Shown here: in pieces, positions 1 through 64,000 of the stretch | Numbering within the stretch: position 1 is the first letter of the stretch | How the letters are laid out: the number at the start of each line of letters is the position of its first letter | Assembly: GCA_963971425.1 (NCBI GenBank) | Contig: OZ020515.1 | Coordinates: 3,960,678 to 4,024,677, forward strand | DNA: 64,000 bases | Source of the DNA: Bryoerythrophyllum caledonicum | Taxonomy: Eukaryota > Streptophyta > Bryopsida > Pottiales > Pottiaceae | Direction of reading: 5' to 3' | Notes under the pieces: model-generated | What the model was told of the DNA's origin: nothing | Database searches by the model: none | Seen by the model: the letters and a program-made list of their open reading frames with translations, nothing else | Position numbers and translations under genes: made by a program

Positions 1-740
1 CTAATGATTCTCTTGAGCAAAACGGATTTCACGGCACCACAAAATTGAGAGACCGCTAGTTGACTTGTGGAAAGACCAATTCTATACAAATCTGCGGTGC
101 TTTGCATTGAATTACCTGTCGCTAATCTGGATATGGATACAGCAACCTTCACCTGAACAGGAACTGCAAGTCGCATGCTCGTATCCTGCCGCAGCATGAA
201 CGGTGCAAGGGTGCTACACAAATATTCGAATGTCGACACATCCATGCGCATTCGCCCTTTGAACTCCCTCGCGTTAAATGACCCCAACGAGCTGGTACCA
301 CAGCTCGCGTTAAATGACCCCAAAATTTCTTCCTTACGCTTAGGCTCGGGAGATTTGGATGTGCTCTCCTTGCTTTGTTCCGCAGTTGTGGTTGTGTCGG
401 ATGTGGCCGTGTACTTGGGCCCATCTGGATTTACAGTGCTCGCATGTGCATGTGAGACGACGTTCGCCCGATCGTGCATAAACTCATCCACGAGCTGGTA
501 CCAACGGCACTTCTCTGATCTGTGCGACCCTGACTTCGCGTTCATGGCCCTGTCCTCCTTGTAGTCGTTGTAGATGGCACTCCATTTCTTTCGGCAGGCT
601 TCGCTATCCTTTATGAAATCCGGGCACATTGAAACAAGCTTGGTGTGCAATCGCGACCAATTATCCACACCTGCATGTGCACAGGAACCCAGTATATGTT
701 TCACATAAGAAGATTCACCCAGCACTTTCCACAGCCTCAA
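1..740 (-). CDS. PIF/Harbinger-type protein with trihelix-like domain, partial at left edge
   Basis: One frame is open on the minus strand from just below a stop at 743-741 to the window edge (about 246 codons). The first ~100 codons look like a trihelix/MADF-type Myb-like domain: CRKKWSAIYNDYKED followed by a serine-glycine stretch and RWYQLVDEFM. A Thr/Ser/Lys-rich linker holds a short tandem duplication (271-324 on +). After it the frame reads RMRMDVSTFEYLCSTLAPFM and then VAVSISRLATGNSMQSTADL and VSQFCGAV. This is the helix-turn-helix region that precedes the DDE nuclease in PIF/Harbinger transposases. The DDE part would lie off the window. A trihelix domain and a transposase N-terminus in one frame is not the usual two-gene Harbinger layout. 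No convincing start ATG is seen, so an upstream exon is possible. The identification rests on motif recall, not a search. Confidence 0.6.
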   Translation of the reverse strand, partial: MRLWKVLGESSYVKHILGSCAHAGVDNWSRLHTKLVSMCPDFIKDSEACRKKWSAIYNDYKEDRAMNAKSGSHRSEKCRWYQLVDEFMHDRANVVSHAHASTVNPDGPKYTATSDTTTTAEQSKESTSKSPEPKRKEEILGSFNASCGTSSLGSFNAREFKGRMRMDVSTFEYLCSTLAPFMLRQDTSMRLAVPVQVKVAVSISRLATGNSMQSTADLYRIGLSTSQLAVSQFCGAVKSVLLKRII

Positions 741-795
741 TCAACCTGTGTCTGCAATAATCCCAACAAGGGTAGCGTTAAGATCACATATATGA

Positions 796-2505
796 GTCGC
801 CGTTTTTAGTCGACCCAAACTTCCTTCAAGAGTCCATCAAATTTTTCAATAAAATAATCAAAATCTGACAAGATCTGCACCGTTTGATGAAAGATGCCAA
901 ATTTTTTGGCTGATTTTTTTTGGCGTGAGTGAAAATGGCTGATTTTTTTGGCGTCGGTGAATTTTTCATACCCTAAAGCTTGAATTTTGCGAAAGGTTTG
1001 ATGATTGTGAGGTCAATTGGAGGCTCAATTTGTGGCCAAAGGCCTTTGGCTTTGCCGCCGGCTACGCCCGGCCACCACGGCCCCCCTTCCCTCAATTGCG
1101 AGGGCATGAAGGGCGTTGGCGTTGGGATTTGAGCCCTAGCCTCCCCCAATTCAACTAACACACTCTCCACTAAGCCCTACCTCCCTCCTTGATGTCCAAT
1201 GCCTCATTCTCCTTTAACCCCTAAAGGACCAGAGTCTCCTTCGGGGGGATTTCTGATTTTGGGCAGGTTCCTAAAATTAGAAAAAAAAAAATCGTTTTTC
1301 TCTCAATTTTTTATTCTAGATTGCCTCTAATAAGAGCTTCGTGGACATATTTTTATTTTATATTTTATTTTTTGGATTTGTGGTTTGAAACTTAGTACCA
1401 CTTAAAGCCAAAAGTGGGGACACCGGGCACCTCCAAGATTTTTGACAAAAGTTTCTATTGACATTGAGATTTTTCACATATGTAAGGAATACTTCCTTTT
1501 TTGGAAATTTTCAAAAAAAAAATGTCTTTAGTGTAAAAAGGCATTTTATTCCAAGTCAAACATTTTCACACATTTGCAGGCAACGGGGGAAAAAAACTTC
1601 ATCTTTTCTACATAAAACCTAGAGATCTTCATATTTTACACGTTTTATTTTTTCAACAACAATATGTGGTGAAAACCTTTTTATTGACCGTTTGGATTAT
1701 CATTTGAATACATACTAGTTCACAAAAAATATAAAACGTGAAATGGCAATTTTTGAACCTCCACTCCTTGCACACTTGTTTTGAATATGCTACACCCCTT
1801 TCTTACCTCTAAAAATTGGTGTGTTGGGAAATAACATCATGCTTAAGACAATGGTAAGAGATTTAGACCTTGTACAATGCAAAAATTTGATACAAAGTGA
1901 AGTCAAAGTCTGCTGATCTACTCAACACAGGGAAGAAAATGAACCATTGATTTGACTTTAAACACTATAATCTATCAATCCGTGCGGTGGATTGCAACCA
2001 AAATTACAGGGCATGTTTATATTGAAGTCTACTTTAAGATCTTACGGTTGAAAAATCCAAAATTCACTTTAAAATGTGATTTTCATGTCTCTTTTTGGCA
2101 GTGGCAGTTTTGGACTGGTTTTAGAGCGAAAGTGGTCGTGGTCCTTTAGGGGTTAATGCAATTACAATTTTTGTTTGAGCTTCCCACGGTGTGTTGAAAT
2201 TGATTTTCCAAGGCCATTTTTGAGCACTCTCACTAATATTTTTCATTTCTTTTGCATAGGATTTGACACATAGGAAAATTGCTAGTTTTTGCCTACTATA
2301 ACATATTTCAAAATGCCTACTATAACATATTTCATTACCATGAAAATCAAAAGTAGAACAAGAGTACGTTCCCTTCTAGAATCCATGGTAAAATAATGAG
2401 AGAGGAAAATTTCAGAAAATTAATTCATTCACATAGTAAAAAGTGAGTGGAATCTTGGCAAATGATGTGGGGTTTGGACTTTGGACTTGGGCTTTGGGGC
2501 TTCAC
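796..2505 (+). repeat. Left arm of a large inverted repeat (~1.7 kb)
   Basis: This stretch is nearly identical to the reverse complement of 7351-9061. The outer junction GTCGCCGTTTTTAGTCGACC (796) mirrors 9061. The inner junction with the duplicated GGACTTTGGACTTGG motif (2470-2505) mirrors 7351. Reading frames in the two arms translate identically (973-1170 against 8686-8883) or with one change (1952-2149 against 7706-7903), so the duplication is recent. Each arm carries the same TTAA-flanked element at the same place, so that element was present before duplication. The small frames inside look non-coding. Beyond 2505 the arm continues to a TIR-like end, GGCTGCTTCACACC on the minus strand, next to a TAA at about 2627. 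The arm may therefore be part of a Harbinger-like element that includes the gene at 1-740 (inference). Confidence 0.85.
1218..2152 (+). mobile_element. TTAA-flanked TIR element, family 1 (935 bp), copy in left arm
   Basis: It begins CCCCTAAAGGACCA and ends with the inverted TGGTCCTTTAGGGG form (with a slightly diverged inner part). A TTAA lies immediately outside each end (1214-1217 and 2153-2156). No transposase-size frame exists, so this is a non-autonomous element. The TTAA duplication and CCC-start termini resemble piggyBac elements and also Sola3. Family 1 copies lie at 7703-8638, 22442-23396 and, interrupted, at 41428-46358. Confidence 0.8.
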
Positions 2506-2887
2506 ACCACAACCGCCCAAAGGCGTCAATATGTATATTTTTTAATGTTTTTTTATTCCAAAAATTTGGGCATAAATTTTGACCGACGGACTCTCAACTC
2601 GGCCCGGTGTGAAGCAGCCTTAATGTCCACCTTTGGTGAAATTTTCAGAATTTTTTGTATTTAATATGAATTTTCTTCACTTCTTCAGAAAATCTCAATA
2701 ATTTCAAATTTTCACCAAAAAATCTGTGATTTCTATAACCTAATTGAGATATGATCTCATCTCTATAAAGTTTATAATAAAAAGTTTAAAATTTTTAAAA
2801 TCACTTATATCTGATGAGAAACTACAGCAAATAGTACATTGGAAATTTTAGATTGATGCCACGGTCATAGGCTCCGTCGTTTAAGGG
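2506..2887 (-). mobile_element. Arm flank plus half of a TTAA-flanked element, family 2
   Basis: 2506-2630 runs to a TIR-like end (GTGAAGCAGCC read on +) that abuts TTAA. From about 2640 to 2887 the sequence is the reverse complement of the left half of family 2, also seen at 9706-9965. Shared features are the GGTCATAGGCTCCGTCG and TTTAAGGG end and the internal calendar of AT-rich words. It stops at TTAA (2888-2891). The other half of this copy is absent, which suggests the arm element inserted into it. Confidence 0.6.
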
Positions 2888-2891
2888 TTAA

Positions 2892-3990
2892 CCCTAGAAC
2901 GTCGAAGCGGACACAAAGTGTCCGATGAATGAATTTGAGATCTGACACTGGACGATAGACAACGTTTTCTCATCCAAAATCATCTTCCCAACTTCCTCCA
3001 TGGCTGAGACTGTGAGTGCATGCAGAAGATTTTTGTACACCTCCCGAGGTGCTTATTTTTGTTGGTTTATAGAAGAAGATGCCTCATAAATGGACAATCG
3101 TGGCCCATGTGCAGTCTTGGGTACAACATGACCAGAGAAAAAAATTTGAATGGGCATACAAGGTCAGAGTTCCAAGTTCGTGAAAAAACCAGTGTTTCGG
3201 GCAATGAAAAAATTTATTTTTGTTTTGGGCAGTTTGCCATGTCATACGGATGAATAGTGCATTGGTGGAATAGTGCATTGGCGGAATCAAACAGCCTCGT
3301 GGGCACGGGCAAGCCAAAGAATGATGGGCAGAACATACTGTAGAGCTAGGCGGAATCCTAGAGAGATTTTCCTGCCCGTATTGCCCATCAACTAGAAATT
3401 AGGAAGTACGCCCTGATTTTGGATTCCATACACAACCGCATAAGAGAGAGTGCATTATTGGGAGTTAGTTTGTTTTAGAGCATGTAGAGCTTGCAATCGC
3501 GGTAGTGAGATGCTGTAAACTCATAACATACAGATGTGTTTTATGACTGATTTCAGCAAATATTGCAAACTGCTGTATACACAGGTTGTATTCACAGGCT
3601 AGATTTACAAGGTCACTCGTACGAAAATTCTTGTGTAGTAGAAGTTCCAATGTTGTTTTCCTTATAAGTTACACCTACAGCTTGAAGAAATTCTAGACAC
3701 GGTAACCAATCCAAGTCAAAACCATACATGAATGCAGATTTTCTGATGCTGCCCATATTCTGAGAATATCACCTGCCGTCCTCATCTCACAGAAATCGAC
3801 GTTGTTCCGGCAAACACAGAATCAGTTTTGCACTCTCCGAGAATGGTAACTGCTATTAGTACTTCGTGCATCATGAGTTCACTGGAAAAAGTCTCTCTTG
3901 ATGCGCTGATTCTCACCTTTCCAGCATGCCCACGGTAATAGGCATGAAGGCCCTTCATCATCCACGGTGGTGGGCTCCGACGTTCTAGGG
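2892..3990 (+). mobile_element. TTAA-flanked TIR element, family 3 (1,099 bp)
   Basis: It starts CCCTAGAACGTCG and ends CGACGTTCTAGGG. TTAA stands on both sides (2888-2891 and 3991-3994). CCCTAGAA with a TTAA duplication is very close to the classical piggyBac terminus. The interior has no long conserved frame; the frames at 3020-3253 and 3782-4114 show no recognisable domain. The left TTAA is shared with the family 2 half ending at 2887, so two insertions abut on one target site. Confidence 0.75.
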
Positions 3991-4148
3991 TTAATATGTG
4001 TTGCAGACAAATCCTGGATCCACATCTTGTGTGCAGACAGATTGTACAGACACTAGAGTCTGTATTACAGACAATTGCTGGGGTCCACAGATTGTGCAAA
4101 CACAGATTGTACACACTAGAGTCTGTACTGCAGACAAAATACTAGACT

Positions 4149-4504
4149 CACTACACTTATTTCAGTACTTAATGTTACATCGCATTTAGTGTTGTAACCT
4201 TTCTTCACCACAAAGCTCTAATAATGTTTCTCTAGAAAATTAGGGCTACATTTCAACCACAAGATTTCTTTTCTTCACTTTTTGGTACACTTTGTAGTAT
4301 TTTGTTATTTCCTAATTTTCTACATATGATTTCTTCATTAATAACACTAAATGCATAGGTAATAAAAGTCCAAAGTCACAATTCTTTGCATTTAGTGTTC
4401 ATGTTGACATTTAGTGTTGTAACATTATTGGCTTCATTGACATACAGTGTTAGAGTTCGTAATTAGTGTCTCAAACACTAAATACCAAAATTAGTGTAGT
4501 GAGG
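4149..4504 (+). mobile_element. Small TIR element with CTCACTACACT ends (CACTA-like MITE)
   Basis: The termini are CTCACTACACTTATTT and AAATTAGTGTAGTGAG, a clear terminal inverted repeat. Inside, TTTAGTGTTGTAA-like words recur several times near the ends, as subterminal repeats do in CACTA elements. No convincing target duplication was found. Similar TAGTGTAGTG words occur near 22030, 59640 and 60230, so related fragments probably exist there. Confidence 0.5.
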
Positions 4505-4589
4505 ACAAAATATTTGTCCCAAACTAGAATGCCCCACAAGAGGCTGCAACACGCCATCTAGTCTTTGCTATTAGCATCAATCCTTTATT

Positions 4590-5271
4590 CCCTAAAGGAC
4601 AGAGCCTATTACCATGGCATCAATCCCAATTTCCACTTCACTGTGTGTTCTATTTCTTCATTAAATATAGGTGGAATTATTTTATTTAATTTTTTCTCAG
4701 ATGATATCACATGTCCTGCTTATGTCACAAAAATTGCAGATACTTTGGTAAAAATTTATTATGTTCGTGATTTCCCAAAGAAAAAGTGAAGAAAATTCAT
4801 ATCAAATACAATGTTAGCTTCAAAATTTTGAAAATTTCACCAAAGATACACATTACACTGCCAAAACTTGGGGTGAAGATGAAACTTTTGTTTTTAGCTT
4901 AAATTAGTAAATTGGTCAAGCATGGTTACAGGCCCAAAGTTCAATTTCATGTATTTTTCCAAAAATTTAATTGGAATGGAAACTAGACTTTATAAGCTTT
5001 GTTTCATTAGTTGGATTCAAATTTGAAAAGTATCAATTGAATTACTCAAATTCAAATTTAGAGCAAAAGTTTGAAGTTTCTAAAATACACTACATTGAGA
5101 TCCATGTCACAAAGGTTTTCTTCTCTAGATAAAACATGATTACATCATCTATTACTTGAACATTCAATGAATTCTCCAAAAAGAATTGGATGAAAAAGGT
5201 CATTCACATAGACTATCATCCTTGACATATCATCCAAGAAGCCAATTTTTGGCTCCTGTGACATTCAAGGG
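4590..5271 (+). mobile_element. TTAA-flanked element, family 2, complete copy (~680 bp)
   Basis: It begins CCCTAAAGGACAGAGCC and ends GACATTCAAGGG directly before TTAA (5272-5275). The left flank is imperfect (TTAT). Its left half matches 9706-9965 and the reverse complement of 2640-2887. Its right half matches 9250-9701, including the words AAGCCAATTT and CATTCAATGAA. It is the only copy here with both halves joined, so it serves as the reference for the broken copies. No coding capacity is seen. Confidence 0.6.
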
Positions 5272-5275
5272 TTAA

Positions 5276-5750
5276 GAAAAACATCATACTTGTACGCGAC
5301 GTATACACCTCTCTGTGAAAGTGTTCATAGTCCAATGCGGGATCCTTCTAGTGGGTCGCAAATACTCGTCCACACATAATGCACGCGGATGACCCACCTA
5401 CAAAATTCAACAATCACAAATTGGAAGAGTGCTTTCTACGCGGAAACATGGTGAAAATACCGCTCGACAAGCACCAAATCTCCTTGCTTGGAAATCCATC
5501 AAAATGAGACTCTATGTCTCACTGCATTTATCATAAGTGCACGTATCCATGCAAGATATTGCAATTCCCAAATTAGGCAATAATGAACTTAGACAGCAGG
5601 CTCCCTCTACAACAGCCTCGTTGGTTATGTCTGCACATTACAGAGATTGTTGTATGGAGCGGATGTTATGATGGAAATGGAGGACTAAATGAGTGTACAA
5701 CAGGGTGACATTCAAATTGGCGTTTTGGTTGTTCCAAGGAGAGTGTCCCA
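5276..5750. other. Unassigned spacer
   Basis: About 475 bp between a TTAA element and the tandem array. No frame, RNA gene or terminal repeat was recognised. Confidence 0.5.
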
Positions 5751-6795
5751 CACTTCTGCCAACTTTGACACCCTCCTGATGGCTGAAAATTTGTTATTTT
5801 ACCATAAAACTTTGGGGACAACATCACCTTTATGTAGAAAACATGCGTACCAAATTTCAAGACCGGAAGATATATACCTAAAATTTATGCGAGATTTACC
5901 AACATGGAGTAGCTGTGACAAAAGTTTCACAGCTGCCAACTTTGACACCCTCCCAAGGATTGAGGAATTTTTTTTGCCCTTGAATTTTTGGAGTGAAAAC
6001 AACTCTATGTTGTTTACATGTGTGTGGAAAATTTCAAGTCCAAAAGATCTACAAAAATAATAATATTCCAAATCTACCGACATGTGTAGTTTCGAGAAAC
6101 AAAGGGGAAAACCATTTTACTACTTCCAACTTTGACACCCTCCCTAGGGCTGAGAATTTGTTATTTATCATGAAAAGTTTAGCACATGGTCACCTTAATG
6201 TTCATAACATGTGTGAAAAGTTGGGTCTTAGTTGTGGAACGAACATACACTTTATTCACGCCGGCTCTTTCGGAGACCGGCGTTCTTCTTCTTCTTCTTG
6301 TGAAAAGTTTCAAGGCGAGGAAATGTATTCAATAGAAGAAAACTGAAATCTACAAACATGGGGGTTAGATGTGAGAAAAGTTTCACAACTACCCACTTTG
6401 ACACCCTCCCAAGGATTCAAAAAAAATCGTTTGCCCACAAAATTTTGAACATGAAATCATCTCCACGTTGATTGTGGAAAATTCCAAATCCAAAAGATCC
6501 ACACGAAAAAACATATTCCAAATCTACCAACATGTGTTGTTGTGAGAAACAAAGGGGAAAGCTTATCACTACTTCCAACTCAACACCCTCCCTAGGATTG
6601 AGGGTTTGTTGATACGTAATGAAATTTGTTGGCACAAGCTCATCTTTATGTCAGTAACATGTGGGATAAATTTCAATGGCAAAAGATGTATACAAAAAAA
6701 TTATTCCATATCTACCATTGTGTGCAACTAAGAGAAACAATTTGGAGGGCATATTGAAAATGTCGAATTATCTTTGACACCTCGTGCTTCCTCAT
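5751..6795 (+). repeat. Degenerate tandem array, units of about 180-260 bp
   Basis: The phrase AACTTTGACACCCTCC recurs at about 5760, 5938, 6129 and 6397, with diverged versions near 6578 and 6770. Each is followed by a shared unit with GAATTTGTTATTT-like and CATGTGTGGAAAATTTCAAG words and a CTACCAACATG block. Frames across the array show the same translated phrases and are not genes. One unit is enlarged by a small retroposon (6223-6299). Confidence 0.65.
6223..6299 (+). mobile_element. 5'-truncated SINE/LINE tail with (TTC)n end and 10-bp TSD
   Basis: A 77-bp insert ends CGGAGACCGGCG followed by TTC repeats. GTGAAAAGTT stands directly before it (6213-6222) and after it (6300-6309). Its end matches the tail shared by the SINE copies and the LINE in this window. 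It is a minimal retroposition product of that machinery. Confidence 0.75.
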
Positions 6796-6803
6796 TGAAC
6801 TTA

Positions 6804-7141
6804 GGGCCAATTTACGTTATGGTGGAGAAGTCCAGGGGTCATGAATTCTAGGGGAATTTTGAAATTGGATTGGCCAAGAGTGACGCTCTTCTCTGATGGG
6901 GGTTTACACCACGGCCAAGAGTCCTCCGGTGGAAAACTTTGTGCATGGATGAAAATATAACATGGCTGCCAATGTGGCGACACTTTTTGGAGGGGAGGTT
7001 CTCCGGAGGTCAAGTTTCTTGGGCGAGCTCAAAGCCTCAGACAAGAAACATGGCCTTGCACATCGTCCCTTGCCTCAAATAACCATGGGATGAAATTCTG
7101 GACCGACCGGTGCACTTCTTCACCTTAGTGTAAATTGGCCC
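6804..7141. mobile_element. Tourist/Harbinger-type MITE (338 bp) with TTA duplication
   Basis: The ends are GGGCCAATTTACGTTATGG and, inverted, GGGCCAATTTACACTAAGG, a ~26-bp terminal inverted repeat. TTA lies at 6801-6803 and at 7142-7144. A 3-bp TTA duplication with GGGCC-type ends is the signature of Tourist-like MITEs moved by PIF/Harbinger transposases. No coding sequence is present. Confidence 0.8.
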
Positions 7142-7350
7142 TTAGTCATGTGACTAAGCCACCAAACATGAATGCTTCTCAAAGAGTTTAATAACATCTT
7201 CATGTAGAAGAATTCACTTGGTCATAAAGTGTGCATTATACATAAATGACAAGTTTTCTCCTCTAAATCTCTATGGAGCACTATGGAAAGGGAATGTTGT
7301 GCATGATTTGTGATGTGATTTGTGATAGAGTGAATGTTGAGATGATATTG

Positions 7351-9061
7351 TGAAGCCCAAAAGTCCAAGTCCAAAGTCCAAACCCCACATCATTTGCCAA
7401 GATTCCACTCACTTTTTACTATGTGAATGAATTAATTTTCTGAAATTTTCCTCTCTCATTATTTTACCATGGATTCTAGAAGGGAACGTACTCTTGTTCT
7501 ACTTTTGATTTTCATGGTAATGAAATATGTTATAGTAGGCATTTTGAAATATGTTATAGTAGGCAAAAACTAGCAATTTTCCTATGTGTCAAATCCTATG
7601 CAAAAGAAATGAAAAATATTAGTGAGAGTGCTCAAAAATGGCCTTGGAAAATCAATTTCAACACACCGTGGGAAGCTCAAACAAAAATTGTAATTGCATT
7701 AACCCCTAAAGGACCACGACCACTTTCGCTCTAAAACCAGTCCAAAACTGCCACTGCCAAAAAGAGACATGAAAATCACATTTTAAAGTGAATTTTGGAT
7801 TTTTCAACCGTAAGATCTTAAAGTAGACTTCAATATAAACATGCCCTATAATTTTGGTTGCAATCCACCGCACGGATTGATAGATTATAGTGTTTAAAGT
7901 CAAATCAATGGTTCATTTTCTTCCCTGTGTTGAGTAGATCAGCAGACTTTGACTTCACTTTGTATCAAATTTTTGCATTGTACAAGGTCTAAATCTCTTA
8001 CCATTGTCTTAAGCATGATGTTATTTCCCAACACACCAATTTTTAGAGGTAAGAAAGGGGTGTAGCATATTCAAAACAAGTGTGCAAGGAGTGGAGGTTC
8101 AAAAATTGCCATTTCACGTTTTATATTTTTTGTGAACTAGTATGTATTCAAATGATAATCCAAACGGTCAATAAAAAGGTTTTCACCACATATTGTTGTT
8201 GAAAAAATAAAACGTGTAAAATATGAAGATCTCTAGGTTTTATGTAGAAAAGATGAAGTTTTTTTCCCCCGTTGCCCGCAAATGTGTGAAAATGTTTGAC
8301 TTGGAATAAAATGCCTTTTTACACTAAAGACATTTTTTTTTTTGAAAATTTCCAAAAAAGGAAGTATTCTTTACATATGTGAAAAATCTCAATGTCAATA
8401 GAAACTTTTGTCAAAAATCTTGGAGGTGCCCGGTGTCCCCACTTTTGGCTTTAAGTGGTACTAAGTTTCAAACCACAAATCCAAAAAATAAAATATAAAA
8501 TAAAAATATGTCCACGAAGCTCTTATTAGAGGCAATCTAGAATAAAAAATTGAGAGAAAAACGATTTTTTTTCTTCTAATTTTAGGAACCTGCCCAAAAT
8601 CAGAAATCCCCCCAAAGGAGACTCTGGTCCTTTAGGGGTTAAAGGAGAATGAGGCATTGGACATCAAGGAGGGAGGTCGGGCTTAGTGGAGAGTGTGTTA
8701 GTTGAATTGGGGGAGGCTAGGGCTCAAATCCCAACGCCAACGCCCTTCATGCCCTCGCAATTGAGGGAAGGGGGGCCGTGGTGGCCGGGCGTAGCCGGCG
8801 GCAAAGCCAAAGGCCTTTGGCCACAAATTGAGCCTCCAATTGACCTCACAATCATCAAACCTTTCGCAAAATTCAAGCTTTAGGGTTTGAAAAATTTACC
8901 GACGCCAAAAAAATCAGCCATTTTCACTCACGCCAAAAAAAATCAGCCAAAAAATTTTGGCCTCTTTCATCAAACGGTGCAGATCTTGTCAGATTTTGAT
9001 TATTTTATTGAAAAATTTGATGGACTCTTGAAGGAAGTTTGGGTCGACTAAAAACGGCGAC
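7351..9061 (-). repeat. Right arm of the large inverted repeat
   Basis: This is the reverse complement of 796-2505 with only scattered differences. Beyond 9061 it continues for ~185 bp (9062-9246) to a TIR-like end GTGAAGCGGCCC followed by TTA, opposite in sense to the end at ~2627. The left copy has one terminus and coding DNA beyond the core. The right copy has the other terminus and a short tail. The right copy may therefore be an internally deleted derivative (inference). Confidence 0.85.
7703..8638 (-). mobile_element. TTAA-flanked TIR element, family 1, copy in right arm
   Basis: It carries the same CCCCTAAAGGACCA termini as 1218-2152, in reverse. TTAA is at 7699-7702 and 8639-8642. 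It is nearly identical to the left-arm copy because it was duplicated with the arm. Confidence 0.8.
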
Positions 9062-9249
9062 CTAAGTTTTGCTCGAGAGTCCGTCGCCTTGGCGCCAAAA
9101 CTCTCCAAAAGTACTGCCATGTAGGCACATTGGAAGACGACGACCTTTGGACTTTGGTGTGAAGGCCGAGAGGCCGGACTTTGGCCGTTCAAGCAATCTC
9201 ATTGGTGGAAACCAACGGACTCTCGACCTTGGATTTGATGTGAAGCGGC

Positions 9250-9701
9250 CCTTATAGTGCCAAAACTTGTGGTGTAAATGAAAGTTCCGTGTTCACCTAA
9301 AATTAGAACCATGGTTGTAGGTCCATGTTCAAATTGCAATAACTTATTTAGTTTTACGTTTTTTTTTTGAATTTTCGAAATGGTATGGGAACTAGACATC
9401 ATTAGCTTCATTACATTAGTTGAACTGAAATTCAAAAAATATTGTTTTGATGGATCAAATTCAGATCTAGAGCTAAAGCTAGAAGTTTCTCAAATTCACT
9501 GTATAGAGATCCGTGTGGCAAACATTTTATTCTTTAGATAAAACATAATCACCTCAATGATGCCAATTTCATCATCATCTAATACTTATACATTCAATGA
9601 ACTCTCCCTAAAAAAATTTGGATGAGAAACGGTTGTTTACATTGAATTATCCAACAATGTCATCCGAGAAGCCAATTTCTGACTGCTTTGGCGTTTAAGG
9701 G
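9250..9701 (+). mobile_element. Right half of a family 2 TTAA element
   Basis: It matches the right half of 4590-5271 and ends GGCGTTTAAGGG before TTAA (9702-9705). The left half of the copy is missing where the arm element's end (9246) abuts. Confidence 0.6.
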
Positions 9702-9705
9702 TTAA

Positions 9706-9965
9706 CCCTTAAACGGCGAAACCTATGACCGTGGCTCAATCTAAATTTTCAATCAAGTGTATGCTCTAGTTTCTCACTAAGTATGAGTGAAATTTTTTAT
9801 TTTTATTTTTCAGGAGATGAGATCATATGTCTCAATAATGTTTAAAAAATCACAGATTTTTTGTGGAAATTTGAATTTATTGTGATTTTCTGAAGAGAAG
9901 TGGAAAAAAATCACATTAAATACAAATTACGCTAAAAGTTTATGAAAATTTAAATAAAGGTGGGA
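9706..9965 (+). mobile_element. Left half of a family 2 TTAA element
   Basis: It begins CCCTTAAACGGCGAA after TTAA and matches the left half of 4590-5271 and the reverse of 2640-2887. The match fades after about 9965. Two family 2 halves thus share one TTAA. Confidence 0.55.
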
Positions 9966-9969
9966 CATT

Positions 9970-10468
9970 CTAGAGCCAAAACTTACCAACTCTATAAAAA
10001 GGCTCTAGATCTGCAAAAATGAGAGGGCCAAAAAAAATGAGAGGGTGCCATTAAGACAAGGGCCCACCTCCCCGAATACGCTCGTAGCTGCCCAGAATTA
10101 CAGAGACCCCAGATTAAGGCTCAGTTGGTTCGAACGCACATTTGCAATTTGACTGTAACCATGCTACGAGCGTAGCCATCACGGTGCAGTAATTTGCATT
10201 CAACTTCCGAATTTTAATTTCCTCGGCTACCCACGTGAAATTTTCTCAATGTGCGGGAAAGTTCGTCACGACGCAAGGCAAATATTAGGCAGGGATGTCA
10301 TAGTTGGCCATCATTTTCCGAACCAAAGTTTCAGTTGTAGGCCAACACTTGCAGCCCTGAAGGTTAGAACACCGACTTGCGTGTAGAAGTCGTGAGGTCA
10401 CTTCTGTTTGTTGCGGTTCCTTACATCCTTTTGATTTCAGCTACAATTACAGCTTGTTCTCAGTGAGT
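9970..10468. other. Upstream/leader region of the DUF247 gene
   Basis: Base composition becomes more balanced from about 10060, as expected for promoter and 5' leader. No clear TATA box or repeat was found. Confidence 0.4.
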
Positions 10469-10555
10469 ATGTCAGACGTCGACTACGACGCCACCAATTC
10501 TGAAGGTCAGCCCATGGGCTCTGGACACTCTCGAGGCGGATCGCGCGGTAAATAG
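10469..10555 (+). promoter_or_regulatory. Candidate upstream ORF (28 codons) in the DUF247 leader
   Basis: ATG at 10469 opens a 28-codon frame beginning MSDVDYDATNSEG and ending at TAG 10553-10555, 26 nt before the DUF247 ATG. It is in a different frame from the main ORF. If it is in the mRNA it could reduce or regulate translation of the main ORF. Alternatively the ATG could lie upstream of the true transcription start. Confidence 0.4.
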
Positions 10556-10581
10556 ACTAGCTATTCCATCAGCTACGCGCC

Positions 10582-12048
10582 ATGATCGAGTCTAGCATAG
10601 TTGAAATGGTTCAGCTTCTCATACATGAGACTCTGCACGAGGCTCGAGATGTGATGGAGTCGGAACGGAGTCGGGTCTTCGAGGTACCGTCGCAGTTGCG
10701 AGCTCTTTCTCCTGCCAGTTTCCAGAACAAGGGGTTGCAACTCGGGCTTCACCATCGCACCATCGCGCAGAGTCCGTCTCAGACAGAACTTCTCAAATTC
10801 GACATAGCTCGCATCCTACACTTGAAGCTCACCACGAGGAACGGCTCATGGGAGAGGTTTGCGCAAAACGTCGTTCGAGATGTGAACAGTGTGCGGCGAG
10901 TCTACTCAACGAGCTCTGCCAAGTTCACGGATGAGGAGATTCAGCACCTCTTGGCTATGGACGCGCTTTTCCTGGTTGTTCTCTTCAAGTACTTCAATGG
11001 TAAAGAGTTTTTCTTGCGAGAGTTTGCAGCCTTGGATGAGCGATTGAGAGAAATGACATGCATAGACAAGACTGATTTCTTCCTCGTCGAAAATCAGGTG
11101 CCCATGTATCTGCTCCAATCTGCCATTAGGCAGCTCTGTGAGATTGATGACGGGAGACTAGTTGATCCAAATTTCCAAATAGAATTACAAGTTGAGGATG
11201 AGCTGGAGAAGATTCTGAATGCAGCCGTTCTCGACCTTAACCCTTTCACTTTCCCAGAAGAGACCACTCTTTTCGGATGTTCCCAACAAACCTCGTCCAG
11301 CAGCAGAGACAGACTTCATGGACACTTGGTTTCGACGTACCCTGTCGTACCCTCGGAGAAATCTCTCATAAATTGTCAGCATATTCTGGATTGTCTGTAC
11401 AGAGTCATCTGTGGGCACTCGTTACCTTTCGTGGTTGAACCAGGTGTGGAAGCGAATCTTGCTTTGGAGACCATACCATCTGCCACACGGTTGGAGATGG
11501 TTGGCATCCGCGTCGTGGGCGCTGTGGCAACCTTGAGAGAGGTCAAGGTTAGTGGGACGGGATATCTGAGAAGTGCCAAGTTACAGCTCCCGAAGGTGGC
11601 GTTATACGATTACAGCGAGTCTGCATTTCACAATCTTGCGCTTCATGAGCAACTGGTGTCAGAAGGACTTTGTGGAGATTTGAGATGCTACCTCCAGTGC
11701 ATGGCCTCTCTATGCGTGAACGTCTCCGACACACAGATCTTGTGTGAGGAAGGAGTCATCAACAACCACCTGGGTAACGACACCCTGCTGGGCATGTGGG
11801 ATCGGACTTTGAAGGGACTGTTGACCCCATACCCATCAAGCTCCTGGGTGAGAAATTACCAGAGCATTCATCGACATCGAAACACACGGTTGAAGAGATG
11901 GCGGCGGGAATGTTGGGCTCTGTTCTTTGCGAAACCATGGACTGTTGTGAGTGTGGTCGGAGCTATCATCCTGTTGTTTCTTCAAGCTACACAAGCTTGG
12001 TTTACGGCATTTCCACGGAATGAAGTAAGTCCGGGTCCTACCTCATAG
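10582..12048 (+). CDS. DUF247 family protein
   Basis: Intronless frame of 488 residues, within the usual length of the plant-specific DUF247 family. Family signatures appear in order. Near residue 33 is VFEVPSQLR with LGLHHR some 20 residues later. Around 130-140 is an ALFLVVLFK stretch, then DFFLVENQVPMYLLQ near residues 171-185 (the family's L-ENQ-P motif). In the second half are ATRLEMVGIRVV, YDYSESAFHNLALHEQL, a cysteine-containing CMASLCVNVSDTQIL block, and GVINNHLGNDTLLGMWDRTL. The C-terminus has a Trp-rich basic stretch followed by one hydrophobic segment (VVSVVGAIILLFLQATQAWF), typical of these putative membrane-anchored proteins. Family members often occur as intronless genes; some grass members act in self-incompatibility, but no function can be assigned here. 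It is preceded by a small upstream ORF. The ATG at 10582 fits the family N-terminus. Confidence 0.9.
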   Translation: MIESSIVEMVQLLIHETLHEARDVMESERSRVFEVPSQLRALSPASFQNKGLQLGLHHRTIAQSPSQTELLKFDIARILHLKLTTRNGSWERFAQNVVRDVNSVRRVYSTSSAKFTDEEIQHLLAMDALFLVVLFKYFNGKEFFLREFAALDERLREMTCIDKTDFFLVENQVPMYLLQSAIRQLCEIDDGRLVDPNFQIELQVEDELEKILNAAVLDLNPFTFPEETTLFGCSQQTSSSSRDRLHGHLVSTYPVVPSEKSLINCQHILDCLYRVICGHSLPFVVEPGVEANLALETIPSATRLEMVGIRVVGAVATLREVKVSGTGYLRSAKLQLPKVALYDYSESAFHNLALHEQLVSEGLCGDLRCYLQCMASLCVNVSDTQILCEEGVINNHLGNDTLLGMWDRTLKGLLTPYPSSSWVRNYQSIHRHRNTRLKRWRRECWALFFAKPWTVVSVVGAIILLFLQATQAWFTAFPRNEVSPGPTS

Positions 12049-13341
12049 TTATTGATAGCAACATCTTAGGTAGAACGGTGCATTACTGAGTGATCCACGA
12101 GACCATAGAGTTATAGACTTAGACTGAAACGCTCGTAAGTTGTTTGAGAATCCTCATCGTGAAGGATTGCATGTATTTTACTTTCACCAACGCAATGGAA
12201 GGGTGGTCCGCGGCTGGTTGATCTTACGTGTCATATGCTCACATTCATTACTTTTGATACCTTAGACATTTATTCACGCCACCCTCCTTTCGAGATCGGA
12301 GTTCTTCTTCAACAGTCGGTTAAGAAACAAGAATGTGGGCTCGAACATTGTGAAGACTCCCTCCACCTACCTCGATGATATCTACTCTGTTGGCTTACAA
12401 CATTATGAAAGTAATTAAAAACCGAAATCAGGTTAGGATGACGCGTAAGGTATACCCCCCATGACCGACAAATTAATCAATGTGCATATAAGAAGAGCCC
12501 AAGTAAGAATACACTTTTTTTTTTCAGTGATAGCCAATAGAATTGCAATCCCAACCCAAGTGATTTCATATTTTTTAAATGAAAATTGAATTAGTTATGA
12601 ATTTTCAAAGTATGCTGCCATGTTTGGCCCATTTTTGCCACTAAATACCCCATGAGCACCAACCAAAAGTTAGGGTCTTGACCAATAGTAAGCCTTAATT
12701 TGGAGCTAACAAAGAGTGAATGGGTGGCAATTGGGTGGATACGGGGTGGAATTGGGACCAAATATAGAGTGGCGGTGATAGGAAGGTGGGGGTGGTGGGA
12801 AGGACTACCCTCCGTGATGTCATTTGTGAGGAGGCCTTACATGATGTCACTTGCGAGGAGGCCTTACATGATGTCACTTGCGAGGAGGCGTGGATGTGAC
12901 AGACTATAAGATTAGTGGGAAGCTGATCTGCACGTCATGCATTCAATCAACTCCCTAATTCATCATAAAATCACATTATATTTCAAGCTTCTTTATGAAA
13001 TTGAAGGCATGCGGTGTTTTGGAGAATCTAAAACAAACTTGTGAAAAGAAAGTGATGGTCTGACATGAAGTATTAATCACATAGTTTGTTAGCTAGAGGT
13101 GTCTGGCAGTGTTACAGTGGAGTGAATGTATCATAAGTATCCAATCACTTCACCGATAAAACATCTTCATACCACGAAGTACCAACGTGTTGACAATTTG
13201 CATAAAAACTCATATTGAGCATTGTGAGTGCTGATGTGCCACTGAGCAGTTGCATCTATACAAGTATCTCCACAAGACTAGCAGAACAAAATCACGAGCA
13301 GACGAGCCTTCACACAATAATGTACAAAAGATTGGAATCCT
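12049..13341. other. Intergenic region between DUF247 and HNH/SANT genes
   Basis: It holds a short SINE/LINE tail fragment near 12270-12315 (ATTCACGCC then GAGATCGGAGTTCTTCTTC). A dispersed repeat at about 12450-12720 shares phrases with 24180-24350 and 24900-25025. A small minisatellite follows at 12823-12899. The last few hundred bases should include the 3' UTR of the minus-strand gene. No other gene was seen. Confidence 0.5.
12823..12899 (+). repeat. 27-bp minisatellite, about 3 units
   Basis: The unit TGATGTCACTTGCGAGGAGG plus CCTTACA is repeated almost perfectly. Confidence 0.8.
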
Positions 13342-16300
13342 TCAACTTATTTGCACCTCATCCGTTTGCACCGCTTTCTTCGAAGTCTTCTTCCAGCCCA
13401 CGAACTCGGCCACTTTGCCGGACACGCTCTTCCTGGGCTTGTCGATGCTCGGGCTGCCTGCTTTCTCGCCGCTCTCAGTCTCAGAAGCTTCATCCACATC
13501 CGAGAGTGCTCGGGGGATCAAGGAACTATGCCTCTTCTCAGACGCAACGAAGTCCAGGGTGTGCGCCGCTACGCCATCTTCCACCTTCCTCTCCGTCTTC
13601 CAGGGCGAGGGGTGCGTCTTCTTTGCGTCGTGGTCGTGGTGTTCAGCTGCCGTTTCGTGCTCAGGCTGGTGCTTCACGCTCAGCTTCCGGAGCAAGGCGC
13701 CCCACAGGCTCTTCGGCCTCTCACCATCTCTGGTAACAAACTCCTGAACATGATTAGCGTCAGTGTTCAGCACGTGAATTGGTTTCTAGCATGTTGATCG
13801 AAACCGGGTCTGTCAGTGTGTGTATGTACCTGGTGCCTGAGGCTCTCGCACACGGCGGCGACGCTGATTTGAGACAACTCCGTGTCGCGCCCGGGAGAGG
13901 ACGCGTCCTTGAACAGGAGCGCTTGCAGCCACTTGTCCAGGTTCGACTTCCCGATCTGCTTCACCTTCTCGTCTTCTGTGATAACGCCGGTTTCGTGCTC
14001 GTTCTGGCGCATGTTGTACAGATGCGTCGTCAGCACCTGCGAGTAGACGAGTTTCTCCATGTCAGGAAACTATTTCATGTCATCAAAGAGGAATAAATCT
14101 TATTGAGACGTACTTGGGTGTCACGTTACCTGCTCGAGAAGCTCGTCGAGATGGCCTTCCGACATTTTTGTAGGATTGGAGTGATCTGCGTCGTCCTTCA
14201 CCTCCGCAGTGGGAATCTGGAACCGGATCTGCTGCAGAAGCTCATCGAGGTACTCTTGTTTGGCAGTGTCTACGCTGAAATCATGATGTTCTTTTACCGA
14301 GCTCTCCGTTTGCACGACGATAACGTCTTTCTGAACCTCGCGTTTGGAATCAGATCGTGAGGTCTCCCCGGCGCTTGGGACTCCACTTGGTGTATCAGGA
14401 GCCGCTTCTGCGTCGCCTGGTTTCGAGTTCCGAGTGCAAAAATCTTGCAGCAATGATGTAGCAGGACCGTCATGAAGCTCGCTCAACAATCTCCTGTCGT
14501 CTCCTTCTTTCGGGATCCTAATTCCAGGGCTCATTTCGTCGTCTGCAAAGTCGCTGTCGCTTGCACTCTCTGCCAACAACAAGCAACTCACATCGATCAG
14601 ACCACTGCTGACCACTCGGAGGATGATTTCATGGAGAACTACAGACCTGGAGTTTCGTTCTTAGCGTTGACATGCGGTGGTACTGTACTAACACTCTCTT
14701 CGCTCTTCCGAATCCTTGTCCTTGCATCACCCGGCAGTATCACCTCCCAGGGCGCCATATCTACTGCTTCTTTCGTATCTCCAACCTGCATTGCAACTGC
14801 AATGAACGCTCAAACTCAAATGTCCTGTTGAGCCTACTTAGAACATACAACCATTAGAATTTAGACTTGATTTTGCACCTAGAATTTTGCAATGACTGCT
14901 CTGAGGTGGTTGTTGTAAGATTGAGGATGGGCTTAACTACCTTTGATTGCATGTCGGACAAGGGATTTTCTAGCGTTGGCCTGATCCCGTCGAAGAGAGT
15001 AAACTTCGTCGTCACCTTCAGAGTCACTTTCAGAGAGCGTCGTGGTTTTCTCGTGATCTTCGTCATGAAGGGAGACGCAACTGCTGACATCGACGATATC
15101 CCGGCCCTTTGTCGCTGTAGTACTGACCTTCCTGAGCGGGGTGGTGCCTGATCCAGCAACGGCAGCAGCAGCAGCAGCTTCCAGCGCTTCCCGCCTGGAG
15201 TGGCGCTGCACGAGGTCGTTCTCTGAAACTTCACAGGCGGCTTTCTGGCAGTCGAGGCGCGCTACGAGGACGTTGCATGCCTCCTGGGTCAGCCGCGCCT
15301 GCTCCTTGTATGAAATCGCCCTGAGTGAAGACAACAAAACAATCTCAGAGGCTGATCGCCTCAACAAAACTCCCAAATTTCCTATGTGCATTTCAAAACT
15401 CGTAAATCTTTTCACGGAGGGAAGGTGGGAGCAAGCGTACGTACTGGTGCATTGTGTCGCGCAGGACGCGTTCTAGGCAGAGGCGGTACGACGACTGGCT
15501 CTCGGCCAACTTGCGTTGCTTCTCCACACGGTGCTTGCGTTTCTTCACCTGAGACTCAAGCTCCAGGGCCTTGACTCTCTCTTTCTCATTCTCCAGCTTC
15601 AGCTTCAGCACCGTCTCCTCCAACTGGACCAGCTCTTCCTCCCTCTTCCGTTTCTCCTCCTCCCGAATAATCTTCACCCGAAGCTCCTGCACCGAGAATT
15701 GCCAAGCTCAACTGGCCGCTTGCTAGATGAACATGAGAAATTGTTTCTTTGGTTCTGGAAGCTACAAGGCTATATTTGGCTGTTTTCGGAAGCAATAGCA
15801 CTTTGGTGCAAAACTTTCTAGATGCAAGCTCAAACTGATTATATGCTTTTTGATGCAATTTAGATAGGCTCAATTTTAGTCAAAGGGGTAGCACAATTGG
15901 CAATGCGGAAACCGGCAATCGATAGCCTTGCTTACCTTCTGTAGAGCAGTGGTGGCTGCAGATTGGCGCCCCAAAAGATCATGTCGGCCTGTGCCTGTTG
16001 AAGAAGTGCCATTGTTCCGGGCAGCCCCTCTCATTACCCGGAACTGCAGCCAAGCCAATATTGAGTTAACACATCGATAACCTCGATTGACATGAAGGAT
16101 ACGAGAAGTGCAGATTCATAGCTCAGCAAAGAGGTATTGGCACCTTCTCCTTAATCTGAACCGGAGACCTGTTCGCAAGAGCAATATCATTTTCCTTGAT
16201 CTCTTTCCAGCTGCCAGGTCCAAACTTGCTAACTCCTCTTCTAACAGCCTCCTCTTCTTCCACACTCCAATGTCGCTTGGGAGACGATCCTGAAGTAGGA

Positions 16301-17797
16301 AGGATAGGGCTTGATTAGAGGAAAAACGCAAATCTGCAAAGCAATGTAGCATAAACGCCATGTGAAAACTACCTTTTGTTACATGTACGCCAGCTCCACC
16401 CCCGTGGTCCTTGGACACACTAACAATGGCGGCTGCAGCTAATCCACAGAGCGCTTTCTTCTCTCGGAAGTGCTGTGGCCACGGCCGGCACTCGCCTACG
16501 TGCTCTCTCGCCACCGACTCGTCTTCGCCCCCTTCAAAGAACAACGCAAACGACCGCTTCCTGCAGACAGATTGGTCAAGACATATTGCAAAGCTGGAAG
16601 CGTGAAAACCGCCAATACAATGAACAGAACCTTCGTAGTAAAATGCCTGATGGTACCTGAAATCTGCGTTTTTAGCAGCAAAAGCGGACAAGAACTGGTT
16701 GATGGAGCAGCCATGTTGCAAGTCCCACCAGGGCACTAGAAACTCGAGGCGGTTACGTTTCCGCAAGTAAGCTTGCCACTGGACGATTCGCAGGTTTGGC
16801 AGCTTTGTCCTTCCTCCTCCTGAAGAGCCCACACATGAAGAACGCATTAGGCTTGATAGAATTCTCTGATACTGGAAGTGCTATGCTGGAGGATCAGGAG
16901 TTTGAGTAGCTTACGAGAGGAAGGAAACCAGTGGTCGACGTCCCATGCGAGTGGCGATGAGGGATCTGCGTTCCAGTACACCACATTCCCATACGGATCC
17001 ACTCTGAACTTCGATGGATCAAACCCAGCGTTGCTGCACTAGCACTCCATTGTTAATTGCAGCACTAGACTTATACACAGGCTGATTATCAACCCTCCAT
17101 AGGCTACTAATTCGTCGGTTTTCACATTGCCAGTTATCCTGTCTCTCTCATTCCATTTTTTTCTCAAGCCATGTGATGAATCTAACACATTGCCCTACTG
17201 CATCTACATGTTAGACCAGGCTTCGAATACCAACAAAATAATTGAATGGCGCTCACAAACAGCATCTGGAAAGTTTGCCATTCCAAGACTCTGAGATGGA
17301 GAATCCAAGGCAACATTTTTGTAACACTCGAGTCAAAAATGTTCAACTCGAAGTACGTACCCGAGGTGGTCGAGCTGCTGCCATAGTTCCTCTGCAAATT
17401 TCCGAGTATTGGCAGAACTGTCTCTCGACTCCCTCTCGGCAACCACAGGGAACAAGCTATCCCAGTCCTTCAAGTGCTGAAACTGAAATTACAAACAAAA
17501 AAAAAACTGAAATCACAATAAAAAAACGTCCAACATTCTTGGTGAATGTACCCCTACTGCAACCAACTGGAGGTCATGGAATTGCGAAGCCTGATGCACC
17601 CAGGGCATCGACCACCTGCTTACATCTTCCTCGTGCGGCGCGTAGGGCAGAAAGCGCTGCGGCGGGCCCTCAGTGAAGGGCATCGGCAACCCAGCCGCAT
17701 CAGCGTAGCGGCAAAGCCTGGCGTACACAGGCGGGTAGCCGAGCTGGGGATCCACCTCGGCGTCCTCCTCCACACATCCCACCTGTGACAACATCAT
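13342..17797 (-). CDS. HNH nuclease-like + SANT/Myb + coiled-coil protein, 13 exons
   Basis: Thirteen exons join in phase with GT-AG introns to give about 955 residues: 17797-17624, 17476-17361, 17033-16915, 16819-16657, 16560-16373, 16289-16144, 16043-15936, 15686-15445, 15320-14941, 14796-14647, 14569-14130, 14069-13830 and 13743-13342. Residues ~110-165 form an HNH-type fold: WDVDHWFPSSRGG (D130, H131), then N145 and N159 in RKRNRLEF. Residues ~259-306 form a SANT/Myb domain with HWSVEEEEAVRRG, GPGSWKEIKE and SPVQIKEKFRVM, similar to telobox-type Myb repeats. Residues ~339-405 are a Lys/Glu coiled coil, followed by acidic low-complexity regions and a basic C-terminus. Land-plant genomes carry proteins with this HNH-like block followed by a Myb-like domain. 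DRMY1-type proteins are a candidate relative that I could not verify. Probably nuclear. Least certain are the start (two adjacent ATGs) and the acceptors of exons 10 and 12. Confidence 0.85.
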
Positions 17798-18211
17798 CTC
17801 TAGAAACTTTCCGACACAAACCTCAGCTCTAGAACCAGTGCACAACCAGCTGGTCGATATCGACAGCCATAAGCAAACCACATGGAAAACGTCCCACTGT
17901 GATCTAGCTAGGCTACTGCAACGGTCACCGCAAAACCTCAACTAGTAACGCTCCCAGCCATCAACACTGTCTCCGAGGAGCTGGAGCCAGAGAATGAACA
18001 TTGGAGCCCCTGGCACCACCGCACCAGACTGTCACCTGCGCTGGATCAGGTGCGATCAGCTGGGAATTATGGTCCTTAATGGTTTTCTCGGCTATATTTT
18101 CTCCTGGCTCGTGTTGAGAGCGAGAGCAGACCACTTGGCCAACGTGGGAGTCTTTATGATGATTCACCGCAGCTTTTGTGTTCCAGGAGGTCAGGGAGAC
18201 CCATGGACCAA
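17798..18211. other. Probable promoter/5' UTR of the HNH/SANT gene
   Basis: Mixed-composition DNA between the start of the minus-strand gene and a minisatellite. If a non-coding first exon exists it should lie here. No distinct motif was recognised. Confidence 0.4.
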
Positions 18212-18690
18212 TATCCGGTGAGAACCGGGGTTTAGTGTAATGTCCGGGGAGAACCGGGGTTTAGTGTAATATCCGGGGAGAATCGGTGTTTTAGTGGAAT
18301 ATCTAGGGCGAATCGGGGTTTAGTGTAATATCTGGGGAGAATCGGGGTTTTAGTGGAATATCTGGGGCGAATCGGGGTTTAGTGTAATATCTGGGGAGAA
18401 TCGGGGTTTAGTGTAATATTCGGGGAGAATCGGGGTTTAGTGTAATATCCGGGGCGAACCGGGTTTAGTGTAATATCCGGGGAGAATCGAGGTTTAGTGT
18501 AATATCCGGGGAGAATCGGGGATTAGTGTAATATTCGGGGAGAATGGGGGTTTAATGTAATATCCGGGGAGAATCGGGGGTTTAGTGTAATATCCGGGGA
18601 GAATCGGGGTTTAGTGTAATATCCGGGGAGAATCGGGGGTTTAGTGTAATATCCGGGGAGAATCGGGGTTTAGTGTAATATCCGGGGCGA
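18212..18690 (+). repeat. G-rich 29-bp minisatellite, about 16 units
   Basis: The unit reads ATATCCGGGGAGAATCGGGG followed by TTTAGTGTA, with point variants (GGCGAA for GGAGAA, TATTCGG, TATCTGG). Each unit carries two GGGG runs and the telomere-like word GGGTTTAG. It lies ~400 bp upstream of the HNH/SANT gene. Confidence 0.95.
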
Positions 18691-20290
18691 ACTGGTTGGG
18701 TTTGGGAAATGTCTGGTTGAATTAGGAAAGTGGAGGATGTGAAACTGGTGTTTTTTAAAGAAAAGGGCGGATTTTAACCGGCAACTATTATGAGGAGGAG
18801 GATGGGATGTGAATGTAATGGATTTCATTCGGTTTGGATGAATTGTGGCTGGTACATCTGAGGACATGGAGGATTTCTCAAAATAAAAAATTATGGAACT
18901 TGGAAGCTGGGAAGGTGGGCTTCAAAAATTACAAATCTTTGCATTCTTTCATGTAGTGCTAGAGTGCAATGTGGAAGTACCACTCAATTTCAGCGTGCTT
19001 TTCTTATTCAGAACTGTTTCAAAACTAAGTTTCATAATAAGTTAGATACAAAACATTTCGAGTGTATTGTGCGTGTTGCTCTGGAAGATCTTCGTGATGA
19101 TCTTGATGACATACTACCAGAAGCCATCACTTTGTGGAAGAACTCCACAAAGTTTAGATGATTGGTTCCACATCCGGAGAGATACCTTTCAGTGCATTTG
19201 TCCAAAGAGATACCTTTCAGCACATTTGTCCAGAGAGATACCTTTCAGGGCGATTACGCCTTGAAGGTGATGATGATACTGCTGATTCTGACTCAAACAT
19301 TTGATGAATTTTATTTTTGCATGTCGTATGGTATGTTAGGTTACTCTTTTATCATGATGTGGCCTCAAATCTAATGTGGGATTTTAAGACCTAGGTATGA
19401 TAAAAGAATAAACCCATGGCCATCAATCGGTTGATGGGTTAGTTCAGGTTCAGCTCCAATTGTGGATAAATTGTTGATCATTGTTGTTGATTGTTGATAT
19501 GTTCTTTTAAACATTGTTGTTGTATATTGTATGTTGTTTGTTGATATCATTCTGGTAGACTTAGAAAAACCGGCTTTCTTATGACTGATCAAGATTTTGG
19601 TCGGTTGTCAATATAATGAAGAGAAAATTAGCCGGCCATTGATATGAAAAAAAAAACAACGGATATTGGCCGGTCAAAATTAAAGGCAACAAGCTGAAAC
19701 CGGTGAAATTGAGGCCATGGGCGGTTGAAGTTGTGAAGTGGCGGATCATGGCTGGTTGAGTCCATATTCTCTCTTAACCGTGGCATGGACAAGTGATTCC
19801 TAAAATTAGTTGAAAAGCTACAAGAAAAACTTAGATGCAACTACACTATACATTGTATATCCTGTGAACTAGAGTTTTTTGAAATACTTGCACTTATTTT
19901 AGTATGCGCAAATAACACTTGTCCACTTCAATTTGCAATCCACATGAAATCGTGTACCTCAAAAAATAGAGTGGAATGTTTCAAATTATTGACACAAAAT
20001 TAATGTGGATTGATGGAAAGGTGGCTGTGAGCCACAAGCACTGGAAGATATTTGGTAGTGAGTGGTGGTAAGGTGGCAGTGAGAGGCATGACACATGTTA
20101 AAATGTGTCCACAGTGATTTTGTTCCAAATCAAAATTGATGTGGTCCACATTATTTTTCACCCACATTACCAATGCATCCACACTACATTCATTGTTTAG
20201 TGCACTACATTCATTGTTTAGTACCTTTTGGTATTCTACAGAGTAAAATATGTGCGTATATATATACAGTTCCCGGCTATCGTTTAAGGG
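18691..20290. other. Intergenic DNA with small repeats and element remnants
   Basis: Apart from the hAT-like remnant and a 28-bp triplication (19174-19252, unit GAGATACCTTTCAG plus CATTTGTCC), no gene is seen. The stretch around 20200-20290 ends TCGTTTAAGGG before TTAA (20291-20294). It contains words of the 50493-50741 element (ACAGAGTAAAATATGTGCGT, CCCGGCTA), so it is probably a fragment of that TTAA family. Confidence 0.5.
18964..19161 (+). pseudogene. hAT-type transposase C-terminal remnant
   Basis: The frame reads FLIQNCFKTKFHNKLDTKHF, then CIVRVALE and AITLWKNSTKFR. This arrangement resembles the C-terminal dimerisation end of hAT transposases, where the QN-IKTKLRNRL and IRVALEG motifs lie near the stop. 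Nothing upstream extends it, so it would be a small fragment. Assigned from motif memory. Confidence 0.45.
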
Positions 20291-20294
20291 TTAA

Positions 20295-21906
20295 TTATGG
20301 CCATGTTCCTAGCTCCTGATTAGCAGAGCTCCTCCTGACACACAGAGTGATGACGTCCAGGCTCCCCTTCCCTTCCTTCCATTGAATATCAGTTTCACCT
20401 CTAGGCCGGAAAGTTGTCTGCAGCTGCCCCGGATTTGGCCAGATTTATGAACTGGCCTAAATTAGTTGAAAAACTACAAGAAAAACATGACTGCTATCGG
20501 TAGACTGAGGAAATTTGAAGAAAAATGATGAAGTTTAGTCCACGATGCTAACGAGCATTATACGTATTTAGCCACCTTCTAAGATGTATTAAGGGGTATC
20601 ATGTTGGTATATCAAAGATATTGCAGGGCATTACGTATGTACACCAAGGATAATGGAAGGTATCACCTACGTATCTCCACGTATTATACGCTTGAACAAC
20701 TTACCAAACTCCTATAAAGCGCAGGTTGTATATTTTTGTTAATTTTCATAAATTGATTTTGGGTTTGCTAACCTGAAGTACATACATGTGTTTTTGTTGG
20801 GACGAAGCTTTAGCATTTGCAGTAGAATTTTCCATGAGGGAGACGATGCTGCAAATGTCGAAGTCATGTTGCCAACAGAAACTCATTTGTGGCAAATGTA
20901 GATGCAATTTTCTCAAGGAATTTCACATCTATTGGAAGGTAGGGTGAGTGGCAAAAGCTTGGTGCGTTCATCACAAGGTCTTGGATTTGATTATCCATGC
21001 CACAAAAAGCACATGACACTTCCTTCAATGGCTATTGAAAAAACATAACTCAAAGTTAGAAATTGTCTACGGTGTGGAAATGCGGTTAGGCTTGCATTTT
21101 AGGCTATGACAGACATTGCATGTAAGATATTGCAAAAATATAGACACTTTGAATTGAGACATGGAACGCGGCAACATACATCCATGCGTCAAGCAAGGTA
21201 AGTCTAGCTTTGAAGATATCTAGTTTGCACTAGAACTCTCTTAGGTAAAATTAAGGGCTTTTACTCAAAGGCTACAAATCTATGTATAGTGCAAACAAAA
21301 AATGTGGCCACACAATAGATGAGCAAGATGAGAATGAACAGCTGTGGTGTTGATTCCTTTATTCAATCACTTGTCTAAACCAACCTTGAATAGCCATTTG
21401 AGGAGGACTTTACCAAAGGATTTGCCTTGGATCGATACCTAATTTTACAAACTTCTTGAGTACAACATAGACAATTCCACCACGTATTAATGACAACCAC
21501 GAATTTTAAGAAGTTAAAATTAGGTGGAGACATACACAAATTCAAATAAGAACTGTGAAAACATGTGTGACGTCATAGTCATCATACTACATGACATCAC
21601 CAATTAAAAAGAAAGAAACCTAAATGAAAATAGACAATTCAATGTACCAAACATGTCAAATTTACAAGTGAGTTTCACTAACCTTGCGCATCTTTCTAAT
21701 TGTTCTTTTCAACCTCAATGTCATTGTATGTCATTTCTTGTCACAGCTTCCACGGTCATCATTGTACATTGTGATCAATCTTGGGTGGAAACAGAATCTA
21801 AATATAATACTTGTTTGGGTCTACCATGAAAGTGCAAATAGCCAACTATAGAATAAAAAACTCACCAGCAATGAAGTACCATCGCTACAATGGTTAGTAG
21901 AAGATG
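20295..21906. other. AT-rich intergenic DNA
   Basis: No open frame with recognisable domains, no RNA gene and no clear terminal repeats were seen in these 1.6 kb. Confidence 0.5.
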
Positions 21907-21920
21907 AAGTTTCGACATTA

Positions 21921-22255
21921 AAGAAGAAGAACTTTGGTCTCGGAAGGGGACGGGCGTGAATATAGTGTTTGTTCATTCTCTACACTAAGCCGATGGCCAC
22001 GGGACATAGGTTAGTGTACTAGAATTACTTCTCTTTTTGAGGGTAAACACTTTTCTACACTAAGTGTTGCCTTACACTAAATGCCTTAAAGACAACCAAC
22101 ATGTCATCCCCAAAGGGCTTTTTGGGTACTCATACAATAAGGTCTTATGACCCCCGACCAAAGTGGACTATGGTGGTTGGTACCATGCAAGCATGGAGAC
22201 TTGAACTCACAACCACCTCACTAGCGTGCCATGACTCAAAACACTACACAAAGGC
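21921..22255 (-). mobile_element. tRNA-derived SINE, full copy
   Basis: On the minus strand it starts GCCTTTGTGTAGTG (A-box-like). A GTGAGTTCAAGTCTCC B-box-like stretch follows ~40 nt later. It ends GAGACCAAAGTTCTTCTTC. Imperfect target duplications are AAGTTTCGACATT (21907-21919) and AAGTTTCTACACT (22257-22269). Its 3' ~120 nt resemble the LINE 3' end at 25359-25500. Confidence 0.75.
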
Positions 22256-22441
22256 AAAGTTTCTACACTCGTATCGTAAAGCTACCAATATTCCTCTTTT
22301 CAACCCTTATCATAGTAAGATGAAATGGGTTATATTGTACCATACTCCATTAGCATGCTCTTTTCTATTCTATGTTAGTTGGCAACACCTTCGTGCTTTG
22401 TCCAACAATAAATTGCTAGACCATACAATAATACTCATTAA

Positions 22442-23396
22442 CCTCTAAAGGACCAAGTGTCGGAAATGGGCTTTTTGAAAATTCAGTCAAGTTCCTTTGC
22501 TGTCAATTTCCAACATTCCTCGTTGAATTTTTTACTATAAAAAGGCATTACCAAGATCTTAGTGAAAAAATATTTTTTCCTAAATTGGACATTTGATGAA
22601 AAAGTTATAGGGTTTTGAATTTAAAATGGGCTCCAAATGGGGAGAGCGGTCACCTTGGGCACCTCCAAAAACCTTTACTAGGACTCTCTATTGAATGTGA
22701 GATTTTCAGTACTCACAAGTAATATTGTTTCCCTTCATATTGTCAAAAACAAGTTCGTGTCTTTAGTGAAAAATAGCATACCAAACCAAGTCAAACATTT
22801 TTGCACATTGTCACTCATTGTTGGGCAAGGTACCAAAAAACTTCTTCTTTTCCACATAAAACCTAGATATCTTTATATTTTTCACTTTTTAATTTTTTCC
22901 ACAACAATGTGTGGTGTGCACCTTCTTCTTGACCATTCGGATTATCAATCTAAAACATATTAAGTTCTCAAAAAACTAAAGTGTGAATTGGCAAATTTTG
23001 AACCTCCACTCCTTGCACATTTGTTTTGTATATGCTACACCCGACCTCTACCTCTAAAAATTGGTGTACTAGGAACTAACATCATGCTTAACAAGATGGT
23101 AATGGATTTAGACCTTGTGTAGTGCAAAAATTTGACACCAAGTGAAGTCAAAGTCTGCTGATCCACTGAACGCATGGAAGAAATTGAACCATTTGCTTGA
23201 CTTCAAACATTATAATATTTCAATCCGTGCGGTCAAAGTTTATGAAATTTTGTGAGTATATTACTTAATAAGTCTTAATTGAGATCCTACCGTCATAACT
23301 AGAAATCAAAGTTTTTGTTTCCTTCTTTGTTCGTTGCACTAGAATCCAACAATTTTGAAGTAATTTTGGTGTAAATTTGTCACGGTACCTTAGGGG
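22442..23396 (+). mobile_element. TTAA-flanked TIR element, family 1, diverged copy (955 bp)
   Basis: It begins CCTCTAAAGGACCAAG after TTAA (22438-22441) and ends GGTACCTTAGGGG before TTCA (one mismatch in the duplication). The interior aligns throughout with 41428-42261 plus 46265-46358, for example GACATTTGATGAAAAAGTTA and GTCAAAGTCTGCTGATCCAC. It also aligns more distantly with 1218-2152. It provides the empty-site comparison for Harbinger copy 2. Confidence 0.8.
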
Positions 23397-23400
23397 TTCA

Positions 23401-25088
23401 AATCCAAATCAATCAATCAATCATAAAAAAGTAGACATCCTCACCACTCCATCAATAGATTCATGTATTTAAGATTGCATCAACTGTGAGAATACAAGAT
23501 TGGTGAAATTTGATTGTCTACATATGACAAAGTGGATGAATGAGTAATATTAGCAATAACTCAAATCGATACTTAGCAAAGTGATTTGTGTGCACTTAGC
23601 AATCTCGGAGAGGTAGCAAGATGAGAAATTGTGATTCAAATTCACAATGGTTGTGATGATTTTCAATTTCTTTCAAGTATTTGCACTTATTTCTCTGCAT
23701 CATCTGAAAGAAGATCTCATTGATCTGATACTGCAAACCCAATCCTAATGATCATCTTTTAAAATGAAGTGTAAAACATGTAACAATAGGTCCAAGCATG
23801 ACATGCATTGTATATATTTGATTTGCCAGAAACCCCGTCATCCTCGACGTCAAACTAACTAAACAACTAAATTTTACATGTAGATAGATCTATTTATAAT
23901 TTACAAGATTGAATTAATTAATTACATTAAATACTATTTAAATGTTTTATTTACTTATGATTTTATTATTTATAATTATTAAATTCTCATGGTTATACCC
24001 ATGTGATACTATGGAGGTGGCACTTGAGTGATATCCTTGTGTTAACCCAGCAATAACCTTGTGATACTCGGGCAAAATGAAACAATGTTGTATATTTGTG
24101 AAAGTTGTTCAATGTTTTTGCTTTATTCTCTCTCCTCAATATTGACCGAAACTATACTTATAATGGAATTTAGTGTTACCTTACATGTACATATAAGGTA
24201 AACCCCCCCATAACCAATCAAAACCCATAGCCAAGGCTTATAGAATTGGGGTATATCCAACCCTCTTCCATCCCATTACCACCAACTCAGCTCCAAATGG
24301 AGGTTTGCAATTAGTCAAGACCCTTACTTTTGGTCGTTGGTTATGAGGTACCTACTACAGGCCACCCACTAAGGTAGAGCCACCCAATTCCGATCACTTA
24401 AGTCAGTTCGGGACTCAAATGACATTGTATGTTAAAAACATTTATGTAGAAAGATGTAAAATTAGGAATGAAACTCAACAAATCTTTTTTCAAATTTGAT
24501 CACAAAGATTTGGAATTGATATAGAATTTAAAAGCCCAGTAACCAGTGGAGCCCATAATCAAACTCTATAGTAGGTGAGATTTGGTGCCCTCCTTCATCC
24601 AATGCCAATAAGTGAGAGTGAGTAAAAGAGAGAAGACATGCCATGGATAACCAACTCATGGAGGGTATCCAATACCGATCAGCCTTGTTTGACTTTTGAG
24701 ACAATGCCACCAATGAGAGCTCAATTGACGCGTAGCAACCCAAAATTGCACACAACATGACCCAATGCCGATAATGACTGATGTTTTCAGATTTTGAGTT
24801 ATCGATTTTGGGTCACTTCACGCACCATTTCAAGCATTTGCCATTTTCATGCGCCATGCCAGGCATACCCTACTTATCGGAATTGGTTGGCTGATCGGAA
24901 TTGGGTGCCTCTACCTTAAACATGGCTATAGAGTTTGAAAATTCATAACTAATTCGGTTCTCATCGAAAAAATATGAAATCACTTGGGTGGGAATTGTAA
25001 TTCTATTGGCTATCACTGAAAAATATTAGTATAATTATCTTCTCTCTCCATATATACTCATTCCTTAACTTGTCGGTTTCAGGGGGGC
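23401..25088. other. AT-rich intergenic DNA with a dispersed repeat
   Basis: 24180-24350 and 24900-25025 share phrases with 12450-12720, for example TCACTTGGGTGGGAATTG and TATTGGCTATCACTGAAAAA. This marks an unnamed dispersed repeat. A LINE-like purine tract is absent. No gene was recognised. Confidence 0.45.
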
Positions 25089-25595
25089 TTATGCGTTGTT
25101 TACACATGAAGGTTTGGATTGGAGCCCATAGATACAAGTGGTACCCCGCTTGAAGGATGAAACCATTGTAAGCGGGGTACCTTCCACCAACTAAGGGAGC
25201 TCTAAGTGGATTGTGGCCCAAAGTTTAGGTGTAAACCCAAATAGAAGGGTTGTGGCCCATTGTCCACTAGGGCTGAATTTCTAAGTAGTTGCATGAAAAC
25301 GGGCTCTTCTCAGAATTACCCCGTAGTGAAAGAATTTCTTGTATTCGACATTTGCCTAAAAAGAAGAAAAAGAACGCCGGTCTCCGTAGGCGGCCAGCGT
25401 GAGTGAAGTGCCCGTTGATTCCACCACTAAGTCCATGCCCACCGGGCATGAGTTAGTAGTATGGAACTACTTCCCCCTTTCGAAGGTAAACACTATGTAC
25501 CCAATAACAAGTAACCAGAATAAAAGGGCCCTAGGTCCCAAAAAGTCCTAAAAGAGGGAGGGCAAGTGCGGTGAAATGCAAATGCGGGTGTAGAT

Positions 25596-28500
25596 CTATA
25601 AAGGGGGGTTCGAAGCGTCGGGTAGGGGTTGGTTGTTTTCAAGTTTACGTTTATGTAGGAGTATCGACATAGCATGTTGAATTGCAATAGTGTTAATATT
25701 TGAAAAGGTGGTTTTGATTGAAGTGATGGGGATTTTAAATGTTTCTTCAAGGGTTGTCATTGAGGGGATGAAGGTGGTGGCTCTAGCACCCGCGGTGATG
25801 ACAATGAGGGGGTCTACTTTCCATCCTAGTGCTTGAATATCGTGAAGTAGTGGTTGGTATTTATTTGTTTTGTTTGCAATAGTGTCCGGAGAGAATCTAT
25901 CATTGCAATATGTGAATTCAATAAATTGGATGGTGAGACTAGGGTCTATGTGGTTTGGTGGGGGGTCTTTGTATGAAAGTCCTCTAACACATAATAGGTC
26001 CGGTTTGAATCTTGCATTACAGTGGCATCTTTGAGTATGACATATGCAGGGTAATAGCCAAGGGGGGACCGTATTTTCTTGTGGGTTGTCATTAAAGGTT
26101 CCGGCATTCATGAGAATGAAACACCGGGATTTGGTTGATGATATAAGTAGTTTACAAATAGCCCATACGGCTTTGTTATGTCTTTTAACAATTAGTGAGT
26201 GTATATGGGGGTTTTGGCACTGGAGTAAGACATGTAGCCATGTGTCTGGGTCCGTGGTGTTGCAAATTGGACATGTAATTGTAGGGAATCTTTCTATTCC
26301 AAAGAAGAGTTGTTTACGGGCATTGCCCATGTATTGCCCGGTGCGGAATTTGATTAGGCATGTGATTTGTGGATCCGTTATAGTGGAGTTTTTCCAAAAA
26401 TTATTGGATAGTACATTATGAATGTTTGGGTTGCCAGTCCATTTATCAATATTGGGGAAGTTTCTTGTAAGTTTTTCTAGGTTATTTACAAGATCATGTT
26501 TTTTGAGGTATTTGTCCAAGAATTGTACGGGGCCTTTATCGGGAGTTTCACCCATAGAGGGCCATTCATATCTATGAAAGTAATATGGGGTGGCATGGGC
26601 GTGTTCGTATGGGTGTTCGGCATTCTTGTGGGTTTTTTTTCTTCCTTCCTTTGCTAGTTTGTCGGCTTATTCATTGCCGTCGATATTAGCATGAGCACGG
26701 ACTTTATGGAGTGTAGTAATCTGTGTACGGTTTTGGAGCATTTCTACCATAGATGTAAGGATAGTTTTATCCGGGTGACTATTGTGTAAAGTAGGGTGTT
26801 TAATATGTATATTAAGGAGATATAATACATTTATGCAATCTGTAAAAATGTGAGCTGGTTCGTTTGGATATTGAGTGGTGATTATTTTAAGGGTTTTGTG
26901 TATAGCCATCATTTCGGCTCTTAGAATATTCTGGAGTCCATGTAGTCTTTTACCTAGTTTAATTTGTTTGGTAGAATTGTATATCCCATAACCGGCTTTC
27001 TCTCGGTGCCAATGTCTCGGGCTTACTTTGGTTGGTTCTTTAAAGGAGCCGTCAGTGTAGTAGCTAAAGTTGGGGTCAAATTTAAGGTCTATATTAATTT
27101 GGTAGTAAGAGCGGGGGAGGCTTAGTTCGGTAATTGGTGATGTGGAGATGTTTGTGTGGGGGATTTTAGACCATTTTTTGTTGCGGTTTATACGGGTTGA
27201 GGTGGGTGTGGGGAGGGCAATTGCGGTGTATACCTTGTTAATGTTTAGATTTTTGCTATCAAAGTGAGATGAGTGAGGTTTTCTAGATTACCTATTTCAC
27301 GAGTTTGTTGGTGTATACATAGGATACGTAGGGTTGCTAGTTCAAGGCGGGGTGTTTGTATTTGCGGTGGTATAGTGGGTTCTTTGTAAGTCATGGAGTC
27401 GGCTTCAAATAGTACTATGATGTGGGAGTCCGGGAATGGGCCTAAGTGTGGGTTAGGGTTGTGGTACCAATGAGTGTCGGGAGTGATAGTAATGGTGATA
27501 TTGTGGTTGGGGTCATTATTTGTCGCTAGGCGTGCCCAATGTATTGCTTGTTGTGTTTCTTCTTCGTTGTGAGGGTGTGCGAGGCCTATTCCACTCCACT
27601 TATAATCAAAGGCTTTTCCAAGAGACCCAAAAATCTTATCGCGTTCGAATGGAGAGTTAAATTTTGAGATTTTTGTGGAGCATGTAACGGGGGATGAGAA
27701 GTATGAATGTGTGATATTCAGGGATGTAATAAGGTAGTCTAAGATAGGATCGGATAATGTGTAGTGTGCATTTTTGAGGGGGTCATTTTTGGGTATTCGG
27801 TAGTTATATCTTTGGTATAGCCAAACAATTTTGGTTTCGAATGTCTGGGGTATTGGTTCGATGTTAATGGGGGTTAGTAGTGCGTTGTGATATTGGTTCC
27901 ACAGCCATTGTAGTCTAGCGAGTGGTATGGTTATTAGATGTCTACCATTACCTTTGTATATGTGGGCATTGTCTTGTTGTCTTTTGATTGTATTTGTTTG
28001 TGCTCGGATGTCCGTTTCTGGGTTGCATTAAGTTGTAAAGATGTTAAGAAGGGGGATAATAAGGGGTGGTGTGACAAATCTTCTATCTCGAGGTTGTGCT
28101 TGGGGGTGGTGTATTTGTATGATATTTAGGTAATAACTGTTTTGAGTTCTAAGGTAGTATTGTGTGAGGATTTTGGTGTTATGAAAGGAAGTATTTGGGT
28201 TGTGCCAAGGGAAAAGATTTCTTTGTGGGAGCCATTTGGCGTAGGTGTTGTTATTGTGGGACCGGTGGCATAGGTACGACGTATATTGTTTGCTTATTTT
28301 GTTGGAGTCAATGTGTTTATAATGTCTGTGCGCAGTTATGTTATTTATTGGGTGTATGGAAGGGTTTTTTAATAAATGTGGTGGAGGGGCATATGGTCGT
28401 GAATGTGGTGGATTTGGGGGAATTAGTGGGGGGTTGGTGTTGGGGTGGATGTCATTGTGATTGATGATATATGAGTCTTTAAGTGTGTACGATGGGGCAT

Positions 28501-31500
28501 GATTGGTGCAAGGGTTGGGGCATGTAGGGAGACATGGAGGGTGACAAAATAATTGTTTGGCAATGTTTAGTGCACTTTTTATTAATTTATGAGGGATACC
28601 ATAGAGTGTTTTGTAGCTCTTGTCGTCCATAAGGTGTGTTCCATTTGGTAGTGTAATTTGTTTTAGATCAGTAATGTTTGCAGAGAAGAGTTTTTGTAGG
28701 AGTTTGTCGGATAATTGTCGGTCAAGTCTAGGGAGGTTATGAATTTCATTTGCCCAATTTTGTTCAAGTGGTGCGGGGTCTAGTAGGAAATCTTCTAGTG
28801 TGCTTTTTAGAAATATTTGGCCTTCTGTTTTAAGTAGAAAAAGTGTGCGGGTAATGGGGGACCGAAGACAATCAAATTTTTTTAGTCTTTGGAGGTATTG
28901 TGCTCCTCCATAAATGGCAAGGATGTGCCGAAGGAGTCCACTATAAATTAGTCCTAGTCGTCCTTTATCGTTAAGTGCATTTTGAAGTTGTTCTCCAATG
29001 CAATGTAAGTAGGCATTTTTGAGGGAGAAAGCTTCTAATCCGAATAGTTTGTGGAGGAGTTGTGTTATGATATTAGGCGTACAATTAGAGAGTCCGCATA
29101 CTTTCTTTTGTATGGCTATGATTTTTTTATCGAGTTTATTTATGGCGGGCATGGAATAAGGGACCGCATAGAAACCGTATGAGATACCCGGTCGTATGAC
29201 AGTATCAATCATTTTTATTTTTTGTTGCAATGTGGCCGGACAAAGTGTAAGTTCCTTGCATTGTTTAATAAGTTTTGTAGTAGTAGCATGAATTTGAAAT
29301 TTCCATTTTAAAGATGGGACTAGGTTTATTCCAAGGTATATGTAGGGTTGGTTTTGGTTAAGAACCGGAATTGGTTGATTATGATAATGGATATTGGTAG
29401 CTTGAATAAGGGCTTTGAAGTCGGTCGGATTTATTTTGGATTTGTTTGGGCATCCGGTTACGGCACATTTTTGGACCCCAAGTTCCATCCCGGACCATAG
29501 ACAAAATTTGTCTATTTTGCCTAATTGAATTTGGAGTGATTTAAGGTGTCCGGAGATGGCCGCTAGATCGTCAGCATATGCGGCCGAGTTTACGGTGATT
29601 TTTAAAGTGCCAAATGTATAGCCATTATTGCCTCTTTGGAGCCATCTCAGTAGAGGTTATAGAAAAATAATAAAGAGGTATGGGCTCAATGTATTTCCTG
29701 GGATGGTACCACGTTGGATGGGGATAGGGCGTGTGTTACCAAAGAATTCTCGAGTGTATGTAGTGGTAGATTGGGAGTATATTTTACCAACCAATGTGAC
29801 TGCGTCTTCCGGGTACCCAAGATCACTCATAATGGCTAGCAATCGAGGGTGGTCATTGGAACCAAATGTGTTTTTGAAGTCAATGTAGAGTATGTAAATG
29901 TCTTTATTAGTGAATTTTGCATCCTCAAGAGCTGCTATGAGGGTTTGAAGTTGTCGGGTGGTACTTCTCTCGGCTCTAAACCCTTCCTGGCTTTCGTGTA
30001 GTATTTGGTGTTTTTCCCCATAGGCCGATAATATTGATGTTAGTGTGCTAGTATATAACTTGTAAATGGTGTTAGCTAAGGCAATAGGTCGGTGGTTAGG
30101 TAGCACGGATGGGTTGCCTTTTTGTATAATAAGATTGTTAGACTTGTTTTCCAAGATGCGGGAATGGATTTTTGTTTGTAACAGTGAAGGAAGAATAGTG
30201 ATAGGAGGTCATGGAATCTTGGGGGCATGTTTTTTAGAATTGAGTTAGGTATATGGTCCGGTCCGGGGGCTTTGTTGGTTCCCAATTTTTTTAGGCACAT
30301 GTCATATGTGTCTCTATTATAATATGTGTGGAGGGGTATTGTCGGTTCGCCTCTTTTATCAATGGTAAATCCGTCGAAATCATGCCACGGGTATTGTCTA
30401 ACTCCGCACGTGCATGTAGGTGTATGTTGTGGTTGGAGGTGGCATGGGGGGGTGGATGCTCTATTATTTATGGATTGTTGAAGATGTATTTCGTTTGCGA
30501 TGTCATCGGGGCTTGTTAGAATGTTATTGTTTTGATCCAAAATACAGTCTAGTGGCAGGTTTGTGTTATTTTTAAAGACTTTTCTATTAATCTTTTTTGG
30601 GCTAGTTTCGTATAATTGACGGTATTTAGAAATGGCTTTTTTGATACATTCTCTTGCATATTTTGTAGTAATTTTCCGAGCATCTTTGTTGGCAGTTTTT
30701 GCAATGATTGCAATGTCTTTTAGCCACTCTTCATGAGCGGTATTAGATGGTGGTATTTGTGGGATTTGAGGATGACGTAGGTTTTGTAGTTCGGAGAGTA
30801 TGGGGTGGGTTTGCCAGTTTTGGATAGTTTTAGCAATGTAAATTGTTTTACGAATAGTGTGGTATGTGACAAGATGTTGTTTCCACTTTTTGGCTAGTTT
30901 TCTCGGGAGATACCCTCCTTGTTTTGAGGTTCGAGGTGTGAGTTGTGGGATCGGGGGCGCTTTACAGGTTTTTTCTAATATAGTAGACATTTCATTAATA
31001 ATTTTGTCAAGAGTCGTGCAGGCTTCTTGCTATTGTATGTGTGTGAGGTGTTGGTGGTTAGAAAGAATACCTGTAAGGGAGTCTATTTGTAGTGAGTTCT
31101 TTTCAAAGAATATTGTATTAAAGTTATCAAGGTTTTCTTTAGGGATAGGGTTTAGTATTTTAATATTGTTCAAGTTGATGGTTGTGGGAGGTCTACTTAT
31201 AAGGGTGTTGTGAGGTATATTGAGTTGGATTGGAAAGTGGTCTGAGTTTAAATTGGTTGTGGTATTGGTGTTAGATGTATATTGGGTATGGTTAGGTGTT
31301 TTAATTGTAAAATCCATCAATTAGGCTAGTGTGTGTGTAGTTAAGTCCACCTTGACGAGAGTATTGTGTATCGGTTGGGATTAGATGTAATTCTAGGTCA
31401 ACCGTATAATTATGCTAGTGATAATCTATGTCAAGTGGGGGGGTAACAACCTCTCCGTTTTGTCGTCCAATAAGGGCGATGTCTCGGTTAAAGTCTCCGC

Positions 31501-32629
31501 AGAGTATTATTGTATGGTTGGTGTGTGTATTTATTTGTGAGGTGATGGAGTGTTGGATCTCCGGAATAAGCCTAGAGTCTTCTATGTGCGAGCGCATGTA
31601 TAAATGGAGAATGAGCCATGGTTGGAGGGGATGATTAGTAATTTCAATAATTTGAAGATATGGTGATATGTTAGCCGGGGTAGGGATTTTAGTAATATTC
31701 CCGGGGAAGGCATATGATTGGTGTATGAGCATGAGTAGACCACCTCTTGCCGGTGTGTATGGCCTTCGTTGTTGGATACACCGTGTGAGGGTATGAGTGT
31801 TATTAAATATGAGTTTGTAATCGGGAAATATTTTTTGGATGTATTTTGTGGATTTAGTAGCGGTTATTTTAGTTTCTTGTGTGGCAATTATGGCGGGTGG
31901 AGTGTTGGTGTGGGTGGTTAGATTTTGGATGCATGGTAAAGCAGTGTTTAACGTTGAGGCGTTCCATGTAGTTATGTATGTGTTTCTGTTATCTATATTG
32001 TCGTGATTACAAAGTGGGGGGGAAATGTAGGTGGGTGTGGGGGTGGGGTGCGTGTAAGCTTGAATTGGTTCAAAGCATCTAAGAGCTTCTAGGATAAGAT
32101 TGTGCAGGAAGTAGAGAAATTTGAGTTGTAGTTCATCGGGGGAAGGGGGTGAGGTTTGGCTATGGATAAAGTTATATAAGTCATTATGTAGAGAGGTTTT
32201 GTGTTCAACAAGGTGTTGATTTACTTCTAGGAATTTAGTGTATGAGTGGGTTGTATTTATATGTCTTTCAGGTGGATTATGTAGAGAGGATAGGGTGTTT
32301 AGTAGTATATTTGTCCAATATGTTGGGTTTGTGTTGGTAGGATGTTGGTTGATGATATTGTTGCATTCGTCTATTGAGGGGTGGAGGGTGGTAATTATAG
32401 CAAATAAGATATGTGTGGATGGGTGGTTGTTTTTGAGGTGTATATAGCGGGAAATGTTGGGGTAGAGGTTGGAATAGGTTTGGTGAAGAGAGTGATTAAT
32501 TGTTAGGAGTGGCGCAAATGAGGATGCTAGATGTTGATATTCGGGGTGGAGTTTTATAGTATTCGGAATGAAATAAATTTTTGATGATCTTTTGTGTGTA
32601 TTTGGATGATTGTGGAAGACATTTGGCAT
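25596..32629 (-). pseudogene. LINE ORF2: endonuclease, reverse transcriptase, RNase H (disabled)
   Basis: In sense order, an APE-like endonuclease shows TWNASTLNTAL, ATQETKI, ILCGDFNRDIALIG and NSDHFPIQL. The reverse transcriptase shows NHRPIALANTIYKLY, YIDFKNTFGSNDHPRLL, QRGTIPGNTLSPYLF and the catalytic AAYADDLAA (YADD at 29578-29567). RNase H shows SYYTDGSFKEP, RAEMMAIH, FTDCINVLYLL and HKVRAHANIDGNE. Near the end CPICN, WLHVLLQC and RHNKAV form a zinc-knuckle-like element. Disablements are a stop at 31415, a frameshift near 31315, a frameshift near 30120, TAA at 29657-29659 and TAA at 26667-26669 inside the RNase H GNE-AD motif. Catalytic residues are otherwise kept, so decay is modest. 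The clade is not assigned; RNase H-bearing LINEs are known in plants, algae and fungi. Confidence 0.85.
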
Positions 32630-32719
32630 TGGGCTGGGGTTAGTTTCTATATCTCCGCAAAGTATAATTAATAATTTGCACTGGGTAACGTTTATGGTTA
32701 CTAGTGGGCGGAATGTGGA

Positions 32720-32965
<246 letters not shown>

Positions 32966-33111
32966 ACTGTTAATTTTTTTAATTTGTTTGTTAGTATGTA
33001 TATGTACTATTTTTTTCTTTTTGCATGGGTCTTTATATATATTTATAGTGTATGTTTTAGTATATAGAATTACTATGTTGTTATTTATTGTTGTAGCATT
33101 GTTTAACGCTA

Positions 33112-34629
33112 TTAGTTTGACGTATCCATCTTGCTTTCGATGGCTCGTTGTTCTCTTTCTGATGCTTGTGTCTCTGCTGCCATGATGGTTGCGATGAGTT
33201 GTGACCGAAGAGTTGACATTTCTCCTTTGAGAGATTTGACCGTGTTTGCTTGCACCATGTCTGCGTATTGCCTTGCTTCTTCAACGATTTCACCTTTCAT
33301 GGTTTTCATTTCTTTCCGCAGTTGTTGGAGGGTGATTCCATTTCCTTTGTTTGGTCCGTTCTCCATTGCAATTACTGCATTTGCTACGGCCGAGTTGACA
33401 TCCGTGAAGCCAAGTCTTGTTAGTTCCTCCGGACTAGGCTTGTTGCTACCATCGAGGCTCTTGGGATGAGGGGTAAACATGATATATTTGCCATGTAGTT
33501 TTTTACTTTGTTTGACATATTTTTTATATACGGCCGCATTTAGACACTCAATATTGCAAGTCCCGACATGACGGCCATGCTCGAGTTTGAAGAATGTATC
33601 TACCACATTCTCCTCCCCAAGTATGGATTTTAACCCTTCCACAAGCTCTTTTTCATTTTTTGTTTTGTTAAGGTTTTTTGCTATGAGGATAAGACAATTC
33701 TTTTTTGCAATTTCATCCTCGTCCATTTTCCGGGTTGCAAAAACGGGGACAAAGATCTCATTATAGAATGAGACCTTGTAGTCCTTAATTTTGGCAGCTT
33801 GTTCCGGGGTAGGAGTTTTGACCCATGCAAATTCAGAATTGGCTTCTTTTTCCACTCCGATGATTTCAAAATCGTAAGCCCTTGCAAAGCCATCTTTCAC
33901 AATCTCTGCATGTAGGTCGTATGATTCTATATTCACAAGATTTTGACCAGCTATTTTAACTGATGAAAGATGTGAGAAGGCCAAGGAATCGTATGACTTG
34001 CATACTTTTCCTTGGTGTGGAATATCTTCGTTCAGGGTGAGAATGAAGGGTTTTAGCCCTTGCAACAACTCTTTCCCATCAATGTTAGGGTTTTTTAGGT
34101 GCAATTTGACCACACCAATCCAATTATCGGATTGGTGGTGGCAAAAGACCGCTATCGGTTCCCCAATACCTGTCCCTAGGGGGATCTCCATGTTTTTCAG
34201 TCTACTTTTCACCATTTCTATCACAATGTGCTTTGACCATACTTGGCTCCCCAATTCAAAGTGGATGGATATTTGATAGTCCAAGGCAAAGCCATTTTCA
34301 TCCACGTCAACTTCACTTGGAAGTTGAGTGAGGTTGAAGTGGTTGCCATCCTTTCCATCCACTCTTTTGGTGGGCCATTCTTCTTGAAGGACAAATGGAA
34401 ATGACGGCATAGCCTCCAGACTTTCAGCCGCATAACTTCCTCTCAATCCATTCTTCTCTAGTTCTTCTACTGTAGAACTAGCCACTTTTTGACTTCCATT
34501 TTTTTGGCTATTATGTTCATAGTTTGAAAACCCAGTCAGTATTTGGTAGAAGGCAAACTTGTTGCCTTCACCTTTTTCTGGGTGGTGCTTACAATTGCTA
34601 ATGTGTTTTGAATTACATTCACATGGCAT
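33112..34629 (-). CDS. LINE ORF1-like protein (505 codons)
   Basis: One open frame ends with a charged, coiled-coil-like segment (LQQLRKEMKTMKGEIVEEAR through SEREQRAIESKMDTSN). The middle has an alternating hydrophobic pattern with FFKLEHGRHVGTCNIECLNA, which could be an RNA-binding fold. It directly precedes the (CAA)n tract and ORF2, the usual ORF1 position, so a nucleic-acid-binding chaperone role is inferred from place only. The true N-terminus may lie in another frame. An ATG at ~34696 opens MSQPKSTTTLSKRLFVDVLE, and a GTAAG shortly after could be a splice donor or mark a frameshift. Confidence 0.55.
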   Translation of the reverse strand: MPCECNSKHISNCKHHPEKGEGNKFAFYQILTGFSNYEHNSQKNGSQKVASSTVEELEKNGLRGSYAAESLEAMPSFPFVLQEEWPTKRVDGKDGNHFNLTQLPSEVDVDENGFALDYQISIHFELGSQVWSKHIVIEMVKSRLKNMEIPLGTGIGEPIAVFCHHQSDNWIGVVKLHLKNPNIDGKELLQGLKPFILTLNEDIPHQGKVCKSYDSLAFSHLSSVKIAGQNLVNIESYDLHAEIVKDGFARAYDFEIIGVEKEANSEFAWVKTPTPEQAAKIKDYKVSFYNEIFVPVFATRKMDEDEIAKKNCLILIAKNLNKTKNEKELVEGLKSILGEENVVDTFFKLEHGRHVGTCNIECLNAAVYKKYVKQSKKLHGKYIMFTPHPKSLDGSNKPSPEELTRLGFTDVNSAVANAVIAMENGPNKGNGITLQQLRKEMKTMKGEIVEEARQYADMVQANTVKSLKGEMSTLRSQLIATIMAAETQASEREQRAIESKMDTSN

Positions 34630-34699
34630 GCATTTTCCTCAAGCACATCAACAAAAAGTCTTTTGGAGAGTGTAGTGGTGGATTTTGGTTGAGACATAG

Positions 34700-37600
34700 T
34701 ATAGGGATAAGGGAGAAGAATGCTACTAGAGGGTGTTACTTCAATATTTGTCCTTACCTTCTTGTACTTAACATCTCCCCTCAAAATACATTGAGGGCTT
34801 GTTGATGTTAAGGTGTTCAAGAAGGTTTGGAGGATATCAAAGTGAGCAATATGCAAACAATGAACTTGCCACCTATTCAAGCATAGTGGGTAAGAGTGAC
34901 TAGTGTTTAGACGTTTACTGACTCGTACATGGACACACACACTGGAGGTGCCAAAATGATGGTCACCTCCCCAAGTAATTTTTTTTGATATTAAGGATTG
35001 TTTGGATGCCCATAGGTTTATATAATAAACCAAATGATAGCAAAGAACATATGATGGGAGTGAGGTTGATAGAAGAGTAAAACCTGAATATACAGTTTTG
35101 ATTTGAGTGTTGTGGATCTTGTCACTAGTCTGGTTAGTCCACCTTGCTGTAACGCCAAGTTTGAACTTGACGTTCTTGATGATGGCACGTTTTGGTAACT
35201 GATGTCCTCCCTTGGTGTGTTGTGAATTTGGCCCAGTGCCGTAGGTTCCTCTTCTCCACCAGCGTGTCTCTGGACTAGGGTTTGGAAAACCGCCTGTGCA
35301 GCCCGTTCCACGGCGCACCTCTTCTGTTGGGTGGGGGCCTGATGCGCGGCTGCTGTCCTTTGGCTTCTGGCTCCTACTGTACTTCTCTTGGTCTTGAAGT
35401 GCTTTGGGTTCTTTGTGGCCGTTGTCTTCTTGATCTCGAGGACTAGTGGTACCCCACGGATCCTTCGTCTTCTGTTGTTGACGATGGCTCTTGGGCACCT
35501 CGGCCGTCTCTTTCTGCGTGCTACAGTTGGGCTTCTCTAATGTTGTCTTGCGTGAGCTTCGGTGTGCGCTGCAGCGTGCGCGGCGTGTCTCCAGAGGTCG
35601 GTGACTTCGCCTGAGTGGATCCGACGTCGTCTCTTTGCAGATCTCTGATCGTTGTCGGCGCTTCTCCTGTCTTGTCTTTCGCTGCGCAAGTTCGTCACGT
35701 CATCACCAGGTCTCCAGTCTTGTCTTGTGTGCGTCGTGTGTGTCTGTTGGTTGTTGTCATTCCGAGTGTGCTGTAGATCTGCTGTTTTAGAGAGGTTAAT
35801 ACACAATTGAATCCATTGCGAAGTACTACAATACCTAAACAATGTTAGGGAAGAGAGGGGACTGTAGAATCTCTGAAATGAAAGCAAAGGACTGAATAAG
35901 AGGGGGAGATATTCTTCACTGTGGTGGATCGCTGAGTCTGCAGCGATGCTTGTTGGAGGTCCTTGCCGTTGTTGCTGTTCAAGTGTGTGCCAGGAGACTG
36001 TAGGTCCTAGGGAGTGGCCAGGGTCCGTCGGGATTGAGCACGCTAACTTCCTGTCAATAGAGAGTGTGTTAGAGAGAGGGGTGTAGGAAGAACGAGGAGA
36101 AAAGGGATGCTTCGATGGAGGTGGTAGCGTTTTATGTCTTGATAAGTGTGCTTGGGGTGTAATGAATCCTTCTGTTGGTGTTGGATGCATTTTCCCTCTC
36201 TGTTGCTGGCGGCTAGGATTGTGTGGAGTTGCTGCCCCTACAATTTGGTCTTGGTGGCTTCGGCGGCTGGATTTGAGATCTGAGGTACCTACTTTCTCCT
36301 CTTGGTCTTTCTTTGGGGATGTTGCGGTTAGGGTTTCGACTATTCTGGTTTGTCTTGCTGCATGATTTGATATGACTGTTGGCAGCTTGGTCTTGGTGCT
36401 GTAGGGACTTGCTGAGGGTTAAGGTAGTGACCATGTTTCTGCAGATGTTAGTATTTACTTTTGAAAGAGGAGTGCACAAGAGAAACCACGAAATTGGTAT
36501 TGGGGGGCATACCTAAATTATTACGTACCTGTATTTTGAGGTTGGGCTTGGATCTTGATTTTGTGTTGGGTTTGTTGTTCTTGATGAGGCTTGTTGTGGC
36601 GTGTTGACGTTTGTTGTTGGTGATCGCAGGTGAAGGTGCCAGGCTTGGTGGCGGTTGTGATTGCCGCTGGACTTCTTGCACTCGTCCGGAGCCTCTGCGC
36701 GTTGAGGTTGGTTCTTGGGTTGACGACGCCTGTTGTTGTCTCCTGACTCCTGGGCTGTTGCTGCCTCAAGCTGTTGTTGTTTCCTGGCTCTTGTACGTTT
36801 TCTAGCTTGGTCTTGGTGTTGTATGGGCTTGTTGTGTTTTGAGATTGGGCTTGGGTCTCGATTTTGTGTTGATTTTGTTGTTCTTGATGAGGCCTTCTGT
36901 GTTGTATTGACGTTTGTTGGTGGTGATCGCAGGTGTAGGTGCCAGGCTTGATGGCGATTGCTGCTCGACTTCTTGCTCTCGTTCGGAGTCTCTGCACGCT
37001 GAAGTTGGCGCTTGTATTGAGGGCGCCTGTTGCTGCTGTCTCCCGACTCTTGGGCTGCTGCTGCCTCCTGCTGCAGTTGTTTCATGGCTCTTGTATGTGG
37101 GTTGTCTTGTCTGGTGGTGTTTTGGTTGGTGATGCCACGGGTACAATAGCCGTTGGGGTCCCAGGGGAGGTAGAGCGTCGGGAGGTCCATCGTTGTGATC
37201 CATGAGCATTTCTCCTCGCTGCGCATGTGTGCCGCCAGAATGAGAGTCGGTTCTAGTCTCCTTAGACTGAGGATGTCGTTACCCGTGTTGAGTGCGATGG
37301 CCTTTGCTCTTGTCATTCCAGTGTACCGTTCTTGTTTACTGCAGGGGCAGACTTCATCATTCGAGCTTGTGCTCGCGCCATCTTGTATCCGGTGATTGTG
37401 AATACGTCTCTCTGCTCTGTTCTTTTTGTACCAGATGAGGGTTCTTCGGCATTCCCTGTTGGCATGGGGCAGAATACATGTGCTTGTTAGAAAAAAGATA
37501 GGTGGACGTACCTTTGTTAGTGATGGTGTTGTGCCGTTGAGACTCTTGTCTTTGGTGATCGTTTTGTTGGTCTTTGAGCTTTGACGTTGGTGTGTTGTCG

Positions 37601-38360
37601 TAGGTGGCTGCAGGCGTTTTGATGTTGTTCGGTTGTCTTTCTCCGGTTGCTGTTGTGTCATGTGTTCCTCGCATGGTTGTACTAGTCTGCATATTCTGTA
37701 ACAACTATGTGGTTTCTTGTGTCTAAAATACTGCACGCATATAACATCAACAAATACTAGAATGTTTCTACTAGTTATGTAAAAGCAATACTGGGGCAAT
37801 TCCAAGTGCATAATACACATATACAACTTATCTGGTGTTTGGAAGCGTAGGTCCTTGTGGGCAGATCTCGTGTCTTGATGTTGTCCTTGTGCATATTGTG
37901 GGCAATAGTCGACTTTCATGTGTGTGTGCTTGGATCCTAGCTGAGGAGGGGAGAAGATGTGGTGTTCCTAGTTGTGGTATGGTAACTAGATCTGGATCTG
38001 TATGTGCATGATTGACGTGGGAGGTACACTATCTAGAACTAGATCTGGGCCAACATAGAGCCCCACTTCAGATCTACTCTCCCATACTAGCTCTAGATCT
38101 CTTGCATCCCATTCAAACTTGTGACAACAGATCGAGATTTTGCAATCCCTGCCAACACTCTACACAACTTAGAACAACGCATAGCAGCAAAAATGAGGTG
38201 CACACCGGGATATGCAATGAGTCCCAACACCCTCATTGCCATGTGCTTCGTATTTGCACCTAACACCTAAACCCCTCCTCACCAAGTTTCGCGGAGCTAC
38301 TCACTCTTCATCATTTCCACCTCTCCTTGGGTTTCTCAAATGGAGCTTGACTGTGCCACC
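34700..38360 (-). other. LINE 5' region with a duplicated ~300-bp module
   Basis: Pyrimidine-rich on +, with long minus-strand frames (37919-36513, 36190-35537, 35498-34536) lacking recognisable domains. 36535-36797 and 36835-37097 are diverged tandem copies. In the 468-codon frame they give two ~95-residue repeats containing RHQAWHLHLRSP and AAAAQESGD. Either this is a repetitive 5' UTR/promoter like the monomers of some LINEs, or an N-terminal ORF. A foreign insertion inside the LINE cannot be excluded. Confidence 0.5.
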
Positions 38361-38439
38361 CGACATTTGCCTACATCTTTGTGTGTTGTTTTGTTCTCTC
38401 TCTCTCTCAATTTTGGGCCATTTTTTTTTATGGTTTTGG

Positions 38440-39657
38440 CATTATGGATAGAAGAAAACAAGCCCTAGTAGTGCTAGCTATGTATTGGTCCTGTTATATT
38501 TTGATTCAACATGTTTTCAGCATGCAAGCCCTCATGATGGGCTTTGAACTGCAAAATTCAACATTGGTTGTAGTTTTATGTGAATTGTGGAATACGAGGG
38601 AGAGAGGTGTGTGGAGCATTCAGAGGCAAGAGGGTTTTTTTGATAGGCATTTGATGGGTTCCTATACAGAATCAATGTTCAAACGGAGAACTAGAGTGTC
38701 CCACCGTACTTTCATTTGAATTTAAATTACAAAAATTAGCAAGGGGTTTCCAAATGAATTAAAATTACAAAAATTAGCAAGGGACTTTGAGGCATTACAT
38801 GGCATTCCTTATGTAGTAGGTGCCATAGACGGGTCTCATATACCAATTTTAGCACCAGTAGTTGGAGGTGAAGATTACTATTGTCGAAAATCTTTCCACT
38901 CTACATTACTACAAGGTATAGTTGACACAAATTGCATTTTTTGGGATTGTGAATTTGGAGGGCAAGAAGCATGCACGATTGTACGGTCTTCAAGCTTACA
39001 AAAGTAGGTAGAAAATGCATTGAAGGAGGATTGTTACCATACAAATTGATTGGAGATGCGGCATATCCACTGAGGCTGTAGATATATTCACCTTTTAAGG
39101 GAGGGGTTGATGTTTTGTCTTCCACCATATAAAGCTCATTGGAATTTTATTCAAAGCTCTACCCGAATGTGTGTCGACGTGCTTTCGGAATTCTAAAATG
39201 TAGGTGGCGGATAATTATGAAACGTATGGAGTGTCCTCTGAAATTTGTGCCGGATGTAGTTGCTACTTGTATTGTTTTATACAATAATTGCATCCTTTCA
39301 ACGGATAGGTCTGATCGGGAGTGGATCCAAATTGGTGAAGATGATTTAGACCGAAGAATTAAAGAAGGAGAAGTAGCTACAGGGCAAGAGCTTAGAGGCG
39401 AACAAGTTGCAATTGCTGAAGTAAGAAGAAGGATAGGAGTTGGAAGAGACGAGCCAATTAGAATTGTAGAAGAGGACAAAGGTGGAGCTGCGAAGGCGTT
39501 TTTAATCAAGGAAAATGAAGAAGAGTGTGTATTGCTTCGAGAGGCAACTGATTCACATGTTTGCATAGCGAAAGCACTTTGGGAGTATCATATGCGAGAA
39601 GATGTTACAATTATGTTGTATGATTCATATAGTGAATCTGATATGAGCACCTAGTCC
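38440..39657 (+). pseudogene. Harbinger copy 1 transposase, broken
   Basis: It starts MDRRKQALVVLAMYW and follows the copy 2 transposase to VSHRTF. A ~240-bp deletion then removes the helix-turn-helix region. At the join, AAAATTAGCAAGG and CCAAATGAATT are partly duplicated. IPYVVGAIDGSHIPI (first catalytic Asp) follows. Frameshifts and stops break the region around 38950-39170, and the catalytic Glu codon is lost in a 1-nt deletion near 39175. The C-terminal 170 codons are open. The stop abuts the convergent Myb-like gene. Confidence 0.85.
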
Positions 39658-41021
39658 TAGATTTTTTGTACTAGTGCTGCCATATGGCCTTCCATCATAT
39701 GCAAGAATGAGGAAGTAGACTTGAAACTATCAATCATGTCTTTGCTATTTTGAATTGAAGCTTCTAGATGTCCTTCTAGCCTATCTGCCTTGCTTTTCTT
39801 TTGAATTGATTGATGCTCTAATGCCTTGTTAGGTGTTGGTGACTCCATGACGCTCTCTTGAACACTTGCTGGAATTTGATTTCTTACACTTGCCCTTGTT
39901 CCATTCCACAAATCCATGTGGTCAAACCACTTATTCTGTTGGTGGCGGTTATTTCCCGAAATATCATATAGCGCTTGTCATTCTTGTATTCGGTAAGTAA
40001 ACTTCTGTGCTTCTTTTTGCAAGATAAAGCAATTTGAGTACATCCTCGAATTGTTGTTGCCATGCGCACATGTACCTTCAACCAAGCATTTTGACCTTGA
40101 TCAAAAAATATGTAAATTGTTAGTTATGCTCATGTACAATCTTCATGCAATAGGAGTGCTCTAAAATGCTCAAAAACATCATTAAAGGCTTGAAAATGGA
40201 CTTGAAAATGTTAGGACAGCACACAATAAATCACAGAAATAGTAGTATAGGGAGGTTTTTATCCAACACTAGTACACCGGAAGTTAGTAGGCTTGGTGGT
40301 TAGAGTAGTGTGAGGCCTTCGAGGGAAGGCTCTAGCACTTTTTCTTCTCAAGATTTCTCTAAGTCCAAAAATATTGCAAATATGTAGATCCTCTAGAAAA
40401 TTGATAGATTTCAGTACATACCTTGTTTTTTGGCCGCCTTGGAAAATTCTTCTTCCAACTCGCTATGGATAGCTATTAATGTGTCCACTTCGTCATCCTT
40501 CCACCTCAAATTCTCCTCTTCTTCGTCTTCTTCCTTGTCACCTTCTCCTTCTTCATGGACTTCTGAACCGGGAATTGTTGCTTCGTCTTTCTTCTTAGTG
40601 GCCTTTCCCGCAATCACTTTGGTCTTCTTTGCACCTTTCGCCTTTGCTGGACCTCTGCCTCTCTTCTTTAGAACAAGTTTTGGCTCTCCTTCTTTCTTCA
40701 CCTCCAACAATACATTCTTCTCCATGTCACTCAAACAACTAGGTTGTGAATAATATGGAGGCTGAAAAAAATCTCGAGATTGTGAAAACATTTGAGGAGG
40801 AGCTGATATCCAACTGCCTGAAGGTCATTGTCACAACACGACACCCTACAAAAGGAAGATTCCAGCACATTTTTGCCCTTCTCTTGAAATGCACTTGTCC
40901 TCAAAGACGGACCATGGGTCTGAAATTGAGGAATAGAAGAAGAAGACATCATCCAAGCTGAATTCTGACTAAAATTTTGAGACTCTCTTCCTTCAACATT
41001 TTGAAAATACCCTCCTTCCAT
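39657..41021 (-). pseudogene. Harbinger copy 1 Myb/SANT-like protein gene, broken
   Basis: Two exons (41021-40422 and 40095-39657) match the partner gene of copy 2. The SANT/trihelix-like domain spans the intron: LRWKDDEVDTLIAI before it and NAWLKV, ALSCKKKHRSLLTEYKNDKR after it. Compared with copy 2, a frameshift near 40815 breaks exon 1 and another near 39975 breaks exon 2. It keeps the Gln and Trp codons that are stops in copy 2. The intron contains remains of a SINE-like insert. In PIF/Harbinger systems this second protein helps import the transposase and bind the ends. Confidence 0.8.
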
Positions 41022-42804
41022 TGCCCAATAATTTTTTTTTAAAAAACACACACACACACACACACACTATTGCAAAACTTACAAGGCAAAACAACTTCAA
41101 AGAGCTTCAAAAAATTGAAAACATGAGACAATCGCTTCCCTATTTAACTCAAATATTTAGGGTTCGTTAACAAACTCAGATTTTAAAAACTAAGGCTTTC
41201 AAAAAATAAAGAGGTTGCATTCTCACGCCATCAACAGTAAATGTGACTTCTTTCTTCGATGAACAGTATTAACGAGAAAGAAGTTGTCAAAAAAATTCAG
41301 TTAAAAAATAGTCAGAATTCAGCATTAAAATATTATAAATGATTGGCTGAAATACATTCTGAAAAATACTCTCTTTGCCTTCCGGAAATACAACCTCCTA
41401 GAGGTTGTAGGAAATAAGTCTCCTTAACCCCTAAGGTACCAAGTGTCCAAAAAGGGCTTTTTGAAAGTTCGGTCAGGTTCCTATGGTGTCAATTTCCAAC
41501 ATTCTTCTTTGAAATTTTTGCTATACAAAGACATTACCAAGAGCTTAGCGGGAAAACAATTTTTTCCTAAATTGGACATTTGATGAAAAAGTTATAGGGT
41601 TTTGAATTTTAAATGGGGAAGGCGGGCACCTCGGGCAGCTCCAAAAACTTTTGATAGGACACTCTATTGAAAGTGAGATTTCAGTACTCGCAAGTAATAT
41701 TATTTCCCTTCATGTTGTCAAAAAAAAGTTCTTGTCTTTAGTGAAAAATAGCATACCAACCCAAGTCAAACATTTTCACACATTGTCACTCATTGTCGGG
41801 CAAGGTACCAAAAAAACTTCTTCTTTTCCACATAAAACCTAGAGATCTTCATATTTTTCACTTTTTATTTTTTCCACAACAATATGTAATGTAAACCTTC
41901 TTATTAAGCATTCGGATTATCAATCGAAAACATATTAAGTTCAAAAAAAATTAAAGTGTGAATTAACAAATTTCGAGCCTCTACTCCTTGCACACTTGTT
42001 TTGAATATGCTACACCCCGTCTCTACCTCTAAAAATTGGTGTGTAAGGAGCTAACATCATGCTTAATAAGATGGTAATAGATTTAGACCTTGTGTAGTGA
42101 AATTTTTTGATACCAACTGAAGTCAAAGTCTGCTGATCCACTAAATGTAGGGAAGAAAATGAACCATTTGCTTGACTTTCAATCCATGCGGTCAAAGTTT
42201 ATGAAATTTTGTACATGTATCACTCAATAAGCCTTTATTGAGATCCTTCGGTCAGAACTAAGGGGCTGTTAACATCTAGATGGTTTGGGCTGGAGCCCAA
42301 AGAATTCCCGAGTTTTGATTGGAGTAAAGAATTGGTACCCCAGAAATGGGTTTACATCAAGCAAAATGCGGGTTGTGGCCCAAAATGTTTTCCGTGGATG
42401 AGAAACCTAGTTGGAATCCTACATGGCAGATTTGAATAGTGTTTTACGGAACTTAAGGAGACTTATTTCCTACAACCTCTAAGAGGTTGTATTTCGGGAA
42501 GGCTGGGAGAGTATTTTTCAAAACGAATTTCAGCCAATCATTTATAATATTTTAATGCTGGATTTTGACTATTTCATAACTGAATTTTTTTGACAACTTC
42601 TTTCTCGTTAGTACTCTTCATCAAAGAAAGAAGTTACATTTACTGCTGATGGTGTGAGAATGCAACGTCTTTATTTTTTGAAAGCCATAGTTTTTAGAAT
42701 CTGAGTTTGTTAACGATCCCTAAATATTTGAGTTAAATAGGGAAGCAATTGTCTCATGTTTTCATTTTTTTGAAGCTCTTTGGCCTTGTAAGTTTTGCAA
42801 TAGT

Positions 42805-42994
42805 GTGTGTGTGTGTGTATATGTGTGTGTATGTGTGTGTGTATGTGCGTGTGTATGTGTGTGTGTGTATGTGTGTGTGTATGTGTGTGTGTATGTGTGT
42901 GTGTATGTGTGTGTGTATGTGTGTGTGTATGTGTGTGTGTATGTGTGTGTGTATGTGTGTGTGTATGTGTGTGTGTATGTGTGTGTGTGTGTGT
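42805..42994 (+). repeat. (GTGTGTAT)n microsatellite inside Harbinger copy 2
   Basis: A run of GTGTGTGTAT-type units about 190 bp long, followed by a T tract. The equivalent site in copy 1 (41047-41067) is only ~20 bp of plain dinucleotide. Frames through it (Cys/Val or His/Thr runs) are not genes. Confidence 0.95.
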
Positions 42995-43011
42995 TTTTTT
43001 TTTTTGGGGCA

Positions 43012-44520
43012 ATGGAAGGAGGGTATTTTGAAAATGATGAAAGAAGAGAGTCTCAAAATTTTAGTCAGAATTCAGCTTGGATGATGTCTTCTTCTTCTAT
43101 TCCTCAATTTCAGACCCATGGTCCGTCTTTGAGGACAAGTGCATTTCAAGAGATGGGCAAAAATGTGTTGGAATCTTCCTTTCGTAGGCTGCCGTGTAGT
43201 GACGATGACCTGCAGGAAGTTGGATATCAGCCTCCTCCTCAAATGTTTTCACAATCTCGAGATTTTTTTTAGCCTCCATATTATTCACAACCTAGTTGTT
43301 TGAGTGACATGGAGAAGAATGTATTGTTGGAGGTGAAGAAAGAAGGAGAGCCGAAGCTTGTTCCAAAGAAGAGAGGCAGAGGTCCAACAAAGGCGAAAGG
43401 TGCGAAGAAGACCAAAGTGACTGCAGGAAAGGCTAGTAAGAAGAAAGACGAAGCAACAATTCCAGGTTATGAGGTCCATGAAGAAGGAGAAGGTGACAAG
43501 GAAGAAGACGAAGAAGACTCGGAGAATTTGAGGTAGAAGGATGACGAAGTAGACACATTGATAGCTATCCGTGGCGAGTTGGAAGAAGAGTTTTCCAAGG
43601 CGGCCAAAAAACAAGGTATGTACTCAAATCTACCAATTTTCTACAGGATCTACATATTTGCAAGATTTTTGGACTTACTGGAATTTTGAGGAGCAAAAGT
43701 GCTTGAGCCTTCTTGAGCCTTCGCTTGGTGCCATAAAGGGCCTATTGGGCCCCCTTGAGGCCCCCCTTTCCCCCCAAATTCCGGCCGGAATCGGAGTGCG
43801 GTGACCAAGATGGCACCGCCGGAGATCGAACCCGCCACCTCTACTCTCCCCTCAAAGGCCTTACACTACTCTAGCCACCAAGCCTACTAGCTTCCAGTGT
43901 ACTAGTATTGGATAAAAAAGGCTCCCTATACTACTATTTCTGTGATTTATTGTGTGCTGTCCTAACATTTTCAAGTCCATTTTCAAGCCTTTAATGATGT
44001 TTTTGAGCATTTTAGAGCACTCCTATTGCATGGAGATTGTACATGAGCATTACTAACAACTTACATATTTTTTGGTCAAGGTCAAAATGCTTGGTTGAAG
44101 GTACAGGTGCGTATGGCAACAACAATTCGAGGATGTACTAGAATTGCTTTATCCTGCAAAAAGAAGCACAGAAGTTTACTTACCGAATACAAGAATGACA
44201 AGCGCCTATATGATATTTCAGGAAACAACCGCCACCAACAGAATAAGTGGTTTGACCACATGGATTTGTGGAATGGAACAAGGGCAAGTGTAAGAAATCA
44301 AATTCCAGCAAGCGTTCAAGAGAGTGTCATGGAGTCACCAACACCCGACAAGGCATCGAAACATCAAACAATTCAAAAGAAAAGCAAGGCAGATAGGCTA
44401 GAAGGACATCTAGAAGCTTCAATTCAAAATAGCAAAGACATGATTGATAGTTTCAAGTCTACTTCCTCATTCTTGCATATGATGGAAGGCCATATGGCAG
44501 CACTAGTACAAAAAATCTAG
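43012..44520 (+). pseudogene. Harbinger copy 2 Myb/SANT-like protein gene with two stops
   Basis: Exon 1 is 43012-43615 and exon 2 is 44081-44520, with a GT-AG intron. The N-terminus is Ser/Gln-rich; a Lys/Glu stretch with KKRGRGPTKAKGAKKTK looks like a nuclear-localisation signal. The SANT-like domain follows, then a C-terminal helix with SIQNSKDMIDSFKSTSSF. TAG at 43270-43272 (CAG in copy 1) and TAG at 43534-43536 (TGG in copy 1) interrupt exon 1. Both are transitions. The intron holds a SINE-like insert. Confidence 0.85.
43690..43890 (-). mobile_element. SINE-like insert in the Myb-like gene intron
   Basis: On the minus strand GCTTGGTGGCTAGAGTAG (A-box-like) is followed by GGCGGGTTCGATCTCC, a good B-box. 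The body is different from the other SINE family and no (TTC)n tail is seen. Copy 1 keeps only both ends near 40285-40350, so the insert predates the divergence of the two copies and was deleted internally in copy 1. Confidence 0.6.
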
Positions 44521-44522
44521 GA

Positions 44523-45893
44523 CTAGGTGCTCATATCAGATTCACTATATGAATCATCAAACATAATTGTAGCATCTTCTCGCATATGATACTCCCAAAG
44601 TGCTTTTGCTATGCAAATATGTGAATCAGTTGCCTCTCGAAGCAATACAGACTCTTCTTCATTTTCCTTGATTAAAAATGCCTTCGCAGCTTCACCTTCG
44701 TCCTCTTCTACAATTCTAATTGGCTCGTCTCTTCCAACTCCTATCCTTCTTCTTACTTCAGCAATTGCAACTTGTTCGCCTTTAAGCTCTTGCCCTGTAG
44801 CTACTTCTCCTTCTTTAATTCTTCGGTCTAAGTCATCTTCATCAATTTGGATCCACTCCCGATCAGACCTATCCGTTGAAAGGATGCAAATATTGTGTAA
44901 AACAATACAAGTAGCAACTACATCCGGCACAAATTTCAGAGGACACTCCATACGTTTCATAATTATCCGCCACCTACATTTTAGAATTCCGAAAGCACGT
45001 TCTACACACATTCGGGTAGAGCTTTGAATAAAATTCCAATGAGCTTTATATGGTGGAAGACAAACATCGACCCCTCCCTTAAAAGGTGAATATATCCACG
45101 GCCTCACTGGATATGCCGCATCTCCAATCAACTTGTATGGTAACAATCCTCCTTCAATGCATTTTCTACCTACTTTTGTAAGCTTGAAGACCGTACAATC
45201 GTGCATGCTTCCTGCCCATCCAAATTCATAATCCCAGAAAATGCAATTTGTGTCAACTATACCTTGTAGTAATGCGGAGTGGAAAGATTTTCGACAATAG
45301 TAATCTTCACCTCCAACTACTGGTGCTAAAATCGGTATATGAGACCCGTCTATGGCACCTACTACATAAGGAATGCCATGTAATGCCTCAAAGTCCCTTG
45401 CTAATTTTTGTAATTTAAATTCATTCGGAAACTTCACAAATTTTTTTTGAAGATGTAATCTCACCGTACTACAAAATTGTCTCACTATGCCTGAAACGGT
45501 AGATTTTGCTACTCCAAATAAATCACCTACAATTTGCAATCCATTTCCACTTCCAAGATGGATTAGAGAGATTGCTATCCTTTTCTCAATAGAAATTGCA
45601 TTTCTAAATTTTGTATCATTTTTCTTTAGAAATGGACCCAATTCTACACAAAGAAATTGGAAAGTACGGTGGGACACTCTAGTTCTCCGTTTAAACATTA
45701 ATTCCGTGTAGGAACCCATCAAATGCCTATAAAAAAAACCCTCTTGCCTCTGAGTGCTCCACACACCTCTCTCCCTCGTATTCCACAATTCACATAAAAC
45801 TACAAGCAATGCTGAATTTTGCAATTCAAAGCCCATCATGAGGGCTTGCATGCTCAAAACATGTTGAATCAACATATAACACGACCAATACAT
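44523..45893 (-). CDS. PIF/Harbinger transposase (HARBI1-like), apparently intact
   Basis: 456 codons from the first in-frame ATG. Order of features: MGSYTELMFKRRTRVSHRTF, a helix-turn-helix region (RIAISLIHLGSGNGLQIV, FGVAKSTVSGIVRQF), then the DDE nuclease. Catalytic residues are Asp in VGAIDGSHIP (about residue 182), Asp in GSMHDCTVF (about 232) and Glu in CVERAFGILKCRWR (about 298). The intermediate DAAYPVRPWIYSPF and the C-terminal LHNICILSTDR are standard family blocks. Compared with copy 1, the extreme N-terminus (MDRRKQALVV) is shifted out of frame by a 2-nt loss near 45905. Translation from ATG 45893 would drop only a few residues. The enzyme excises and inserts elements at TTA/TAA sites. 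Its partner gene next door has two stops, so the element may depend on a partner elsewhere. Confidence 0.9.
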   Translation of the reverse strand: MYWSCYMLIQHVLSMQALMMGFELQNSALLVVLCELWNTRERGVWSTQRQEGFFYRHLMGSYTELMFKRRTRVSHRTFQFLCVELGPFLKKNDTKFRNAISIEKRIAISLIHLGSGNGLQIVGDLFGVAKSTVSGIVRQFCSTVRLHLQKKFVKFPNEFKLQKLARDFEALHGIPYVVGAIDGSHIPILAPVVGGEDYYCRKSFHSALLQGIVDTNCIFWDYEFGWAGSMHDCTVFKLTKVGRKCIEGGLLPYKLIGDAAYPVRPWIYSPFKGGVDVCLPPYKAHWNFIQSSTRMCVERAFGILKCRWRIIMKRMECPLKFVPDVVATCIVLHNICILSTDRSDREWIQIDEDDLDRRIKEGEVATGQELKGEQVAIAEVRRRIGVGRDEPIRIVEEDEGEAAKAFLIKENEEESVLLREATDSHICIAKALWEYHMREDATIMFDDSYSESDMST

Positions 45894-46808
45894 AGCTAGC
45901 ACCCTAGGGCTCGTTTTCTTCTATCCATGATGCCAAAAAGCGAAAAAAATGGCCCAAAATTGAGAGAGATAGAACAAAACAACACACAAAGATGTAGGCA
46001 AATGTAGAATACAAGAAATTCTTTCACTACGGGGTAATTCTAGAAAGAGGCCGTTTTCATGCAACTACTTAGAAATTCAGCCCAAGTGCACAATGGGCCA
46101 CAACCCTTCCATTCGGGTTTACACCAAAACTTTGGGCCACAACCCACTTAGGACTCCCTTGTTTGGTGGAAGGTACCCCGCTTACAATGGTTTCATCCTT
46201 CAAGCGGGGTACCACTTGTGTTTATGGGCTCCAACCCAAACCTTCAGGTGTAAACAACCCCTAAACATCAAAGTTTTTTTTACCCTCTTTATTCATTGCA
46301 CTAGAATCCATTCATTTTGAAGTGTTTTTGGTGTAAAACTGTAACGGTACCTTAGGGGTTAAGTTCCGTAAAACACTATTCAAATTTTCCATGTAGGATT
46401 CCAACTAGATTTCTCATCCACGGAAAAAACTTTGGGCCACGGCCTGCATTTTGCTTGATGTAAACCCATTTCTGGGGTACCAATTCTTTACTCCAATCAA
46501 AACTCGGGAATTTTTTGGGCTCCAGCCCTAATCATCTAGATGTAAACAGCCCCTTACCTTATCTCGAGTGTAAATGAGTTCTTCACCAACACAAAATATA
46601 AAGATCTGAAGTTACAAATTGTCTCCATTTTGTGTTGCAACATGAGCGGCGCTGTTGACATTTAGTACAATATGTGAGTTCCATTATTAGCGTAGAGAAT
46701 TGTGGAGTTACGACGTCGGTTGTCTCGGGATTCTGCGACGACGTTGTCTCGAGTCGTTGTTGTGTGTCGCGGCGTCAGGACCCGCGAGGACTGCTGCTAC
46801 CAGTCACC

Positions 46809-47009
46809 ATGGCAGCTGCCGCAGCACGCTGCGCTCCGCCGTGGAAAGCCCTTCCTCTGCTGAGCTTTTTCTTCATATCTTGCTGCTTGGCGCCTCCAAA
46901 GATCGTTCGTGCATCTCACGCAGCCGAGGACGTCACTGCTCCAGCCCGTGAATTTCTCGGTCGAGGAGGAGCGTCGGCGTTTCGGAGGTTGAATTTTGTG
47001 GGTTCTTGA
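46809..47009 (+). CDS. Small frame with signal-peptide-like N-terminus, uncertain
   Basis: ATG at 46809 in good context (CACCATGG) opens 66 codons. A hydrophobic core (LPLLSFFFISCCLA) is followed by PPKIVRASHAAEDV, so it looks like a secretory signal with a cleavage site. No domain follows and the frame ends in the 40-bp repeat. It could be a small secreted peptide, a first exon of the downstream gene, or chance. Confidence 0.3.
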   Translation: MAAAAARCAPPWKALPLLSFFFISCCLAPPKIVRASHAAEDVTAPAREFLGRGGASAFRRLNFVGS

Positions 47010-47085
47010 GGAAGGTAGGAAATGGAGGTTGAATTTTGTGGGGTTTTGAGGACGGTATGAATTGGAGGTTGAATTTTGTGGGGCA
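46986..47085 (+). repeat. 40-bp tandem repeat, about 2.5 units
   Basis: GGTTGAATTTTGTGGG recurs at about 46987, 47028 and 47067 with conserved spacing. Confidence 0.8.
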
Positions 47086-47363
47086 AGGATGTTTAGTAGG
47101 GTATTACGTTTGATAGAGAGCGATCGGTGTTAGAATCATGTCGTGTTTGAGGAGAGAATGAGGAGAATGGCAGCGATGAGATGTGCTAGAGTTCGTTCGA
47201 GGTCGTGAGGTTGATGTTTTTGTGGAGAGGTTGGTCAGAATTGGGGAGAGAGCAATTTGTTAATTGTGATTTCGGTTGTTTGGTGCAGAGAAGCTAGCTT
47301 GGATCTCCGGCATGTCGACTCTGGGTAGATAGCATCCGTTGCTGTTGTATTGCGAGGCGGAAG

Positions 47364-48587
47364 ATGGGCAACGAAGAGGTAACTGCTCTCTGAGTTGAAT
47401 GTTTTTGCGAATTGCTCTCCAGAGCGAGGTGTTCACCATGGTCGCGTGCTTTTTGTGTAGGTGTTGACGTTCACGGGAGGGCCTCCGCCCAATTGGCTGG
47501 AGATCCACTCGTGGTATGCGCCGGTTCGAGTTGCCCCTGCCGAGAGAATGCCGGTGCGTTGCAGCAGCATATTCAGCTCTGGAATTCTTCGTCTGTTGGT
47601 GTTGGTTACATGATCTCACCATGGCCTTTCATGTGTGCAGATGGTGGGGCTCAAAAGGCTGGAGCTCTCCATGGCCATGTGTTGCATGAAATGCGCGGAG
47701 ATCATCTCCGAAAAACTCCGAGAAGTACCTGGTGAGCGCTATGTCCTTTCTTCTATTCATCGCTCATTTAGACATCACTGTTACCATCAATGGTACCATC
47801 TAGACATCACTGATACCATCAATGGTACCATCTCTTCCCTTCATTGCACATCACGACATATCACTGGTAACATCTTATTTTTCCATCCACCGCTCATGCA
47901 GACACCTGTAGTTTCTATTTGCAAAATTATGGAGACGTTTGTGGTGCAGGAGTGTTGGACGTGCAAGTGGACTTTGCCTTGAAGAAAGTCATTGTGATTG
48001 GCGCGCCCTTCCCCGCGGACGTGCTGCGCCGTGCCAAGAGGATTGACCGGAAGGCGCACTGGTGGCCTGTACCCCCTCCAGCAGAAGTGCCAGTAGTGGT
48101 GGTAGTGGAGGAGAAGAAGGTGGAGGAGAAGAAGGAAGAGAAGAAGGAGGAGAAGAAGGAAGAGAAGAAGGAAGAGAAGAAGGAAGAGAAGAAGGAGGAG
48201 GAAAAGAAGGAAGAGAAGAAAGAGGAAGAGAAGAAAGAGGAGAAGAAGGAGGACGAGAAGAAAGAGGAGAAGAAGGAGGAAGAGAAGAAAGAAGAGAAGA
48301 AGGAGGAGGAGAAGGAGAAGGAGAAGCCGAAGCCGGAGGAGCCAAAGCTTCAGCAGTATCCTCCGTTTGATTACATGGTCCATCGATTTCCCAGCTACGA
48401 TTACCATCCCAGCCAAGCGTACAACCCGCTTCTGCCCTACAACCCCTACCCTCACTCGCGGCAGGTGTTCTACGACTGGCCGCACTTCCGCACCGCAGAG
48501 GGCGCGGAGGCCACGTTTGTGCCGCCGCCAAAGCCCGTGCCGTACGAGAACGTCGGCGACCTGTGGAATATCTTCCGAACCCCATAA
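47364..48587 (+). CDS. HMA-domain protein with Glu/Lys-rich tract, 4 exons
   Basis: Exons 47364-47378, 47461-47553, 47641-47731 and 47950-48587 join in phase (GT-AG) to 278 residues. The first 36 residues read MGNEEVLTFTGGPPPNWLEI and on. Residues ~38-105 form a heavy-metal-associated fold: VGLKRLELSMAMCCMKCAE with the CxxC pair C51/C54 on the usual loop, then GVLDVQVDFALKKVIVIG and the PADVLRRAKRIDRKAHWW end. Residues ~120-200 are an almost pure Glu/Lys (EEKK)n tract, and the C-terminus is rich in Tyr, Pro and His. Plants have many HMA proteins that bind metals as chaperones. Many are isoprenylated at a C-terminal CaaX, but this one ends IFRTP and lacks that signal. The 15-bp first exon is short but gives an in-frame ATG. 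The long minus-strand poly-Leu frame opposite is an artefact. Confidence 0.8.
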
Positions 48588-49390
48588 AACCAACCAGGTA
48601 TCGCCATAGAAAAATGTGTTGTGTGTCTTGTCATTGAAGTTTAGGTCAACTGAGCAGTCAGCTCCTTGTTTGTTCCGTGCTTTCTTTTGTAAATGACATG
48701 GCACTGGTTGGTTCTCCGGCAATCATAAGCCTTGATGAAGAGGTAGTTAGTGTGATGGCATGCCAGGTTAGTTGTATGTACAATTAAACTTCATGTTGGA
48801 GTTTGTTTACAGTGTCAGACCGTTACTTATCTGGGCAATCATGTTCCATGATACATGCTTTAATGGAGAGCGAGTTAGTATGATATTTATGATAAGTATG
48901 ATGGCTCATTTGTATACCTAGCTGAATTTGAAACCCTTACAAAGTACTTCTTGGTTGACTCAATCTCGTTCAAATGTCGGTCCTATTTCTGTCTCTGATT
49001 GATGTTTGTATGTTAGTTGAATGTGCGATGGGCCTACTATAAAACCTTGGCTGAATTTAGCGCTTAAAGATACTTGTGCAGACAAAGTCATGGCTTTTAT
49101 TATTGATCATGAGCCTTGTGTTTTTTGACAATTTTTGTGGATGTGGGGGATGGTGATTTGGTCAATAGTATTTGGTTAAAGTTTGTCATGCTTTTAGCTG
49201 TGTGGAGGAGCTCCCAGCTCAAGTTTCAATGGAACTGGAAAGGGGGTGATACACTTTAAATGCATGACATTTTTGCGTGAAAGTTTCAAACATGGAAAGA
49301 CCTCCATGTGCAATCTTGCAGCTCATGACACATCATGGGGTGTATTGTTACTATCTTTGTGGTATTGCTATTCCCAACACCTTTAACCCT
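48588..49390. other. 3' UTR and intergenic DNA after the HMA gene
   Basis: No further gene or terminal repeat recognised up to the first TTAA element at 49391. Confidence 0.5.
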
Positions 49391-49394
49391 TTAA

Positions 49395-50194
49395 CCCTTT
49401 AGCGCTCAGGAAGCCCGAAATGGGACTCTGGAGGTGCTAAAACTCAATTTGCATGAAATCCATGAGGAATTAGGCTTCAAGATACCAAGTTCAGATTTGC
49501 GCACACATTAAATGAACACTCTCCAACAATCATATCATGATTTGGATTTATAGAACTCTTGGAAAAGCTAGGAATGCAACACAAAATACACCAAATACAC
49601 TAAAATACAGTGAATACAGTGAATACCATGCCACATACTATGTTGTATTTCACACATATGCACATTGATTTTGGTCTTAAACTTTGATTGAACTCTGTCT
49701 TTAAGACATTCTTCATTGATTTGTGACTGTTGATCTCTCTCCTCACATACGAAACTTTTGTTTTGATTGGTATAAGGTTGGAACATTTTTGTATACAGTC
49801 AAGTAGAAGAAAAAAAAAAAATCACCAATAATTGTGTATATTTATTTTCTTCACATATGATATGTCAATGCGAAGCTATCAACCTAGTGCACAAGTGAAC
49901 CGCTCTAATTTAAAGCAAAAAAATTCTTGCAAGAATCTATTGATGGATAAAGTAGTACACCCTCCAAAATCCAGAGTTTTCACTACCTGTATACGGTAAC
50001 TTTAAACACTATAATCTATTCCATCAACGGTTGGATGTTGTACAAAACTGTCGCAAAGTTCAGGTCATGGTTAAGTTCAATTTTGTAAGGTTAGATATTA
50101 ATATTAGGCATTGTATTTCCATCAAATCCGGTTCAAAGAAAAAAATTCAGCAGAAATCTTGGTTTTTCCAAAAACATCTTTGGGCGGTAAAGGG
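49395..50194 (+). mobile_element. TTAA-flanked TIR element, family 4 (800 bp)
   Basis: It starts CCCTTTAGCGCTCAGG and ends GGGCGGTAAAGGG, with TTAA at 49391-49394 and 50195-50198. A second CCCTTTAA lies just before the left TTAA. No coding capacity is seen. Confidence 0.7.
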
Positions 50195-50198
50195 TTAA

Positions 50199-50488
50199 CC
50201 CTTTAGCGCCTTAGCCCTCTTTTGTACGACTGGATTCTAGGAGTGTACTAGATCATGAAGAGCATCCTCTATGGAGTGGGTACATTTCATTGTGAATACG
50301 CTCCATGGAAACGAGGCTAGCAGTCGATCCTCATGGCCAATTTGCACGCAAACGGTCTCATTAGAATCTTTGAAACCTCTTGCACGTCCGTTGTGAAGAG
50401 TATTTTGGACCATGCTTCCTTAATTCATCACTACGGTGCAATTTTATCCCCCTAGAGACCACATTTGGGCCTTCCCGGCTCTGAAGGG
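50199..50488 (+). mobile_element. TTAA-flanked TIR element, family 4, short copy (290 bp)
   Basis: It starts CCCTTTAGCGCCTTAG directly after the TTAA shared with the previous element and ends GGCTCTGAAGGG before TTAA 50489-50492. Its inverted right end (CCCTTCAGAGCCGGGAAG) resembles the left end of 49395-50194, so the two belong to one family. Confidence 0.7.
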
Positions 50489-50492
50489 TTAA

Positions 50493-50741
50493 TTCTTAAA
50501 TGTCAGTCGGGAATTGTACATACAAGCATGTATTTTACTTTGTAGAATGCACATATATTGCTTTGTAACATACAAAAAATGTGTTAGAGTTTAGCAAGAC
50601 TTACACCTTTGGATTGAAGATTCTTCAACTAACATCTTTCATTTGTAGGTCATTTCAGTATCTGAATCTTATTATGTTCAAGTACGACATTGTACATGTA
50701 GGATATTGTGGCCACTAGTGGCACCTTCTAACGTTTAAGGA
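50493..50741 (+). mobile_element. TTAA-flanked element, family 5 (249 bp)
   Basis: TTAA at 50489-50492 and 50742-50745. It contains CGGGAATTGTACATAC, ATGCATGTATTTTACT-like words and GTGGCCACTAGTGGCACC. The reverse complement matches 50802-51030. Confidence 0.7.
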
Positions 50742-50801
50742 TTAACCCATGTTGGTTGGCTAATATGGCACAAGTTGTCTTCACCCAAAGTATTAGCTTA
50801 A

Positions 50802-51030
50802 CCCTTATTAAATGTCAAAAGGTGCCATTGGTGGCCATATTATTCTACATGTATGGTGTTGTATTTGAACATGCTAAGGTTCAAATATTGAAATGACCTC
50901 CAAATGAATGATGTTAGTTGAAGAATCTTCAATCCAAAGGTGTAAGTCTTGCTAAACTTTAATTCATTTTCTATATTCTACACAGTAAAATACATGCATG
51001 TATATACAATTCCCGACTAATGTTCAAGGA
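50802..51030 (-). mobile_element. TTAA-flanked element, family 5, inverted copy (229 bp)
   Basis: TTAA at 50798-50801 and 51031-51034. It is the inverted homologue of 50493-50741, separated from it by ~52 bp. The pair could fold into a hairpin. Confidence 0.7.
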
Positions 51031-51199
51031 TTAACCTTTAATTTGGAAAAAAGTTAATTTAGAAAAAGGTAGTTCGGCTTTCATGAAGGCAAATAGTATA
51101 TTGAGTTTAGCTTATTTTGACGACCATAAGTTGAACCAAAGCCTCTGACCTCCAATTTGGATTCCTCATGCATGTGCTCTCAATGGTCAAGGCTTTTCC

Positions 51200-52855
51200 A
51201 AGCCCACACTCCCCATTGATGATTACCACGACATCCAAGAAGGCTTTTGTGCGGAAAGAACCATATATAATCGCACCATATATATATAATGACTACACCT
51301 TTGGAACATCACAAGTTACCATAAACTTGGTCGCTTACGCCAATGACCTTGCCGCTTTATTGAGTAAACTTCAATCTCTACAAATACAACTTATCAAAAT
51401 TAATAAATATTGCGAATGGTTTGGTATGGATGCCACGGGATGTTCAAACAAGTCCAAAATGAACCTCAACACATTCAAAGCACTTATGCAAGCCGCCCAT
51501 AAAATACCATAACCAATCCATCCATGTACTACATCAAAACGAACCATATGTGAATCTAGGCACAAACCTTGTCCACTCACTGAAATGGAAGATACAAATT
51601 CAGATTATCACTACCACAAAACTTACAAAACAATGCGAAGTACTAATAACATGCCCGACCAGTATGGAAAAAAATAAAAATGGTAGACACAACACTTAGA
51701 CCTGGAGTAGCATGTAGTTTCTACACAGTCCCATACTCTATGCCAGCCATAAATAAACTAGACCAAAAAAATCATAGCTATACAAAAATCCATTTGTGAC
51801 CTCTCCAAATGTATGTCAAATGTCATAATCCAACTCTCACAAAATCTATTTGGATTAGAAGCTTTCTTCCTAAAAAATGCTTACCTTCGATGTATAGGGG
51901 AACAACTTTAAATTGCACTTAACGACAAAGGTAGAGTTGGTAAGATCTACAATGGACTCACCTACTCTATACTTGCCGAATACGATGGTGCTAAAAATAT
52001 TCCTGAAATAAACAAAGTCGATTGCATTAGATCACAAAGCACCCAAACATTCTTTTACTAAAAAATGAAGCAAAAATATACCTCAAAAGCACACTCATGG
52101 ATTTCTTTTCAAAACCCTTGCCTTTAGGACAAATAATGTGGCTACAAGAAACCCAAAATGAAACAAGAATTAACCAACACATCTCCTAAAAAAATTCTCA
52201 ATAAATATCACTGACTTAAAACAAATTACACTACTAAATGGGACCCACATCATGAGCCACAATGACTTCAAAACATTTCATACTACAACATCCAAATCAG
52301 TTAAAAGCGCTCTTAACATTGTCCAACAACTATTATGCTACCCCCCTTGCCCTAGCACATGCACCTCGCCATGCCCTACGTACCCAATTCCTACACATTC
52401 AGAGATACATATATCACCACCAACAACATCCAATCTAGAAACAACCCCCCGCCAATTCATCCCCACAACCCACCGCATCCATCATGTTCTCCCCTCCAAT
52501 ACATATCCTCAAAAATCCAACCACATATCCCATTAATTTCATCATTGACCATAAACATAGAGAGCATATTGACTCAAACAAAATTATAAAGAATGATACC
52601 AAGTATCTATCCCAATGGCAACAAAATAACAGTACCTACAACAAATTATTACCCCAACGGAACCTCTTTCAATAGCATGACCAAAATACCTCTATCCAAA
52701 ACTCCACAATATTAATACAATATTCCCAGAGCACATAAAACAAATTGTACTTAGAAATCATTCAAACACATCATCCTCAAGATTGATTTTAAAACTTTGG
52801 ATCCGTTATCCCATCCATAATCATTCCCCTTTTTAGTATACACACAACCAAAGCA
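51200..52855 (+). pseudogene. LINE copy 2, reverse transcriptase part
   Basis: QEGFCAERT (cf. QEGFRAERS in the other copy) is followed, after a deletion, by DYTFGTSQVTINLVAYANDL. The catalytic YADD is YAND here (51336-51347). Then come QIQLIKINKYCEWFGM and, with many frameshifts and stops, the thumb and connection regions. Confidence 0.8.
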
Positions 52856-53151
52856 CCACGGCCTTGGTGTAGTGGTTTGGGTCATGGGACACCGGTGAGG
52901 TGGTTGTGAGTTCAAGTCCTATTGCCGGCATGGTGCCTACCACCATAGTCCACCCAATTATGGTGGGGGTCCCCAAGGCCTCGTTGTATGGGGACCCACA
53001 AAGCCCTTGGGGGAGATGACATGTCGGTCCTCGAGAGGGGGGAGTAGTTCTATTACACTAGCCTATGTCCCGTGGCCATATGCTTAGTGAAAAGAATGAA
53101 CAAACACTATATTCACGTTGGTCTCCTTCGGAAACCAGAGTTCTTCTTCTT
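52856..53151 (+). mobile_element. tRNA-derived SINE, full copy (~296 bp), in LINE copy 2
   Basis: It starts CACGGCCTTGGTGTAGTGG (A-box), and GTTGTGAGTTCAAGTCC (B-box) follows 40 nt later. It ends CGGAAACCAGAGTTCTTCTTC. The flanks ACACAACCAAAGCA (52842-52855) and ACACATAACCAAATGCA (from 53152) are an imperfect target duplication. It has the same body as 21921-22255. Confidence 0.85.
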
Positions 53152-53580
53152 ACACATAACCAAATGCAACCCCAAAAATGAAATTCTCACATCAAACAAT
53201 ACAATTGAAATGAAGACAACGCACATGTTTACAAAGACAACGGAACGCCTCTAATCACTATCCTTGTCACTAGATTCCAATGGCTATGGAACCAATCTGT
53301 GGGAATCCATTCCCACAAGGTTCCGGATGTAACATTTAAAATCTGCTAGATAAAGGTGAAAAATACAAAAAATAGTGAATATATGAGTGCATACTAGTAC
53401 AACTAGGTAGAAATAAGAAATAAGGATTGTGAGCTTAAATGGAATTGTTAAACGACGTTATCTTCAACCTTCTTGGTAACTGGACGTCCGGATAAACTAG
53501 AAAACGTCTGGAAGCTGGAAACGTCATAATAAGTTTTCGGAAGCGACATCACAGGCGTTATGAGTAACGATACGTCGTAT

Positions 53581-53594
53581 CTACTATAAGAGGG
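53581..53594 (+). promoter_or_regulatory. Candidate TATA box for the gene at 53777
   Basis: CTACTATAAGAGGG stands ~190 bp before the ATG. A transcription start ~30 bp downstream would give a CT-rich leader with (TC)n at 53637-53652. Confidence 0.45.
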
Positions 53595-53776
53595 ATTAGA
53601 AACAGGAACTCTTCATAGATTGTCGTTTTCTGCTTTATCTCTCTCTCTCTCTCGTTTTCTGCTCGCTCCAGTTTCGGTTTGCTTTTCAGCATCCGGAAGT
53701 ATTCTATATAGCGAGTGCTTTTGTGAGGTCAGTGTGTGTAGGTGTGACCGGAGAGAAGAAAGGTTGAGGGTTATCC

Positions 53777-55833
53777 ATGGCTGGAGGTGGAGAGCGAGCC
53801 GGAAGACCGCTGAAAGTGAAGAACACGACCGCCGGAGGGCCGCCGATCATTAGAGTGACTCCGGAGTATCCAGTAGAAGACAAGGAGGTGCAGACTTTGT
53901 ATTACTACCTGGACGAGAGGGGGTGCTCCGGACTCATGGAGGTGGCGTGGGGCACGAAGGAGGAAGGTCTGGTGACGGAGCTAATTGTAGCGCCCGACAA
54001 CCAATACAACGGCAGTCTCCGAGCTCATCCGGAGAGGTGGACAACGGCGGAGTGGAAGCACACGTATGGCTTCCGGGACGAAGAAGTGAAGGTGCCAGAG
54101 ATTAACGACGAGTACGTTAATGGGGAGTTCAACCGTCACGCTTACCCGAAGGACGGCATTATGACGAGTGACCTCAGCGATTTCCAGGCGCGGATAATCA
54201 TAGGGTTTCTAAATCCGATATTTCATCCCGAGAAGCCTCGGCGGTTGGTATCCAAGTGGGCGAGCACTTTCTTAGGCGCCATGCGAGGAATGATCACTAT
54301 TGACTGGGCTGCTGGGCATTGCTGATGCACAACCTCGTAGGAAGGTTGGTCAAGGGCCAGCACCGGACGAAGAAAGCCGGATCACCGCTTCCGTCTTATC
54401 TGACCCACCTCTACGTGAAGCCCGAGTTGTTTAATCCGGTAGACCACGACCGGTATGAAGAACTTCTAAACATTCAGAAGTATGACGGACCAAAAACCGA
54501 CTCCGAAGGCGAACCCGAAGCAGCGGAACTGCCTCTGGTCAAAACCCCTCAAACCCGGAAGCGAAGTCGGTCATCGCAGCCAGAGGCAAAACGAGCCGTA
54601 ACCCCACCGATCCAAATGAAGACGACCTCTATGGATCCGGCGTCGGCAGGTCCATCCAGTCAACCGGAACGAATACCTAAGGCGGATCCTCCGGTACTCA
54701 GCGGAAAACCGGCGGAGGATATTATGGAGTTGCTTAAGCACGTGGCTTGGCGGACCTCGTTGCTCAACCAATTCATTGCGGATAGCTCGGAGCTGATGTA
54801 CAAAATCTTGACCAAGCTCAAGGTGAAGAGTTAACGGAGATTCTTCCCCGGTTGAAGGACCTCCGTTATGTGAAAGCCCAATTGAACGTGTTGCAATTTA
54901 CTAGGTTTGGGAAGGTGTAGGTGGGGCTGTTTTTGTATATAACCGGCGTATGTTGAGGTTATTTGGAAGAGCAATAGGCTCCTTTGATCCAATCACACGC
55001 AAAGCTGCAGCAGAAGTTGGCGTTGGTGGAAGCAGTAGTAATGGAAGCACGAGCAACCCGGAAGGAGGCGGAGGATAGAGCCACCGCATCGGCTCAAGCA
55101 CTCGTAGAAATCTGGGAGGCGCTGAGTTTTCCCATTGACACGGTCAATCGAAGCCTCTTCTTCAACGAACGCTTGGAGAAAGAATGGAAGGTGAACCGCG
55201 GGCAGATCATCCGGTTCGTCATGGATCACGGTTGGAAGATGGAGAGGACTTGGAGCCAGATGCAACTTTTGGCCAACAACGCGGCCATCATCGTGGACCG
55301 GGAGGAACCCGCGGCGCCGAACTCACTGATCGACCTTGACTCATCACCGGATGAAGTCAAACAGAGCACCGGGGGCTTCCAAAAAGGGTAAGCAGGAGGA
55401 GGAGATTCTTAGTACGCCCAATGCGTCGTCACCAATGAGTTGGAATAAAGTTCCTCTGCCAAGTACAGAGACCCTCAAGTCTTGGAGGGACACGCTTTCG
55501 GCAGCGCTCTTCCAAGGGACTCCCCCAACTTTCCGGCTTCCTTTCTTCTCTCCGTCCTCCACTCTTTGGAAGACGACTTTTCCATTGTCCAAGGGTCTTC
55601 CGGAGAAGACTCCCAGCGTCAAGGACATGGTGGGAACCTCGACCGGCACGGTAGAGGAGGCGACACATATAGTGCCTCCCACTGACGACCGGGAGCCGAC
55701 AACTCCAACTTCCGGAAGCAAGAGTCACGTACCGGAACCGTCTCTGGAGAAGACAGAGAAGGCGAGGGGCGTTGTGGAAGAATTCCCTAGACATAGGAGC
55801 AATCGGAATAAGGGTGCTCATAAGACTCCCTAG
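53777..55833 (+). pseudogene. Gag/plant-mobile-domain-like gene in pieces
   Basis: ATG at 53777 (TCCATGG context) opens MAGGGERAGRPLK. The frame runs 182 codons with WTTAEWKHTYGFRDEEVKVP, DLSDFQARIIIGFLNPIFHP and SKWASTFLGAMRGMITIDWA, then breaks near 54320. The next frame continues LMHNLVGRLVKGQHRTKKAG, SPLPSYLTHLY to a stop at 54834. The two halves look like one domain of the 'putative plant transposon protein' or plant-mobile-domain kind, split by a frameshift. Further frames follow: 54984-55391 (coiled-coil-like, with FFNERLEKEWKVNRGQIIRF) and 55385-55833 (Pro/Ser/Thr-rich). They may be later exons (a GTAAGC lies at 55389) or more broken pieces. No protease, reverse transcriptase or integrase was seen. 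Confidence 0.5.
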
Positions 55834-57093
55834 CTTAGGTCTAGGTTGGAAGTTAGGAATTATTAGTTACTTTGGTTTTGTAGCGATTAAACGATGGGGC
55901 TTAGGATTGCACTTGGCTCCCAAACCTTAGGCTAAATAATTCCATAAACTACCTTCCTAGTTAGGAGCGGAAAATCTGGATTTGAGATCCATAATTTTTG
56001 GATCTGAAATCGGATTTCTGGATTTTTGGAGATAAGACCTTTTTCTATTGGAATAAGATTTTTTGGATTTCTCATGGATAAGATAGACTTTAATTAAGGA
56101 AATTTAGTTAGTACTTAATAGATGAGTTTTAGGAAGCTCATCATCTTGTTTTCGCTCGCTGAGAACGTTTTCAATCCATTACTGTGTTGTTTATTCCAAA
56201 CTTGTGGTGATTGAGAGGATTCTTGTGAGGAATGGATCCATTGTGGTTGGGGAGTGGTGATCTAGTTTTCTTGTGGTGAGTATTAAGGTGATTTTAATTG
56301 AAGTAATCTCTTGGGACTTGCATTGGGAGATCGCCCGGAAAAGCTACAGAAGAGATTACAGAGAGTTCTGACATTCTTCAGGGTCCGGGGGTAGCCAGGA
56401 GGGGAAGAGATGTATTGCAGAGGTGTGCCTGGTAGTCTCTAGGGCACGAAATATCCGTGTGAACCTGGATTCCGGTTGAAGCGGGAATCTCCTCCTACGA
56501 AAGGGAAAAAGCCTGATGTGTATGTCTAGAAGGAGATTCGCTTGCAAACTATAAGGCTCACTCAGTAGAACCACCATAGTACTGACCGGAATGTTGTTGT
56601 AGTCCGGATTTTCCTCTGCGTGACCGCATCCGGATGGCCATCCGGATGTTGTGAGGGCATGGGTCCGGCAGAACACTCGTCCACCGATGAGCGGAGTAGG
56701 GAGTGGGTGTCTAGCCACTTTAAGTCATAAGACAATGGGGAATCCGGCCACTTACACAAAACATGATCCGTGGACTTCCGGTCACTCGTTTGAACCGTCC
56801 GGAAGAATCTCTGAGGAGGAATAGAGATAAATCAAACTCCCTTTTAGCTGTCCGGAATTCAGTTCCGGAAGCTATCGTAAGAACTCCGGAATTCGGAAAG
56901 ATCCAGATATAGAAGCAAAGGAATGAGTAGGGAATCTAACATGTGGTGTGGTATTTGATAATTAATTTTTGGTAGTTCAATCAAGAAAGAACAATAGGTC
57001 TTTGTAGGAACGACAACGGAGCGGTTTACTTTGGTTGTATTTAATGACAATTAAGTGCTAACTGGAGGAATACTGACCCAACGACTTGCAACA

Positions 57094-59455
57094 CAATCAC
57101 ATAGCAAATTACAAACTCCGACAAAAATAGTGCCAAAAATCCAACCGTTTGAAACTCAAATAGTTTGGCTATACCAAAGATATAAATACCGCATCCCAAA
57201 AAATGACCCCCTCAGACTCGCACAATACACATTTATCACGCCCATTTTAAACTCACTAATCTCATCCTTCAACATCCAACACTCATTTTTTTCATCCCTC
57301 GTTACACACTCCATCCAATTCACTTAATTCCATTCACCTTTTGAAAGAGACAAAATCTTTGGCTCACTAGGAAACGCCTTCAACCACATATGGATTGAAA
57401 TGGTATTGCTCACCCCCACAATATAGAAGAAACACATCAAGCAATACATTGGGCAAGACTTGTGGCCAAAAATGATCCACACTTTACTTCTACTTTTACT
57501 ATCACACCGGACAATAACTGGTACCAAAACTTCAACCGACACTCAGGCCCATTCTAAGATTCTCACATCATTGTTTTATTCCAGGTAGACTTGGTACCAT
57601 ATGAAGCAATACTTTACCACTCAAATTATTAAATAAACCTAGGTTGGAACCATCTATGATACAAATACTATATACACACCATCAAAATAATAATATTGGT
57701 ACCAATGAACAACTTGCCACACTTACCTCCATAACAAATAACCTCAACATGATCCAAATATACACAAAAATAGCTCCACCTACACCTTTCCAAACTCCAA
57801 TGAATTGCAACAAAAAATAGTCCCAATTTAAACATGTCAACACAACACAAATCCACCTCACCACACCACCCCTTCCCCACGTATTGTGACCATATCTTAT
57901 TTAGATTTGCCCCCGCATATAATTACTACACAGACGATTTCCTCAAAGAACCAACAGAAGCCAAACTCGGGGCATCAGCTCAGAAAAAAAGCTAGATACA
58001 ATATATACAATCCCACCAAAGGAATAAAAATATCCAAAAGGCTACATGAACTTCAAATTATCCTTAAAGCATAAATGATTGCCGTTCACAAAACCCTCCA
58101 AATCATCACTAGACAATACACTAATGAACCTGCATACAACTTTAGAAATTGTTCATGTAGCCTTTTGAAATTGTTCATGTAGCCTTTTGAATAAAAATAT
58201 CCAAAAGGCTACATGAACTATATTAACGCCTTGTATCTATTGAACACACAAATAACACATCCTACCTTCCACAACAGCCATCCCGATCAAGCCATACTAA
58301 CATCTATGGTTCAAATGCTACTAAATCGCACACAAATTACATCCCTCCATAAAGTTAGAGCGCATGTCAATATAGAAGGAAACGAACAAGCGGATAATTT
58401 AGCAAAGGAAGGACTAGGTGAATCCCATAGAGATGCCAAATACACTCATGAACATGCCCAGGCTACCCCATACTACTTTCAAAGAGATAGTTGGTCTTCT
58501 ATGGAAGACACCGCAGACAATGGCCCCATCAAATTTCTAGACAAATATCTCAAAAGCCAAGATCTAGTTAATAACCTCAACTTAATCTCGGAAAGTTTCC
58601 CTAACATAGACAAATGGATTGGTAAGCCACAACATTAATAATGAACTCTCTACAATTTTATGGAAAAATCCCACAATTACAGATTCCCAAAAAACATGCC
58701 TTATCAAATTTTGTACTCGACAATATATGGGAAATGCCTACAAACAACTATTTTTTGGAATATAATGATTTCCATCCATAACATGCCCAATATGCACCTC
58801 CAGGGACCCAAACACATGGCTACATGTACTCCTCAAACGCCTAAAGCGTCACATACACTCTCTAATCATCAAAAAGCACGGTAAAGCGGTATGGAAAATC
58901 CAAAACTAATTGAATCCTCAAACAAATCCTGGTGCTATACACTTATGAACGCCAAAACCTTGAACAACAACCCACAAGAAAACATTGTCCCACCATGGCT
59001 ACTTCCATGCACATGTGGAAGCTAAAGATGCCATTGTAATGCTAGATTTAAACCAGATATACTATGCGTAAAAGTACTACCATATAAAGACCCCCCACCA
59101 AACCACATAAGCACAAACCTTGCTATCCAATTTATTGAATTCAAATATTGTAATGATAGATTTTTCCCATAAGCAATCAAAAACAAAATTAATATATCCA
59201 ACCACTTATTAATGACATTGCAGCTCTTGGATGGAAAGTTGACCCACTTATTGTCATCGGTGCTGCAGCTAGAGGTACTACCTTTATCTCCTCTACAAAA
59301 AGTCTTGAAAAAACATTCAATATCTCCATTAATCCAATTATAAAGACATTCACAAAACTCAACACCATCCCTATCCAACATGTAATGTCCATACTTTTAT
59401 ACAAACAAAAACTTGAAAACAACCAACCTCTTCCAAAATTATTTGACATCCCTTA
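57094..59455 (+). pseudogene. LINE copy 2, RNase H and 3' coding part
   Basis: It resumes with QIVWLYQRYKYRIPKNDPLR. A degenerate RNase H follows (KRLHELQIILKA, then ALYLLNTQITHPTFHNSHPD, and HKVRAHVNIEGNEQADNLAK, whose GNEQAD is intact here, unlike in copy 1). The zinc-knuckle region is frameshifted. There are many stops and frameshifts. A local rearrangement scars 58140-58220. Confidence 0.8.
58140..58220. repeat. Local direct/inverted repeat (template-switch-like scar)
   Basis: GTTCATGTAGCCTTTTGA occurs twice in tandem. It is followed by AATATCCAAAAGGCTACATG, its inverted form. That form also occurs once, as the ancestral copy, at 58028-58047. Confidence 0.85.
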
Positions 59456-61020
59456 AATTTTTTTTAAAACACACATTTAATCTTTACACATCATCTCTCG
59501 GAATTGAGCCTTGCCGCTTTGGTTGGTCCTTGGTTACTGGTTACTAGTTATTGGTTGGTTATTGGTTTCTACACCAATGATCTCAATTAGTGAAGTGGAC
59601 ACTAAATATGAACCTGTACACTGAGTGTGAACTAGGAAATTAGTGTAGTGACAAAATAGTAAATTAAATGTCAACTACTATACTATTCGTGAATTCTAGT
59701 ATAGATTGCAAAATATAGTTTTTCACTTGTGCATGTTTATTGTATGAATAAAAGAATTAAAAAAAAAAGGGTCCAAAAGTTGAGAGCTGTCAAAGTATTT
59801 TATCAACAATCTTTTGAAGACCATAACTCACTCATATACTATATGAATTGGGCATATGAGGTGTTTTTTGTGACATCTACAGAAAAAATAGATGTCAAAA
59901 AACACCTTGTTTGTTTGATTTGGACTAAATTTGAGTGAGTTCTAGCCACTTGAAAGTTGCAAATGAGAAGAAGCATGGGTTGACCGATAAGAAATTAGAG
60001 TCAGGTTGTTGGTTGGAGGTATCATTCATGATACTTTTACAAAAGAAACACTTAAAATAAAAAGAACTTGTTTGCAAATAGTGTACTAGGGTAGGTGGTT
60101 GATTGGGAGTGTTATTAATGGCATTGGTGGCTTCCACCAATTGTCAACTTATTTACAAATAGTGTACTAAGGTAAGTACACTATTCATGTCACTACACTA
60201 TTCTACACTATTCATGTCACTACAAATGAGATCTTTAGTGTAGTTACTGGTTTTTGGTTACATAGTGCCTACCCTCAAGACAGGGCAGTAGTACCATACT
60301 ACTAAACCTATGTGTGGCCGACATGGATTTAGTGGTGGGACCAACAGACTCTGACTACTATAACAATATCGGAGGATGTACTTCAGTAATTCACAAGATC
60401 ATATTAAATCTTTTCAAAGTAAAAAATGGATTTACGCTCCTCACTCAAAGTCCTAAGTGTCGATATTTTCATTTTGTGGAGTTTATTATTACAATTGCAT
60501 TGCATGGCTTAAATTAGCGGCAACAGTGTCCTCTATCTTACTCCATAAAAACACACTACGTACAATGGAAGAATCTTGCCAGCCACTTTACAGATGGTGC
60601 ACCGACACGGTATCACAGGGCCTCTACCGCCACCAATACATAACGTCAGGGTATCACAGATTTTCCACCTAAACCATGATATGGCAGAGTATCTCCGGGT
60701 ATCCAAGGGCCTCTTCTCTAACCGGTGCAACACCATAGTAACACAGTTGAACGAATGTCAGGTCAGCCCGCGATTCGGCGGGAACTCTCCAAAGTTCCCG
60801 CACTCGAAAATCATCCCCGTAGGTACATCCCACTCCGCATCATCTCCCCCCAGGGTACATACCACGACACACATCCCTTCCCTTTGACACAATCCAAAAG
60901 ACCAAGCATGTCCCTTGTCAATGAGCTCATCTCCAGATCGATCGCTGCGCCTCACGAGAGAATATCAAAGCGATTGATCCGTCTCGTGCGAGTAGGACTT
61001 CATTTTCCGTGAAACGATGC
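59456..61020. other. AT-rich intergenic DNA
   Basis: 59590-60240 has several TAGTGTAGTG/CACTACACTA words and repeated ACACTATTCATGTCACTACA (60180-60220), perhaps CACTA-like MITE fragments. From 60300 the DNA is more mixed. Nothing looks like a conserved gene. Confidence 0.45.
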
Positions 61021-61029
61021 CGGTATGTG

Positions 61030-61920
61030 CGAGTAGGAGTTTACTTGGCGTGAAATGATGCAGGTATGGCGAAGATATCAGTCTTTGAAGCAATGGAGGG
61101 TTTGAATTTGAAAATCGGAAGAGTTTGGTGGTTTTGTTGCATTTTTTAGAGTTATTGTGAAAGAGATCACTTCTCCATGTGAGAGCGTGAGGTTGTCTGA
61201 CAGGAAATGATGCTGATATACGGAAAACTCTCATTCTGGAACTTGAAAGGGGTTTGAGTTTGAAAAGTGGGAGGTGTTGGTGGTGTCGTTGCAATTTTTA
61301 GCGGTATTGTGAAAGAGATCAATTCTCCATGTTAGAGCGTGAGGTTTTCTGACAGGAAATGATGCTGATACGGAGAAACACTCATTCTGGAACTTGAGAC
61401 AGAGTGTGTGTTGCATTATTAAGAGAGAGACCGATTTTTTCGTCTGGAGAGGGCGAGTCTTGCATAAGATCTCATTCTGGAGCTTGGAGGATTATTGGTT
61501 GAAAGAAATCACATCATCATGTAAGAATGCGAGTTTATTTGACAAGATCTCATTCGACTCTGCTGCATTAGAGGGAGACGAATCCATCATGTGAGAGTTT
61601 TTCTGTCGAAGATATCACTTCTCCGTGTGAGCGTGACAGGAAATGATTTGGTGATATGGAAAAAAATCTCATTCTGGAACTTGAAAGGGGTTTGAGTTTG
61701 GAGATTGTTATCTTCTGTGCAGAGTGGGTGTTGCATCCTTAGGAAAGAGATCGATTGATCGTGTTGAGGGGGCGAGTATGCATAAGATCCCATTCTGGAG
61801 CTTGGAGGATTATTTTGAAAGAGATCACATCATCATGTGAGAATACGAGTTAATCTCATAAGACTCTGCTGCATTCATAGGGTTAGAGAGAGACGAATTC
61901 TTCATGTGAGTTTTTTCTGA
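61030..61920 (+). repeat. Compound tandem duplications upstream of the TOUSLED-like gene
   Basis: GACAGGAAATGAT, CTCATTCTGGAACTTG and GGGTTTGAGTTTG recur at about 61200, 61350 and 61650 in ~125-bp units. A larger ~290-bp block (GTGTTGCATTATTAAGAGAG through GAGACGAATCCATCATGTGAG) is repeated at about 61405-61600 and 61725-61910. The array ends ~100 bp before the ATG, so it probably forms promoter or leader sequence. Confidence 0.8.
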
Positions 61921-62017
61921 CCTGTGTGCAGAGGAGGAGATGATGAAGATGATGAGAGGAGAGCATGAAGTGGCGCCATTGTTTTTGCCCTAAGTTTCTT
62001 GCGTTTGAGGAGCGACC

Positions 62018-64000
62018 ATGAGCGATGATGTGCTGCTGCAGCTGCAGTCGTCCAATTCGAATTCCAGCCTCGATCCTAGCATGTCGCAGAAGATGGCCAA
62101 GTTGGAGGCCAGGATGGCGGGCAAGGCAGCGCCTATGTCGCCTCAGACGCCGTGGCTGCTGTCCGCTCAGAGCGAGCTCATTAAGAGGAATGGCGTCACT
62201 ACTATATCGTCCTCTGGCGACTCCGACTCCGATGTATGATCTATCTATCCATACGTCTGATACATGTGATATGCTGTGAATCTTATTAGCTTTGTGGTGT
62301 GAGTGGTTAAGATTTTGCTCTATTTCCTTAAAGATGTTCTTGAGTTTCTGGAGCATCATTAGATGTGGAAGTGATTTTCTTTTTGCCTATTGTAGGATGG
62401 AGGAGACTTTGTGATACAACCGAATCCCAGGTTGAGCGCAAGCAGCAGCCAAGAGGATGTCATCTACAGGAAGAGGAAGCGTTTGCCGGAGGCCAATTCT
62501 AAGCGTGCTCACCAAGTCAAGGTTGGTGAACAAATTCTGAGAAAAAATCTTCGTAATGACAACTGAAATTGCATTCACAGTGATTTTTGACTAACCTAAC
62601 CGGTAACGCTTTCTTCTTCCTGATTGTGCCTGTATGTTGCAAATGCTATCAAGACGTTTCTGTTTAGTTTTTATAACTGAGCTATGTATGTTCGCAGGAA
62701 GTTTTGGCTGCCCAGATTGCCTGGGTAGAGGAGAAAGCACAAATGCAAGTAAGCGGCTATCCTTTTCCCTTGTAATTGAGCTTATTAGAGACGGCCACAT
62801 GAGTTTGTGATTAATGGAGCTTGTTGGATTTCATGAGCAGGAGGAATTGACCAATTTGCAGGAAAAGAATGGCTCTCTGGAGGAGGAGCTGGTTCGAGTT
62901 AAAAAAGAAGCCGCCAATGCTCACAGTACCATCAAACGGTTTGAGAAGGTACTGTCTTCTTCATGAAAATTGTGGTGATGTTTACTTTTACATGTAGAAT
63001 GTGGTTCAGGCATGTTTAATGCATTGGCAATTTTCACTCAGGACTTGAAAGAAAGGGCAGAGAAGGAGCAGCAGCGAGAGCAAAAGGTATCTGTCAATAT
63101 CAGAGAATCTGAAGCGCATTGAACAGCTACGTTCTTGCAATTTTCTAATAGTGGACATATTGTTATGACATCAGAGAATTAAAGTGGTTTCAGATCTACT
63201 TGTGCAATTGGCCACAGTGGAGAGACAAGAGTCCCGCACAAAGCTTCAGCAAGAGTGCAACAAGCTTGGCAATGTTGGTGTGATGAGGTACGTATTCTAT
63301 GCTGAATCATTATGTTAGTTCGCTCCTGAGTCTTGCTACAGTCTTGCATTAATTGAGGTTCTTGTTGACAGTGAGGCGACTCACCACCTCCTAAGCACCT
63401 GTGGATGATGTTTCAGGACTTGATAAACTGCTGGTATTCATATGTAATATCTCTATACTAGGTATCTGTGTATGCCTAGTCCATATACCTACTCTCGGAA
63501 GGTGTGCGGTTTTTATGTCCAGAGGATAAGGAAAGTTCATTTGGGTCATGTGTTTATTCTGAAATGTGATCTGCCATGGTTATACAGGGGAAGGGCTATG
63601 CTATCAGAAGTTTGGGAAGATGGCCAGGCTTTCAAAGATGTCCATGCAAGACTGGTATAGTTTTTCTTCTCTTTTGATTATCTATCGTCATCTTGTACTG
63701 TAATTTCCTCTAGGGGCTTCATTTTAGAGTAATATTAATGGGAGAATTTTCGTACATCAATCATAGACATCAATCATGAAATTTATTAAAGATATCCGGG
63801 CTTTTATAAGTAGGTTATATTAAACAGTTGTCATTCAATAAAATATATGGTGCCGAGGTTCAGTGATCTTTTTTTTCTTTTTTTCCTGAAGTTGGTTTAC
63901 TTGCAATGCTATTTGCAGAGATCTTTGATGGAGCAAAAATCTTCTCTTGAGAAGAGCCGCAAAGAGCTCAAGAAGCAGACGTCTGGTAAGATGTGCACTT
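62018..64000 (+). CDS. TSL: TOUSLED-like serine/threonine kinase gene, 5' part
   Basis: Eight exons are visible: 62018-62233, 62396-62521, 62698-62748, 62841-62948, 63042-63086, 63175-63287, 63588-63654 and 63919-63985. All join in phase with GT-AG introns, and the gene runs off the right edge. The N-terminus MSDDVLLQLQSSNSNSSLDP and KMAKLEARMAGKAAP matches plant TOUSLED. Next come the acidic GDFVIQPNP segment and a basic KRKRLPEANSKR stretch. Long coiled-coil exons follow with RIKVVSDLLVQLATVERQES, NKLGNVGVM and the diagnostic SEVWEDGQAFKD block. The kinase domain would follow outside the window. Plant TOUSLED is a nuclear kinase active in chromatin and replication-linked processes and is needed for normal organ development; coiled coils mediate oligomerisation. 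The ATG at 62018 is the conserved start. Upstream lies a tandemly duplicated leader/promoter. Confidence 0.9.

What the first reader, a model, noticed from the sequence alone, without database searches (positions are those of the whole stretch)
1214..51034. Many TTAA-flanked elements with CCCTAA/CCCTAGAA/CCCTTTAG ends in a plant genome
At least five families lie between TTAA duplications with inverted CCC-starting termini: 1218-2152, 7703-8638, 22442-23396, 41428-46358, 2892-3990, 4590-5271, 49395-50194, 50199-50488, 50493-50741 and 50802-51030, plus halves at 2640, 9250 and 9706. An empty site is visible for one. TTAA specificity with CCCTAGAA-like ends is the hallmark of piggyBac and is also reported for Sola3. 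piggyBac is prominent in animals and, as far as I know, rarely described in land plants. No TTAA transposase is visible here, so the mobiliser must be elsewhere.
Basis: partly seen in the sequence, partly recalled or inferred. Interest (0 to 1): 0.85.

Follow-up and report, generated by a model that had tools for sequence, protein, structure and literature searches.

The report
Native piggyBac transposons in a plant
A plant genome, probably a moss, carries many small mobile DNA pieces and full-length relatives that belong to the piggyBac family, which is best known from insects and other animals and is only rarely described in plants.

Summary
End pairs of the CCC...GGG kind next to TTAA are far above chance in the window.

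One family (936 bp) has many dispersed copies. Of 34 insertion events whose edges I read, 30 are flanked by an identical 4-bp direct repeat: 29 TTAA and one CTAA/CTAA, which shows a target duplication. An empty site lies inside the window.

The genome gives 120 piggyBac transposase (PF13843) matches, best E 6e-81; none listed lies in the window. Two complete elements with open transposase frames have the same kind of ends and TTAA on both sides. Catalytic aspartates are kept in the 18 of 30 transposases examined.

Corrections: 41428-46358 is a 928-bp element split by a nested 4.0-kb PIF/Harbinger; 1218-2152 and 7703-8638 are one insertion in an inverted duplication; two elements have one imperfect flank.

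A LEAFY gene marks the host as a streptophyte, probably a moss. The kind is known; host and abundance are notable. That these transposases moved each small family is inferred, with a longer sequence match only for the M family.

The parts
1218..2152 (-). M-family piggyBac-type MITE (copy M1), TTAA at 1214-1217 and 2153-2156; 14-bp inverted ends
   Evidence: same insertion event as 7703-8638
7703..8638 (+). M-family MITE (copy M2), TTAA both sides; query for 40 scored genome copies
796..2506 (.). one arm of a 1.7-kb inverted duplication carrying M1
7349..9061 (.). other arm of the inverted duplication, carrying M2 (99.2% identical)
22442..23396 (+). M-family MITE (copy M3), TTAA left, TTCA right
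41428..42258 (+). left part of M-family MITE (copy M4), TTAA at 41424-41427
46262..46358 (+). right part of M4, TTAA at 46359-46362; its first three bases are the TAA duplication of the nested Harbinger
42262..46261 (.). nested PIF/Harbinger element (4000 bp, TAA duplication), not part of the TTAA family
42259..42574 (-). empty-site copy (TTAA at 42453-42456) matching the joined flanks of M4, 316 gap-free columns at 93%
2892..3990 (+). P-family element, ends CCCTAGAACGTC, TTAA both sides
4590..5271 (+). S-family element, left flank TATT, right flank TTAA
2621..2886 (-). left half of a second S-family copy
9252..9701 (+). right half of an S-family copy
9706..9984 (+). left part of a further S-family copy, next to TTAA
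49395..50194 (+). T element, CCCTTTAGCGC ends, TTAA both sides
50199..50488 (+). U element, shares TTAA with T and V
50493..50741 (+). V element, diverged ends, TTAA both sides
50802..51030 (-). W element, related to V (78%), TTAA both sides

Best explanation
The TTAA elements in the window are non-autonomous (MITE-like) piggyBac-superfamily elements. A piggyBac transposase, made from full-length piggyBac elements elsewhere in the same plant genome, binds their CCC-starting ends, cuts them out and inserts them at TTAA, duplicating the four bases. Shown: the 4-bp duplication across dispersed copies, an empty site, and full-length piggyBac elements in the same genome with the same kind of ends, TTAA flanks and conserved catalytic residues. 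Inferred: that these transposases moved these particular families, and that any copy is active today.
For: Duplication: 12 of 14 events and 18 of 20 events (after correcting one-base alignment offsets in three copies by eye) have an identical 4-bp direct repeat; one is CTAA/CTAA, which a TTAA built into inverted repeats would not give. P family: TTAA on both sides in 5 of 5 copies with two readable ends (window, L053, L122-L124); L125 has lost one end and a C11 copy runs into N. Empty site. Transposases: 120 PF13843 matches, all over cut-off; L035 against T. ni piggyBac in the PDB E 4.9e-30, against piggyBat 1.6e-29. Complete elements: L045 2278-6229 (3952 bp) and L043 107-5100 (4994 bp), TTAA on both sides. 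The end motif, written without TTAA, lies directly after TTAA at 20 of 42 sites in 241 kb not chosen for TTAA; reversed-motif control 0 of 13. M-family right ends match the left end of L039 at 23 and 22 of 30 bases; inner 24 bases 16 matches against a null mean of 9.6-9.7.
Against: No autonomous element was found whose two ends both match one MITE family well; outside the M family mostly the first ~12 bases are shared. The right end of L039 is uncertain: a second CCCCTAAAGTCG end at 5782, a nested M-like copy and 200 N. Four of 34 M events lack an identical 4-bp repeat, each off by one base. The motif count includes the window that suggested the motif. No expression or mobility data. Sola3 and Kolobok transposases were not searched.
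Confidence: 0.93

Rival explanations
1. The TTAA elements are moved by another TTAA-specific superfamily (Sola3 or Kolobok), and the resident piggyBac copies are unrelated to them.
For: Both are recalled to make TTAA duplications; most MITE families here share only about 12 end bases with the piggyBac elements.
Against: Complete piggyBac elements in the same genome have the same end motif and TTAA, and the M right ends match a piggyBac element beyond the motif. No Sola3 or Kolobok element was seen, but none was searched for.
Confidence: 0.04
2. The elements belong to PIF/Harbinger, whose transposase lies inside 41428-46358.
For: DDE_Tnp_4 ORF (E 1.6e-24) and a Myb-like ORF below cut-off lie in that interval.
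Against: They sit in a separate nested element with TAA duplications and GGGGCTGTT ends; without it the TTAA element is 928 bp, close to the 955 bp of 22442-23396. The TTAA elements duplicate 4 bp.
Confidence: 0.01
3. The pattern is chance or telomere-like CCCTAA sequence, not transposons.
For: TTAACCC alone is common: 24 in the window against a shuffle mean of 9.35 and a maximum of 21; many TTAACCCTAGAA sites show no clear partner end.
Against: Shared 0.9-kb sequence with ends and TTAA at exact boundaries in dispersed copies with mostly unrelated flanks, and an empty site.
Confidence: 0.01

Closest known systems
piggyBac superfamily (Trichoplusia ni piggyBac, PDB 6x67; piggyBat, PDB 9c0f)
   Same: TTAA duplication, CCC..GGG ends, DDD transposase (PF13843), C-terminal cysteine-rich segment
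   Different: Plant host; 24-29% identity to the two animal proteins in the aligned core; long N-terminal open frames (longest frame up to 983 aa); two complete elements of 4.0 and 5.0 kb against 2.1-3.5 kb in beetles (PMC12732532, passages)
piggyBac MITEs of angiosperms (a list entry in PMC10004981, passage)
   Same: Non-autonomous plant elements assigned to piggyBac
   Different: That passage only lists the superfamily; here full-length elements and dispersed TTAA duplications are shown in one genome
PIF/Harbinger
   Same: Present in the window, nested in one TTAA element
   Different: 3-bp TAA duplication, DDE_Tnp_4, GGGGCTGTT ends
Sola3 and Kolobok
   Same: TTAA duplication (recalled)
   Different: No such transposase was seen here; not searched by profile

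Membership tests
piggyBac superfamily | 4-bp TTAA target duplication | tested here: met
   30 of 34 M-family events have an identical 4-bp direct repeat (29 TTAA, 1 CTAA); of the 40 scored copies 5 partial ones were not read and the window pair counts once
piggyBac superfamily | Short inverted ends beginning CCC | tested here: met
   M inverted end 14 bp; V and W ends are diverged
piggyBac superfamily | PF13843 transposase with three catalytic aspartates in full-length elements | tested here: met
   L035 matches T. ni piggyBac, and the first two motif aspartates fall on T. ni 268 and 346; four D columns kept in 18 of 18 aligned, out of 30 loci (17 were chosen by motifs holding the first and third D and one by hand, so only the second and fourth are free of selection)
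piggyBac superfamily | C-terminal cysteine-rich domain | tested here: met
   strict pattern in 4 of 30 longest frames (L023, L024, L035, L037; others are truncated or do not fit the pattern); two cysteines invariant and four more columns of C at 90% or above in 12 chosen sequences
piggyBac superfamily | Window MITEs share longer end sequence with full-length piggyBac elements | tested here: inconclusive
   first ~12 bases widely shared; clear longer match only for the M-family right ends to L039, one end only
piggyBac superfamily | Seamless excision restoring TTAA | not testable with these tools
   needs an assay or population data
PIF/Harbinger | 3-bp TWA duplication at the TTAA elements | tested here: not met
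   duplication is 4 bp
Sola3 / Kolobok | Their transposase in elements with these ends | not tested
   no profile was searched

The most novel reading that the evidence does not exclude
A land plant, probably a moss, hosts a native, multi-lineage and recently active piggyBac system: several diverged transposase clades with open frames and near-identical dispersed copies, cross-mobilising perhaps thousands of short TTAA elements, so that piggyBac is a major resident transposon of some plants rather than an animal speciality.
Probability: 0.45. Interest if true: 0.68.

Novelty: new member of a known kind. Interest (0 to 1): 0.52.

Why it matters
piggyBac is a standard gene-transfer tool whose natural history is written almost wholly from animals; a 2025 paper calls plant occurrences occasional and names red algae (PMC12732532, passage). 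A plant with 120 transposase matches in several clades gives material to ask how plants acquired and kept piggyBac, and offers plant-adapted transposases to test.

Tried and rejected
I first took the DDE_Tnp_4 transposase in 41428-46358 as the mobiliser and withdrew this on reading the nested TAA-flanked Harbinger. A partner search around TTAACCCTAGAA sites with a loose best-match rule was uninformative: 31 sites, 21 with a 9-of-12 'partner', 8 of those 21 at TTAA (the 8 include three elements counted from both ends and two near-identical loci), and most others look like chance matches. I replaced it with the motif count and the copy edges. M-like DNA beside piggyBac ORFs is not used as evidence of descent: copies lie at different places and orientations, and the family is abundant. 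A viral-contig scan with the transposase alignment gave 25 pattern matches and no relative. PDB search with the Harbinger ORF: none at E 0.01. Rfam (gathering threshold) and tRNA scans of the window: none. A genome-wide count of CCCCTAAAGGACCA with and without TTAA was asked and never answered; the T element (49395-50194) was asked twice and never answered.
Full report
What was checked. A script confirmed TTAA|CCC...GGG|TTAA at most of the stated coordinates and showed the exceptions: TTCA right of 22442-23396 and TATT left of 4590-5271. Pairs of matching ends next to TTAA number 11 in the window against 0.37 on average and at most 3 in 100 shuffles; without the YCY start condition 28 against 8.37 (maximum 15), partly made by large inverted duplications. 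The bare string TTAACCC is a weaker signal: 24 against a mean of 9.35 and a maximum of 21 in 200 shuffles.

Anatomy of the window. The 1218-2152 and 7703-8638 elements are one insertion copied with a 1.7-kb inverted duplication (796-2506 / 7349-9061, 99.2%). The 41428-46358 interval holds a PIF/Harbinger element of 4000 bp with TAA duplications (42262-46261), carrying a DDE_Tnp_4 ORF (E 1.6e-24) and a Myb-like ORF below Pfam's cut-off (E 0.0013); the remaining TTAA element is 928 bp. Its flanks are part of another copy of that Harbinger, so the inner copy shows the empty site: 316 gap-free columns, 93% identity, one TTAA. Families by DNA similarity: M (1218, 7703, 22442, 41428), P (2892), S (4590 and halves), T (49395), U (50199), V/W (50493, 50802).

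Target duplication. A genome search with 7703-8638 scored 40 copies out of 6176 first-look candidates; the 40 are 90-100% identical and 35 are full length to within one base. Edges were read for 15 loci (14 events, because the window pair is one): TTAA on both sides in 12 of 14; L071 (TAAA) and L078 (TTGA) differ by one base on the left. For the 20 other full-length copies, after correcting one-base alignment offsets in three of them by eye, 17 have TTAA/TTAA, one has CTAA/CTAA, and two differ by one base (TTAA/TTAG, TCAA/TTAA). Five partial copies were not read. The 200-bp flanks of the 15 loci are mostly unrelated; besides the window pair, five pairs share some repeat DNA. The CTAA/CTAA copy is a direct, not an inverted, repeat, so the four bases are target and not element. 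Thirteen dispersed copies average 95.0% pairwise identity (range 93.9-98.2), as after a burst. For the P family, the window copy, L053 and three ~141-bp internal-deletion derivatives have TTAA on both sides; one derivative has lost an end (L125), and one longer copy runs into a gap (L127).

Transposase. PF13843 gives 120 matches, all above cut-off; some are pieces of one gene, so loci are fewer, and only 116 of 305 candidates were scored. Control genomes: 0 of 14, names not shown. None of the listed places lies in the window. Of the 30 loci cut out, 19 have no stop inside the match. L035 (955-aa frame) matches the T. ni piggyBac chain at E 4.9e-30 and piggyBat at 1.6e-29; the first two motif aspartates fall on T. 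ni 268 and 346. In 12 aligned transposases that I chose, D603, D683, D796 and D799 are invariant; in 18 of the 30, 17 picked by motif and one by hand, all four are kept. Core identities among plant copies range from 32 to 100%, and to the two animal proteins from 24 to 29%. L039 (C3) and L040 (C9) are 99.4% identical over 5.1 kb.

Complete elements. L045 2278-6229 (C11) and L043 107-5100 (C9) run from TTAA to TTAA with matching CCC ends (12 of 16 bases each) around an open transposase frame. L041 and L042 share one end, at which their similarity stops at TTAA. L039 is flanked by TTAA with CCCCTAAAGT ends, but its right end is uncertain. For the other four of the eight longer stretches (L040, L042, L044, L046) and L041, two ends were not established in the DNA held. 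In L039 and L044 the left end abuts an M-family copy at the same internal TTAA. The end motif, written without TTAA, follows TTAA at 20 of 42 sites in 241 kb that were not chosen for TTAA; its reversed control at 0 of 13. Duplicate sites were collapsed only when identical, so related copies can count more than once, and part of this DNA is the window that suggested the motif.

Link between small and large elements. Beyond the ~12-base end, only the M family gives a clear longer match: the right ends of 22442 and 41428, which are related to each other, against the left end of L039 (23 and 22 of 30; inner 24 bases 16 matches, null mean 9.7 and 9.6, p 0.000 and 0.002 in 500 shuffles; 21 ends were tested). 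The P left end and one S end also give p 0.002, against L039's uncertain right end; another S end gives 0.010 and the U right end 0.016. The M left ends and the T, V and W ends do not stand out (p 0.048 or more).

Host. The genome holds a gene with LEAFY SAM and DNA-binding domains, and the window a DUF247 gene. PMC6588583 (passages) reports LEAFY in streptophytes and its absence from many chlorophyte genomes, so the host is a streptophyte. The same passages say that sites 312, 345 and 387 define LEAFY types, and that type II occurs mainly in mosses and in one liverwort. In my reading of the exons these sites are D, C and H; the site numbering and the identity of D/C as type II are recalled. 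Moss is therefore likely, not shown.

Literature. Searches on piggyBac and plants; on Sola3; on LEAFY. Passages seen: PMC3902484 and PMC10140906 list plants among piggyBac hosts; [quoted passage not shown] PMC6890710 tabulates 1230 PiggyBac-labelled repeats in a fern; PMC8319324 one in a grass; PMC10004981 lists piggyBac among angiosperm MITE superfamilies; PMC12946498 mentions PiggyBac repeats in longan; PMC10045372 states that piggyBac and IS1380 share 4-bp duplications and CC..GG ends. None of these passages describes full plant elements with TTAA duplications, but I saw passages only, and the library omits most subscription papers and Repbase, so no claim of a first report is made.

Verdict. 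The elements are non-autonomous piggyBac-type transposons, and their superfamily is present as full-length copies in the same genome. The kind is known; the host and the scale are unusual.

Noticed in passing
window 42262-46261 and 38363-41427 with 46359-46556: Two copies of a PIF/Harbinger element, one nested inside the other by way of a TTAA element; the inner one keeps a 465-aa DDE_Tnp_4 frame and a Myb-like ORF.
   Followed up: partly
window 796-2506 and 7349-9061: 1.7-kb inverted duplication at 99.2% identity; S-family halves in opposite orientation beside its two arms suggest an inversion of the segment between them.
   Followed up: partly
window 25596-33280 (-) and 51286-59434: Non-LTR-retroelement-like ORFs (RVT_1 and endonuclease matches below cut-off, RNase H over cut-off) with a long glutamine run, and related sequence in inverted orientation.
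   Followed up: no
window 10561-12048 (+): DUF247 gene (495-aa open frame, E 8.1e-44).
   Followed up: no
L039 about 633 and L044 about 1228: Two different piggyBac elements begin at the same internal TTAA (after CATGC) of M-family copies.
   Followed up: partly
G000:C15:3166984-3167908 (edges L084, L104): M-family copy with CTAA/CTAA instead of TTAA on its two sides.
   Followed up: yes
L122, L123, L124: About 141-bp internal-deletion derivatives of the P element (first ~105 and last ~35 bases), TTAA on both sides.
   Followed up: yes
G000 C12, C7 (two), C11, C2, C15: Six further weak LEAFY SAM-domain matches besides the clear LEAFY gene on C7, perhaps fragments or paralogues.
   Followed up: no
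window 49383-50745: T, U and V lie end to end, each sharing one TTAA with its neighbour, as if inserted at one another's target sites.
   Followed up: no
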